Origin: Agelaius tricolor
Taxonomy: Eukaryota > Chordata > Aves > Passeriformes > Icteridae
Direction: 5' to 3'
Length of the DNA stretch: 64,000 nucleotides
Assembly: GCA_023055355.1 (NCBI GenBank)
Contig: JALJCS010000029.1
Location: 496,001-560,000 of the forward strand
Notes under the pieces: model-generated
What the model was told of the DNA's origin: nothing
The model's database searches: none
The model's input: the letters and a program-made list of their open reading frames with translations, nothing else
Position numbers and translations under genes: made by a program
Shown: piece by piece, positions 1 to 64,000 of the stretch
Position numbering within the stretch: position 1 is the stretch's first letter
Layout: each line of letters starts with the position of its first letter

Positions 1-2586
1 ATTTTGCCTTTCTTGACTGGCTTGTCTTTCTTTACTTCTAGAAGGTTACATGAGGTCCTCCAACCTTGTCATAAACATTCGCATACAGTGGAAAGGAGTA
101 GAAGGTACATCTAAATGCACAAAACAGACCCAGAAAAATAGAGTTTTTTTACAGTCTTCTGTGAGAACAAGATCTCTTTGAACTGAGTAATGCTTTAACT
201 TTTAGTCCACTCATTACTATTATTACAAGTGTTTGGCCTTTAGTACATAGCCTTTGAAATCATCCAGCCCAATATTTTTGGCTAATTTTTTTTTTATTTC
301 TCTCAGGGACTTTGTTTCTTAAGGAACAGTCCAGAGCAAAAGCGTCCACGGTAGAGTTATGCTGCCATAATAAAAGCGTCATAAATTCTGGTACAGTTTG
401 TGCTGGTAATAGGTCTAGGAAAGAAAGGTTTTACATCTTTTTTGACTTTCAAATGTAACCATTATTTGAAACAGTTAAGAGTTGGGCTTTCCCCCCCTCC
501 AAAATACTTCTCTCTGGAATGTTACTCAGGGATTACACATAAAAGCTCACCCCGTAAAATATGTTGTGGATAATCTGCAGTAAGCGCAGCTTAGCAGCTA
601 GAGATGATTATGTGGGTTAAATGACATTCCTTCTGCGGTGATGGAAACTCTGTCTACGCAGACATACTCAACAAAAGTTACCATGGCTTAGCTCCTCTCC
701 TAAACTTCATGTGCATTTTAAAACTTTCCAAGAAGGTGAATTCAAGCTCCTTCATTGCTCTGTGCTGGAGTCCCAAGAAAATATCAGTGTGCTTTTTGTC
801 CTTTACAGCTGTCATTGCTTAGCTCTTGAACATGAGACTCTCTCATGACTGATGAAAGTTGTCTAGTTAAGAGTGGGTCAAAGACACGCTCCTGCTCTAG
901 AAGGAGATGAGAAGGTTTCTGCAGTCTTTGTCATCTCTACTGCTTGTGATTTCTAGACAAAACCAGTGGGAAGTTTTCTGAAGGCAGTCCAGAAGCTGGC
1001 AATATGGACAGCTTACAACCAAACACTTGCTGCACTGCTACCACGGTGATACCAGGAAGGACTTAAAAAATTTAAACGGGCAAACAAAGCAGTTGGAAGG
1101 AAAAGAACATTAACCATTATTCCATGCTTCTAATATATCCTCCTTTAAGTCATCATTTTCCTGCAGTTTAACGGCTTGCCTTGGTATCCCTCAAAAGGAA
1201 ATCTGAGACAGAGTAAGCTTTTGAATGCAGTAGATGTGACACGTGCAGGCCAAGTTGCCTTTGTTGACATCAAATGCCAGTTATGCTTGAGCTACCCTTT
1301 GCTTAAGGTACTTCGCTTACACTAAGAATTTTACTCATCATTGAGCAAATTTTGCTGTCATGATTGAGTAAATTTTATTCATGATAGAGTGAATTTTACT
1401 GTCACTCAGAATTTTACTGTCATGATTGGCATGGAAACTTTTCAAGGAAAGCTCTGGATAGCAATGTTTGTGAAAAAACAGTATTTTATCTCCTGTATTT
1501 GTGTGAAGCAGGTAAGCCTTTTGCTGTCACCAGTGTTGCTTACCCTTTCATGTCATATCCCTCTTCATATCCATATTCTGCTGAAGGCTTATTAATCTAC
1601 TTTAAAATTGGCACGTGGAATAAGACTCCTTTTCCTTTTTGAAAGCTAATGTCATTTGACCTACTGACAGTAAATAATTCATTAATTGTAAGTCCCCAGC
1701 TAGCATCTTTTACGCATATTCTAACCTTCTAAAGAAGTAACAAAAACACTCTCCAATACTTTGCTTTCTTAAGCACACAAAATGCTTCCCTCCTTTGCAG
1801 TTGGCATTGTAAAATGAACCACATCTCTGCAGTATTTTAACGTGCACCATATTTAACCAAGTAATTCAAAAGAAATAAAAAGCAGCCCCTTCGATTTGGA
1901 AATATTTTTGAATTGTTTTTGAATATACAAAACATACCCTTACCGTACGCATTGCATGCAGATTTAATCGTCGTGAAAGCAAACCCTATGTTTCTGTTCG
2001 GATCGCAGGGTTTTCCAGTTTCCACAATTGTTCTTGGCACAGTTTTCTACTTATGTGACTGTTAGGACACTCACAGGTACTTCTAAGGTACTGTAGTAAG
2101 CGGAGAAGGAGGAGAGGTTGTGCCTTATTTCTGGCTTCCTTTGGTTTTCTTTTTGGTTTTCTTCCTCTTGCTCTTTTTCATGTCACCTTTCTAGATACTG
2201 TGATTTAGATTTGCAGTTTACTAAGCTGTGCTTTCTGTCTGGAATTCTTTGAAATTCCGAGAGGAACCCCACCGGTAAATATGCATCTTTTTATGATTTG
2301 CTAGCTACATAGAAAATCTTCCTGCTGCTCTAAAAGGCTTTTATTTGATATGCATTTTTATCACCATTCCAATGAAAAGTTCCTCTATTCACTGCTTTTG
2401 TACTGGATTCAGTTCAATGTGCGCTAACGGTGCAAAAAAGTCCTGCTGGAAGAAAGGATCTGCATACCAATTGACCAAGACACGGGCTACAAGGGTCTTG
2501 GAAAGGTTCAAAGTTTCTCTACCTTTCTGGCAGTCTGTCTTCACAGCAGGACTTGATGAGGGATTTTGCTGGCGTTTCTTTGACAG

Positions 2587-2640
2587 AAAGCAATAACAAA
2601 GCAAGCAAAATGGAGCAGCAGAAGAAGATAGCAGCAAAAG
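2587..2640 (+). other. Candidate exon A (weak)
   Basis: A 54-bp block lies between a pyrimidine-rich acceptor ending in ACAG (2583-2586) and a GTACAT donor at 2641. In one frame it is open, starts with 2 nt and ends with 1 nt, and contains an ATG at 2610 followed by a Gln/Lys-rich run. Its end phase matches candidate exon B at 3163-3348 on the same strand. An identical copy lies at 60661-60714. I do not recognise the product, and short splice-like blocks arise often by chance. Confidence 0.2.
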
Positions 2641-3162
2641 GTACATTATCCCCTCTGTTATTATCATTGTCGAAAGAGATTTTTTCTCGCCATGTTACAT
2701 CAAATACCTTAGTAGAGCTAAAGACTAGAAAAACGCAGCTCTGTTCTGGTTCATTAAAAGCAAAGCCATCTGTGGACAGAAGTGCCCAGCGTGATGCTGG
2801 GAACTCCTAGCTGGTTTCAGTAAGCTGTCTGGAGAACGGCATTTTCGGTGGGCTTTACTAGCGTGTCTGTAAGGAGGGGGAGTTTATGTGCAGCTTTGAG
2901 CCCTGAGAGTGCCATAGGCAAAGAGACCCATCGTGTAGCTCTCTGACCAGCCACAGCACGCTGAGGCATGATGGATTACTCCCAGAGTTCACGTGGTAGA
3001 AAGGTTTTCTGCCCCCGTGAAGGACGACACATCCATTTGCTTGAATAGAGCCATTCTGTATGTTACAATGGTAACTTGAATTCATCAAGTTTGTGCTATT
3101 TGTACAATGGCAGTGAGCTTGGATTCTTAAGCTTCTCGTGTTTGACCTGTTTCCTGTTTCAG

Positions 3163-3348
3163 TAAATAGCAAAACTTCCAAGGACTGCAGCGACAAGAAG
3201 ATGAAGCTGCTAGCGTATTTCAAATGTTTGCCTAATAAAATGGTGATTTTTGCACATATTCGCAATGGAAATTTACGGTACCGAAACACCAGCTCTGCTC
3301 AGGGCAATTCTGAAATTGACTTGAGCTCTTTCCCGTGTTTCTTAGCAG
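3163..3348 (+). other. Candidate exon B (weak)
   Basis: A 186-bp block (62 codons, phase 1 to phase 1) follows a good acceptor (pyrimidine tract ending TTTCAG at 3162) and precedes a GTGAAC donor at 3349. It is open in the frame set by candidate exon A; joining the two makes a continuous frame through a Val codon. The encoded peptide is basic and serine-rich with no domain I recognise. The other copy (61237-61422) differs at 3214, 3224 and 3256, and all three changes alter an amino acid (A to V, K to N, H to R). It could equally be non-coding. Confidence 0.22.
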
Positions 3349-4154
3349 GTGAACTGAGATACTTCTAGCTTCCAAGGCAAGGCCTTTGACAGCAGCTTCA
3401 AAAAGGCCCAGGCTGTTGGATGAAAAGGTGAAAAAACTGAGGGAAATGGGGGGAAATTTCACTTCTGGTTTATGTCATAGATTCAGCCAGATGATCAACA
3501 AGCATTAGTTTGATGAGGTACCAGCGCAGTCTTTCACTCTTGCAGATCCCCAAAAGCTTAACCATCCAGCAGCTTCTTCCTTGCAACAAGTGCCCCAGCC
3601 AAAAGCCAGGCCTGGCCGTCACCTTCTCCTCGCAGCCTACAAACTCTGCCAAACGTACCGGCGATTCTCACTTTCGTTCACAGCTACATGGACAAGCACA
3701 TCCTCTCCATGTCTCCGAGTCCTTAGTGAAACCAAACAGCGGTTCACCTTCAAACAGCTCAGTGTGCCAGGACAGAAAGATTTCACTGGCCTGTCCCCTT
3801 GCTTTTTCCTTGCAGCCTTTTATTTTCAGAGCATACACCGAGGCATTGCACTTTGCTTCTCAGCTGAATGCATTGCCACATTGCTGGAGTCCCACACGTC
3901 CATCTCCTTCTCGCACTAACTGCTTCTGTTGAAACATGCTGATGTGATGTGCTTTCCTGCTCAGCTATTAACACAGTCACATTCTATGTCCTGCTTGCAG
4001 TCTGAATCTAAAAGGAGACGTTTCTGACTATGTCTCACAGACACAGATGGACCAGGATGAAAAGGTTGCTTGGACCTTGCCACTTACGTTTGAAAACATC
4101 CATTCACTCCACAATCAAGAGACACCTTTCTTTGCTTTACATCCTGCAAACTTC

Positions 4155-4155
4155 A

Positions 4156-4189
<34 letters not shown>
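4155..4189. repeat. AC dinucleotide microsatellite
   Basis: This is a run of about 16 CA units. The copy at 62229-62263 is the same length but pure, because base 4157 T is A there. Confidence 0.95.
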
Positions 4190-4194
<5 letters not shown>

Positions 4195-4309
4195 GAGCTA
4201 CGCACTTTCTTTCTTTCTTTCTTAGCTGCACACACTCACCTATTTCCCACCTTGACCTCTCTACCACTTCTCCTTCGGCCTTGCTGTGCATGGATATTTC
4301 CTGTTAAGA

Positions 4310-5515
4310 TACCCATTGTGTTGCCTATCCCTCCCCCACATTGCCTTGCCTTTCCTACCCAATCTTGCATTTCCTTGTCATTGCTGACAATTCCTTTCTT
4401 TTCCCTTGCCTTCCTGACCCATGCATGTCCTTCCCTTGCCCTTCATACCAACCCAGTGCCTTGTATTGACTTGCTCACCTCTCCTTCTTTTCCTTCCCAT
4501 TTGTCCAGCTCCAATCTTTCATTTCCTTCTCCTTCTAGGACTCTTATTGCCTTGTCTCCCTCTCTTTTGTGTTGCCTGGCAAAGCCACCACTTGTCTGGC
4601 CTTGTCCTTGAACCCCTTCCTTGCCTTGCATTACCTTGCTCACCAGTCCCCCACCTGGAATTCACCACCTCTCTTTTTGTGGAATCTCTTCAACATGCAT
4701 TGCCCTGCCTGCTTCTCCTAGGATTCTCCAGGCTTCCACTGGCTATTTTTTCTCAAGGCCCAGCGTTTCAGGAGCTTGTGAGAAGAAGCCTGGAGGAGGC
4801 CACGTGCAAGCACACCTATCTGTCCTGACAGCTTTCTTCTGACATCTATCCTTCCATGTCTTGAATTTTGGACACAAACTTCATCTTTCACCCTTGGGCT
4901 TCAGGGGCAGAATGACAGTTCTTTTGCATACAAAGGAAAGCAGGCAACCCAAGTGTCTTAGGTGCAGATTAGACATGACCCATGCAAGATCAAGGCTGGA
5001 CAGAGCGGTCCGTCCGGGCCGCTTTTGTGTACCAGCAATCTTTGAATGGACCTGCCACTTGCCTTGCATTGGGCAACCAACCAGTTTCCTTGCCATGCCC
5101 TGCTCATTCTCCATTGCTTTGCATTCCCTTGCATACCCATGCCTCACATTTGACCTGCCTGCAGTTTTCCTACAGGGCTTGGCCTTGCCTAGCCCTTCTG
5201 GTTACCATTACCTCCTATGCCCAGCCTTGCCTCTAACTTCTGGCACTTGTCTCACCTACCACTCCATTTGCTTTCCCCTCACGGCTTCAGTCTTGCCAAC
5301 CTGTCCCTTGACTTGCCTACAATTGCCTACACTTGCTTTGCATTGCCTTACCTGCATGGAAGGCAAGGCAAAGAGTGGTAGACAAGGCAAAGCAAAGCCA
5401 GGAAGTTATTGGAAGGGCTAGGCAAGGCAGACATAGGCAAGCAAGCAAAGCTAGGGTAGGGTAGGCTAGGAAAACTAGGCATGGTACTGGAGGCAAGGCA
5501 AAGCCAAGTGACTTG
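4310..5515. repeat. Degenerate CCTTGCC-rich tract with strand switch
   Basis: From about 4310 to 5345 the plus strand is dominated by variants of CCTTGC, TTGCC and CATTGCC. From about 5356 to 5515 it is dominated by the complement, GGCAAGGCAAAG. The switch lies in 5346-5358. This is an eroded low-complexity or minisatellite-like array with an inverted end. It generates long spurious open frames on both strands, which I do not annotate as genes. It recurs at 62384-63589. Confidence 0.75.
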
Positions 5516-6903
5516 GAGTGCCTTTCCTTGCTTGGGAAATAAAAGATACGGTGGCAATGTTGGTAGGGCTGATGATAAGGTATCGTGGGAAGGTATAGTA
5601 CAGCAAGACATTTCTGTCCTGGTCCTTTCTGTGTAGGAGCCATTGTTGGACCGAGTCAGTACCGGACGTGGTATGCAACTTTTGCTCGGTAAGTTCCTGA
5701 AGGAGAACAGCAATGCTTTCTCATGGGAAGGAAAGAACTTAGCCCCAGTGTTGGAGGTGCAGATAAGAAGCTGTGTCGTGCAGCTTAAGGGCGGCAGCAA
5801 CTTTCTATGCTGGCATATTTGGTGTGGAAGCACTGACTCAATTTGTACAATCATGGAGTCGGTATCCATCTTTGGAAGGCAGTCTCCTTCCTGCAAGAAT
5901 CCATTTGGCATGTGTTTTCCACTTTCTCAAGGCAGCCTTCTTTAAATTCTGCCAGCACACTTCTTTTGGACAAGGTAAAGAGCTGCGCTGGGTCTTGGTG
6001 TGCAGCCTAGCTAGTGCCCCGCACAGGTAATGCCCAATAACAGTGGTCTGACACCTTTGTAGAGGATCAGGCCCTGGATGCTTTGGATTTTGGAGGAGGG
6101 GATGCCATTTCTTTTGAGATGGGCTTCCAGTTCCTCCTCCCTTTGGCAAAGTTTGGGTGGCCACTTTGGGTGGTCTCAGTGAATTGAAAGGCTTTTCCCA
6201 ATAGGCAGTTCTCTGGGTTCGAGTTGTTGAACTGTCAGTGGCAATGCAGAGGCCAGGCCAGGCCTCTGCAGGACAGGTTTTTGTCCCTTGTAGCTTTAGG
6301 GACTGTGTGAGCAGTCCCTGGTGCCATCCCATTTGGATCCTGACTCTGAGAGATTGAAGGCTTACGGTGGTACCTAGAGCTGAGAAGGAAAGTGGCGATA
6401 GCAGGGTGCACGTTTATAGTTTGATGGGTGCAATTGAAATTGTAGGCAGCAAAGAGCTTTCTCCACCAACAGTTTTGCGAGCTCGGCCAACATTTTCAAG
6501 TTTGTTACCAGGCTCTGTGAGAGAGAAAAAGTTTGTTAGGGCAGAAGATCTGGTGTCGGCCTTTGAGTGTGGGGCAAAGAAGAGTATCCACACGGAAGGG
6601 GAAGATCGGTGAAATCTGTTTGTCCTGACACAGTTGATTGGAGAGCAGGGACGTTTCTGACTTGGCTGGGTCCTGGGGGTGGTTGTGAGCTGGGCTCGGT
6701 GCGTGTCCTGGTTTTGTGAGTTGACAATGCTGTGGTGTGGTTATTTAGAAGAGCGCTGACAGTGCCCAGGAAAAAGACAAGCACTTTTCTAGCCCAGCCC
6801 CGTTCGTGTGGGAGCAGTGTAGGGACAAGAGCTCCGCTGTGGATCCTGGCTCTCGGGTACTGACAGAATGGGATCCTGCATGTAGCCCAGAAGGAAGAAG
6901 AAT
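5516..6903. other. No recognised feature
   Basis: Apart from the left duplication copy ending at 5926 for lack of window, I see only short open frames without recognisable domains, no RNA gene and no clear mobile-element ends. Confidence 0.5.
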
Positions 6904-7315
6904 TGTCGTGAACGGCGGGAGAAATGCGACACACCATATGCGTGAATGGCAAATCCCAAAGTTTATTGAAAACTCACACATATTTATATTGGTGTTAATG
7001 AAGCTTATACATATTGCAAAAGCTGAGTTCATTATTGGTTAAAGCACACTTGGATCAACCACACCTACTTCTATCTTCTAATAATTATTTTGCTTCTATG
7101 TTTGCATTCTTCCAGCTTCTCTACCTAAGATATCTACATTTTCTGGCAAGCGATTTTCTCCCCCGTCTTCCCGTTTCAGAGAAGGTCACTGTGACCTTTG
7201 TCAGCGATTGGACACTGGTTGCTTAGTTCCCAGCTTGTATCCCCTATCCTTATCCATCGGTATCACATCGAAATGTCCTTTCTCAGCTAACCAATTATCC
7301 AAAAAGCTCTCTACA
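6904..7315 (-). mobile_element. Solo LTR, ERVK/ERV2-like, with 6-bp TSD
   Basis: The element is 412 bp, begins TGTAGA and ends ACGACA when read on the minus strand, and is flanked by the perfect 6-bp direct repeat AAGAAT (6898-6903 and 7316-7321). On the minus strand it has a TATA-like AATATAAATATG and an AATAAA signal about 70 bp before its 3' end, in the expected U3-R order. The 6-bp target duplication fits ERV2/ERVK-type integrases. No internal sequence is adjacent, so it is a solo LTR. Confidence 0.88.
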
Positions 7316-7321
7316 AAGAAT

Positions 7322-9621
7322 CATTGCATTGTTGGCTGCACAGTTTAGAAGCTTCAAAATAAAAGGCAATTGCAGCATGGCCTCTTCATTTTAGAAAGTT
7401 TTCTGGGCCATCAGCTGCTCAACATGTAACTTGCACCCACTGAACTGCATTCAGCTTCCTGGAGATATGCACTTTCCCTCAAGATCTAGGTACCATCTTG
7501 CACTCGAACGCTTGAAGATCCCAAACCGCTTCAAAATGTCCAGCGGCTGCTCTCAAAGAAAAAGTCCTACAACAAAAAGGCAGTGCTGGCCATAACGGTC
7601 CCTTTGCAGTCTGTCAACCAAACGAAACATACTAGCGATTCTCACGTACTTTCTCAATGATACATATACGTGCATCAGCACATTCTCTCAAAGTGACAGA
7701 GACTATCGCTACAGCCAAGCGTTTTCAGCTGCACTTCTGACTGACAGATGTGCCAGGACAGAAGGCATTTGCCAACCTACCCTCTTTCCTGTGCAACCTG
7801 ACATTGGCAGCGCAAATATTTTCACATTCTTTCATTGTGGCCATGTCCAAAGCAGCTAAAGATCACACAGGTGGAAGTGTCAAGACAGAAGATGTTCTCA
7901 AAGTAACTCCTTTTTTTTCTAAACAGCTTTTAAACTGCGCACAACGCTTTGTATCTTCTTTCCCACATAGACCTGCCCTCACTTTTTCACACTCACATCT
8001 TTGTTGCAAACATCCAGCAGATGTTTGCGTAGAAAAAGGCTCTAGAAATAAAAGCGAGACTTGGGCTGCACCTTCTGCCTGCCCTGTGTAAGCCACATCA
8101 AGCTCACCAGTGCGCTCTGTCCTTCCCTTTTCCGCTGCAACTACCATTGTGTTCTCTGGATCTCGGAACCTAAAGGTAGGCACATTGGTTTCCACAGAAG
8201 GGCCATAGGTAGCGGCACAAATAGCTTTCACTGAACTTTAATCCTTACCACTGCCACCATGAGTTTGGTTGGTAGGCCAGTAGGAGTCATGCTCCTTTTA
8301 CAGCTGGTATGCGGCAGCCACCAGCCCAGTGCTCTTCGACTCTTGTAACCAATCCTGCTTTTACTCTCCCGGAGGGGATTAGGCATCTGTTTCTCACACA
8401 GATCATTGTGGCAGCAGCCAACGGCTCTAGTGCGCTGCTTCTGCCAAAAGACACTGGGGCCAGGCACTTACCTTCTCAGCACTACGTAGCCCCGTATTCT
8501 GCGTCTCTTGTCGTCCAGATCATACCGCAAAGCGTTTCACAGAGAAAAAATGTGCCAGGACAACAGCTTGGCTGAAGTGTACCCCTGAAACTGGTGGAAG
8601 TTTGTATTTGCACCACATTCAAGGGGCAGTCCTCTTTCCTATACAACCTGCAAACTGCTGTCTGTTCCCAGTGCCCTCTGCCCGCTCCTTCTTACCTTGA
8701 AGTACCATGCCAAAGAGGGCTCTGTGCTGAGGTCTCAGAAGAAGAGGGAAGCAGATGTGTTTGTAAAGTGGACTGTCTGTTAGTCACTTCCCTCTTCAAA
8801 GCAGCGTGTTCCATGCCAAGCAGACAACAAAGCAACAAAAGATGAGTGTGACTCTGCAGTCAAATCCTGCAATGTTCCCAGAAGTGAATTTCTCTCTTCT
8901 AGAGGACTGACTTGTATGAAGTGGCGTGGTTGTTTCCTTCCATTAGAAGGGCAACTCATCTAGCCAGGCTTCATCACCCCCTGCATCTTTTGGGGTAGTT
9001 CTTGGAAGAAAATAGATAGCAACTTTTCCACTCCACATGATTCATGTTTCATTCTCTTCCTTCTGTACTTCAGGGAACAAGCTATCAATTCCCTACTCTT
9101 TCTATGAAAAGGCATGAAGCTATTAGTTAAATTCCCATAGATATAATAAGGAATCAAAGTCTTTTATGCCTGAAGGGCAGGCCCTTATGGTATGAAAAGT
9201 ATGGATTGTCAAGGGTGGAAGAAGATCTGTATGAAAAGGGAGAAAGCCCAGAAGCATGCAGGGATTTTCAGGTATGAAAGGGAAAACGACATTAAATTGT
9301 CAAGGGAAAGAAATTGAAAGAGGCAGGAGGGAGAAGGGAGGCGGAGGAGGCAAATGCTGCCTTTGAGGCAGCTGACACAAGGACCGTCGGCCTCATGAGC
9401 AAACAAGAAAACCAAATGAAACTTCACAGCAATCTCATCCACAACTTAGTGGACAAATGCGCAAACCCATTTCTTCATTTATTATGTGTCTAATATATAG
9501 AGAGATGTTCTTCATTCTGACAGAATTTTCAGGGAGCAAGCTAGTGTAAGGCACCTGGAACCAATGGTGTATTGGAAATGGCCAACATGCAGAACACGCT
9601 CCATCCTGAACGCTACCACAG
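7322..9621. other. No recognised gene; degenerate repeat traces
   Basis: The stretch has no convincing gene. Around 7515-7800 and 8475-8660 there are motifs resembling 3545-4150, such as a shared TGTGCCAGGACA core at about 7748 and 8551 versus 3767. This suggests old diverged duplicates. Confidence 0.4.
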
Positions 9622-10006
9622 CAGAATCACAGGATCATAGAATGGCTGGGGTAGACAAAGACCTTAAAGGCCATCTAGTTCTCTGACATGGGCGGGGACA
9701 CCTTTTACTTGCTCAGGTTGCTCAGAGCCCCATCCAGCCTGGCCTTGAACACCAGGTTGGGGTGTCCATAACTTCTCCAGGCTCTCTGTGCCAGTGCTTC
9801 ACCACCCTCACAGGGAAGAATTTCTTCCGAGTATCTAATTTCAACCTGCCCTCTTTCATTTTGAAGCCATTGCCCATTGTCCTGTCTCCAGAGTTGCTAA
9901 TGAAGAGTCCCTCTCCTGCTTCCCTTCAGATATTGGAAGGTGTTGTGAGGTCTCCATGCAACCTTCTCTTCACCAGGCTAAACAGCCCTAACTCTCTCAG
10001 CCTGTG
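9622..10006 (-). mobile_element. CR1 LINE fragment, 3' end
   Basis: The start reads as the reverse complement of a CR1 3' tail (ATTCTATGAT-type end), followed by the typical 3' UTR and end of ORF2 in reverse orientation. It is 5'-truncated, as nearly all CR1 copies are. The solo LTR at 10007 inserted at or near its 5' edge. Confidence 0.88.
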
Positions 10007-11208
10007 TGTCATGGCTTGACACTGGCACAATGCCAGTGCCCCCTGAGTATACTCTCTCCCTGGTTTCTGCTGTGAGATGTGACCAGGAATAAGCAAAGCA
10101 GGCTCCCACTTAGGAAAAAAAAAAAATTATTAACTAAACTACAAGGGAAAGGAAAAGAAAAAAAAAAAAGAAACACACAAGGAAAATGAAAACTTCACAA
10201 ATACATCTCCTCCTCCTCCTCCCCAAATTCCCAATACAATACATCCCCAAATCTTCGACTCTTGGTCCAGCACCACCCTTCAGAATACTCAATCCTCAGT
10301 TCATCAAGAGGAGAAGAAGTCTTTCTTGTGCCAATGGTGACCTCTTCCTTTCATGTCCACTGCTCTCACCACTGAACAGAGACCAGAGCTGCTTCTAGGG
10401 TCGACTTTTAAGGATGCTTCGTCCCACTGCAAAAAGGCACAGTCTCAACTTTGGGACATCTGTCCCCCCCATATTTTTCACCCCCTGGGGCCGAGGGGTA
10501 CCCACACCGAAACCTCTTGGTCCTGAGGCATTGCCTCCCCCTAGAATGCAGTCCCTGTATCACAAGGAAACATGGCTCTGTCCATGGCTACACACAAAGA
10601 GTCCAGCATAAGCTACTCCATCATCTCTTCCATCTGCCTTCTTCTCTATTTCTCTCGTGGCCCATTTCCTCTTATCTCCTCTATATCTCTCTTCTCATTC
10701 AACTCCAGGAGGATTAGCATTTTTCCATCATCCAAGAAAAGGGTTAAAAATCTGAGGCTCTGTCTGTCCAGAACTCCCATGGCTGCCCTGCCAGGCACCT
10801 TCTTGCACTCCCCTCTTCTCCTTCTCGGCCGGCCAAGAACAGGCACCAGCTCTCTCTCTATCTCTCCTGGGGGGGCGGGGGGGGGCTGCCCGATGCCTCT
10901 CAGTGCTCCTCCACCCTTCCATCCTGCAGGGGCCTTCACCTCCCTTCTGGCCAGGGACCCAGCCTACCTCACCGGGCCGGGTGGCTTCCCCTGCCCCGCC
11001 CAGCCCGCAGCCAGGCAGGGGAGATCTGAACCTTTCCCTGACCGGAACCCAAGAGAGCCTCCCAGGGGAGAGCCCTGCTTTTAACCCCGTGTTCTCAGAG
11101 GCGCATCCAATGTCCCAATGGCCACCTTAGGTGCCAATATTAAAATCTGAACATCCATTGGCCTCACCACAGCATCCCAGAAAACACATTTCCTGTCAAA
11201 CCACCACA
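10007..11208 (-). mobile_element. Solo LTR, 1.2 kb, with 5-bp TSD
   Basis: The element is 1202 bp. On the minus strand it begins TGTGGTGGTTTGAC and ends CATGACA. It is flanked by the perfect 5-bp direct repeat CTGTG (10002-10006 and 11209-11213). The plus-strand left part has A-rich runs at 10117 and 10158. The central part is GC-rich with a G run near 10870. The 5-bp duplication fits ERV1 or ERVL-type integration. No coding sequence is attached, so it is a solo LTR. Confidence 0.87.
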
Positions 11209-12863
11209 CTGTGGGATATGCTCTTGTCCTGAATACTGAACTGCAGTATTGTCTGATGATTTTTTGAATCCTTTGAAGGCATTTTGAATTCTTTTTCAGC
11301 CTTAAATTAGACTAAATAGCTTTGATTTGTGGGTATTGAGAACCAGAAATCACTGCCCTGGCTTGCCTTTTTTACAGCTCCTTTCCGTGGGAGACTCGCT
11401 GCAAACGTCACAGCTGGTGAGACAGTGGGCACACCATCATTCTGAAAGAGCTTTGCACAGTAAACATAGAGGAGGATTAAATATTGAAATGCAGATGACA
11501 GGAGCTGCCCAATGGACTCTGCTGGTGGAAATCAAATACTAGTCTAGTCTTTTGAATGCAAATAATTCCTCCCAATGAGGCCAGACAGGCTTGTTTGCCT
11601 TTGAATCTGAGCATGTGGACAGTAGTGGATGGTCTACAGGTTGAAAACAGTGTAGATACTTCTCCTTTTTTTCAATAGTGGCTCAGAAACTGAAAAGGCA
11701 GCTACCAAATGGTAAATACATCCCTACAGATTCAAAAATGGTTGTTCTTAAGTTGCATCTCCACCATAACAACAAATTGTTAGAACTAAAATACAGATGG
11801 GAATTTTATAGCTTCTCAGAAATGAAGCAGGAATTGGCCAATGGGCCTTAGCAGTAGCTACAAGTTTTTCAGCATGAGGCATCTCAAAAGTATTTTAACC
11901 GTACAGAACTTTTCTGTACTTTTGGCCTTTTATCTCAAGGATGCATCCAAAAAAAAAAGGAAAAAAACGCCAAGAAAAATAAAAAAGAACAAACCCTACC
12001 AAATATATATATATATATATATTACATGACTAAGATAATAAGCACAATCAGTAACCTATATAGAAACAGAACCCATGGTTTTTAACTTTCAACCTTGTCT
12101 TCTCAACACACTCTCGAAAATGGAATTGTTTCCCTATCTGCCTTGAAACATTTTGGAGCAAAAAACACTCTAAGGTCCTGAGAGGTGTTTTGGTCAAAAA
12201 TCCCTTCTTCTGGTTTTCTGTCCAGAAGCAGAGTAATGGAGGGGAAAGCTGGTAGCTGGCCAAAGGAGGTAGGAAGAGTAATCATCATCCACAACACTGG
12301 GGCTAAAGAAATTTCCACAGAAAATTACCTGCCTTATTACTTGCTCATGTGGTGGGTTGAAAGCTCAGAATCTGTTTCCATGTTTCCCATCCCTCGAATA
12401 GGGGATGTTCTATTTCACAGAATTCGAGCTCCTCAAACTTCAGTCCTGCCAGAACAGCCTGCCACGTGCTGTCATAGGGGATCTGCTGATGCCCACTGAC
12501 TCTTACCAGTCTAGTGCTCGTCACTGTTGCAGATCAAGAACTACTGAATAGTTCTGATGAATGCTCTTAGAGTGGTTGAAAACAAGGAAAGAATGACTAG
12601 ACATTTGTATGATCAAATCCCCTGATGGAATAAAAACAGGCCAGGACAACAAGCTTAATAAATGTATTCATTGTCATAAGAAGGGAGATGAAGGGTCCAA
12701 AAGATTACTTGCATACTTACTGTTCTAAATCCCTTGTTATCTGGTAAATTGCAAAGGATGCCCGGCTTTCACCAAAATGCAAATCCGATTAAAATGTGAA
12801 GCCTTACACTTTACTGGATATAAAACTTCATCATCCATTTTTAAATCTTAGAGATTGCAATGT
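11209..12863. other. No recognised gene; TA microsatellite
   Basis: I see no gene. A short TA run is present at 12003-12022, preceded by an A-rich stretch at 11949-11990. Confidence 0.5.
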
Positions 12864-13463
12864 TGTCCTGGTTTAGGGCAAATTTGGAGGAGAATTTCCA
12901 AATGAGGGCCCCTCCCCGCAACTGGTTTGGGAAGGATTCCTCAGAGAGAAGTGGAACGAACCTGTTTATTTAATAGGCACAGCACCCCCCAGCACGCAAA
13001 AGGAACAATTCCGGATGACACCGCTCTGAAAAAGATGACAAATTCAGAAAGTCTCTCTTGGGGGGGTGCTCACTCTCTTCTCAGTCCCTCCGGCGCTGGG
13101 CCAGCTGCTGCAGGCCACAAGGTGCAAACTCTCGGTGTTTCCCAGGTCCCAGTCCGGAGCAGGTTCAAAATGGTCAGTAAAAGGAAAGGAGAAATGGTCC
13201 AGGAAGAAATTTGGACAGTTTAGCTAAACTAGCTAATGAGCAAAAGCAAGCAGTAGCGAAGCAAGCAAGAGTGAGAGAGAGCAAAGCGAAAAGCAAAAGC
13301 AGGAAAAGCAAAAGCTACAGTCTCTGTGTCCCGCCAGGCTGATAAGAAAACCAAAACAAAACATTCCCTCTTCAGAGCCAGTCTTAAAGGTACAGAACAT
13401 TATATCCAACATTCACAGAACACATGAATGGGGATACAAGCATCATAACGTCACCCTAGGACA
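12864..13463 (-). mobile_element. Solo LTR, family A
   Basis: This is a 600-bp LTR with termini TGTCCT and AGGACA (perfect 6-bp inverted ends). Flanks AATGT (12859-12863) and GATGT (13464-13468) match at 4 of 5 bases as a decayed 5-bp TSD. It shares most of its length with LTRs at 27410-28758, 30592-31863 and 40022-40693. These include a block resembling CCCCTCCCC-CAACTGG near the 3' end and a GC/AAAGC-rich low-complexity block (13235-13310). Confidence 0.85.
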
Positions 13464-15429
13464 GATGTATTTCCTATTAATACCTTAATATTAGTAAGGT
13501 TTAGAGCTGGAATTCAGAGGGAAAAGAAAGCTATTTTGAATTCATTCTATTCAATCATCTTGTCTGGACTGTCTCTTCCTGCTTTTCACTTCTGAAACTC
13601 TGTATGAAAGGCATAGAGTTCTGGATTAATTCTTTTCAACAGTTTCCCCTGTTATTCTTTAAAGGCAAACCTGAAAAATCCACACTTTCTTTCCCAACCA
13701 CTTCTAAAATTCCATTGAGAAGCAAAAAAAAACCCCATCAAACAACTAAATCTCTGCTCCAATTTGTAGGAAAAAAACCCCATGCCATTAACTGCTTTCC
13801 TAACATTTTCTTTCTCTTGTATTAATATGGCAACCTTTTCTTGCTTTTATAGATTAGAACCAAATTCTTAAAGCTATAAGGAAACACAGGTTTACTGTAG
13901 CTGATTCTGAGATACAGTAGTCCAGCAAGGAGGTCAGACCTCAAAAGAAGCGTCTGTACAACAAGATTCAGCACAACGTTGAGACATATTAGCTATTGTT
14001 CAAGAAAAGCCGCCAAAATGAAACTGCTTAGACTTCTATCCTATCATGGGTGCCTGCTTCCAGAACCTGACCTAAGTTGCTGGAAACTAGCTGCAATATG
14101 ACTGCAAACAATGCTGTGAATGTAGGACATTGTTATTCTTCTCTTCCATTGAAAACCCCAAGTGGAGTTGCGTCATTTTCTTAAAAATTCTCTATTTCCT
14201 TCCAAACTGGTAAAATAATGATAAATAAAGTGTTCTGTTCATACAGTTTAAATCTAATAATGTTCAAAATGAAAAAAAAAAAAAATTCATTCAGCTATGG
14301 TCTGCAATAATAGAGCCGAGAGAAGAGGAACCAGTCTGGCCTACAAAATAAAGTGAAGCAGAATTTGGGAATTTGGAACACCTTACGATGTAATATTTAA
14401 AGAAAAAAAAGAAATAAAATGTAACCTACCCAAACTCAATCAGTGATGCACCGACAGAGAAAAAAGAACTCATTACTACTAATATTTCTTTCATTCTCAG
14501 ACAAGAAGTTAAATTATCCTCTTGAATGCACGGAAGATTGTTGCGAAAGACAGCAGCCTTCTTCTTTACAACATATTCTTCAGAACTCCAGGAGACAAAT
14601 CATTAGAGCGATGAGGCTCTTTCTCTCTGTAAAACTTCCAGAGCATAGCCAATATTATATTCCTTTAGAGATCCTCACCGCCCTGGGCGACTGGTGGATA
14701 GTCTACAGCTCCAGTACATCAGCCAGACGCTCTGCCTTATTTAGCATGGCTACTGCAGCAAGGACATCATCTCTACTGGCTTTCTATCCAAAATACATGC
14801 AAGGCACAACAAAGAATATACCCAAAACACTGAGCACAGCCTATGGCCTTCAAAACAAAAATCTCACGATGGCAATACTGGATCTTCTGATCCAAACCAT
14901 CGGGAAACATTTCTTTAGAGGCGAAAAAAGCTCCTGTTGATTGTACAAAAAATAGTGATGTAAACCAGAGTTGCGTGACCCAGTATTTCTATTGAACTGG
15001 AACTATTTTGATCAATATTATGGATCCATTTCTTTTCAGGGCATTTGGTAAAAAATGTAAAGTATAGTTTAAAAGGAATTATTGGATGCGTACTAAGTAC
15101 TAGGGATTAGTTAAGGTGTTGGTTTTGCATGGCTTGGTTTTTGGTGGGGAGGGAAGAAGCCAGCCACAGAAGTGAATCTTTTGTGAAAAGCTCCTAGAAG
15201 CTTCCTCCATGCCTGGCAAAGTGAATCCCTGCTTGGCACTAAGAACAGACATGCTGCTAAGCCAATTAGACAAGCAGTAATATATTTCAGAAGGAAATCA
15301 AATCTGCGGCCAATTAACTTTTAAGTTTGCTAATTTTTTGGTTGGCACCTCTTCTGGTTTGAAAGCAAAACCAGCAAGAGATGCTGTCGCTGTTGCAGTG
15401 TGTGTTTTTGATTGTAATGCAGTTTGAGT
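13464..15429. other. No recognised gene
   Basis: The longest open frame here is 14443-14940 on the plus strand (165 codons). It shows no family I recognise, no obvious signal or membrane segments and no supporting context, so I do not call it a gene. Homopurine runs occur at 14270-14284 and 14400-14412. Confidence 0.4.
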
Positions 15430-16600
15430 AGTCAGTTTGATAATACTTCCTGTTTTGTGCTGTTGGAGCATATTTTATTATTAAGGGATTGTTCCTTTCC
15501 CCCCGTGTTATTAGTTTTTGCCCTAGTTGTCCATCTCCCCACAGACCTGCCCTTTTGTTCCCTTTTCCTCCTCCCACTGAATGCCAATCCCTCCCCAAGC
15601 CTGCCCCTTTCTCTAGAAACTTCCCTATCAATTTTATAGTCTTCAAAACCCCATTGGTTTGTTTAAGTTATTCTCCTCCCCTGTAGTCCCCTATTGGTTT
15701 AAACATTGTATTCCCCGCCTTGTGGTCCAGCCCCAGTTGCTCCCAGTGTGTTCAAGATTGTATCCTCCTCTGGCACCTCTCCCCATTTCTAAGTTGATGT
15801 ATGCATTTGGGTCAGTGTCTTTGTGTCCCTGACCCTCCAGGGAAGAAACTCCTTTGGAAAACATACAGAAGACCTCTCCCTGTTCCTTGTCCCTGCCCTC
15901 GGCGCAGTCCCATCCCCAATGCAGTCCACCTGTGCCATAGAGCAGCTGTGCCCTACAGCTGCACCCTGGATTTGACAGCTTTCTGGGGGCAGCCCACTCT
16001 GGCTGTTGGTGTCAGGAGCTAGTTGGTCTGAAGAAATCCAGCATGGCAGCAAGCCTCCAAGTCAGAAATACAATTTATTAGGAAAAGGGGAAAAACCAAA
16101 TACATGCAATGATACAAAAGAAAAACCACGGACAGAATACAACCTGTCACCCTGCTAGTTAGGGTGGTGGCAGCAGTCCGGATGAAATGGCCTTGTTGAA
16201 GTGGTGATCCTGTAGAAACCATCTGGTAGCTCTTGTCCTCTGAAGACCCAGTGGGTGAGGGTGGCCGTTCCTCTAGGAAGCCAGTGGAAAGACTGCTTGT
16301 GGTGTCCCAAAACTCAGATTATATCCAGCTGGGGATGCTTAGCTCCTGCCCCCTGGGCAGAGCATCTTGCAATGGGCTCAAATTGTTCTGAGTCATGCGG
16401 TGGTTCCTTGATTAGCCTTTAAACAGAAATGGCTCCTGGAGGGAGTCATCTCTGAATCATGTGGCAAGACATGGATGGCCCCGTTAAGAGATAAGGAGAT
16501 AAGGAAAAAACGATGCCCCTCCCGGTTTCAGCAGCTCTTGAGGTTGGGAGCAGAAAACATTTTTATATTGTAGCCTAGGACAATACAGGATGAATGCTTT
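15430..16600. mobile_element. Probable LTR-retroelement remnants
   Basis: The segment 15440-16010 reads like the U3/R/U5 of an avian ERV1-type LTR on the plus strand, with repeated CCTATTGGTTT-type inverted CCAAT boxes at 15650-15700. The segment 16010-16590 has a reverse AATAAA (TTTATT at about 16075) and C-rich parts like an LTR on the minus strand. I could not find terminal repeats with a TSD for either, so boundaries and class are uncertain. Confidence 0.35.
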
Positions 16601-18239
16601 TGCATTTGCAGGAAGTTTGTGTGGATTTGAAAAGCATCCTTATAGCAGAGGCACAAAAGTATTCTCCTACCCTTTTAAATCATCTTCAAACCAAGCAATT
16701 CTCACAATAAGGTAGCGCATGAATGACTTGCAAGTGAGTTGAAGAAACACGGCAAAGATAAGTAGTGTTCAACTGCAGAGAATCGTTTAGGGACACCATA
16801 CCTTTATATACCTTTATATTTTAAATTAGGAAGCATGGATGGACCGTTTTTTTCCCCTTAGTTGACTACAGAACCAGCGGTCCCTTGCGGGAGGGTGTTT
16901 GGATTCAAGATGACACTGGCAGCTAAGAGCATGGCTACATAGAAGGTGCTACTTTGAGACCAGAACATTCAACTACTTCAAGGCAGATAGGAGAAGAGCT
17001 GACTAGTGACAGCTCTGAGCAGAAGAGTCTGTGGCTTATCCTGTGGGAACAATAGTAAGACATTTCAATTGAAAAACCCCATTCATTTCCAAGGAGCAAA
17101 CATCAGTAAAAATAAAAGGTCAAGTAAAGACACCCTAGTGCTCTTCTTATCAGAAGCATGTTCCTCCATATGAGAGTATTTAGGAAAGGACAGTCCATTC
17201 ATGAAGAAAGGTGTGCCAGTTAGAAAACCTGTAGAACACTACAAGACAAACTCACACAATATACATCCTCAAATGCAAAATGAAGAAATAATCATTTCAA
17301 GCTTCCGTGGAATTAATTGCATTTTATTTGTTCTTTTCATTTCAGCTGCTCTCAAGTTATTTTTTAAGACTGAATTTTATGAATTCAGCAAAGCTCTCTT
17401 TTTGAATGTCTGCATACCCCTATAAAACACTGAGGTGACAAAGAGAACGGCAGTGGAAGGAAACCTGGTCCACCTCCCCCTCCTTGAAGCTTTAGGCCAG
17501 CGAGTGATTAGAATTTAGTCACTTCATGTGCTTTACCAAGAGAGAATGTTTTCCAGCCTTTATCTTGCCTTTTGGAGCTGATTCACTTTGTAGTCATAAA
17601 TTCTTGACTCAGTTGGTGAGAAACAATGGCATTACAGCCGTGGATGTTAAAGTGCACTGATGGGAAAGGAAGTTTTCATCTTCAGGTCCTTGCTTCAGTA
17701 AATCTTCCAAATTCATCAGAAAGAAAGTTCCCAGACCGGTAATCCCCACTCAAATGACCTAATTCAAATAGTCTGTAGGCATAAGAGGCATCAAGCAGGT
17801 GCTGTCATCTGTTAGGGGAATAGCCAGCCAGTACATGATTGTCTAGTTGGGCGGCAACAATTTTGGAAAGAATTTAGTTTTTTTTGTATTGCAAGTGAAT
17901 GGTCAATACATTTTATTAGTGGATACGGGTAAAAGAATGTCTTCTGCATCCTTTCAGAGGGGAAGCTTCCCTAGATCTAAAGCTGCTCAGCTCCACGATA
18001 GGATGCTTTGTCTGAAAAGGGAACTCAAGTCTTTGTCCTTTTGGATGGCTTCTATAGTTTTTCACTCACTCTTCAGGTAGCTGTTAATATGTTCTGTTAT
18101 CCCTTGCAAACTTTTATGGGCATAGTCACTGAATTGGTACGTATTCCATGAAGTCCACAGGCCCTGTTGAGATGCAGCCACAGGTCTCAAGGGTGTTAGC
18201 AGATGTTATTCTGAGGCCACTCCTAATGATGTTTGATGG
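16601..18239. other. No recognised feature
   Basis: This is AT-rich sequence with only short open frames and no recognised gene, RNA or repeat. Confidence 0.5.
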
Positions 18240-18890
18240 ATCATAGTGACTGAGGAAAGTGCCCAAAGACTGGATGAAAGCAAATGTCACCCATCTTGGA
18301 AAAAGGCAACTAGGAGGACTTGGAAAAGTACAAGCCAGCCAGCCAGCGTCATTTTTATCCCCAGGAAGTTGATGGAGCAGCTATTGCTGGAAAGCATTGC
18401 CAGGCACATGAAGGAGGACAAAATGACATAGTCAGCATGGATTTACCAGGGGAACTTGATGCTGAACAACTTTTTAAACTCCTCTGATGAATCAACTTGC
18501 CCGGTAGATGAAGGGAATATTGTCTGCCTGGGCTTCAGGAAGGTTTTTGACATTTATCTAGGTGGCAGCACACAGACATCCCAGAAGTGTGCAAAGAGGA
18601 GGGAACCAGTGTCTTTTCAAGGATGCTCAGTGAAAAGACAAGAGGCAGTAGGCACACACTGAAATACAGGAGATTGCCTCTGCACATCAGCAAATGATTT
18701 TTTACTGTGAGGGCGACTGAACCACGGCACAGACTGCCCAGAAAGATGGTGGAGCCTGGATCTTTGAAGACATTAAAAGTACACCCAGATATAATCCTGG
18801 GCAAGAGGCTCTAGGTATCCTGGTTTAAGCAGGGGGGTTGGACCTGGTGAGCCCCACTGACGCCTTCCACTCTCGTTCATTCTGTGCTAG
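18240..18890 (+). mobile_element. CR1 LINE fragment
   Basis: The plus strand contains eroded CR1 ORF2 text: an RT-upstream block about a person-like phrase series at 18246-18540, then a jump to the 3' UTR-like segment at 18680-18880 that ends in the usual GG-TTGGACCTGG stretch. Internal deletions and stops are present. Confidence 0.75.
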
Positions 18891-20829
18891 TGAATTCTCT
18901 TAGAGATGCATTTCAAGCAGTGGCATGACAAAGATCTGTGCAGAGAGAGATCCAAATGGACATGGGATCTAAGTTCCTTAAGTAGTGCTCAAGAAGAATG
19001 CAAAACTCTGGGATAAGTGTCTCTTCCATAACTGAATCCCTTTCACGGGAAAATTCCCCAGCTATAGAAAGATCTTCTGATAGGCATGCTTAAGACTGAC
19101 ACTGGCTGAGCAAATTTCTCCCTATGTGTGTTTAAGACCAATTAGGATCTTCAACATGTTGTCAACATAGTCACAGAATGTATATTGTTAAGAAGGGACA
19201 ACTTACATCAGAATGGCAAATTTTGGTCCACAAAATGTATTAATGTATGGGAACTATCTACTTGGGTTGAAAATAAAAAGAAAGAGTTAGTCTTTATTTA
19301 TCAATTCCATCGCAATATTGATGAGGTAAGAAAAAGACCTTAGTCCTTAACCTTCTTAACTCAAGCAAAGATTTTTTAAAATTCCTTGTAAAAAATGTAT
19401 CCTAATTATCAGACTATGAAACAATTTTAGTTGGGGAAAAAAGTTCCAAAATTGTGTAGATAGTGGTAAAGAAGCCAAGAAAATAGGTAAGAAACAAAAA
19501 GAGAGCAAAAGAGTCAGCTTCAGTCTGCAAGCTCGTTGTAGAAGTAATCTGCTAGAAAAAGGAACCCCCAGTTGAATTTCCAATGGATTCATGCACTTGA
19601 TTCAGTAACTAGTCAATGTAAAAACCAATCCTTTTGTACAACTTCTCCCAGCAACAAAAACCCCAACAGCTTGACACCACCATCATGCCTGTCCCAGATG
19701 TATTTTAAAAGAAATGATCCTTTCTTGAAACTCTATTTGCATAAAAGTTGCAAGACATTGGAGGGATTCTCCACATTCTCATTTCTCCATGTGGCTTGAA
19801 AGTCTATTTGATAAAATATGCAACAAAGCATATGATTTATAAGGTAGGGTAAAATGGATGATTTGGGAATTGATCTCTTGTTGATATTAAACTTCATATC
19901 CACTCTCTGTGAAGTTTCTAAAAGAAATGATGGAGCTGAGGCATGAATCTGCCACAACAAGTGTTAAGCAAACATACACACTCCCCTTCACATGCCCCCC
20001 TTCCACACACACCTAGGCCCACACAGAGGTCAGCATAGCAGATGATGAACACCTTGGAAAAGACCGAAATGCTAAATACCTCTCTTTGGGGGCAAAATAG
20101 CTGGTGCAACAATTCAAATATCTGGTGTAAAAATTCTGTTTAATATCTACCTCCTATTTAAAACACAGCTTTTCATTTAATTATATGTAGGGAATATTTT
20201 CATATTATTTGTTTCTTTACAATTACTCTGTTCTCATGTGTTGTATGTCTAGGAATATTTTCTTCTAAAAATAGAAAAAAATAGATAATATCCTTTCAGA
20301 AGAAAACATTGGTTTATACAATTTTAAACCATCGTGATATGGAAGAATTCTTTTGTCCCTCACTAAGGTGGAAGAACTATTTGGATCACAGATCATTTAC
20401 AATGAAATACTTTACCTTTTTAAGATGCTTTCAGTCAATTTCATATCCTCATTGCTTATTCATTGTAAACAGTAATTTTTCAGTGAAGGGAAAGTGTGTG
20501 GTATATCTACATTATGTTCAAACCCAATTCCTACTAAAGGCCAGGCTGAGCTCCAGTAAATAATGTCCTGAATAATATTTTGCCGCCTTCTTTGGCACTT
20601 CATGAAATCCTAACATGAGGAAGTGTTGAAATACAGAGATTTTGTCCCGTGTAGAAACCCATCCCATGTATTTTATGCTGTAATTCTTCTCTCTTTTAAA
20701 ATTTGCTATCTTCTGCATAGTTTTCATTAACCTGTTACAGTAGTGAAAATCACAGATCAAGGTAATTTTGTAACACTTTGATTTTACCCCAAGAACTTGC
20801 TCCTATACTTCAATCTGAGTTTCTTCTAG
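18891..20829. other. No recognised feature
   Basis: AT-rich sequence with short open frames only. I see no gene or repeat ends that I can support. Confidence 0.5.
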
Positions 20830-21000
20830 ATTCAAACTTTGTTTCTCTACCATCAAGAGTCTCCAGTGTTGCTGCTCAAAGCCCCATCCAACCTGACCTT
20901 GAATACTTTCAGGGATGGGACACCCACTACTTCTCTGGGCAACCTGTTCCAGTGTTCCAGCACCCCCACAGTAAAAAATGTCTTCCTTTCATCTAATATG
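20830..21000 (-). mobile_element. CR1 LINE fragment
   Basis: About 170 bp match, in reverse, the CR1 3' region. It carries the phrases for a CCCATCCAACCTGACCTTGAA block and a GGGCAACCTGTTCCAGTG block. It is truncated at both ends. Confidence 0.8.
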
Positions 21001-24000
21001 TGTCAGAAGTATTAAATCTAGGCATATAAACTTTGAGGAAAGGTTTGAAATTCTTTTGATTTGAATCACATTTTATATGAATACTGACTTACAGATGACT
21101 AAAATATGTAGATGGGCGTTTGAGCTGACACTTTTTGAAAAGGTGCATGGAATTTAAAATTAAAACCAGTACCATTAAAAGCTTTGTGCCGTTTTCTTTT
21201 TCCTCTGGTATTCAAAATTGCATATATCAAATATCTGTGCTTCATACAAAGGTCTTAGACACTCTCAGAAAAAAGCTTTTCTTTCAGACTAAGTTGCAGT
21301 TTACGTAGAACACTAGTACTAGTGAAGGTTTTTCTGGGCATAGGGGGAACACCTTCTCATTGGATTTGTGTGCAGAATGCATTTTATGCAAACTGGAAAA
21401 TTGATCCCAGCTGTGTTCTAGTCATCATTCTTACTGCATCAGGCCTGAAGATTCTGTGAAAAGTAGCCTGTGGACCTTGAACATAGCTCATGTGAAACAG
21501 ATGAGAGGCGATGGAGAAGTTGAGGGAGAGAATAAAGAGCATATGGCCCAGTACAGACTAACGATTGTTTGGCACCCTTTAAAGGCTGTCTTTGACAAGC
21601 AGGGCTGAAGCAGGTCTGCAAAATATCCGGGAGATCAAAATCCATTGAAGCAAATTGCCCTGGCCAGTCACCTTGCTGCCGATAATTCACTCTCCATAGC
21701 AGCTGATCAGGCCTAACAATGCTGCTGCAGAAGTATTGTGAAAAAGGTAGGCATATTTTCACAGATGCAGGGGAAAATCCCCTTGGATGATGGTTCCAAG
21801 GGATTACTTGATGGAGCAAGTTATGTACCCTTATCTACCGTGCAATATCTAAGTTGGTGAGTTCACTATCTGTCAGCATCACTTTCGAAAATAAATGTTT
21901 GATCCACAAAACAATATTTCATATGTCCTGTCTACCTGCTTCATTTCAACCAAGGAATAGGCTACGTTCCATCAGCAAAGGGTTTATGATCCTATGTTTC
22001 TTTAAACTGTGATAATTCTTTATTTTTTTCTAAATCAGACACTGTCTATTCATAAGATTCAGATGTCCATGGCAGGGGTGTAATTAAATTCACATCTTAA
22101 AAAATAACCTTCTTCTTGTTATCTTTTTATTAAATTACTGCCATGTAACATCAGTCTGAGAGCTGAAGAAAACCCCTTCATTTGCTGTTTGCCAAGTATC
22201 ATCTATGTGATACAAATTCGACTTGAGAAATCACACCCGTACATTGCCATGTAGCACTACTAGTAATGCTTTCACAACCTTTTCTTCATCATTAGGTCTT
22301 TTGGTGAAGTGAATGATTAGAACATAAGCAAGGGCATTTGTTCAAGATGCTCCAGAAAGAGCTGTGGTCTGTTCTCTTCTTTGCTGCCTATGTTAGCACT
22401 GAGCTGCAAAAAAGGAAAGATTACTAGGAAAAGTGTTACTTTCAGTCTAAACTTGTAAATGATGTTTGGAATACCCTGTTAAATGACAAGGTGCTCTTTT
22501 AAAATATGGCATCTTAAGGGAAAATGTCAGCTTTAAAAAGGTTTTGAGACAGTTGCTTCTGGAAAAAAAAAAAAAAAAGAAAAGAATTGGAGGCTTCTAA
22601 GGTCTTTAGGCATACTATTTTGAAGATTGATTCAAACCACAGTTTCTTCATATAGGAAGAACAGAGGACCATAGATGCAACCCATTTGAAAATGGATTTC
22701 TAGATGTTTCTGGTTGGGATTACCAGGCATCATTTCTTGTGAAGTCGAGGGACTGCAGTTAGCACTCCAATAATTTCCTTCCCTGAAATTCATCTGCATT
22801 TGGTCCTTTTTCCAGAGTCCCCATTTATTAGTGAAGGTATACTCTATCTATGCATTAGAATATTCCATTAGAGTGTGTGACTCATACTTGCTAGTTAAAA
22901 TTAGCTGGAGCGGAATGGATAGTTACAGTTGCGTGTATACAATAGTCTTATTTTGGCAAGTTTTCTTTAGACAATGTTGAAGCAGCACTAGCAACTAGGA
23001 AGTACAGCTTGCAGCAGGGAAGGACACTCTTCTGCTTTCTCAAGTTTCCTGTAGTTAAATAGACACCAAAAGGCTTTTCCTAGTACTACTACTGTCTTGT
23101 AGGAATACTTGATCTAATCCTATCTTTGATCAAATTCCTAATGGGTTACTTTTCTACAAGGCAGAACATTTTTCTTTTAATAATATGTATTTTGTAAGTT
23201 GGAAACATGAACTTGTGCACCAGTCACGTGGACTGTACTCCTTATTAAGTTTCACAACCTTCTTTAGAAAATATTGACTGTGTGTAACTTCAAAAGGAGA
23301 ATTCTGGGCATCTTCATTCTATTGATGTACTTGTTTTTCTCCCATGCTGGTATTGTTTTCTATCATTTTTACCAACAGAAATCTTTTTCCCTGACACCTA
23401 TGGAAAAGACCTATGTTTACTCAACAGTGCAGCGTCAGTCCATTGTTTAGAATGATTTCAACATGGTCCCCAACATATCGGACAGCTAGACAGCAGAGGT
23501 TAGCAACAGGGAATGGGAATAACTTCTGAACCGTTTCAGTAGATTTCCCAGGAAGGGCTTGCTTTCTGCCACTGCAAATTTTCCCAGAGATTTTGTCTGG
23601 TGAAGAGTTGCATCAAAAGAGTATTTTTGCCCAAACCTTGGGGCAAGCTCTGTCTCCGATTTACTAGTGAATGCAAAGAGGGTGAAAGTGCTGCTTCAAA
23701 GCCCTCTGTGCGCTTTCTGTACCAAGAGGGGGGGTGACCCCAGAAATAAGTTTTGATCTCTCTTCAGAACACAAGGCATGTCATCACCTCATTCATCTTC
23801 TTCTGGGACTCATAGCATCTTAAGACGAAGAAGCTCTCTTGCTTGCTGAAGTGCGTTCAGCAAAAAAACCTTGTCTCATCAGCAGATTTGAACACAACTA
23901 CAGTCGAGTCAATTCCAATGCTGGCAGGGCAATACTCTACCCCACTAGTAACATGCCACTATTAGAAGACTGTGTAAAACTATTTTTGTACAAAGTAATC

Positions 24001-27000
24001 GGAGGGAAAAATAGAATTGGGAAGAACTGCACATTGTTCTGGAAAAAGCCTCCTGCTTCAGTCTTACAGACATCATTTGCTGGTATCATTTTTAATAGTT
24101 GGGGTTTTTTAAATTTTGTAGAAGAAAAAATATTACTGCACCTTTATGTTTCCTTAATAGAAGTACAGCCATTTCTTAATAGAATAGAAGTAAGCCATTT
24201 GGATATGTACAAATGGTCTTTTCAAATACATATGCTATAGCCCACTGTGAAAGTAATTAGCTATAAAGAGAAATCTAAAGGTTTAAAAAGATTTTGGAAG
24301 AAAGTAAGTCTAAGGTGATAGAAGAAGAAGAAAACAGCAGTTTTCTTCTGGTGAAAAAAAAACAAAGGGAGGACCTTGTACAGTGGAGATGTATTATTTG
24401 ACTTCCTGAAAAACTGAGTAGGTTTGCTATTGCCAATGGTTTTCATTAGGAAGGAAGAGATTCCTTTGGCAAAAAAACCCCTTCAAATTGACTTGACAAA
24501 AATGTTATGACACTTAACTTCACCAATCCTGAAGAAAAATTCTCATCACTTGATCTGGAAATCATGATGGTAATGGAGACAAGGATGTCTAAGCCATGCC
24601 ATCAGGAACATCAAAAAGCATTAGAATGCAGGTAAGACTGAGCTCCTGAACTAGTGTGAAGAGAATGCAACAAAGACATTTTCCTTTAAGAGTCTTCAGG
24701 ATGGAGAGCAGATCAAATTTTTTCATGTGAAGTATTTCTGAATAGAATGAATCTTCAAAATAACATTGTTTTCCAAAACCTGTCTACAGTATCTCTTACC
24801 ATGATACACAGTTCCTATGAATAGAAAAAGCAAAGCACTTTTTTCCAAACTGTTGTGCACTCTTAAGCAATCTACAATAAAAATAGTATTTTTTCATGCT
24901 GGGAATGATGTGAATTACAAAAAAGCCTTGTAGCACACTTGGCACTGTGGTCTCTTGATTAGCATAGCTTTTTATTCATCAAACACGTTTCACATTGACT
25001 ATTTTTCTCTTTTAAATAACGGCGTCTTTGTACTTATGCAGCATCCATGAAGAATTTCTTGGGTGTTATTTTGTACCTGATCCTAAATGGCAGGTTCTGC
25101 ATTCTGCCATCTGTCTCGCTTTCCCATTTGATGCAGCTTCTGAGAGGTATTTTCAGAATCGAGGACTACTTGCAAGAATGATGCTAAATCCATGCATTTT
25201 ACTCCTTGGTTAATGCAAAACTATTTTTCCTTTACACTTCAATGAGAACAGGAAAATAATGATGGTGAGTTCAATCCTTAGAGTAATACAAAGAGGACTA
25301 TTATCATCATTAGAAACCAAGCAAGGTGTATTTATTGCACATGCATGATACTCACTGATGCAAATTACCCTGTAAATTCAAAAGGAATCTGTATCATAGG
25401 AGTGGATGGACTGTTTCTATTGATATTTTGCTTAAAGCAGAAAATTAATTCTTTTGACAGCCAACTCATGATTGCAAGCTCACTTTCAACTACAGCTTTC
25501 AAACAGATGAAACATGTCTGTTTATAAAACGATACAGTACAGTACACAATAGCAAGTCAGGTCATAGACATTGAAAAGAAAAAAACAGATCAAAGGACAG
25601 ATTCATTCACATCTACAAGCCCTCAAGAGTGTACAGGTCAAATGTCCCCAGAAAACTAGGCTGGTGGCGCAAATTCTCTATGTTGGCACCAGCAGAAGCA
25701 GCTGCTATCTTGATAGGATGCAATCTTGCTTACATCACCCTTCAGAGCAATCTTCTGTACCCCTGCCCAATACACCTTCTGCTCTATTCCTGGACTTCAC
25801 ATTTGCATTTCTACAGAGTCCTGTCCTGCAAACTGACTCAAAGTTCAGGTAATAGATTTCCAAGATTTAGAAATGTTGTGTGAGGTTCATTTATTTCATA
25901 TTTCATTCCATCTAAGCAAACTGTAACTTTCTGAAGTGAAATATGTGGAGTATGTCACGTGTATTTTAATGTTAGCTCTGCTTCACATTAAAACTTCTCA
26001 CAGACCCCTGTGATGCCTTGCTGCAAAAATATAGAGCTGCCAAGAGTGGTTGTGGGAAGTTAGAATTGCCAGAAAACCGTACAAACAATCTAACAATAGA
26101 GCCTTGGATTTCTGAATATAATTGCACCATGTAAAGTCAAAATATAATATTTAAATGATTTTAGATAATGATGAGTGTGGGCTAGAGAGAATCCAGATAG
26201 AATTTTATTTTTTTAAACAGTTCCGGGAAAAACATGGCCTTGACTTGGAAGTATAGCAGGAAATATTTTTATACAGCATGAGTTCTCATTACCTAATCAT
26301 ATGATTTGTAGACCTGAATTGGAAACCAGGAAAGAAACAAAGAAAAATATTCAAGCTATAAAAGATGGGAGTTTAAAATTTTCTTTGTATTTCTGATTAA
26401 AGCTATTAGGTAGCTAAATGGTCACCCATTATTTTAAAAAGCATCTGGACATTAAAAATAGGTAAATTTCTGCGGGACTTGGATGTCAGCTATTCCTGAA
26501 AAGCTTTATATCACTGCTTTCCAACCCTGAATCAATCCACTTAAACGCAGCTGTATTTCAGATGCTCAGTGGAACTGTCCATGTAATGCATATAGTTGAC
26601 AAATAATCCGCAGAAAAAGCTAGATCCATTTGAAGATCTTTTCCTGTAAATGGTATTCACGTTATTTGTACAAACACACAGATGGGATTTCTGCTGTCTT
26701 CTTCAGGCCACTTCCTCCAGAGAGCTCTCCATCAAATCTCTCTAGTTCTACTCTTCTGGTGATCCAAAGTCAGCACTGGGATGGTCCAAGTGCATGAATT
26801 ACTGTCTGCTAGAGGTGCACCCTGAGGGCTTCTGTGTGCAGTATCCCGTGAGCCCTACTAAAGTCACCCTGTTGGTATAAACTGAGCTAGCTGGACCTTA
26901 AGGGACAAGATTGTGCACTGATATTGTAAGAGAAATTAGGTACTAAGAAGGAGGCTGGAAGATTTAAATATTTCTGCCTCCAGCTTAAGCAACACTCAAT

Positions 27001-27344
27001 CTTGGTCTTTATCTGAAAAACTAGGTGAATTAACCCATTTGGCATTCCTATGCCAAAAATGTCAGTAATACAACAAGAACCGTCAAAAGAGTAACAATTC
27101 CAATCATTACTTTGTAAAAGTAATTCATTGGAAGAAGTCGGGAAGAAGGATGAAACATGCCAATATCCTACCCTGAGAATCATTCTGTTGATTTGCACAG
27201 GTTTCTTATTATATACCCATCTAATGCATTGGACATGCATGCTTGTGATGATACAAATACTTGCAAAGCTTACCAGATAAACCATGTTCTCTTCAGACAG
27301 CAAAACATTTCTTGACGGTTGTGTTTGCTAATTACATTTAGACT
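21001..27344. other. Long stretch without recognised gene
   Basis: More than 6 kb of AT-rich sequence holds no gene, RNA or mobile element that I recognise. A poly-A run lies at 22562-22577. The open frames at 21439-21819 (minus), 23839-24240 (plus) and 26887-27303 (minus) are 126, 133 and 138 codons long. They have no recognised domain and are what chance gives in sequence of this length. Confidence 0.5.
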
Positions 27345-27409
27345 CAATGTTCTTAAAGGTCTTTTCCAACCAAAGTGATTCCATCATTCTCTAAATCGCA
27401 GATCCTGCT
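27345..27409 (+). mobile_element. CR1 LINE 3' tail
   Basis: A short plus-strand CR1 end carries the AGGTCTTTTCCAACCAAAGTG block and an ATTCCATCATTCT tail. It sits immediately before the family A LTR at 27410. Confidence 0.7.
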
Positions 27410-28758
27410 TGTCTTGGTTGAGGGCAAATTTGGCAGCAATCCTCAAGAAGGGGTGATTTATTAAAAATACTGATCTAGTACTGATATCCAACTGTGACGG
27501 ACAAAGGCTCCCTAACAGTTCAAAATTAGAAAGTGTATGTTTATTGCAACGCTGGGCAGCGTGCGGGATAGCTCCCAAATACACACTGTGATTTAGAGGT
27601 GATAACAGAGTCTTTTTATCTATACAAGTATTGAATACCCAAAAGACAAATACATATTCATAATTTAGGTACATCCCATCATTCCTCACTTCGTATGGTA
27701 ATTAGTTCAAAAGCTATTAAGCACGCGTAGTTTGTTCCTCAAAATGAATCGGTGGTCCCTTTCATGGGGAGGGGTTCCAAAATGAGGAAATAAATGAAGT
27801 CTTCCTGCTTCTGAACTTTCTACATTTTCAATGCAAATATGACAAATGAACCCATTGGTAGAACTCCCATTCCCCATCTTCAATTGGTTTCAGAACAGAG
27901 GTGGCCTACAATTGTCTTATGTTCCTAAAAGCTATTTATGAGTTTCTGTATTCTTCATGATAAACCCAGCTAAGCAAACATGATGTTGACAAGCAATCAA
28001 TTATTAGTTAACTACTAACTCTTAACTTCATCAAGGCCTACCTATTTATTTTGATAAACTCTAATAAGGCTTATCTCTGACTAAAACCTCAGCTCCTCTA
28101 AAAACCCTAAATTTCTTTAAAGTTCATGTCTCAGGGGGCCCCCCCCAGAAAGCCCACCTACACGGCCCCTCCCCTCAACTGGTCTGGGAAACATTTCCTC
28201 TGAGAGAAGTGGAAAAAATCTGTTTATTTAACAGGGAAAGCACCCCCCAGCACAAAAAATGAACAATACCAGATGACAAAACTCAATCGCCGCTCTGAAG
28301 AGACAATGAATTCAGAAAGTCTCTCCTGTGGATGCTTGCTCTGTTATCAATCCCTCCGGCACTGGGAAAGGCTGCTGCCCAGAGTAGGCCCCCATAGGCC
28401 ACAAAGTGCAAGCTCTCAGTGCTCTCCAGGTCCCAATGTGGAGCAGGTTTGAGCAGTTCCAAGAAAAGGGAAAGAAAAAAAGACAGTCCAGGGAAAACTC
28501 TGCCTCAGCCAGCTAAACCAACTGAAAAGCAAAGAGCACTCTGTTCTGCTCCATCAGTGCCCAGACAACACAGTGCAGCACAGAATGTGGAGCAGTGTTG
28601 CTTTTAGAAGGTGAGTGCAGCCTGTGATAACAAACTCCGTACTTCTTCTTCTCCCCACCTTTGCTCTCAGAAGCAGTCTTGAAGGCAGAGAATAGAATAT
28701 CCAGCATTAACAGAACAGATGGCTGGGGATACAAGCATCATAAAGTCACCCTAGGACA
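27410..28758 (-). mobile_element. Solo LTR, family A, interrupted by another LTR
   Basis: Perfect 5-bp TSD CTGCT (27405-27409 and 28759-28763) flanks an element that on the minus strand starts TGTCCTAGGG and ends AACCAAGACA. It matches the LTRs at 12864-13463 and 40022-40693. After removing the nested insertion at 27454-28133 and its short TSD, about 664 bp remain, the normal size of this family here. Confidence 0.88.
27454..28133 (-). mobile_element. Nested solo LTR inside the family A LTR
   Basis: A 680-bp insertion interrupts the family A LTR. It runs from TGATTTATT to ATGTCTCA on the plus strand (TG...CA ends) and is flanked by AGGGG and GGGGG, a near 5-bp TSD. An inverted AATAAA at its left end puts it on the minus strand. 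No coding sequence is attached. Confidence 0.75.
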
Positions 28759-29769
28759 CTGCTCTACTGAGATATGTCACCAGACTATGCTAAGACAAAG
28801 TTTTGGAACTGCTAATTAAAATTCTACTATCACAGTGAAGCTGAGGAGGAAAGACAGCTCACTCCAGTTACCTTGTGGCATGCCAATACTTCCTTTCAAT
28901 CACAATGGTTTTCGTCTTTAAGTCCGTGACATCACAGGCATAATTCAACATCTTTTGGGCAGGAAGGAAGATATTCTTCTTCTCATTATACTGATGGGTA
29001 AGCTGAAATGCAAAGCAGTTAATTCAAAGTGAAACAGCGATAAAGTCAATAGTAAAACTCACCACAGTTTTGTTTACCAACCCAAGTCCTTACTATCCCA
29101 AAATACAAGAACAGCTGTAAAAGCCTTGTGGTTTCTTAATTTTTTCCTATACCTACATGGGAGGGTAAGGGATAAATGATCCCAAACAATGGTAATCCAC
29201 AACAAAGCATTCTTGACATCATATTCAGCTTTTGCATAGTGAGCTCTTCACCTGATCAAGTTATTCCATTGCAATAGTTTGGGGAGTATCTTAGAGGGCT
29301 GGCTGTTGTTTGGTTTAAACCATCTTGATCATTCAGGAACCCAGTAGCAATGAGAAAGTTCAAAATAAGATAGTGCTACGCAGTGATTTTCCTATATGAC
29401 AGATGTATTTCTACAAGACAGAAGGCTGACCTAATGCTTCCCTACAACATGGCTGAAGTGGCATCCTGTTCCCCATAGGTTTTTCCGTTTAATTTTAGCA
29501 GCTTTCTTACTAGATTAATGAGCTGAACTAACTCAAAAAGGAACCAGATAAGTGCCAGAGCTTTAAAACAAACAACAACAACAACAACAAAGATGCAAAA
29601 TGGTGATTTGTGGGTGCGTTTGAAAACAGAAATTTTTTTGTATTTTTCATAGAGACATGGCATTCTCCAGAATGATATTGCTCCAACGCTTTGAGTTTGG
29701 TTTTCTTTTTCCCCCTCAATTGTAAATGTTATGCATTCTTTTTGGCCAGTTCAGGAAATAGATTTTCTG
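28759..29769. other. Flank between LTR A copy and provirus
   Basis: Besides candidate exon C there is an ACA trinucleotide run at 29571-29590. I see nothing else that I can support. Confidence 0.5.
28872..29002 (-). other. Candidate exon C
   Basis: On the minus strand a good acceptor (TTTGCATTTCAG) is followed by 131 bp open in one frame from its first base and then an AG/GTAACT donor. The 43 codons encode a mixed, hydrophilic peptide with an aromatic-basic end (Lys-Tyr-Trp-His). It reads like genuine protein rather than low-complexity text, but I do not recognise the family. It may be a residual exon of a host gene or of a pseudogene. No partner exon was identified nearby on this strand. 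Confidence 0.35.
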
Positions 29770-29774
29770 ATACG
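29770..29774. other. Left TSD of the provirus
   Basis: ATACG here pairs with ATACC at 42503-42507, differing in the last base. Confidence 0.75.
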
Positions 29775-30591
29775 TGTGAAAGACAGTCTAAAGTTCCCCT
29801 CATTTGCCTCATGACCATTCCCAGGACAGACACTGGGACCCTAAAGACACCGATGGGAATTCTGGCCTGCCAGTAATGGATGAACACCAAAAATCCTGAG
29901 GCCCCTGAGCAGAATTCTGGCCTGCCAAGTGATTGTTCACAGCTGTGTCTTCAGTGACTGCTTCTAGCAGGGCCTGCCAAGGGGCGACCCAGCCTATATG
30001 CTTGCACCTGCTTCACGACAATAGACCAGGAATTTTCCCACCTCTTGGCCAGATGAACTTGCTGGGGCAACTTGGTAGCCCCCCCATGGAAAATCCTTCC
30101 TCTGCTCCACTACCACCGTGAGGCACCGAGGTTGAAGCCCCCCTACCAAGGACTGAGACTGAGACACCTGTAATTCTGATGCAGGGGTGCTGGCCTGACT
30201 GAAGCAGGATGCCTGCTGAGTGTTGCCTACAGATGTGCCTACAGGACCTAGACTGGTTTCCCCCAGAAAGCAGTCCTGAAACAGTGGGTCCCACTCACTG
30301 CTGATACTGACTTATCCTGCTGAGAACATGGACTGTCTGTACCCATCTTCAATACCTTTTTCCCCCTCAGCAATTTCAATAGACTTCTTCTTCTTGATTG
30401 GATCTGTTCCCCCTCAGCCATTTCAAGATTCTGTTTCCCCCCTCAGCAATGGACTATAATAGAACCTTGAGTTCACCAGGACTTAACCTTGAGTTAACCA
30501 GGCAGGGCCATTATCTTCCCAACGTGACTAGGCAAACTCTGTCGGCTGGACTATGAGGACTTAGTCTCTCCACATTTGGTAGCTATACTCC

Positions 30592-31863
30592 TGTCTTGGT
30601 TCAGGGCAAATTTTGGGGAGAACCCCCAAAGGGGCTCCTCTAGGAAAGCAGATTCATTTGGCCCCTCCCCTATGAAATATTAATCCCAATATTACCGGGT
30701 GGGACGTGCCTGGGCTCGTCTGACCCTTGCTGCTGGGCCAAAGGCGGCAGCTGTGATGTTTCACCTCAGAGATACATTTGGCCGGCTGCATCCTGCAGCT
30801 AGGCACTCGCAACAAATCCAGGCATAGTAGAAACTCAGTTGACCTCTGGTGGAAAAGGTTCAGGGGACGGTGAAGAGAAAAAGGAGAGGATTCTGCTGTA
30901 GAGTTTTAATCCAGAGTTTATTCCAGGATGACAGACCTCTGAATCTTGTAACAGCTCCCAACAGAATCCAGACCGCATGGTCCCGTCTCCTTTTAAGCCC
31001 GGGGACAGGGGCAGGGGAAGGCACAGGTGAGCCACCAACCAGGTGGGAGGAGGGGAAGGCTCAAAGGATAAAGACACTTGGACAGGCCAATGAGCCCGGA
31101 CCTGAGGGGCATCTTTTGAACTTCTGCCAACCACACCATGACCCTGCTGGAATGTTAACATTGATGGACAGCACTTAGCAGGAGGGCAAAGGGGGAGGGG
31201 AAAGGACAGGTTTCACCTATCCCAACACCTGAGGGATTTTCCTGTTTCCTGAAACAGGAAATGGCGTCACACTGCAACACTCCCCCCAACCAGTCCAGGA
31301 GAAAATAGCTCCTTGGAAAGAGGTGGAAAAAACCTGTTTATTAAACAATAAAACCTAAACAATATTGAACAATAAAACCCCTTGTTGCTCCAAAAGAGAT
31401 GACAAACTGAGAAAGTCCCCTCCCTCGGTTGCAGTTCAGCTCACACAGGCTCTTATCAGTCCCTCCGGTGCTGGAAATGTTGCGGGCCGGGCCCGGCCTG
31501 GTGGGCCACAGGTGCTAGCTGCCGGTGCTCTTCTGGGTGTTCAGTCCAGAGCAGGTTTCAAGAGGTCCAAAGAAAAGGGAAAAAAGAAAAGAAACCACAG
31601 TCCAGGGAACTTCCTTGCCTCAGCAAGCTAAAACTAACTAAAAGCAAAGGAGAGCTCTGTCCCACTGTCTGTTCATCCACAGACAACACAGTCCAGGAGC
31701 AGGAATGTGGAGGAGTGAGTGCAGGGTCTGAAAACAAACTGCTGCTTCTTCTCTCCCCCCTTCACTCTCTGCAACAAGTCTTAAAGGTGCAAAACTTATG
31801 ATGCAGCATAAACAGAACAAGATGATTGTTCTGTTAAAAGCATCATATAATCAGCTTCGGACA
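30592..31863 (-). mobile_element. Family A solo LTR nested in the 5' LTR
   Basis: The perfect 5-bp TSD ACTCC (30587-30591 and 31864-31868) flanks a minus-strand element starting TGTCCGAAGC and ending CCAAGACA. The proviral 3' LTR has the uninterrupted site. Its own sequence, about 657 bp, matches other family A LTRs. It is interrupted by a further insertion at 30671-31279. Confidence 0.93.
30671..31279 (-). mobile_element. Third-level LTR nested in the family A LTR
   Basis: A 609-bp insertion is flanked by the perfect 6-bp repeat CTCCCC (30665-30670 and 31280-31285) in the conserved C-rich block of family A. On the minus strand it starts TGTTGCAGTGTGACG and carries a reverse AATAAA at about 30919-30924 (TTTATT on plus). 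The 6-bp duplication points to an ERVK/ERV2-type element. Confidence 0.8.
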
Positions 31864-32063
31864 ACTCCCTCTCTCTTTCTCCCCCTCTTTTCTATTCTTT
31901 TCCTCTCCCTAATTCCTTTCATGCATTTGCTGTGGTCATTCTATAAAGGTGCATTTGTTTGGATTGATACTGCAATCCCCTTTCCGTGTTGTCTGTTGCA
32001 CTCCCAGATCAGTTAACCAACCATCACCACCCCCATTGGTATGAGCGGATCGTGACATTAAAT

Positions 32064-32081
32064 TGGCATCATGGACAGGAT
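32064..32081 (+). promoter_or_regulatory. Candidate primer-binding site
   Basis: An 18-base stretch starting TGGCATCATGG lies 6 bases after the 5' LTR end, where a tRNA primer-binding site is expected. I cannot assign the primer tRNA with confidence. Confidence 0.5.
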
Positions 32082-32505
32082 TCTGATAGACAGAAGGGTC
32101 TGCAAGGCTGTTTGTAGTCTGTAACAGGGGAAGGACGATTTGCTTCAGCCACACCTAGCCCCTCATCGCGAAAGGGTTGAACGAAGCTGGAAAGCAAGGA
32201 AAGCTCTTTGAATTTCCCACAAACTGCGCACGCCCAGGTGAAATACGCCCCCATACTCTATTGAGGGTTCTGTCTTTAGAATTTCCCAAAAAATCTCTTA
32301 GCGCAAAAGGGGAAACTGTTTTTGTTTATGTGTGAATTTGGACTGTCTGGGAAGGAAGGGACAACTTGAAGGAACTAAGCAGGGCCTCCCAGGGAGATTT
32401 GGTCTCTTCACCCAGCCAGGGAAGCAAAGGGGAGCACAGCAAAGGCTGTGAGATTGTCTAACTTAAGTTTGCACCTCCCTGTCATGGTTTTGGTCCCTTC
32501 ATAAA

Positions 32506-33940
32506 ATGACTGAAAACTCTAGCACAAAAGTTAAATTTCTGAATTTTCTGCTCTGCTTGCTAAATAGAATGCCAAGCCTTCTCCAAGGGGGGAGGTTTGG
32601 GCAGAGAACAGCTGGTTTAATTTAGAAAATGTCATAGATAGAATTTGTTCTTTACAACATGAAACAGAAGTTAAACTGGGCAAAAATAAAACCATCCTCT
32701 GCTCAGTTTTGGCAGCTTGTCTCACAGCAGCCATAGAAACCCTTTTTAAGCAAAGAAACGAGGAAATAGCAAGAATAGATTCCCTTCAAAACCTAGTTGA
32801 AATTTTGCAGAAAGAATTAAAGGAAGATAGAAATGAGATCTATAGGTTGCGAGCTGCCCTTAGAGAGGAACTTGCTAAGAATTCACATCATACTGATTCC
32901 TCTACAGAGCCAGAGGAAAAGGAAACTCCTGACGTTAAACAAATCTATCCCCGTCAGGAACTTGAGGCAGTAAAAAATTGGAGAGAATACTGCTGTCCTC
33001 GCTTGAGACCCTTGGTTCAAACAGAATAGAACTATCTTAATGATGAGGATTGTTGGAATGTTGGGGGACATAAGACAGATGATGCACTTTGGACCTGGTT
33101 AACATAAGAGATTTGATAACAGAATGCCTTGGCATAAACAAACGGAACTTTGAAAATTCGACCTGGATTGCAAGAAGATTAAATCAAACGGGTTTACTGG
33201 AAAAAGAAAATCCCATTAAACTCTGCAAGCAAGAGATGTTGTTATATGCGTAAGTTTGTGTATGTGATTTTAACCTAATCATTGTAGTACACATTACTAG
33301 TCTCCCTGCAATGGTATGTAAGTGCTTGCATCCCACAATCAAATTGGATTCTGATTACCGAGTGGGTCTCCCTGTCTCTCTGCATTGCCAAAAGAGGATC
33401 TTGACCCACCTATCACAACTAAACAAATACCGTTCAGTGCTACCGAATTAGCTAAGCTGTAAAAAGAATTTGGGCGCCTCCCACAAGAATCAGAGACAAA
33501 TATGTCCTCCGAGTGTCCCTCGATGGTGGAGATCAAATTAAATTAACCGGAGGCCAGTGGGTACTGGGGACATGGAGCCTTCTTCACAACAGGAGATAAG
33601 GAGGTAAGCGTGACGCATGGTCCCTGACACAGGGTGCGTCTTTCTGGGCCGGGAGAATGAATCCTTTGGAACGGGGTGACCCCCTGGCAATCGTTGACAC
33701 CACCGACCAGCTCTTAGAAAGTGTCCACAAAGCCGCCTGCCTGCAAAAGATTCATGAAAAGAAATTAGTTCCTGGTTTTGAATGCCCAATGCAATTACCT
33801 GTGAAGCCAGAACTAATGACCGATTGAACTCGTGGGCTTCCAGAAACACTTAAACATACAGCAATGACTCTACAGAAAACCATAATGGCTTTGAATCCTG
33901 TAGAAAGACTAGATAAGATTCCTCAGGAATTCCCCTGACC
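32506..33940 (+). pseudogene. gag: gag, decayed
   Basis: The likely start ATG is at 32506, 449 bp after the LTR. The frame is lost at a G run (32586-32591). It resumes in the frame that stays open through 33029 and contains a Glu/Lys-rich coiled-coil-like region (about 32750-32900), as expected for an N-terminal Gag part. Beyond 33029 capsid-like text continues to about 33940 with frequent stops and frame changes. Gag would form the virion shell. No zinc-knuckle motif was seen. The boundary with protease text is blurred, 33940-34478 being Pro-rich and stop-ridden. Confidence 0.7.
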
Positions 33941-34478
33941 AAAGTGGACCTAGAGATCCTGGCTTCACTCCCTACTCTTCCCCCTCACAGCCCTCAGCTT
34001 CTCAATCTGATTCACCTGCCAGTAGCCATAAAGTTTGGACATGAGCTGAAGTTGCAGTAGATCTGATTAATTATTGTAGACAATATGGACCTATAAAAAC
34101 CCCGGCGTAGAAATCAGAAAATAACAAAGGTGTTTGGTTTATTGGGGCTCCTCACAGTGAAAATATAGAGAAAGGAAAACAGATCTCTAACTGCCACCAT
34201 TGGTGGTTGTTGGGAATTCAAAAGTGGGTCCCCAAAGAGGTGATGGATGGTTTGCCCCTTGAGAAATTGCAGAAAATAATAAATAATTGGCACCAGCGAA
34301 AACCGAATCCATTGGCTCAACCCAGTGCACCCCTCCCTTCTCAGGGACAAAAACTAACCCTCCCCCAGCTTCTCCCACGGAACACAGGCAGTGAACCAAA
34401 ACCAACAGGGTTTTCGGGAAACAAATCTCTCTGCCGCTTACAGGTGGGCAAAGGGGCGGAGCGTGGGTTTATTTAAGA

Positions 34479-34760
34479 ATGCTCACTAAAAATAAATCAG
34501 GATATATATTAAGCCCAGCTATCACGGGCCTCCACAGGCTACTAGTAACCTTTTTGATTGACGTTGGGGCTCAAATCTCTGCGCTGACAAAAAAGGATGC
34601 CCAGAGGTGTGGAATTGTTCCAACTAAGAGACAATGCTGTGTTCTTAATGCTCTGGGAACTACAGAATCTATGAATGTTGCCTTAGCCAAACTGAGGCTC
34701 CCTGGAAATGAGCATCAACTAGTCATCAAAATGGTAATTGGGAACATTCCAAATAATTGA
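34479..34760 (+). pseudogene. Retroviral aspartic protease, decayed
   Basis: The 93-codon frame contains a retropepsin-like active-site region with hydrophobics before an Asp-Val-Gly-Ala core (about residues 29-32). The usual residue after Asp is Ser or Thr, so Val suggests inactivation. The frame ends in a stop at 34758-34760 and continues in the same frame into RT, which implies a pro-pol fusion in the ancestor. The family cleaves Gag and Pol during maturation. Confidence 0.75.
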
Positions 34761-36037
34761 TTAGGAATGGGTGTCCTTGCTGGGAGGCAGTGGGAAGACT
34801 CTGAGGGATTTCTGTGGTCTTTTGGCACACTGCCACTTAACATTAGGCTGCTTCAAACCGCACCCTCCCTACCCTATAATCAAACAACTAATGTAAAACA
34901 ATACCCTCTACCTTCTGGTGCCAGAGAAGGTATCAAAGCGGTTCTACAGGACTTGAGAAACCAAGGGGTAATAATTCACACACATTCTCCTTTTAATTCA
35001 CCGGTATGGCCAGTCTGAAAAGCCAGTGGAAAGTGGAGATTAACAGTAGATTTTCACAGGCTTAAAGCCAACACAGACCCTCTTACAGCACTGGTCCCAA
35101 ACTTAGCTGAATTAATAACATCAATTCAAGAAAAGGCTCACTCAATCATGGCAATGGCAACTATGGATGTCAAAGACATCTTCCTTATGATACCTATACA
35201 GCCAGAAGATATAGGGACCATTTTGCCTTCACATGGGAAAGGACGGCAATACACTTGCACTAGGCTTCCCCAAGGCTACAAACACTCCTCCACTTTGGCC
35301 CACCATGCTTTAGTTGAGGAATTAGAAAAAATACCCAAATCTGATCCTGCTGATCCTGTAGCTGATAATCAATACATTTAAGACACTCTGGGGGGGGGGG
35401 GGGGGCGCAGGGGCGGGGGGTTGTGGGGAGGGGGGGAAGGATGAAATAGAGGTAGTAGGGAAACATCAGCAGAAAATAATCTCTCACTTAAAAAGTCTTG
35501 ATTTGCAGATACCCGCAGAGAAAATTCAGAAACCTTCTCAGGAAGTGAAGATTTTGAGAATTTGGTGGAAAAGGAGGCATGACATGTATTCCACCCGATA
35601 CCCTAACCTCTTTAGATCAGATTCAAAGGCCTGAATTGAGGAAAGATCTCCAGCAAGCTCTAGGACTATTAGTGTTCTGGAGAAAACACATCCCAGATTT
35701 CTCAATAATTGCTAGGCCGCTTTTTGACTTGCTGAGGAAAAGGATGAAATGGGATTGGACTCCTTCTCAGGAAGAAGCATTGCAATTACTGATTTTTGAG
35801 GCAACAGCTCACCAAGCACTAGGCCCTATCCATCCCACAGATCCCTTTCAGGTGGAATGGGGATTTGCCTCCTCAGGGCTATCAGTACACATTTGGCAGT
35901 GGGGTCCCGAGGGTCCAACGGGGCCTCTTGGTTTTTATTCCTGTGGTTTCAAAGATGCTGAGAAAAGATACACTACCTGGGAAAAGGGGTTGTTTGTAGT
36001 TAGCTTAGCTCTCCTAGAAGAGGAAAAAATTGCATGA
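34761..36037 (+). pseudogene. pol: Reverse transcriptase, decayed
   Basis: RT fingers and palm text is in one frame from 34761 to 35378, with stops at 35016-35018 and 35379-35381. The first catalytic Asp region (Met-Asp-Val-Lys-Asp, about 35163) and the LPQGY motif (about 35265) are present. In the YXDD motif the first Asp codon is TAA (35379-35381), so the active site is destroyed. A G run of 16 follows (35390-35405) with more G-rich sequence to 35438. Thumb and connection text resumes in a different frame at 35579-36037. The enzyme would copy viral RNA to DNA. Confidence 0.88.
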
Positions 36038-36162
36038 CAAGAGCTTATTGTATTAAGAAGCCCTTTCAAAGTTATCAAAATCGTCACTAATGGGAGCCCC
36101 ACCCCTCCCCCCCACCTGACGGGGTAGCCCAAAGGGCCTCAGTTAGGAAATGCTATGCTCAG

Positions 36163-36906
36163 ATGGAAGGCTATTGTAATACCGTCTCAAGAACGGAAGA
36201 TGCTGCTAAAAATCTAACAATCCAAGGCACTGAGAGCCTGGTTAGCAGCCAAGATGAATCTGCCTCTGTAATCAAAGCTGCCCTTCCTTTCTCCCCCGAA
36301 CAAGCAGCAAGTTCTTGGTTCACAGATGCCTCTGCAAAACGGGAAGGGAAGGTATGGAGATCTAGAACAGCTGTCTTGCACAATTCATTTGGTGAAAGAA
36401 TCATTACCGAAGGGGAAGGCAGCGCTCAGGCTGGGGAACTCATAGCTGTTTGGAGTGTTTTCCAATGTGAGGCACAGAACATTTCTCTTGTCTGCATTTA
36501 TACCGACTCTTACGCAGTGTACAAAGGTTGTACCGAGTGGCTTCCTTTCTGGCAGCAAAATGATTGGGAAGTTCACAGAATTCCAGTGTGGCAAAAGGAA
36601 AAGGGGCAAGAAATTTTAGATGTTGCAAGCCAAGGAAATGTTGCTCTTGGTTGGGTAGCTTCTCAGCAAACAGATGGAAATCCAGCAGGAGAGTGGAAGA
36701 ATAGAGCTGATGAACTAGCAAGGCTCAGCCCCCTGAAAAAGGAACTCATTCCTGAGGACTGGGATCAACTATTAGAATGGCTGCATGTAAAAAGACAGCA
36801 CACAGGTGCGAAAGATTTGTACAAAGAAGCTCATGCTTGTGGTTGGCTGGTTACCAGGGAAATGTGTAAAACATGCGTATCAGGCTGCGAGCAATGTCAC
36901 AGGTGA
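36163..36906 (+). pseudogene. pol: RNase H plus integrase zinc-binding start, open 247 codons
   Basis: This is the longest intact pol piece. The four RNase H acidic residues are visible in order: D55 (FTDAS), E92 (GELIAV), D115 (YTDS) and D183 (RADELA). A terminal HHCC-like pattern follows: H208, H213, C242 and C245. The block ends in a TGA at 36904. It lies in the same reading frame as the integrase block downstream, separated by stops. The domain degrades RNA in RNA-DNA hybrids; the HHCC part binds zinc at the integrase N-terminus. Confidence 0.88.
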
Positions 36907-36942
36907 CTGGAGAGACATCCTTGAGAAGATGACCCTCTGCAT

Positions 36943-37551
36943 TTAAGAAAGGGTAAAGGCTTATGGGACGCGTGGCAGGTAGACTATATTGGCCCCTTTA
37001 AGAAGTCAGGAGGTAAACACTTTGTGCTAGTAGGAGTAGAAAGTGTATCTGGGTTGGTTCAAGCTGATGCTTTGAAAAGAGCTACAGGTGATAATGCGGT
37101 TAAAGCTTTGCAGGGGTGGTTTGGAACTTTCCCAAAGCCACAGGAAATTCAATCTGATCACAGGTCCCACTTCACTGCTAGAGGTGTACAGCATTGGGCA
37201 AAAGGTGAAGGAATTAAGCGGTCTTTCCACAGCCCTTTCCACTACCCTCAAGCTAAGGGGATCTTAGAAAGGACCAAGGGTTTTTTGAAAGGACTTCTGA
37301 AGCCCCGGGAGGGAAATTGGGACGTTCGGTTATGGGAAGCTGTTAAAAGAGTGAACAGTAGATGGGGGGTGAATGGATGTCCCAAAATCACTGCCTTTTG
37401 CCCAACAGCTCCAAGCATCGTTCCCTTACTACGGCAACCTGACGATTCAAAAAGTCCAGCACATTACCCTGGACAACCTGTTCTGGTGGACCTCCCTACT
37501 GTAGGGGAAGTAGCACTAGTGCTGAAAACCCCTCTGAAGAAATATGCATGA
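36943..37551 (+). pseudogene. pol: Integrase catalytic core and C-terminus
   Basis: The DDE triad is present: Asp at 36982-36984 (VDYIG), Asp at 37156-37158 (QSDH) and Glu at 37267-37269 (LERTKG), spaced 57 and 36 residues. The frame is open from 37024 to a TGA at 37549-37551, in the frame of the RNase H block. The core inserts viral DNA into the host genome. A separate zinc-binding start belongs to the 36163-36906 block. Confidence 0.88.
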
Positions 37552-38333
37552 GTAGCCTCTGATGCTCTAGGGAAAGAGCATTGGATAAATACATGCTGGA
37601 TAATCCTATCATTTTAACTCTTTTCTGCCCTCAGTGGAAGGATTTCTGTTGTTTTTACTTTTACAGAAGAACCCTGAGGAACATGAAAATCATCTGAACC
37701 ATGATAACACTGGTGATGCTTTTCTGCATCCTACCACAATTCCATGGACAGGATCCTGCTGCGTGGTTGTGGTCTGAAGCTACCCTCCATCCCACTAATG
37801 TTCTAGGAGCGTATCCCAAGGGTGGCCACCCAAACCTAGAGCCTCTAGTGCTGCATGACCCCCAGGTATATGGTCCAAGTGAGTGGGGATGGGATCAGAA
37901 GGACTGGACTAGAGCCCTAACTGGAACAATTGGTGAGTCGATTGTGGAAGCATGCAGAAAAATGGAAGGATCTCTCTATGAGAAATCCACCTCCATCACA
38001 GTTGCCGGAAATTTTGTGGAACCAGATGGGAAAAATGATCTGGATATCCCTTCAGCGAGACTGTGTCCTACAAACAAGTGGGAGTGTGCCAAACAAATTC
38101 CCCTTACTCTGTGTTGCTGCCAGGAGTATGTTGGTAATTACACTCTAGGTCGCAAAACGAACAATGTTGCAAGTACAAAGGATTGTAAAAATGAACCAAT
38201 TGATTGCTGGCATAATTTGACGTTAACTAAACCGACTTAAGTGACATGCCGCTGGCAAAATAACTTGACCAACCTGTTAGGTTGAAAAGGCTTAGTTCAT
38301 AAATTTAAGATAGACGCTATAACAAAAGCCACG

Positions 38334-38506
38334 CTGAGTACCGTAGTTACATCCCAGTGGAATAGACGGGACTGAGAGCATGAAGCCCACACTGAGCACC
38401 ATAGTTACACCCCAATGGGTAGAAGGGACTGAGAGCACAAAGCTGACATTGAGTACAGTAGTTACATCCTAGTGGGCAGAAGGGACTGAGAGTCCCCTTA
38501 GTCAAT
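38334..38506 (+). repeat. 57-58-bp tandem repeat, three copies, inside env
   Basis: Starts are at 38334, 38392 and 38449. Each unit contains GTAGTTACA-type and GGGACTGAGAG blocks. Unit length near 57 bp equals 19 codons, but stops are present in the env frame. Confidence 0.85.
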
Positions 38507-40021
38507 GTGGCCTTGGTCCCAAGCTTTTGTTCACTTGGCAGGAATGGGAAAAACAAAAAGCCTGGCAGCTTCAAGGGGGAGTGGGAGAAGGAATTAGCCG
38601 AAGGATTTGTGGAACTGCTTATAGCAAAGCAATCTCAATCAGTGTTTTGACAGATCAGACAAAGAAGCGTGAACAGGTTTGTACGCCCCCAAGCGTACAA
38701 GACTGTTGGCACAATTTTACATTAACACAAACTGCAGAAGTAGTTTGTCTTTGGTCCAAAACTAGTGAAGGCTTTTCTTTTAAGTTGATAATAAATGGTA
38801 TGAACCAACCTTCTACTACCACCACTCCAGCCCAAGCACCGCTTATGCTTAGCCTGAGAAGTTTTGAAATTGGACCATATATAATCAGGAAAACTGGTCA
38901 ACAACACATATTGTTCAATCTGGCACGGTCTCTTAAACAAGTCAAATTGCTGATGATGCAAAACAATGTCTCAGAAATTCAGCCGGCCTGTTTGCCTTTT
39001 TTGCGGACTTCCTTTGAGGGTTGGACCACCTGGCTGCAAAAACAGAAAGTCCGTTTTTTCTTTAAAAACAGACACTAAGAGACATAACCGGTGTTTTGGG
39101 AACAGGTTTTGGAATTCTAAATAGTATTGATTCTGAAGTACACTAATGGATAAATTGGCTGCCACAAAATGGTTAGAGATTTGACCAAATTAAAACAACC
39201 ACTGCAATCATCCTTATTGGCTTTGGGAACACAGCAGGGCTTGCTATCAAACATATTACCAGCTTGGGAAAAGGTAAATGTAAGTGATCACAAATTGGTA
39301 GACTGATGCACTCGGTGCTACACCAAACAACCTTTCTTTGGCTCTTAGCTGTATCCAGGCACAATTGTCGATGCAGTCAGTTGCTGCCTCAATGATAAGA
39401 GAAGGTGAAGGCAATTTTCCTACTGCAATTCAGAAAAGAATTTGGGACAGTGCCACTGATTTTGAAAGAGAATTCCAGTCCTGGTGGAACTTGGTGAATT
39501 TTACTTATCACCCCATTACAAACACAGCCACAGCTCTTGCGTTAACCGTACGCAATGCCTCAGTGCATTTGAGATTTCCTATTCTTGCATTAGGGCTAAA
39601 TCATGATGGAGCTATTCCCAATCTTTCTGAACATAGACAATGGGCCCATCAAACTGGTAAAAAATGGCAACATGTTAATTTGGAATCTTCTATTGTCCGA
39701 GAACTAGGCTTCATCTGTGAAAGTAATGCAATTACAGCTCAGGATGTTTGTTTGGACACAGAACAAAATATCTGTCATTTTGAAATTCGTCCTAACGAGA
39801 CTTTCGAAACAGTCCTTAAATATATAGGCAATGGGTGTGGGTGCTTTAGAACTGCTTGTGATACGGTATTTGTAGAAAATGCAGTAGTGGATAGTAAAAA
39901 TCATTCAAATTGTTGCGCTTGTAACTTTACAAAATTGAGGGATGTGATTTTTCTTCAGAAGCTCCAGTTACCTCCCATTACCTTTTTCAATCCAATTAAA
40001 GACTGATTCACAAACTATTAC

Positions 40022-40693
40022 TGTCCTAGGGTGACGTTATGATGCTCGTATCCCCATCCGTGTGTTCTGTTGATGCTGGATATCATGTTCTGTGCCGTCC
40101 AAGACTGGCTGTGAAGAGCGAATGTTTTGTTTTGGTTTTGCTATCAGCCGCTCCCCCACGGCTGGCACGACACAGAGACAGGGCAGTACATGGGTGCTGC
40201 TTTTGCTTTTTGCTTTGCTTTTTGCTTTGCTCTTGCTTCGGCTTTGCTCCTGCTTTGCTCTTGCTTTTTTGCTCCTGCTCATTAGTTAGTTTAGCGAAGC
40301 AGTCCAAATTTTCCCTGGACTGTTTCTCCTTTCCCTTCTTTGGACCTACTCGGACCTGCTCCGGACTGGGACCTGGGAAACACCGAGAGTTTGCACCTTG
40401 TGGCCAAGGTGCAGCAGCTACCCCAGCACAGGACAGACTGATAACAGAGCGAGCACTCCCAAGAGAGACTTTCTGAAGTTGTCTACTTTTTCAGAGCGGT
40501 GAAAGAGTGGTGCCGTCTGGTATTGTTCCTTTTGTGTGCTGCGGGGTGCTTTGCCTGTTACAGAAACAGGTTCTTTCCACTTGTTTCCAAGGAATCCTTC
40601 CCGACCCGGTTGGGGGGAGGGGCCGTGTGGGTTTGTTTTCTGGAGGGTCCACCTTTTGGAGGTTTTCTCCCAAATTTGCCCTAAACCAGGACA
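40022..40693 (+). mobile_element. Family A solo LTR inside env
   Basis: A 672-bp LTR has ends TGTCCT and AGGACA, on the plus strand. Flanks ATTAC (40017-40021) and TTTAC (40694-40698) match at 4 of 5. It carries a TTTGC-rich low-complexity block at 40195-40280. It is the fullest family A copy here. Confidence 0.9.
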
Positions 40694-41516
40694 TTTACCT
40701 ACTCCCATTGGGATGAACATTACTTTGGTAAAGCAATCTTTGCTTCATCAGGACTTCATTGAAATATTGGAGAAGATCAAGAAGAATAGACAGAAAGCAC
40801 TGGTAACTGTTCATCACAATGTGAAAGAAATACACCATGTCATAGAGAGAGTAAGAAAAGATGCTGAACACAGGTGGTAGGATACTCTTTTTGGGTGGTC
40901 ACCTACTGCCACAAGAGTCCTGAACAGTATGTGTCATCCCATCATTGCCCTTTTGCGTTTCGTTTTGATTGGGGTTTTTTAATCAGCAATCTTACTCATT
41001 ATGAATTGGAGAATGATGAAAGAGTTAACAAAATTGATGTCTGTCATTAATGCACACAACTTGGCTGATGTCCTTTTCACTGTGGCCATCTCCAAGACTA
41101 TTGACACAAGGCGACTATAAATGAGAGGATGTGTTTTGAAATCGTCTTCAATTTTCTTTGAAGATTATAAGAAAATTACTTTTGATTTTTGGTGAATTGT
41201 TTTGAAAAAAAATATTTTAAATGAACTGTTGTTGATTTGTTTATTGCTTTATTGCCTTTGATTATTTGTGATTAGTTTCAGATATTTGAAAAAAATGTTT
41301 CAAAATAATATGGTTTAAATTCCTGTTATTATATTTGTTTCTTGTTTCCTTACCCCCGCCTTTTTTTATCTTTTCTTGTCCTTCCCTTCTCTCTCTCTGT
41401 CTGACGTATTGTCTCTGCTTTCCAGGATATGCTACCAATGCGCGACAAGTACACAACAATAGTACAGAACACTGCTGATGAAGACCCTTTGAAGCCTGTC
41501 GTGAGTCACCAGGTGC

Positions 41517-42502
41517 TGTGAAAGACGGTCTGAGGTTCCCCCCATTTGCCTCACGACCGTCCACAGGACCGATATCAGGACCCTGAGGACCCCGATGGGA
41601 CCTCTGGCCTGCCAGTAATGGATGAACACCAAAAATCCTGAGGCCCCTGAGCAGAATTCTGGCCTGCCAAGTGATTGTTCACAGCTGTGTCTTCAGTGAC
41701 TGCTTCTAGCAGGGCCTGCCAAAGGGCGACCCAGCCTATATGCTTGCACCTGCTTCACGACAATAGACCAGGAATTTTCCCACCTCTTGGCCAGATGAAC
41801 TTGCTGGGGCAACTTGGTAGCCCCCCCATGGAAAATCCTTCCTCTGCTCCACTACCACCGTGAGGCACCGAGGTTGAAGCCCCCCTACCAAGGACTGAGA
41901 CTGAGACACCTGTAATTCTGATGCAGGGGTGCTGGCCTGACTGAAGCAGGATGCCTGCTGAGTGTTGCCTACAGATGTGCCTACAGGACCTAGACTGGTT
42001 TCCCCCAGAAAGCAGTCCTGAAACAGTGGGTCCCACTCACTGCTGATACTGACTTATCCTGCTGAGAACATGGACTGTCTGGACCCGTCTTCAATACCTT
42101 TTTCCCCCTCAGCAATTTCAATAGACTTCTTCTTCTTGATTGGATCTGTTCCCCCTCAGCCATTTCAAGATTCTGTTTCCCCCCTCAGCAATGGACTATA
42201 ATAGAACCTTGAGTTCACCAGGACTTTGAGATCTTCCCAATGTGACTAGGCAAACTCTATCGGCTGGACTAAGAGGACTTAGTCTCTCCATGTTTGGTAG
42301 CTATACTCCTCTCTCTTTCTCCCCCTCTTTTTTATTCTTTTCCTCTCCCTGATTCCTTTCAGGCATTTGCTGTGGTCATTCTATAAAGGTGCATTTCTTT
42401 GGATTGATACTGCAATCCCCTTTCCAGGTTGTCTGTTGCACTCCCAGATCAGTTAACCAACCAACCAGTTAACCAACCCGTTGGTATGAGCGGATGGTGA
42501 CA
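41517..42502 (+). repeat. 3' LTR of the provirus
   Basis: A 986-bp LTR from TGTGAAAGAC to GTGACA, uninterrupted. It proves where the 5' LTR was hit by the nested element. I do not see a clear polypurine tract immediately before it. Confidence 0.93.
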
Positions 42503-42614
42503 ATACCTTCTTTCAAGCTGAAATTGGTTCTAGTCCATAGAAGCACACTGGTAGGTAAAAGTAGACTCTAAAAGATAACATTCAAAATGTATTTCCCTTG
42601 TCTTCCCATTAAAG

Positions 42615-42815
42615 CAAGTGAAGAAAGCAGACAGGAGATCTTCAGATAACATGCTATGCAAATTGAAAAGATTCTGTCCTTATTTGAAGCAACTGAGGAA
42701 CTCACACAATGAAATACAGTTCAGACAGATGGAAGGGTCACAGATGATGTCAAATCTGTACTTCCAATGTTTGAATGAAGCAAGATTTCTTGAAGTACAA
42801 TCCTATAAAATGAAG
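42615..42815 (+). other. Candidate exon D
   Basis: A pyrimidine tract ending AAAG (42611-42614) is followed by 201 bp (67 codons, phase 0 to phase 0), then AAG/GTGAGT, a strong donor at 42816. The frame is open throughout and reads as Lys/Arg-rich, Gln/Asn-rich helix-like sequence, suggestive of coiled-coil. It starts only 113 bp after the proviral 3' LTR, but the provirus-free site would place it beside ordinary flank. I do not recognise the family. Confidence 0.38.
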
Positions 42816-44189
42816 GTGAGTTTGCAGAAGCAATTGAACTGGGTCTGTTTTATAAACACAATGTTTTCTAAGTAACTGAGGATTCAGGAAGGCAACCTTG
42901 GAATTTAAAGGATTTAGAAACATACAAATACCAAGACTGGCAGTTCATTAGCTTTAACAGTCTCTTCAAATAAGATCTATTTTTAACTTCTTCTTGTAGT
43001 AGGTCTGAAGACATTAGGAACGATGCAATAAAACAAAACAAACAACAAACCAAAACAAAACCAAAACAGCTTTCTCAAAAAGCTTGGAGAAACCAGAGAA
43101 ATTATGATTTTTAGGGGTTAAGTAGTCCTTTAAAAGTTGTCTCTGGGAAAAGAGATAAAAAACCACTCATTGACTGTGGAGGATATTCCAAACCTGTACT
43201 GAAGCATGTAAGGGACAAGAGCCTGGAATAAAACTACTATGCTGGGTTCATCTGTTAAAAGCATTCCAGAATGGTTGAAATTATCAATCACATAATGTGG
43301 GATTAAAAAAAAAAAAAAAAAAAGAAAAAAAGAAAAAAGAAGAAAACCTAGAGAAAAAAATATTTTGAAGATGTTTTCCCATTCCCAGATGGCATAACAA
43401 CTTTATTTCATTTTGTTCCTAAGACTGATTAATAGCTTATGAAGTGTTTTACAATTGAGAGTGAGAGTGTTCACACTAACCGTACAATTTGGATGGATCT
43501 CTTTTACTTTGCACAGCAGCAGATACGGTTTAGCACTCCACAGCTCAGTCCCCAAAAGTGAATGGGTGTGGCAGATTTAACCTACCTGGCCAGTCCACCA
43601 GAATGCTTAATTATCTTGGAAAATGCTTTGCTCTATCTCATTATCTGGACATGTCTCTCTAGCTCCGCTTTGAGCTCCTTGATCTTTCATCGACAGGATG
43701 AGATCCAATTTAGCTTAGCAAGGACATAGCCTTTCAAAACCACATCTTTTATCTTCTGCATTCATCCAAGTACATTTCTACTGCAGGGAACCCTGTGGAA
43801 GATCCTAGTTGTTTTGTTTCTCAGATGGTTGTTGCATAAAAGAGCTCTTCTTTTAATTTTTTCCCTGCTAAAGGATAGGCTCTGTACTTAACTGATTGTG
43901 ATGCTAACTCATTATCATCTATTCTTCAGTCGTACAGAGTAGGCAGCAAAGTTTTCTTCTGAAGACATTCATTTAATGAGAAATGCTGAAGGTCTGACTT
44001 TAGTTGCAAAGGTCACTGATTGACCGGTTGCAAAATTGTTAAGTCTAGTAAGAGCAGGAAAAGTGTGCTGTTGCTGTGCCTGTAAATGTCGTGTCAGCTG
44101 CTGTTGGGATAAAAAGCATGAGCATAAGAAAACATGGATAGAAAAGAAATTTGTTGTGATTTCTGCACAAGAGGAAGTATGAAGCACTT
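42816..44189. other. No recognised gene
   Basis: I see only a poly-A/purine run at 43302-43360 and short open frames. Confidence 0.5.
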
Positions 44190-44400
44190 ATTTCAGTGGC
44201 TAAGACAGTATCATCATTGGGCCAGTTCTCTTCAACATCTTTTGAACAACCTGGACACAGCACTTGAAGGAATATTAAGAAAGTTTGCCAAAGACACTAA
44301 ATTGGGAGGAGCTGTGAGCTAACTCCCTTGAGGGCACAGAGACCTTGCTGAGAGATCTTGCCAAATAGGAGAGATGGGCAATTCTTGCTGGCTGGGAGTC
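44190..44400 (+). mobile_element. CR1 LINE fragment (ORF2 RT region)
   Basis: The plus strand carries the CR1 RT end text: a GGGCCAGTTCTCTTCAACATC block, then an AAGTTTGCCAAAGACACTAAA block, followed by gaps. It is truncated and has stops. Confidence 0.8.
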
Positions 44401-45206
44401 TATGCACAAATCACAAAAGGGGCGGGACTGCTGGGGATGGCGTCTCAAGCTGGTTTTTTTCCAGCATCAGTCTCATTACATGGTGATGACAATGGGAAGC
44501 TGCCAGCAGCTCACGTCCCCAGCAGCAGACAAAGAACTTAATGTTACAACTGACTTGAAAAGTTTTTTGACCAATCACACAAAGCAAAAGCATATTGACA
44601 GTACTTCTATCCAATCACTATAAAGACATGTACCTGGGCTTAGAACAATGCTCGCTTCTTTCGAATAAAAGACCTGCTTGTAAGCCTTAAGATACAATGC
44701 ACAGAGCTCCATTATTAAGCTTAGAACTACCTAACATCGCGCTAGATATACTTTGCTGTAGCTTAGGGAGTTATTCTAGACAAGCATTAATACACAGACC
44801 ATTGTTCCATTTGTCCTTACTTTTCTACTTCTCATCTAATTTTTCCGCTGACAAACCTTATGACTACTGCTTAGCTCCAATGACAGTTCTGCTGTCTCTG
44901 AGGCCTTCCTTTTGCAGCTTTCCCAAACCCCTCTGTTTTTGAGGATTCCCACAGGCAATCACCAACCAGATGGAGTGGAACAAGGGCAAGTGCTGGATTC
45001 AGCACCTGCAACTGGGCAATCCTGGTGGGTGTATAGACTGGGGAGGGAGCAAGAGGCTGGGAGAAGCACTGCAGAAAGGGATCCAGGCTCCTGGCCAATG
45101 GCAAGCTGAATGTGCATCAGCAGTGCCCTGGCAGCCAGGAGGGCCAAGCCTGTCCTGGGGTGCATCAGGCACAGCATCACCAGCTGGGCAAGGGAGGGGA
45201 TTGTCT

Positions 45207-45243
45207 TGCTCTGCTCTGCTCTGCTCTGCTCTGCTCTGCTCTG
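45207..45243. repeat. TCTGC pentanucleotide microsatellite
   Basis: This is a run of about seven CTCTG units. Confidence 0.95.
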
Positions 45244-45259
45244 GGGCGGAATCACCTTG

Positions 45260-45545
45260 GTATTAGAAAGTCCTCAAATGAGGTCTACAAAGACAGGACT
45301 CAAAGAAATGGCATGCAGCTGAGTCAGGGGAGGTTTAGGTCGGGTATCAGGAAAAAGTTTTTAACCCGAGAATGGCTGGGCACTGGAAGAGTCTCTCCAG
45401 GGAGTGGTCACACCATCACAACTGTCTGAGTTTGGGAGTTCAAGGATGGCCCCAGGCAGGGCCAGGAGTTGGACTGATGATGATCCTGATGGGGTCCTTC
45501 CAATTCAACAGATTCGACGACTCAATGGTTCTGTCCTGGCCACTC
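45260..45545 (+). mobile_element. CR1 LINE fragment (3' end)
   Basis: The plus strand reads as CR1 3' end: a GGGGAGGTTTAGGTCGGGTA block, then a CAGGAAAAAGTTTTTAACC block. An eroded final part with a GGTCCTTCCAATTC block follows. The 5' part between 44400 and 45260 is not clear CR1. Confidence 0.75.
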
Positions 45546-47760
45546 AAGGTATATTGCTTGGTCTCATCAGATTTTGATCTGCTCTTGTTGTTGGTCAGAC
45601 TTTGTCCCTAGTGGCTAATGATATTTATCACAAAAGACAAAGTGCCTTTTCTCAATTTTCTCAAGCAATTGGAACATGCGCCTTAGAATCCTACAAAAGT
45701 CTTTTCTTTGAAACAACACTGTAGTGTTTTTCACTGCCCAGTAGTCTTTCCAGATCTTAAGGAGAAAGAAGGCAAAATGAGGGGACGTATTACAATGAAT
45801 GATTGTCAGTTTTCCGGTTCTTTAGCAGTATATTTGTACTTCCACTATGCTTTTCTGTAAAATCATGGTTTTCTGTAGTATCCAATTTTCTAGCAAGACA
45901 CATTTCTGCAACTGAGCCCATCAGTCTTTGTGAAAAGATATTGTCAAAAGTACAAAACATATGAATAGGCAGTGACAAGTGAGGGAAAAAAGGAGTATGA
46001 GAAGCAGCTGCATGATACTAAAGTGAGACAAGAAGGAGGAGAAGGTGCTCCAGTTGACAGAGCAAAGAATCCCCCACAGTCCCTGGAGGACATCATCATC
46101 AAGCAGGTTGTCTCCCAGCGGTCCCTGGAGAACCGTGGAGGAACACAATGGAGCTCGTGGGGAGCTCCATGCCACAGCAGGTGACTGTGCCTTGAAGGAA
46201 GCTGCAGCTTGTGGAGGGAGAGAGGGCCAGAAAAGCATCCTTGACCTCTTGGAAGAGTGGAAGAGTACGTGCAAATCTTCAACAGCTGCTAACTCTAATC
46301 TATTCTCTTTCCACTTCTTGTCTTAGGTAAGTAAGAAGACAACGCAAGAATTAGAAGCCTAAATTCTTTTGCTTGAGGCTCCCATTCTTTCTGCCATTCT
46401 CTTCCAATTTAGTTTGAAGTAAAACTCATGATAAAGTTCTTAAGGCTTGATGTTCAGGCTTTTCAGAAAATAGGGAGTGCAAATAACTCTTGTCACTGTC
46501 ATTTTTTTCATAGAAGGAAAAAAGGGAAATTACTGGTTTTCAAGGACTTACGGAAATCCATTGGAAATGGTGGTGAGACTGAAGAGTTTACTTAATCTGA
46601 AAAGAGAATGTCGTGGAGCTACCTCAGCTCTGTACAAGTTTTTTTACCAGGAAGTCTAGACTTTTAAACAGACTAAGGACACAATAGTTATCTCTGGGAA
46701 TATTTTAGTATGTATAGTACATTCATCTTTAAATAGTTCTATCTGTTTGACAGTTATGACTTGGGCTTTAATTTTGATGTGAAAAGAAATATTTGTGATT
46801 CAGATCATTTCCATTTCTGAAGCATTTCAGTTGTTGACTGTTTTTGCTGTCTCCTGAGGGCGGGAAAATAGTCTTTGTACCAATACTGAAACAAACTAGA
46901 TGGAAAAATTTGTTTTCCTCATTCTTTTCTGTCTATTTGAACAGGCACAGCAGCAAGACCACTGCTATGAGTCTGAGTGGCCCTTCCACTCCAGGATGAC
47001 AAACTTGTAGTGGCTAGTATGTTATTTGCACACATTTCTGATGCCGGCTGTTAACTGTTGTGCAGAAAGATCTGTCAACCTTTTTCCCAGGAGGACACTT
47101 CTGAATTGCTTCACTTGTCTCTGAAGCAGAGAACTAAGCTGGCACTCCATTTCTGAGATCTTGCTGTGTTAGCCCCCAAACCCATTTCTTTCAAATGCCT
47201 TTTACTTTCAACCCAAGCACTTCATTACTTCATGATGTAATCTCTTGTTCTTAATGTTCGGGAATTGTTTTAGACTGATAAGAACATATTGCAGTAAGCA
47301 GGTAGAACATCTATCTTAAGCAGTATCCATCACTTGGCTTTGGTTCATGTATCATAACATCTGCAAGGCATGTCATTTACAATCAATGGATGGGCTGGGG
47401 TAACGGGCCACAGGTTTAGGAATCTTTCTCCAATTAATTTTGCGTTAAAATTTAGCTCTTATCATTTCAATTGGGTCTTTATTAAAACAATCATCTATTT
47501 ATTACCTGTACCACAATGACCAGTGTACCTGTACCACAGTCAACAGTGGCTGAGCATCCTACAGCAATTCCAAGAAGAAGAATGGTCTGAGCCCCAGTGC
47601 AGCACAAGAAGTCTGTCATCAAGCCAGAGTGCCGCAGGCGTTTTCTCAGCCTGGAGAAGAGCAGACTCCGGGCAAGTTGTTAGAGCAGCTCTCCAGTAGC
47701 TGAAGACAGCCTACCAGAAGGAGGCAGGTGAGCTACACAAGGGCACGGAGCGGTAGGAAA
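45546..47760. other. No recognised gene
   Basis: Around 45990-46210 there is a possible eroded repeat piece (GTCCCTGGAG blocks). I see no gene. Confidence 0.4.
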
Positions 47761-47779
47761 AGTGTGGATGGCTTTAAAA

Positions 47780-48010
47780 CCTGAAGAGGATAGGTTTCCT
47801 TTGGCTATTGGGAAGAAATTCCTTGCCAAGATGGTTGTGAGACACTAGAACATGTTGTGGGTGACCAATTCCTGGAAGTGATCAAGGCCAGCTTGAATGG
47901 GTCTTTGAGCTTAAGGCGCTCTAGTGGAAGGTGTCCCTGACAATGACATGCTGGGGAGGACGTAGGTGAATTTAAGGTCCCTTCCAAAGCCAACCATTCC
48001 ATTATTCTAT
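47780..48010 (+). mobile_element. CR1 LINE fragment (3' end)
   Basis: Plus-strand CR1 3' region ends with the GGTCCCTTCCAAAGCCAACCA type block and an ATTCTATGG tail. It is 5'-truncated. Confidence 0.85.
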
Positions 48011-48220
48011 GGTAATCATTCTGTACAGTAGCAGTAAGAAGTTGAAGCTAGAAATAACATATTCATGCTGAGAAACTGCTATCCAAGGAGTTGAACGGTT
48101 TGGGTCTCACATTTATGTGCCATTTAGCAATACTATATCTAATATCTACTCCTCGCTCTTTATCATACACGCAAGTATTTTATCATTAACGTTTCTGACA
48201 TTTGGGAATTTTCTTCCCTT

Positions 48221-48263
48221 CTCTTTCTTTCTTTCTTTCTTTCTTTTTCTTTCTTTCTTTTTT

Positions 48264-48306
<43 letters not shown>

Positions 48307-48325
48307 CTCTTTCTTTCTTTCTTTC

Positions 48326-48357
<32 letters not shown>

Positions 48358-48440
48358 TCCCCCACTTCCTTCCTTCACTGCCTTCCTTCCATTATGTCCT
48401 TCTTTCTGCCAAGTCCTTCTGCCACTTCCTTCCCTCCCTC
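48221..48440. repeat. TTTC-rich polypyrimidine microsatellite
   Basis: About 140 bp of near-pure TTTC (48221-48359) is followed by CCTTC-rich sequence to 48440. It gives spurious Phe/Leu- or Lys/Glu-rich frames on either strand. Confidence 0.95.
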
Positions 48441-49367
48441 CCTCCACTTTGATGTTAATTTGCAAACTGTCAAGTAGTTACAGGAAATTACTCTTCTTAA
48501 ATATCATTTTGAAGCTTAGAAATGAATAACAAAATTGTGTCAAAACAGGGCATTTAAAAGCCATCTGAAAGTGAGAACTAGCTATTGAAAAGACAAAAAT
48601 ACAAAAATGAAATGATGGAGTGGATGGTTTTAAGGGATATTCTTTGTATGGCTTTGATACAAAGGAGGATCTCAATTTTTACACCTTCTAAAAACACATC
48701 TTGAAACTTACTACTTTCCGTGACAAAAATATTTCCAAAACAAGGAAATTGATTTATGCAGATGAAAATATCATCTCCCAAATAGTCCTCATCAAGTCCA
48801 AGAATTACCTTGCTTTTACATAGTAAGATTTATGGAGATTTCTGTTCTCACACAAACAAAGAAGAATCTCTCAAATGACTAGAAAATTTTTAAAAGCAAA
48901 ATAACCTTTAAGAAAAAAGATCCAAAAAAGAGCAGGGAATTATATACGTCCACACTTGTTACATGTTGGTTACTAATATTGGCTCTAGTTTGTTGGCGAG
49001 TACACTTCCCATTCACGCACGCAGACACCCCTCTTCCTCCTGCACACAGATGTGTGATATTGGGTCTCAAAGAATGGACTATTTGCTCTTAGATAGGTTT
49101 TGGTTCTCAAAGTCAAAGCGTAGTCTTCCTGGCTCTATTACCAGGATTTTGTTCCGGGAAGGGAATGTGCTTGTGCCTGTTAGAAATGGGGAGGAGGGGA
49201 CAGAAAGCAAAGCCATTTGAAGACAACCTGCAGCATAACTAAGAAAGAAGGGTGCTTCTTGACTGCACAGCAAAAGAAATATCGGGAGTAAAATGGAGGA
49301 AAACTTGAGGTGCTGATAGAGTTTTTCCTAGTGACAGCTTTCAAACGTACAAAAAACAGCACTTCCT
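48441..49367. other. No recognised feature
   Basis: I see only short open frames. Confidence 0.5.
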
Positions 49368-52300
49368 CATTCAATTCACATTAACATTGGAAGAAAAGGG
49401 GTTTTGGACAACTTTCTTTTGCTTCTTGCTAAACACTGCTGACACTCCGTGCAACTTCCAGAAAAAGATCAAGGATGCTTTTTGGACTGGGCCAGTTTCT
49501 CCTTGCGAGACATAGTAGAAAAGCTTTTTGCTAAGATGTAGGCGACAAGAGACGCAGATTCAGAGATACGGAGCTCTCCGAAGGTAAGGGCCTCTCCCGG
49601 GCGTCTTTCGGCACAAGCCGTGCTCCGGAGCGCACCGCGACCGGCACAATGCTCTGTGTGCAAAGAAGCGGCTTCTTCGCCTCCGGGAGACGGAGACCGC
49701 GGCCGCGTCCTTAAAAGCCAAGAAAAAAGTCGCACAACATGGGGAGTGTGTGTGCAGCTCCCAAACTTAAAGAAAACAGTACCTCACCTCTCTCCTGCCT
49801 TTTCCATTCACATTACCATTCAAAAAGAAGGAGTTTTGGACAACTTTCTTTTGCTTCTTGCTAAACACTCTGCAGACCTCCGTGCAACTTCTAGAACAAG
49901 AGCGGAGATGCTTTCCGTACGGGCACAGTTTGTCTTGGCAAGACATAGTAAAAAAGCTTTTTGCTCAGTTTTATGCGACGAGAGAGGCAGAAGGCAGAGA
50001 TACGGAGCTCTCCGAAACGAAGCCCCCTGCCAGGGCGTCTTTCGTCAGAAGCCGCTCTCCGGAGAACACCGCCACCGGCACAATGCTCTGTGCGCGAAGA
50101 AGCCGCGTCTTCGCCTCCGAAAGATGGAGAGAACGGCAGCTTCCCAAAGGCGAAGATGCAAGCCGCAGCACACCGATATAGCGTGTGCAGCTTTCAAATT
50201 GATAGAAACGAGTACTTTAGCATTCTCCTGCCCTTTCATTCACATTAGATTCGAATAAAAGGAGTTTTGGGACACGATGTTTTTCTTCTTGTTAAACACT
50301 CTGCAGTCCTCTGTGCAACTTTTAGAAGATCGGGGATGTTTTGTGTACTGGCACAGTTTCTCCTTGCAAGATATGGTGGAAAAGCTTTTTGCTGAGTGTT
50401 GAACGACAAGAACCTAAGAAGACGGAGATACGGAGTTCTCCGAAGCTAAGTGCCGGTCCCCGGCGTCTTTCGGCAAAAACCGCTCTCAGGTGCTCCCGGC
50501 GCCCTGTACAATGCTCTGTGCGCAAAGAAGCCGATTCTTCGCCTCCGGGAGACGGAGGGAGCGGCACCCTCCGAAAGGCTAAGAACCAAGCTGCCTAATA
50601 CCAGCATAACCTGAGCACCTTTCAAACAAATAGAAAAGACTACTTTACCACTCTCCTGACTTTTCCATTCACAATGTAATCGAATAAAAAGAGTTTTCGA
50701 CAACTATCTTTTCCTTCTAATTAAACAGTTCGAATACATATGTGCATTTTTTAGAAAAAGATCTGGGATGTTTTGTGTACTGGCACAATTTCTCCTTGCA
50801 AGATATGGTGGAAAAGCTTTTTGCTAAGTGTTGAGCGGCAAGAGAGGCAGAAGACGCAGATACGCAGCTCTCCGAAGCTAAGTGCCGGTCCCGGGCATCT
50901 TTCGGCAGAAGCCGCTCTCCGAAATGCACCGCGACCCAAACAATGCTCTGTGCGAAAAGAAGCCGCTTCTTCGCCTCCGGGAGACTCGGCCAGTGGCAGC
51001 TTCCCAAAGGCGAAGATGCAAGATGCACCACACAAGCACATTGTAGGCAACAGTCAGACTTCGAGAAAACAGTACTTTACCACTCTCCTGCCTTTTCCAT
51101 TGTTAGTATATTCGAAAAGAACGAGTTTTGGACAGCTATCTTTTCCGTCTTGCAAAACTCTTTGCAGACTTCCGTGCAACTTCTGGAACAATATAGGTGA
51201 TGTTTTCTATACTGGCACAGTTTCTCTTTGCAAGATATGGTGGAAAAGCTTTTTGCTGAATGTTGAGCTGGAAGACACTCAGAAGACGCAGATACGCAGC
51301 TCTCCGAAGTTAAGTGCTGGTCCCCGGCTTCTTTCGGCACAAGCCGCTCTTAGGTGCTCACTGCGCCCGGCCCAATGCTCTGTGTGCGAAGAAGCCGCTT
51401 CTTCGCCTCCGGGAGACGGAGAGAGCGGCATCTTCCCAAAGCCGAAGATGCTAGTCGCACCACACAGCAACAGTGTGGGCAGCATTCAGACTTAGAGAAA
51501 ACAGCATTTTAACACTCTCCTGCCTTTTCCATTGTTATTATATTCGAAAGGAACGAGTTCTGCACAACTATCTTTTCCGTATTGGAAAACTCTTTTCAGA
51601 CCTCTGTGCAAGCTTTAGAACATGATTTTGGATGTTTTATTTACTGGCAGTGTTTCTCTTTGCAAGATATGGTGAAAAAGCTTTTTGCTGAGTGTTGAGA
51701 GGCAAGACACGCAGAAGACGCAGATACGCAGCTCTCCGAAGCTAAGCGCCGGTCCCCGGCTTCTTTCGGCACAAGCCGCTCTTAGGTGCTCACCGCGACG
51801 CAAGCAATGCTCTGTGTGCGAAGAAGCCGATTCTTCGCCTCCGGGAGACGGAGAGAGCGGCATCTTCCCAATGGCGAAGATGCAAGCCGAACCACACAAG
51901 CACATTGTGGGCAGCATTCAGACTTCGAGAAAACAGTGCTTTACTACTCTCCTGCCTTTTCCATTGTTCTTATATTCGAAAAGAACGAGTTTTGGACAGC
52001 TATCTTTTCCTTCTTGCAAAACTCTTTTCAGACCTCCGTGCAAGTTTAGAACATGATTTTGGATGTTTTCTATACTGGCAGTGTTTCTCTTTGCAAGATA
52101 TGGTGGAAAAAAGCTTTTTGCTGAGTGTTGAGCGGCAAGACACGCAGAAGACGCAGATACGCAGCTCTCCGATGCTAAGTGCCGGTCCACGGCTTCTTTC
52201 GGCACAAACCGCTCTCAGGAGCTCCCTGCGCTCGGCACAATGTTGTGCGCAAAGAAGCCGCTTCTTCGCCTCCGGGAGACTCGACGAGCGGCAGCTTCCC

Positions 52301-54175
52301 AAAGGCGAAGATGCAAACCGCACCACGCAGGCACAGTGTGGGCAGCATCCAGACTTCGAGAAAACAGTATTTTACCACTCTCCTGCCTTTTCCATTGTTA
52401 TTAAATTCGAAAGGAACGAGTTCTGCACAACTATCTTTTCCGTATTGCAAAACTCTTTTCAGACCTCTGTACAAGCTTTAGAACATGATTTTGGATGTTT
52501 TATTTACTGGCAGTGTTTCTCTTTGCAAGGTATGGTGAAAAAGCTTTTTGCTGAGTGTTGAGCGGCAAGAAACGCAGAAGACGCAGATACGGAGCTCTCC
52601 GAAACTAAGTGCGGGTCCACGGCTTCTTTGGGCACAAGCCGCTCTTAGGTGCTCACTGCGACCGACCCAATGCTCTGTGTGCGAAGAAGCCGCTTCTTCG
52701 CCTCCGGGAGACGGATAGTGCGGCAGCTTCCCGAAAGCGAAGATGCTAGTCGCACCACACAGCAACAGTGTGGGCAGCATTCAGACTTCGAGAAAACAGT
52801 GCTTTACTACTCTCCTGCCTTTTCCATTGTTATTATATTCGAAAGGAACGAGTTCTGCACAACTATCTTTTCCGTATTGCAAAACTCTTTTCAGACCTCT
52901 GTACAAGCTTTAGAACATGATTTTGGATGTTTTATTTACTGGCAGTGTTTCTCTTTGCAAGATATGGTGAAAAAGCTTTTTGCTGATTGTTGAGCGGCAA
53001 GACCCGCAGAAGACGCAGATACGCAGCTCTCCGAAGCTAAGTGCCGGTCCACGGCTTCTTTCGGCACAAGGCGCTCTTCGAAAAGCACTGCGACCCAAAC
53101 AATGCTCTGTGCGCAAAGAAGCCGATTCTTCGCCTCCGGGAGACGGAGAGTGCGGCATCTTCCCAATGGCGAAGATGCTAGTCGCACCACACAGCAACAG
53201 TGTGGGCAGCATCCAGACTTAGAGAAAACAGTATTTTACCACTCTCCTGCCTTTTCCATTGTTCTTATATTCGAAAGGAACGAGTTCTGCACAACTATCT
53301 TTTCCGTATTGCAAAACTCTTTTCAGACCTCTGTACAAGCTTTAGAACATGATTTTGGATGTTTTATTTACTGGCAGTGTTTCTCTTTGCAAGGTATGGT
53401 GAAAAAGCTTATTGCTGAGTGTTGAGCGGCAAGACACGCAGAAGACGCAGATACGGAGCTCTCCGAAACTAAGTGCGGGTCCACGGCTTCTTTCGGCACA
53501 AACCGCTCTCAGGAGCTCCCTGCGCTCGGCACAATGTTGTGGGCAAAGAAGCCGCTTCTTCGCCTCCGGGAGACTCGGCGAGCGGCAGCTTCCCAAAGGC
53601 GAAGATGCAAACCGCACCACGCAGGCACATTGTGGGCAGCATCCAGACTTAGAGAAAACAGTATTTTACCACTCTCCTGCCTTTTCCATTGTTATTATAT
53701 TCGAAAGGAACGAGTTCTGCACAACTATCTTTTCCGTATTGCAAAACTCTTTTCAGACCTCTGTACAAGCTTTAGAACATGATTTTGGATGTTTTATTTA
53801 CTGGCAGTGTTTCTCTTTGCAAGATATGGTGAAAAAGCTTTTTGCTGAGTGTTGAGCGGCAAGACACGCAGAAGACGCAGATACGGAGCTCTCCGAAGCT
53901 AAGTGCCGGTCCCCGGCTTCTTTCGGCACAAGCCGCGCTTAGGTGCTCACCGCGACGCAAACAATGCTCTGTGTGCGAAGAAGCCGCTTCTTCGCCTCCG
54001 GGAGACTCGGCTAGCAGCAGCTTCCGAAACGCGAAAAACAAATATTAACACCACCGCCATTGTGTCCCGGGCGTCTTTCGGCACAAGCGCCGCACCGGAG
54101 CGTACCGCCCCTGGCACAATGCTCTGTGCGCGAAGAACTCGATTCTTCGCATCCCGGGATCTGAAAGAAGAAGCA
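49368..54175. repeat. Tandem satellite, about 11 units of 431-433 bp
   Basis: The block AAGCTTTTTGCT marks successive units near 49524, 49955, 50382, 50815, 51247, 51680, 52114, 52542, 52973, 53406 (with one change) and 53838. Each unit has an AT-rich half and a GC-rich half containing a dyad with 9-bp arms GCGAAGAAG and CTTCTTCGC around CCG, near-perfect in most units. First units (49368-50250) and the last fragment (54055-54175) are more diverged than the centre. Unit length is not a multiple of three in general, so the many 80-240-codon frames on both strands are by-products. Confidence 0.95.
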
Positions 54176-54179
54176 TAAG

Positions 54180-54703
54180 CTTTAGACGCCCTTGCCTCAA
54201 TTGTGTACAGGTTTGGGCGCTCCTCTCGATTAATTGTGCCATTCCTGACAGCAGGTGTCGCTGTTGGTCAAGCTTTGAGTATGCTTAAGACGTTGCGATG
54301 CTGGGTGGTCAACTCAAGGTAAGATCAGCGACTTTAAATCAGGTTCTCACTGGTGTAGATACCATTAGTCATTGCACACTGCAAAATAAAGCTGCTCTAG
54401 CTTTCTTGTTAGCACATGGGCAAGAGTGTGAGGATTTTGAAGGAATGTGTTTTTTGAACCTCTCTAACCCTTCTGCAGTCATTCACTGGAAACTCAAACA
54501 AAGCCAAGATAACATGAAGAAATTGATTGGGAATGAGAGGGTTACGCATGAATGGTTTGAGAGATGGGAAACAACTCGATGGTTGGAAGATCTTGTCAAG
54601 GGAACTTTGTTGTTACTAGTAGTCATTATTATATTGCTTCTTGTTATTCCATGCATCATGAAACTGGTGAGCCTCTTGGAAGTAAATACAGTGAAAAGGG
54701 TTT
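54180..54703 (+). pseudogene. env: env transmembrane fragment of a second retrovirus
   Basis: A hydrophobic fusion-peptide-like stretch at about 54225-54285 is followed, after a frame shift, by a 135-codon frame from 54298. It carries an immunosuppressive-domain-like region (residues 28-43) and a Cys-X6-Cys pair (C44 and C51) with Phe where gamma- and alpharetroviral envelopes usually have a third Cys. A membrane anchor is at about residues 101-124. The fragment is 5'-truncated at the satellite, so no surface subunit is present. It differs from the env at 37701-41120. Confidence 0.82.
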
Positions 54704-54716
54704 AGCTGGTGCAAGA

Positions 54717-54731
54717 CAAAGAAGGGGGAAA
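54717..54731 (+). promoter_or_regulatory. Polypurine tract
   Basis: The purine run AAAGAAGGGGGAAAT directly precedes the LTR at 54733. This is where plus-strand DNA synthesis would start. Confidence 0.8.
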
Positions 54732-54732
54732 T

Positions 54733-55119
54733 TGTAGCAATGTAGCTGAACCTCTTAGACTAAAGGGTGCACCAGCCATCCAGCTGGAATATGTTCTTCT
54801 CAGAATTTTCTCAGAGCCCTCTGGAATTCATCAAGGTTACTAAGACATAAGCCGTGCTAAAAGAAGAAAGAGAAGTTGAGAAACCAAATTCCAAGACTAC
54901 AAGAACTCGATAACGGGGGGCAGCAAAGCGCCTGGACTGTAACCAAACGTATCTTCTGAGAGGTACACACAGAATGTGTGGACATAACAAAGGCACCAAG
55001 ATAAAAATGCGGGCCTAGCGTGTGCAGAGATTTAGAATGTGTAAGTGCATCATGTCAACAATCAACGGCTTCTGCTTAATCCTCTCGCTCCGTTGTCCTG
55101 GAGTGCTGAATTTCCCACA
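54733..55119 (+). repeat. 3' LTR of the second retrovirus fragment
   Basis: The start TGTAGCAATG is set by the polypurine tract. A likely end is CCCACA at 55119, giving 387 bp; a TATA-like AGATAAAAATG lies at about 54999. The 5' LTR is missing from the window. Confidence 0.6.
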
Positions 55120-58074
55120 AGGAAAGCCCTACTAAAAGGGCTCTGATTTTAATGATAGTTGCTGTCTAGACGATGAATAATGGGACTAGTTCTTTCAAAT
55201 CCTTCCCTCGCTGACATCTGTAAGTTTCATCTTTTCCTGATTGTACTGGTGGCTATACATCAGTTATGACTAGAAAGGAATGAGTTTTAGGGATATGTGG
55301 CAAGGAAATTGGTAGCTCTGCTTCCATTTCCATTGTCTAAGAAGAATTCTGGTTAGTTTTGGACTTTTCATAGACCTCTGACTAGATTGCATTTGTCTTT
55401 GATTGAGCCTGTAAATTTTAGGCTACTAGGCTTGACCAATGAATAGAAAAGGGAAAGTCACACAGCTTAGGTGGTTCTCTTGTCAACAACTTCTCAATAG
55501 TAGGGCGATTTCTGTCCTCAAGTTTGTTACTTCAGCTAGCAGATTATGCTCACTCCAAAAGAAGGTGAGAAGTTTGCTACCCTAAATGGTCCGAGAATTC
55601 TGCCTGCTTCTTTGTGACTCTTTTGTATGACTGGGTTCTGTATTATTGGAGTTTGTTATAAAAAGTTGGATTAAATTGCGTGCGTCCGCTCTTGGGGGAA
55701 ACAGTATTTAGCCAATAACATCTAGGCTTTTATCGACCTGAGACTGTCTGAACGGACCGGACACTTTAAACACAGTAATTCCTGCTAGTTCCAATTCCAT
55801 TTTTAGACTCGACAAACCGAATGGTAAACCTGCACCAGTAGGGAGGGACATTGGACTTTCTCCTTTTTAGAGAGAAACTAATGAAAAAGTTTCAGCAGAA
55901 TCATAGCAGGCTGTAAAATAAGAAAAGCATCATGAAAAGAGGCCAATCCTATCCTCTTAGATATGGCTAGTTGTGATTGGACATGAATGAAATATGTCAA
56001 CTCTGTGTTCCTGGGTATCACATCAGTAACAGCTACTTCAGCTGCTGTAGTTGTCTCCTAAAGCTAAGAACAGAATCCAAAGAATTGTGATTCCATGGTC
56101 CCAATTCACCCTGTGATGGTGACAGGTGAAAAAGGAGTGGAAGGTGCACGGGGAAATTAACTTGAATGGCCTATCTAAATCAGCAGCCACTGATTTCCTG
56201 AAAACTTCAACAGGTCAGTTGACCTGTTGGGATTCTTTTAATCCATGGTCATGTTTTTCTTGGGATTCTTGTAACCTTTCCCCATTCGTTCAGCCTTTGC
56301 CCTCAAGCCTTTGCTGACATTTCAAGTATCTCGACAAGCTGGAAATGTGTTGTCTTTCTTTATCATGTCATAATTCCCTTCAAAGGCTTGTTTGCCTCAA
56401 GTCTTATTTTTGCTGGTTTTCTGCTAGTTCATTGTCAGAGGGCAGCAGGTGCTTTGTAAGAGCAAGTACACAATCCTATAGCTTGCTTTTCTTTTGATTT
56501 GGCCTGTCTAGAAAACTGAATGACTGAACATTTCCAACAGAATTTTCTCTCCCCATTATGTTTCACCGGAAGGGCAGATGCAAATCATCTACTTAAACTC
56601 TTGGCACGGAAGAAAATAGTGGTTTGCTGCTGCATATAGGTAGAAGCTTACAAAAGGAAGGCCTTGGGCTGAGGCCCGATACTTTGGCTAAGTAGAAAAG
56701 GACTATGGGAAGGTGAGGCCGCTGAATCAGAGGTAGATCAACAAGTTCTAGAATGGTCACGTGTTCACGGCGTGGTGTATGATGGTTGGTTGAATGAATT
56801 TTGTTATGGCTTAAAGCTGTGGAACTGATAAAGGCTTGAGTGCTTCAAAAGCCTGGTTTTTGCAAAAAAGCAGCTCTCCTCTGCACCTGCCTGGGGACTC
56901 TGCATCACTAGGGACCCTCACTCCCAGTTTGCCAAGGAGATGATCAGTAGGAATGTTGCAGAGCTGCTGTGTCCATATGAACGGAATGGCAAAGAGTGAA
57001 GCGGTGGGTATTTTTGGGCTTTAATACAATGCTGCTGCATTGGTGCCAGTTTAGTCGGTTTTCCATCAGTGGCCTTTCTGTCTAGAAGTACACTGCCCAG
57101 AGTCTTTCTAGCATGTGATGCCATTTCCTTCCTGTTGTTTTAATACCTTCCTTCAGTTGAAAGGATGATACAATCTTTACATTTTGAAGATCCCTATTAG
57201 GAAACACTATGCCAGAGGAGTCATTGCTCCCTTTTCTTCTGCCTCCTTTGTAATTTTCAGAGACTCATTTCAAATTTCTGCTAATGTCGAGAAAAATACT
57301 GAGACTACTCAGCAGGGTTGAGGCTCTCAGCTGCTTTCCTCTTTCATACTGCTTCATACTGTATGTGACTTAATGGCCTGGTTTTGTCATCCGCATTTTG
57401 CTGTGATCTGTGAACACAAAAAGAAGTCTTTGTTTTTTGCAAGAACTACCCCTAGGAGGATTTGTGTTCATTTTGATTTCTACGGTGTTAGCCCTGTTGC
57501 AGAAAAAAAGGAGATTGTACCCTCTTCTTGTGCTCTCATTCCCTCCTCTCTGCTTTGCATGTCCTAGTTAATCTACTGCCATGACTCATTTGGCATCATC
57601 TCATAGTGCAAATTCTGCACAGTTGCATGGACTTACAAATGCCAGTTGCCAAGGAGCTAATATAACCATTCAAAGATTAAAGAATTGTAGGGCTGGGCAA
57701 GTTCAGCTGCTGAAACTGTAAGTGGTTAAGTCATGCCATATTAAAGAGACAGAGCAAAGCAGTTCATCTAGGACTTTGAACTGGACACCTCCGAGAATAA
57801 CAGCTTGACAGCAATGACACAGCCATCTTCCTAGCTGTATTCCAGAAAGAGGAAAGGGACACCTTCAATGGTTAAGATGTTTGGCATGAGAAAACAGCAA
57901 GAAATGTAGCCCAAAATACTTGAGCCAGATAAAGTGCGTTTTTCTCGTGAGAATTTTGCAGTTGTTCTTTCTTGTCTGTGCCTTTACTTTTCACAGAAGA
58001 CAGGGAGGGCGTTCAATTATTATTGTTCTTTTGTTTTCTATTCTTGGCCTCCCTCTTTCCACCTGCCATTAACA
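55120..58074. other. No recognised gene up to the second duplication copy
   Basis: I see only short open frames and no repeat ends. This part also represents the sequence that would precede base 1 if the 58-kb period is tandem. Confidence 0.5.
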
Positions 58075-61000
58075 ATTTTGCCTTTCTTGACTGGCTTGTC
58101 TTTCTTTACTTCTAGAAGGTTACATGAGGTCCTCCAACCTTGTCATAAACATTCGCATACAGTGGAAAGGAGTAGAAGGTACATCTAAATGCACAAAACA
58201 GACCCAGAAAAATAGAGTTTTTTTACAGTCTTCTGTGAGAACAAGATCTCTTTGAACTGAGTAATGCTTTAACTTTTAGTCCACTCATTACTATTATTAC
58301 AAGTGTTTGGCCTTTAGTACATAGCCTTTGAAATCATCCAGCCCAATATTTTTGGCTAATTTTTTTTTTATTTCTCTCAGGGACTTTGTTTCTTAAGGAA
58401 CAGTCCAGAGCAAAAGCGTCCACGGTAGAGTTATGCTGCCATAATAAAAGCGTCATAAATTCTGGTACAGTTTGTGCTGGTAATAGGTCTAGGAAAGAAA
58501 GGTTTTACATCTTTTTTGACTTTCAAATGTAACCATTATTTGAAACAGTTAAGAGTTGGGCTTTCCCCCCCTCCAAAATACTTCTCTCTGGAATGTTACT
58601 CAGGGATTACACATAAAAGCTCACCCCGTAAAATATGTTGTGGATAATCTGCAGTAAGCGCAGCTTAGCAGCTAGAGATGATTATGTGGGTTAAATGACA
58701 TTCCTTCTGCGGTGATGGAAACTCTGTCTACGCAGACATACTCAACAAAAGTTACCATGGCTTAGCTCCTCTCCTAAACTTCATGTGCATTTTAAAACTT
58801 TCCAAGAAGGTGAATTCAAGCTCCTTCATTGCTCTGTGCTGGAGTCCCAAGAAAATATCAGTGTGCTTTTTGTCCTTTACAGCTGTCATTGCTTAGCTCT
58901 TGAACATGAGACTCTCTCATGACTGATGAAAGTTGTCTAGTTAAGAGTGGGTCAAAGACACGCTCCTGCTCTAGAAGGAGATGAGAAGGTTTCTGCAGTC
59001 TTTGTCATCTCTACTGCTTGTGATTTCTAGACAAAACCAGTGGGAAGTTTTCTGAAGGCAGTCCAGAAGCTGGCAATATGGACAGCTTACAACCAAACAC
59101 TTGCTGCACTGCTACCACGGTGATACCAGGAAGGACTTAAAAAATTTAAACGGGCAAACAAAGCAGTTGGAAGGAAAAGAACATTAACCATTATTCCATG
59201 CTTCTAATATATCCTCCTTTAAGTCATCATTTTCCTGCAGTTTAACGGCTTGCCTTGGTATCCCTCAAAAGGAAATCTGAGACAGAGTAAGCTTTTGAAT
59301 GCAGTAGATGTGACACGTGCAGGCCAAGTTGCCTTTGTTGACATCAAATGCCAGTTATGCTTGAGCTACCCTTTGCTTAAGGTACTTCGCTTACACTAAG
59401 AATTTTACTCATCATTGAGCAAATTTTGCTGTCATGATTGAGTAAATTTTATTCATGATAGAGTGAATTTTACTGTCACTCAGAATTTTACTGTCATGAT
59501 TGGCATGGAAACTTTTCAAGGAAAGCTCTGGATAGCAATGTTTGTGAAAAAACAGTATTTTATCTCCTGTATTTGTGTGAAGCAGGTAAGCCTTTTGCTG
59601 TCACCAGTGTTGCTTACCCTTTCATGTCATATCCCTCTTCATATCCATATTCTGCTGAAGGCTTATTAATCTACTTTAAAATTGGCACGTGGAATAAGAC
59701 TCCTTTTCCTTTTTGAAAGCTAATGTCATTTGACCTACTGACAGTAAATAATTCATTAATTGTAAGTCCCCAGCTAGCATCTTTTACGCATATTCTAACC
59801 TTCTAAAGAAGTAACAAAAACACTCTCCAATACTTTGCTTTCTTAAGCACACAAAATGCTTCCCTCCTTTGCAGTTGGCATTGTAAAATGAACCACATCT
59901 CTGCAGTATTTTAACGTGCACCATATTTAACCAAGTAATTCAAAAGAAATAAAAAGCAGCCCCTTCGATTTGGAAATATTTTTGAATTGTTTTTGAATAT
60001 ACAAAACATACCCTTACTGTACGCATTGCATGCAGATTTAATCGTCGTGAAAGCAAACCCTATGTTTCTGTTCGGATCGCAGGGTTTTCCAGTTTCCACA
60101 ATTGTTCTTGGCACAGTTTTCTACTTATGTGACTGTTAGGACACTCACAGGTACTTCTAAGGTACTGTAGTAAGCGGAGAAGGAGGAGAGGTTGTGCCTT
60201 ATTTCTGGCTTCCTTTGGTTTTCTTTTTGGTTTTCTTCCTCTTGCTCTTTTTCATGTCACCTTTCTAGATACTGTGATTTAGATTTGCAGTTTACTAAGC
60301 TGTGCTTTCTGTCTGGAATTCTTTGAAATTCCGAGAGGAACCCCACCGGTAAATATGCATCTTTTTATGATTTGCTAGCTACATAGAAAATCTTCCTGCT
60401 GCTCTAAAATGCTTTTATTTGATATGCATTTTTATCACCATTCCAATGAAAAGTTCCTCTATTCACTGCTTTTGTACTGGATTCAGTTCAATGTGCGCTA
60501 ACGGTGCAAAAAAGTCCTGCTGGAAGAAAGGATCTGCATACCAATTGACCAAGACACGGGCTACAAGGGTCTTGGAAAGGTTCAAAGTTTCTCTACCTTT
60601 CTGGCAGTCTGTCTTCACAGCAGGACTTGATGAGGGATTTTGCTGGCGTTTCTTTGACAGAAAGCAATAACAAAGCAAGCAAAATGGAGCAGCAGAAGAA
60701 GATAGCAGCAAAAGGTACATTATCCCCTCTGTTATTATCATTGTCGAAAGAGATTTTTTCTCGCCATGTTACATCAAATACCTTAGTAGAGCTAAAGACT
60801 AGAAAAACGCAGCTCTGTTCTGGTTCATTAAAAGCAAAGCCATCTGTGGACAGAAGTGCCCAGCGTGATGCTGGGAACTCCTAGCTGGTTTCAGTAAGCT
60901 GTCTGGAGAACGGCATTTTCGGTGGGCTTTACTAGTGTGTCTGTAAGGAGGGGGAGTTTATGTGCAGCTTTGAGCCCTGAGAGTGCCATAGGCAAAGAGA

Positions 61001-62225
61001 CCCATCGTGTAGCTCTCTGACCAGCCACAGCACGCTGAGGCATGATGGATTACTCCCAGAGTTCACGTGGTAGAAAGGTTTTCTGCCCCCGTGAAGGACG
61101 ACACATCCATTTGCTTGAATAGAGCCATTCTGTATGTTACAATGGTAACTTGAATTCATCAAGTTTGTGCTATTTGTACAATGGCAGTGAGCTTGGATTC
61201 TTAAGCTTCTCGTGTTTGACCTGTTTCCTGTTTCAGTAAATAGCAAAACTTCCAAGGACTGCAGCGACAAGAAGATGAAGCTGCTAGTGTATTTCAACTG
61301 TTTGCCTAATAAAATGGTGATTTTTGCACGTATTCGCAATGGAAATTTACGGTACCGAAACACCAGCTCTGCTCAGGGCAATTCTGAAATTGACTTGAGC
61401 TCTTTCCCGTGTTTCTTAGCAGGTGAACTGAGATACTTCTAGCTTCCAAGGCAAGGCGTTTGACAGCAGCTTCAAAAAGGCCCAGGCTGTTGGATGAAAA
61501 GGTGAAAAAACTGAGGGAAATGGGGGGAAATTTCACTTCTGGTTTATGTCATAGATTCAGCCAGATGATCAACAAGCATTAGTTTGATGAGGTACCAGCG
61601 CAGTCTTTCACTCTTGCAGATCCCCAAAAGCTTAACCATCCAGCAGCTTCTTCCTTGCAACAAGTGCCACAGCCAAAAGCCAGGCCTGGCCGTCACCTTC
61701 TCCTCGCAGCCTACAAACTCTGCCAAACGTACCGGCGATTCTCACTTTCGTTCTCAGCTACATGGACAAGCACATCCTCTCCATGTCTCCGAGTCCTTAG
61801 TGAAACCAAACAGCGGTTCACCTTCAAACAGCTCAGTGTGCCAGGACAGAAAGATTTCACTGGCCTGTCCCCTTGCTTTTTCCTTGCAGCCTTTTATTTT
61901 CAGAGCATACACCGAGGCATTGCACTTTGCTTCTCAGCTGAATGCATTGCCACATTGCTGGAGTCCCACACGTCCATCTCCTTCTCGCACTAACTGCTTC
62001 TGTTGAAACATGCTGATGTGATGTGCTTTCCTGCTCAGCTATTAACACAGTCACATTCTATGTCCTGCTTGCAGTCTGAATCTAAAAGGAGACGTTTCTG
62101 ACTATGTCTCACAGACACAGATGGACCAGGATGAAAAGGTTGCTTGGACCTTGCCACTTACGTTCGAAAACATCCATTCACTCCACAATCAAGAGACACC
62201 TTTCTTTGCTTTACATCCTGCAAAC

Positions 62226-62268
<43 letters not shown>

Positions 62269-64000
62269 GAGCTACGCACTTTCTTTCTTTCTTTCTTAGC
62301 TGCACACACTCACCTATTTCCCACCTTGACCTCTCTACCACTTCTCCTTCGGCCTTGCTGTGCATGGACATTTCCTGTTAAGATACCCATTGTGTTGCCT
62401 ATCCCTCCCCCACATTGCCTTGCCTTTCCTACCCAATCTTGCATTTCCTTGTCATTGCTGACAATTCCTTTCTTTTCCCTTGCCTTCCTGACCCATGCAT
62501 GTCCTTCCCTTGCCCTTCATACCAACCCAGTGCCTTGTATTGACTTGCTCACCTATCCTTCTTTTCCTTCCCATTTGTCCAGCTCCAATCTTTCATTTCC
62601 TTCTCCTTCTAGGACTCTTATTGCCTTGTCTCCCTCTCTTTTGTGTTGCCTGGCAAAGCCACCACTTGTCTGGCCTTGTCCTTGAACCCCTTCCTTGCCT
62701 TGCATTACCTTGCTCACCAGTCCCCCACCTGGAATTCACCACCTCTCTTTTTGTGGAATCTCTTCAACATGCATTGCCCTGCCTGCTTCTCCTAGGATTC
62801 TCCAGGCTTCCACTGGCTATTTTTTCTCAAGGCCCAGCGTTTCAGGAGCTTGTGAGAAGAAGCCTGGAGGAGGCCACGTGCAAGCACACCTATCTGTCCT
62901 GACAGCTTTCTTCTGACATCTATCCTTCCATGTCTTGAATTTTGGACACAAACTTCATCTTTCACCCTTGGGCTTCAGGGGCAGAATGACAGTTCTTTTG
63001 CATACAAAGGAAAGCAGGCAACCCAAGTGTCTTAGGTGCAGATTAGACATGACCCATGCAAGATCAAGGCTGGACAGAGCGGTCCGTCCGGGCCGCTTTT
63101 GTGTACCAGCAATCTTTGAATGGACCTGCCACTTGCCTTGCATTGGGCAACCAACCAGTTTCCTTGCCATGCCCTGCTCATTCTCCATTGCTTTGCATTC
63201 CCTTGCATACCCATGCCTCACATTTGACCTGCCTGCAGTTTTCCTACAGGGCTTGGCCTTGCCTAGCCCTTCTGGTTACCATTACCTCCTATGCCCAGCC
63301 TTGCCTCTAACTTCTGGCACTTGTCTCACCTACCACTCCATTTGCTTTCCCCTCACGGCTTCAGTCTTGCCAACCTGTCCCTTGACTTGCCTACAATTGC
63401 CTACACTTGCTTTGCATTGCCTTACCTGCATGGAAGGCAAGGCAAAGAGTGGTAGACAAGGCAAAGCAAAGCCAGGAAGTTATTGGAAGGGCTAGGCAAG
63501 GCAGACATAGGCAAGCAAGCAAAGCTAGGGTAGGGTAGGCTAGGAAAACTAGGCATGGTACTGGAGGCAAGGCAAAGCCAAGTGACTTGGAGTGCCTTTC
63601 CTTGCTTGGGAAATAAAAGATACGGTGGCAATGTTGGTAGGGCTGATGATAAGGTATCGTGGGAAGGTATAGTACAGCAAGACATTTCTGTCCTGGTCCT
63701 TTCTGTGTAGGAGCCATTGTTGGACCGAGTCAGTACCGGACGTGGTATGCAACTTTTGCTCGGTAAGTTCCTGAAGGAGAACAGCAATGCTTTCTCATGG
63801 GAAGGAAAGAACTTAGCCCCAGTGTTGGAGGTGCAGATAAGAAGCTGTGTCGTGCAGCTTAAGGGCGGCAGCAACTTTCTATGCTGGCATATTTGGTGTG
63901 GAAGCACTGACTCAATTTGTACAATCATGGAGTCGGTATCCATCTTTGGAAGGCAGTCTCCTTCCTGCAAGAATCCATTTGGCATGTGTTTTCCACTTTC
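58075..64000. repeat. Right copy of the long duplicated segment
   Basis: This is the direct-orientation second copy of bases 1-5926. Everything described for 1-5926 (exon-like blocks, AC microsatellite, CCTTGCC-rich tract) recurs here at plus 58,074. The copy is not marked by a repeat, TSD or junction motif at 58075; homology begins there only because the window begins at base 1 of the other copy. Confidence 0.97.

What the first reader, a model, noticed from the sequence alone, without database searches (positions are those of the whole stretch)
1..64000. 58,074-bp direct repeat spanning the window
Bases 1-5926 and 58075-64000 match at one constant offset with 13 substitutions and no net indel. 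The simplest model is a tandem amplicon of about 58 kb carrying a provirus and a satellite, as in ampliconic sex-linked or germline-restricted sequence. A two-copy segmental duplication would also fit.
Basis: partly seen in the sequence, partly recalled or inferred. Interest (0 to 1): 0.8.

Follow-up and report, generated by a model that had tools for sequence, protein, structure and literature searches.

The report
Provirus-carrying 58-kb subtelomeric tandem repeat
The repeat seen at the two ends of the window is one step of a long run of nearly identical 58,000-base blocks, each carrying an old broken retrovirus, and such runs lie near the ends of many chromosome pieces in what looks like a bird genome.

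Summary
In detail: bases 1-5926 and 58075-64000 match at offset 58,074 with 13 substitutions and no indel. It is not a two-copy duplication. The window lies 496-560 kb into an 8.83-Mb contig of an unnamed 1.16-Gb, bird-like assembly, inside a head-to-tail array of at least 15 units. A non-proviral 45-mer of the unit has 231 matches genome-wide, roughly 13 Mb at 58 kb each. The 100 listed lie within about 1.25 Mb of a contig end, unit pointing inward. Two of eight sampled array-side ends carry telomere repeats. Outside the C29 array lies a 41-kb block whose marker matches 33 contigs, none at both ends. Inside it, a sampled stretch is single-copy. The window unit holds an old provirus (LTRs 4.4% apart) and a 432-bp satellite; one neighbouring unit has a solo LTR with a clean 5'-to-3' switch. 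No host protein domain passed its cut-off in the parts scanned. Best reading: a subtelomeric macrosatellite spread and homogenised by exchange between non-homologous chromosome ends. The sex-linked or germline-restricted reading is not supported.

The parts
1..58074 (+). one complete unit of the macrosatellite in the frame set by the window (window base 1 is an arbitrary phase); corresponds to G000:C29:496001-554074
58075..64000 (+). first 5926 bp of the next unit, 13 substitutions from bases 1-5926
29775..42502 (+). old provirus from 5' LTR start (TGTGAAAG) to 3' LTR end (GTGACA), flanked by ATACG / ATACC, a possible 5-bp target duplication with one mismatch
29775..32057 (+). 5' LTR in two pieces (29775-30596 and 31864-32057) interrupted by a 1267-bp insertion (30597-31863)
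   Evidence: matches in units C and D of C29 show a gap of the same size
41517..42502 (+). 3' LTR (986 bp), 43 differences from the 5' LTR over 981 aligned positions (4.38%)
35558..36034 (+). pol fragment, RT_RNaseH_2 (1.6e-10), open stretch of a broken frame
36091..36903 (+). pol fragment, RNase_H (4.6e-14)
36925..37548 (+). pol fragment, integrase core rve (2.5e-9)
40021..40648 (-). LTR-like repeat nested in the provirus interior (relatives at 12907-13464 and 28141-28497); unit homology of the C29 array starts at unit position 40648, at the array's contig-end side
49495..54035 (.). 432-bp satellite, 10.5 copies here; 6.9, 6.9 and 11.6 copies in three other C29 units
54289..54702 (+). retroviral env transmembrane fragment (TLV_coat 1.7e-5)

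Best explanation
The window is one period of a subtelomeric macrosatellite. SHOWN: the unit of about 58 kb is repeated head to tail at least 15 times in the first 0.9 Mb of contig C29. Nearly all listed copies lie near contig ends, with the unit's plus strand running from the end inward. On C29 the array is bounded outside by a 41-kb block that many other contig ends share and inside, before 880 kb, by single-copy DNA. The C29 units compared differ by 0.2-0.8% in substitutions, by satellite copy number, and by full provirus or solo LTR. INFERRED: a segment that already carried a provirus reached a chromosome end and was amplified by unequal crossing-over or break-induced replication. It was then passed between non-homologous ends by exchange of whole terminal segments, which would explain the constant orientation and the shared flank. 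Crossing-over and gene conversion keep the units alike. LTR-LTR recombination and satellite copy-number change make the length variants. The unit most likely has no protein product; any role would be as terminal heterochromatin or as a homology substrate between chromosome ends.
For: Copies and place: (26 scored of 430 candidate matches to 1-5926, on C16, C17, C20, C28, C29, C31, C33 and C65); 79 matches to a 44-mer, 76 of them less than 1 Mb from a contig end in the expected orientation; 231 matches to a non-proviral 45-mer; 100 of the 100 listed in the expected orientation; 293 matches to a pol 45-mer; 100 of the 100 listed likewise. Contig lengths. Telomere repeats at the array-side end of C28 and C20. 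Shared flank: (59 matches on 33 contigs, 55 of them within 0.66 Mb of a contig end in one orientation); one 300-bp sample of C17 and two of C28 are identical to the C29 block. Inner edge: the 45 bases at C29:880001 occur once in the assembly. Homogenisation: (0.28-0.40% among three neighbouring units, 0.75-0.82% to the window unit; all three conflicting site patterns, 31/16/14). Provirus older than the divergence of the sampled units: 5' and 3' LTR differ by 4.38% in the window unit and 4.21% in unit C, and by 4.18-4.38% in all nine 5'-by-3' comparisons, while corresponding LTRs differ by 0.2-1.0%. Solo LTR of unit B: of 73 diagnostic columns the first 15 are as the 5' LTR and the other 58 (many in gap runs) as the 3' LTR. 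Satellite copy number.
Against: No reads were available, so unit numbers rest on the assembly. Only 2 of 8 sampled array-side contig ends show telomere repeats (C28, C20); C29, C33 and C65 stop in the block, C31 in the unit, C16 and C17 in other sequence. Three of 79 matches do not fit: C21:13.79 Mb (near the end but opposite orientation), and C8:22.79 Mb and C21:7.60 Mb (interior). Listings stop at 100 rows, so the places of 193 and 131 matches were not seen. Block and unit do not coincide fully: of the 18 unit contigs 14 have a block match and C30, C31, C63 and C80 have none; 19 contigs have the block without a listed unit match. Four of 59 block matches are inside C34 on both strands. Only C29 units were compared base by base at length, so exchange BETWEEN chromosomes rests on shared flank, orientation and near-identity, not on a tree. 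The outer junction was read on C29 only; on C17 it is bracketed by positions.
Confidence: 0.82

Rival explanations
1. The arrays are not general subtelomeres but the short-arm (centromere-side) ends of acrocentric chromosomes, comparable with the exchanging short arms of human acrocentrics.
For: In each of the 33 contigs matched, the shared block is at one end only (probability 1.2e-9 if every contig were a whole chromosome). C29 has the block at its left end and telomere repeats without a block match at its right end; C16 the reverse. Ancestral avian chromosomes were likely all acrocentric (PMC9974502, passages).
Against: Many of the 33 contigs may be chromosome pieces with only one natural end. 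No centromeric satellite was identified, and the sampled DNA just inside the C29 array is single-copy.
Confidence: 0.35
2. Sex-linked (Z/W) or germline-restricted ampliconic sequence.
For: Large tandem amplicons with proviruses are typical of such chromosomes (recalled).
Against: Near-end copies on 18 contigs, on C29 beside single-copy DNA; none of the listed matches on C4 with the DM-domain trio. W not tested.
Confidence: 0.03
3. Assembly artefact: one unit copied many times by the assembler.
For: Near-identical 58-kb units are hard to assemble; no reads could be checked.
Against: Sampled units carry private substitutions, different satellite copy numbers, full or solo-LTR provirus and, on C31, an LTR-like insertion at unit position 4574; spacings of the position-601 pattern vary from 21.8 to 121 kb (the largest probably span units that lack the pattern).
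Confidence: 0.05
4. A gene amplicon: the unit is kept for a transcribed or protein-coding element, like the testis-expressed amplicons reported in chicken pericentromeric heterochromatin (PMC9974502, passages).
For: Arrays are large and homogeneous; short exons could escape a Pfam scan. Two hits below the curated cut-off were seen in open frames: PANTS-like in the satellite and SKA1 at 32568-33026 in the provirus.
Against: Scans of 1-12902, 13500-28201 and 42503-49371 in six frames and of 54706-58074 in four gave no domain at E 0.01; all domains over their cut-off in the unit are retroviral.
Confidence: 0.08

Closest known systems
Subterminal heterochromatic caps of chimpanzee, bonobo, gorilla and siamang (PMC12058530, passages)
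   Same: Chromosome-end location on many chromosomes; a segmental-duplication unit captured and hyperexpanded (spacers of 32 kb in Pan, 34 kb in gorilla, 57 kb in siamang), associated with a satellite; implicated in exchange between ends.
   Different: There a short satellite makes up most of the cap and the spacer recurs every few hundred kb; here the duplicated segment is the tandem unit itself and the satellite is about 4.5 of 58 kb.
Subtelomeric interchromosomal segmental duplications of birds and mammals (PMC13431229, abstract and passages)
   Same: The paper reports that bird subtelomeres are biased towards interchromosomal duplication.
   Different: Here the duplicated segment also forms long tandem arrays with a shared outer flank; the passages seen do not describe such a unit.
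Subtelomeric tandem repeat of chicken and Japanese quail (PMC4301066, search listing)
   Same: Avian subtelomeric tandem repeat.
   Different: A short repeat (PO41, about 41 bp, recalled); not compared by sequence.
Human D4Z4 and other macrosatellites (search listings)
   Same: Large-unit tandem array near a chromosome end.
   Different: D4Z4 unit 3.3 kb with the DUX4 retrogene on two chromosomes (size and places recalled); here 58 kb, no host gene found, on many ends.
Large tandem repeat arrays of the hooded crow (Weissensteiner 2017, PMC5411765, not held)
   Same: Bird genome, long arrays of large units.
   Different: Unit of about 14 kb as I recall; could not be compared by sequence.
Yeast Y' elements (PMC13177704, search listing)
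   Same: Subtelomeric repeated element shared between chromosome ends.
   Different: Shorter, gene-bearing element (recalled).

Membership tests
Macrosatellite array | head-to-tail tandem repetition of a unit larger than 1 kb | tested here: met
   C29: 15 matches of one unit position, spacings 44.7-74.5 kb, all plus strand; succession of units over C29:41013-200000
Macrosatellite array | copy number differs between individuals | not testable with these tools
   one assembly only
Subtelomeric interchromosomal segmental duplication | copies on several chromosomes next to telomeres | tested here: met
   18 contigs with near-end copies; telomere repeats at 2 of 8 sampled array-side ends, C28 and C20; the others by distance to the contig end only
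Subtelomeric interchromosomal segmental duplication | same orientation relative to the chromosome end | tested here: met
   76 of 79; 100 of 100 listed of 293; 100 of 100 listed of 231
Ape-type subterminal heterochromatic cap | cap mostly made of a short satellite, with spacers at long intervals | tested here: not met
   satellite 4.5 kb of a 58-kb unit
Ape-type subterminal heterochromatic cap | hypomethylated spacer in hypermethylated satellite; late replication | not testable with these tools
   no methylation or replication data
Sex-linked ampliconic sequence | confined to a sex chromosome | tested here: not met
   near-end copies on 18 contigs; none listed on C4, which bears the DM trio; W not identified
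Germline-restricted chromosome sequence | absent from somatic DNA | not testable with these tools
   no tissue data
Two-copy segmental duplication | exactly two copies | tested here: not met
   231 matches, 15 of them on C29

The most novel reading that the evidence does not exclude
Tens of chromosomes of this bird carry, at one end only, the same terminal domain: telomere, a roughly 41-kb block and, on many of them, a run of 58-kb provirus-bearing units. This domain behaves as a pseudo-homologous region through which non-homologous chromosomes exchange ends and keep each other's sequence alike. It would be a bird counterpart of the human acrocentric short arms, assembled independently around a captured provirus.
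Probability: 0.35. Interest if true: 0.75.

Novelty: new variant of a known kind. Interest (0 to 1): 0.58.

Why it matters
[quoted passage not shown] A 58-kb unit matched some 230-290 times, about 1.2% of the assembly, near many ends in one orientation gives a marked system for measuring exchange between non-homologous chromosome ends. The full or solo-LTR provirus, the satellite copy number and the private substitutions are natural tags. It also asks why a chromosome would carry the domain on one arm only.

Tried and rejected
Rejected: a two-copy duplication; spread by new provirus insertion, since the whole 58 kb including non-viral DNA is repeated and corresponding LTRs are 0.2-1.0% apart while 5' and 3' LTRs are 4.2-4.4% apart; a known structural RNA or tRNA repeat (none found; ARAGORN used the bacterial code). 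A megablast of 1-5926 against phage records gave no match, as expected for such a genome.

Led nowhere: Pfam scans for a host gene in the unit (the only non-retroviral hits, PANTS-like and SKA1, are below their cut-offs) and in ten open frames of the outer block (six without a hit, three with retroviral domains, one with a sub-threshold hit DUF7553); passages of PMC7341801 and PMC7757076, which name crow tandem arrays but give no unit to compare. One search was badly set (one term of three sufficed) and told nothing. The unit-end pattern did not complete and was dropped.

Not seen: rows beyond the first 100; the inner structure of the 21.76-kb sub-array on C33; the interior copies on C8 and C21; lengths of C15, C18, C30 and of the block contigs with low-coordinate matches other than C12, C28, C29, C34 and C65. 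Some of those contigs may be short, so that a place near their start says little. Not scanned for domains: 12903-13499, 28202-29774, two frames of 54706-58074, the provirus interior outside seven open frames, and the satellite outside four open frames.
Full report
Observation. At offset 58,074 bases 1-5926 and 58075-64000 differ at 13 of 5926 positions, without indels. All 13 differences lie in 1944-4481, a span that chance would give with probability about 3e-4 (tested after it was seen). Across eight C29 copies the variable sites form a patchwork: of the ten differences between the two window copies in 3214-4481, the first copy shares nine with the copy at C29:218097. A stretch of the first copy thus looks as if it came from another unit lineage.

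Where the window lies. The window is G000:C29:496001-560000 of an unnamed assembly of 1,157,526,801 bases in 214 contigs; C29 is 8,827,500 bp long. The genome is bird-like by size, by small chromosome-scale contigs, by CR1-like and songbird-like LTR sequence (recalled), and by a cluster of three DM-domain loci on C4 among five in all. The species could not be named.

It is an array. BLAST of C29:1-200000 against the window unit gives about 41 kb of mostly other DNA, then units in succession: a partial unit A (41013-56764), B (56765-101455), C (101456-159572) and D onwards. A 45-mer from unit position 20501 occurs 15 times on C29 between 77 and 856 kb, on the plus strand each time, at spacings of 44.7-74.5 kb. 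A sampled 300 bp at C29:880001 has no match to the unit or the outer block, and its first 45 bases occur once in the assembly. The array therefore ends before 880 kb and meets DNA that is single-copy where sampled.

It is near many contig ends. The same 45-mer has 231 matches in the assembly at up to 3 mismatches, 100 of them listed. A 45-mer in the pol region has 293, 100 listed. A 44-mer at position 601 has 79, all listed. The listed matches name 18 contigs with near-end copies: C12, C14, C15, C16, C17, C18, C20, C25, C28, C29, C30, C31, C33, C40, C42, C63, C65 and C80. Lengths were looked up for all but C15, C18 and C30. Copies near a contig start are on the plus strand and copies near a contig end on the minus strand: 76 of 79 (less than 1 Mb from the end), and 100 of 100 listed in each (within about 1.25 Mb). 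The three exceptions are C21:13.79 Mb (near the end, reversed) and the interior copies on C8 and C21 with 3 mismatches. C14, C25, C40 and C42 have several to many units by the later patterns but no match at position 601, so there are subfamilies. At 58 kb each, 231 units are about 13.4 Mb or 1.2% of the assembly (rough, since unit lengths vary).

The outer flank. Of eight array-side contig ends sampled, C28 and C20 carry telomere repeats; C29, C33 and C65 stop in the block described next, C31 in the unit, and C16 and C17 in other sequence. Between the contig end and the array on C29 lies a 41-kb block with a divergent 191-bp satellite at 2326-6617 and retroviral pieces. A 44-mer of this block has 59 matches on 33 contigs. 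Of these, 55 are within 0.66 Mb of a contig end in one orientation, and four are inside C34 on both strands. The ten matches at high coordinates whose contigs were looked up lie 10-40 kb from the contig end. No contig has a match at both ends. If every contig were a whole chromosome this would have probability 1.2e-9, but many contigs are probably pieces. C29 and C16 show it directly, each with the block at one end and telomere repeats without a block match at the other. One 300-base sample on C17 and two on C28 are identical to the C29 block. Block and unit overlap but do not coincide: 14 of the 18 unit contigs have a block match (not C30, C31, C63, C80), and 19 contigs have the block without a listed unit match. 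On part of the contigs with 2-mismatch matches (C1, C5, C34, C72, C106) the block pattern recurs, mostly at 20-23 kb spacing, a second subtelomeric tandem family.

Anatomy of the unit. From base 1: DNA with dispersed repeats and no domain found, to 29.7 kb; the provirus at 29775-42502; 6.9 kb of further DNA; a 432-bp satellite at 49495-54035; an env fragment at 54289-54702; and 3.4 kb to the end. Pol survives as separate open stretches with RNase H and integrase domains; its frames are broken. Scans with X at each stop of 1-12902, 13500-28201 and 42503-49371 in six frames, and of 54706-58074 in four, gave no Pfam domain at E 0.01. Two hits in open frames, PANTS-like in the satellite and SKA1 at 32568-33026, are below their curated cut-offs.

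How the units change. The 5' and 3' LTR differ by 4.38% in the window unit and 4.21% in unit C, whereas corresponding LTRs in different C29 units differ by 0.2-1.0%. The provirus was therefore in the segment before the sampled units diverged. Unit B, 44.7 kb long, has a single LTR in which the first 15 of 73 diagnostic columns are those of the 5' LTR and the other 58, many of them in gap runs, those of the 3' LTR. This is the mark of LTR-LTR recombination that removed the interior. Three other C29 spacings of 45.3-46.4 kb fit the same form but were not read. The satellite has 6.9, 6.9, 11.6 and 10.5 copies in units A, B, C and the window. Units B, C and D differ by 0.28-0.40% over 29.7 kb and from the window unit by 0.75-0.82%; sites uniting two units against two support all three groupings (31, 16 and 14), as expected under recombination or conversion.

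Interpretation. Constant orientation, a shared outer flank and single-copy DNA inside (on C29) are what exchange of whole terminal segments between ends would give, followed by unequal crossing-over and conversion within arrays. Whether the domain marks the short arm of acrocentrics or a general subtelomere is open. The resemblance to ape subterminal caps, where a spacer duplication was captured and hyperexpanded (PMC12058530, passages), is one of working, not of membership, since there a short satellite dominates. Birds are reported to have an interchromosomal bias of subtelomeric duplications (PMC13431229, abstract and passages), so the kind is known; this unit is a large and unusual variant.

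Noticed in passing
G000: C1, C5, C34, C72, C106: A second subtelomeric tandem family: the outer-block pattern (2-3 mismatches) recurs mostly at 20-23 kb spacing, for example eight copies on C34:57-211 kb.
   Followed up: no
G000:C33:6829731-6916809: Four successive spacings of 21.75-21.76 kb in the unit pattern: probably a shortened unit that was itself amplified.
   Followed up: no
G000:C25:11.56-12.70 Mb: Spacings 56363, 58084 recur as 56367, 58087 among 20 units, a hint of multi-unit duplication.
   Followed up: no
L062 (G000:C31:7122017-7122916): The unit on C31 breaks off at unit position 4574 against sequence that I read as an env tail and an LTR, perhaps a younger insertion into the array.
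   Followed up: partly
G000:C8:22785732 and G000:C21:7603644: Interior copies with the same three differences in the 44-mer; possible relatives of the source locus.
   Followed up: no
G000:C34:1.19-2.21 Mb: Four outer-block matches inside a 6.79-Mb contig on both strands.
   Followed up: no
window 30597-31863: A 1267-bp insertion in the 5' LTR, containing a piece similar to 28441-28597; units C and D of C29 have a gap of the same size there.
   Followed up: partly
L009 (G000:C29:2326-6617): A divergent 191-bp satellite (72% matches) in the outer block; its period recalls a zebra finch centromeric repeat (recalled, not tested).
   Followed up: no
L051, L054, L055: The stretches read at the first 200 bases of C17, C20 and C31, the ends opposite their arrays, show N.
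   Followed up: no
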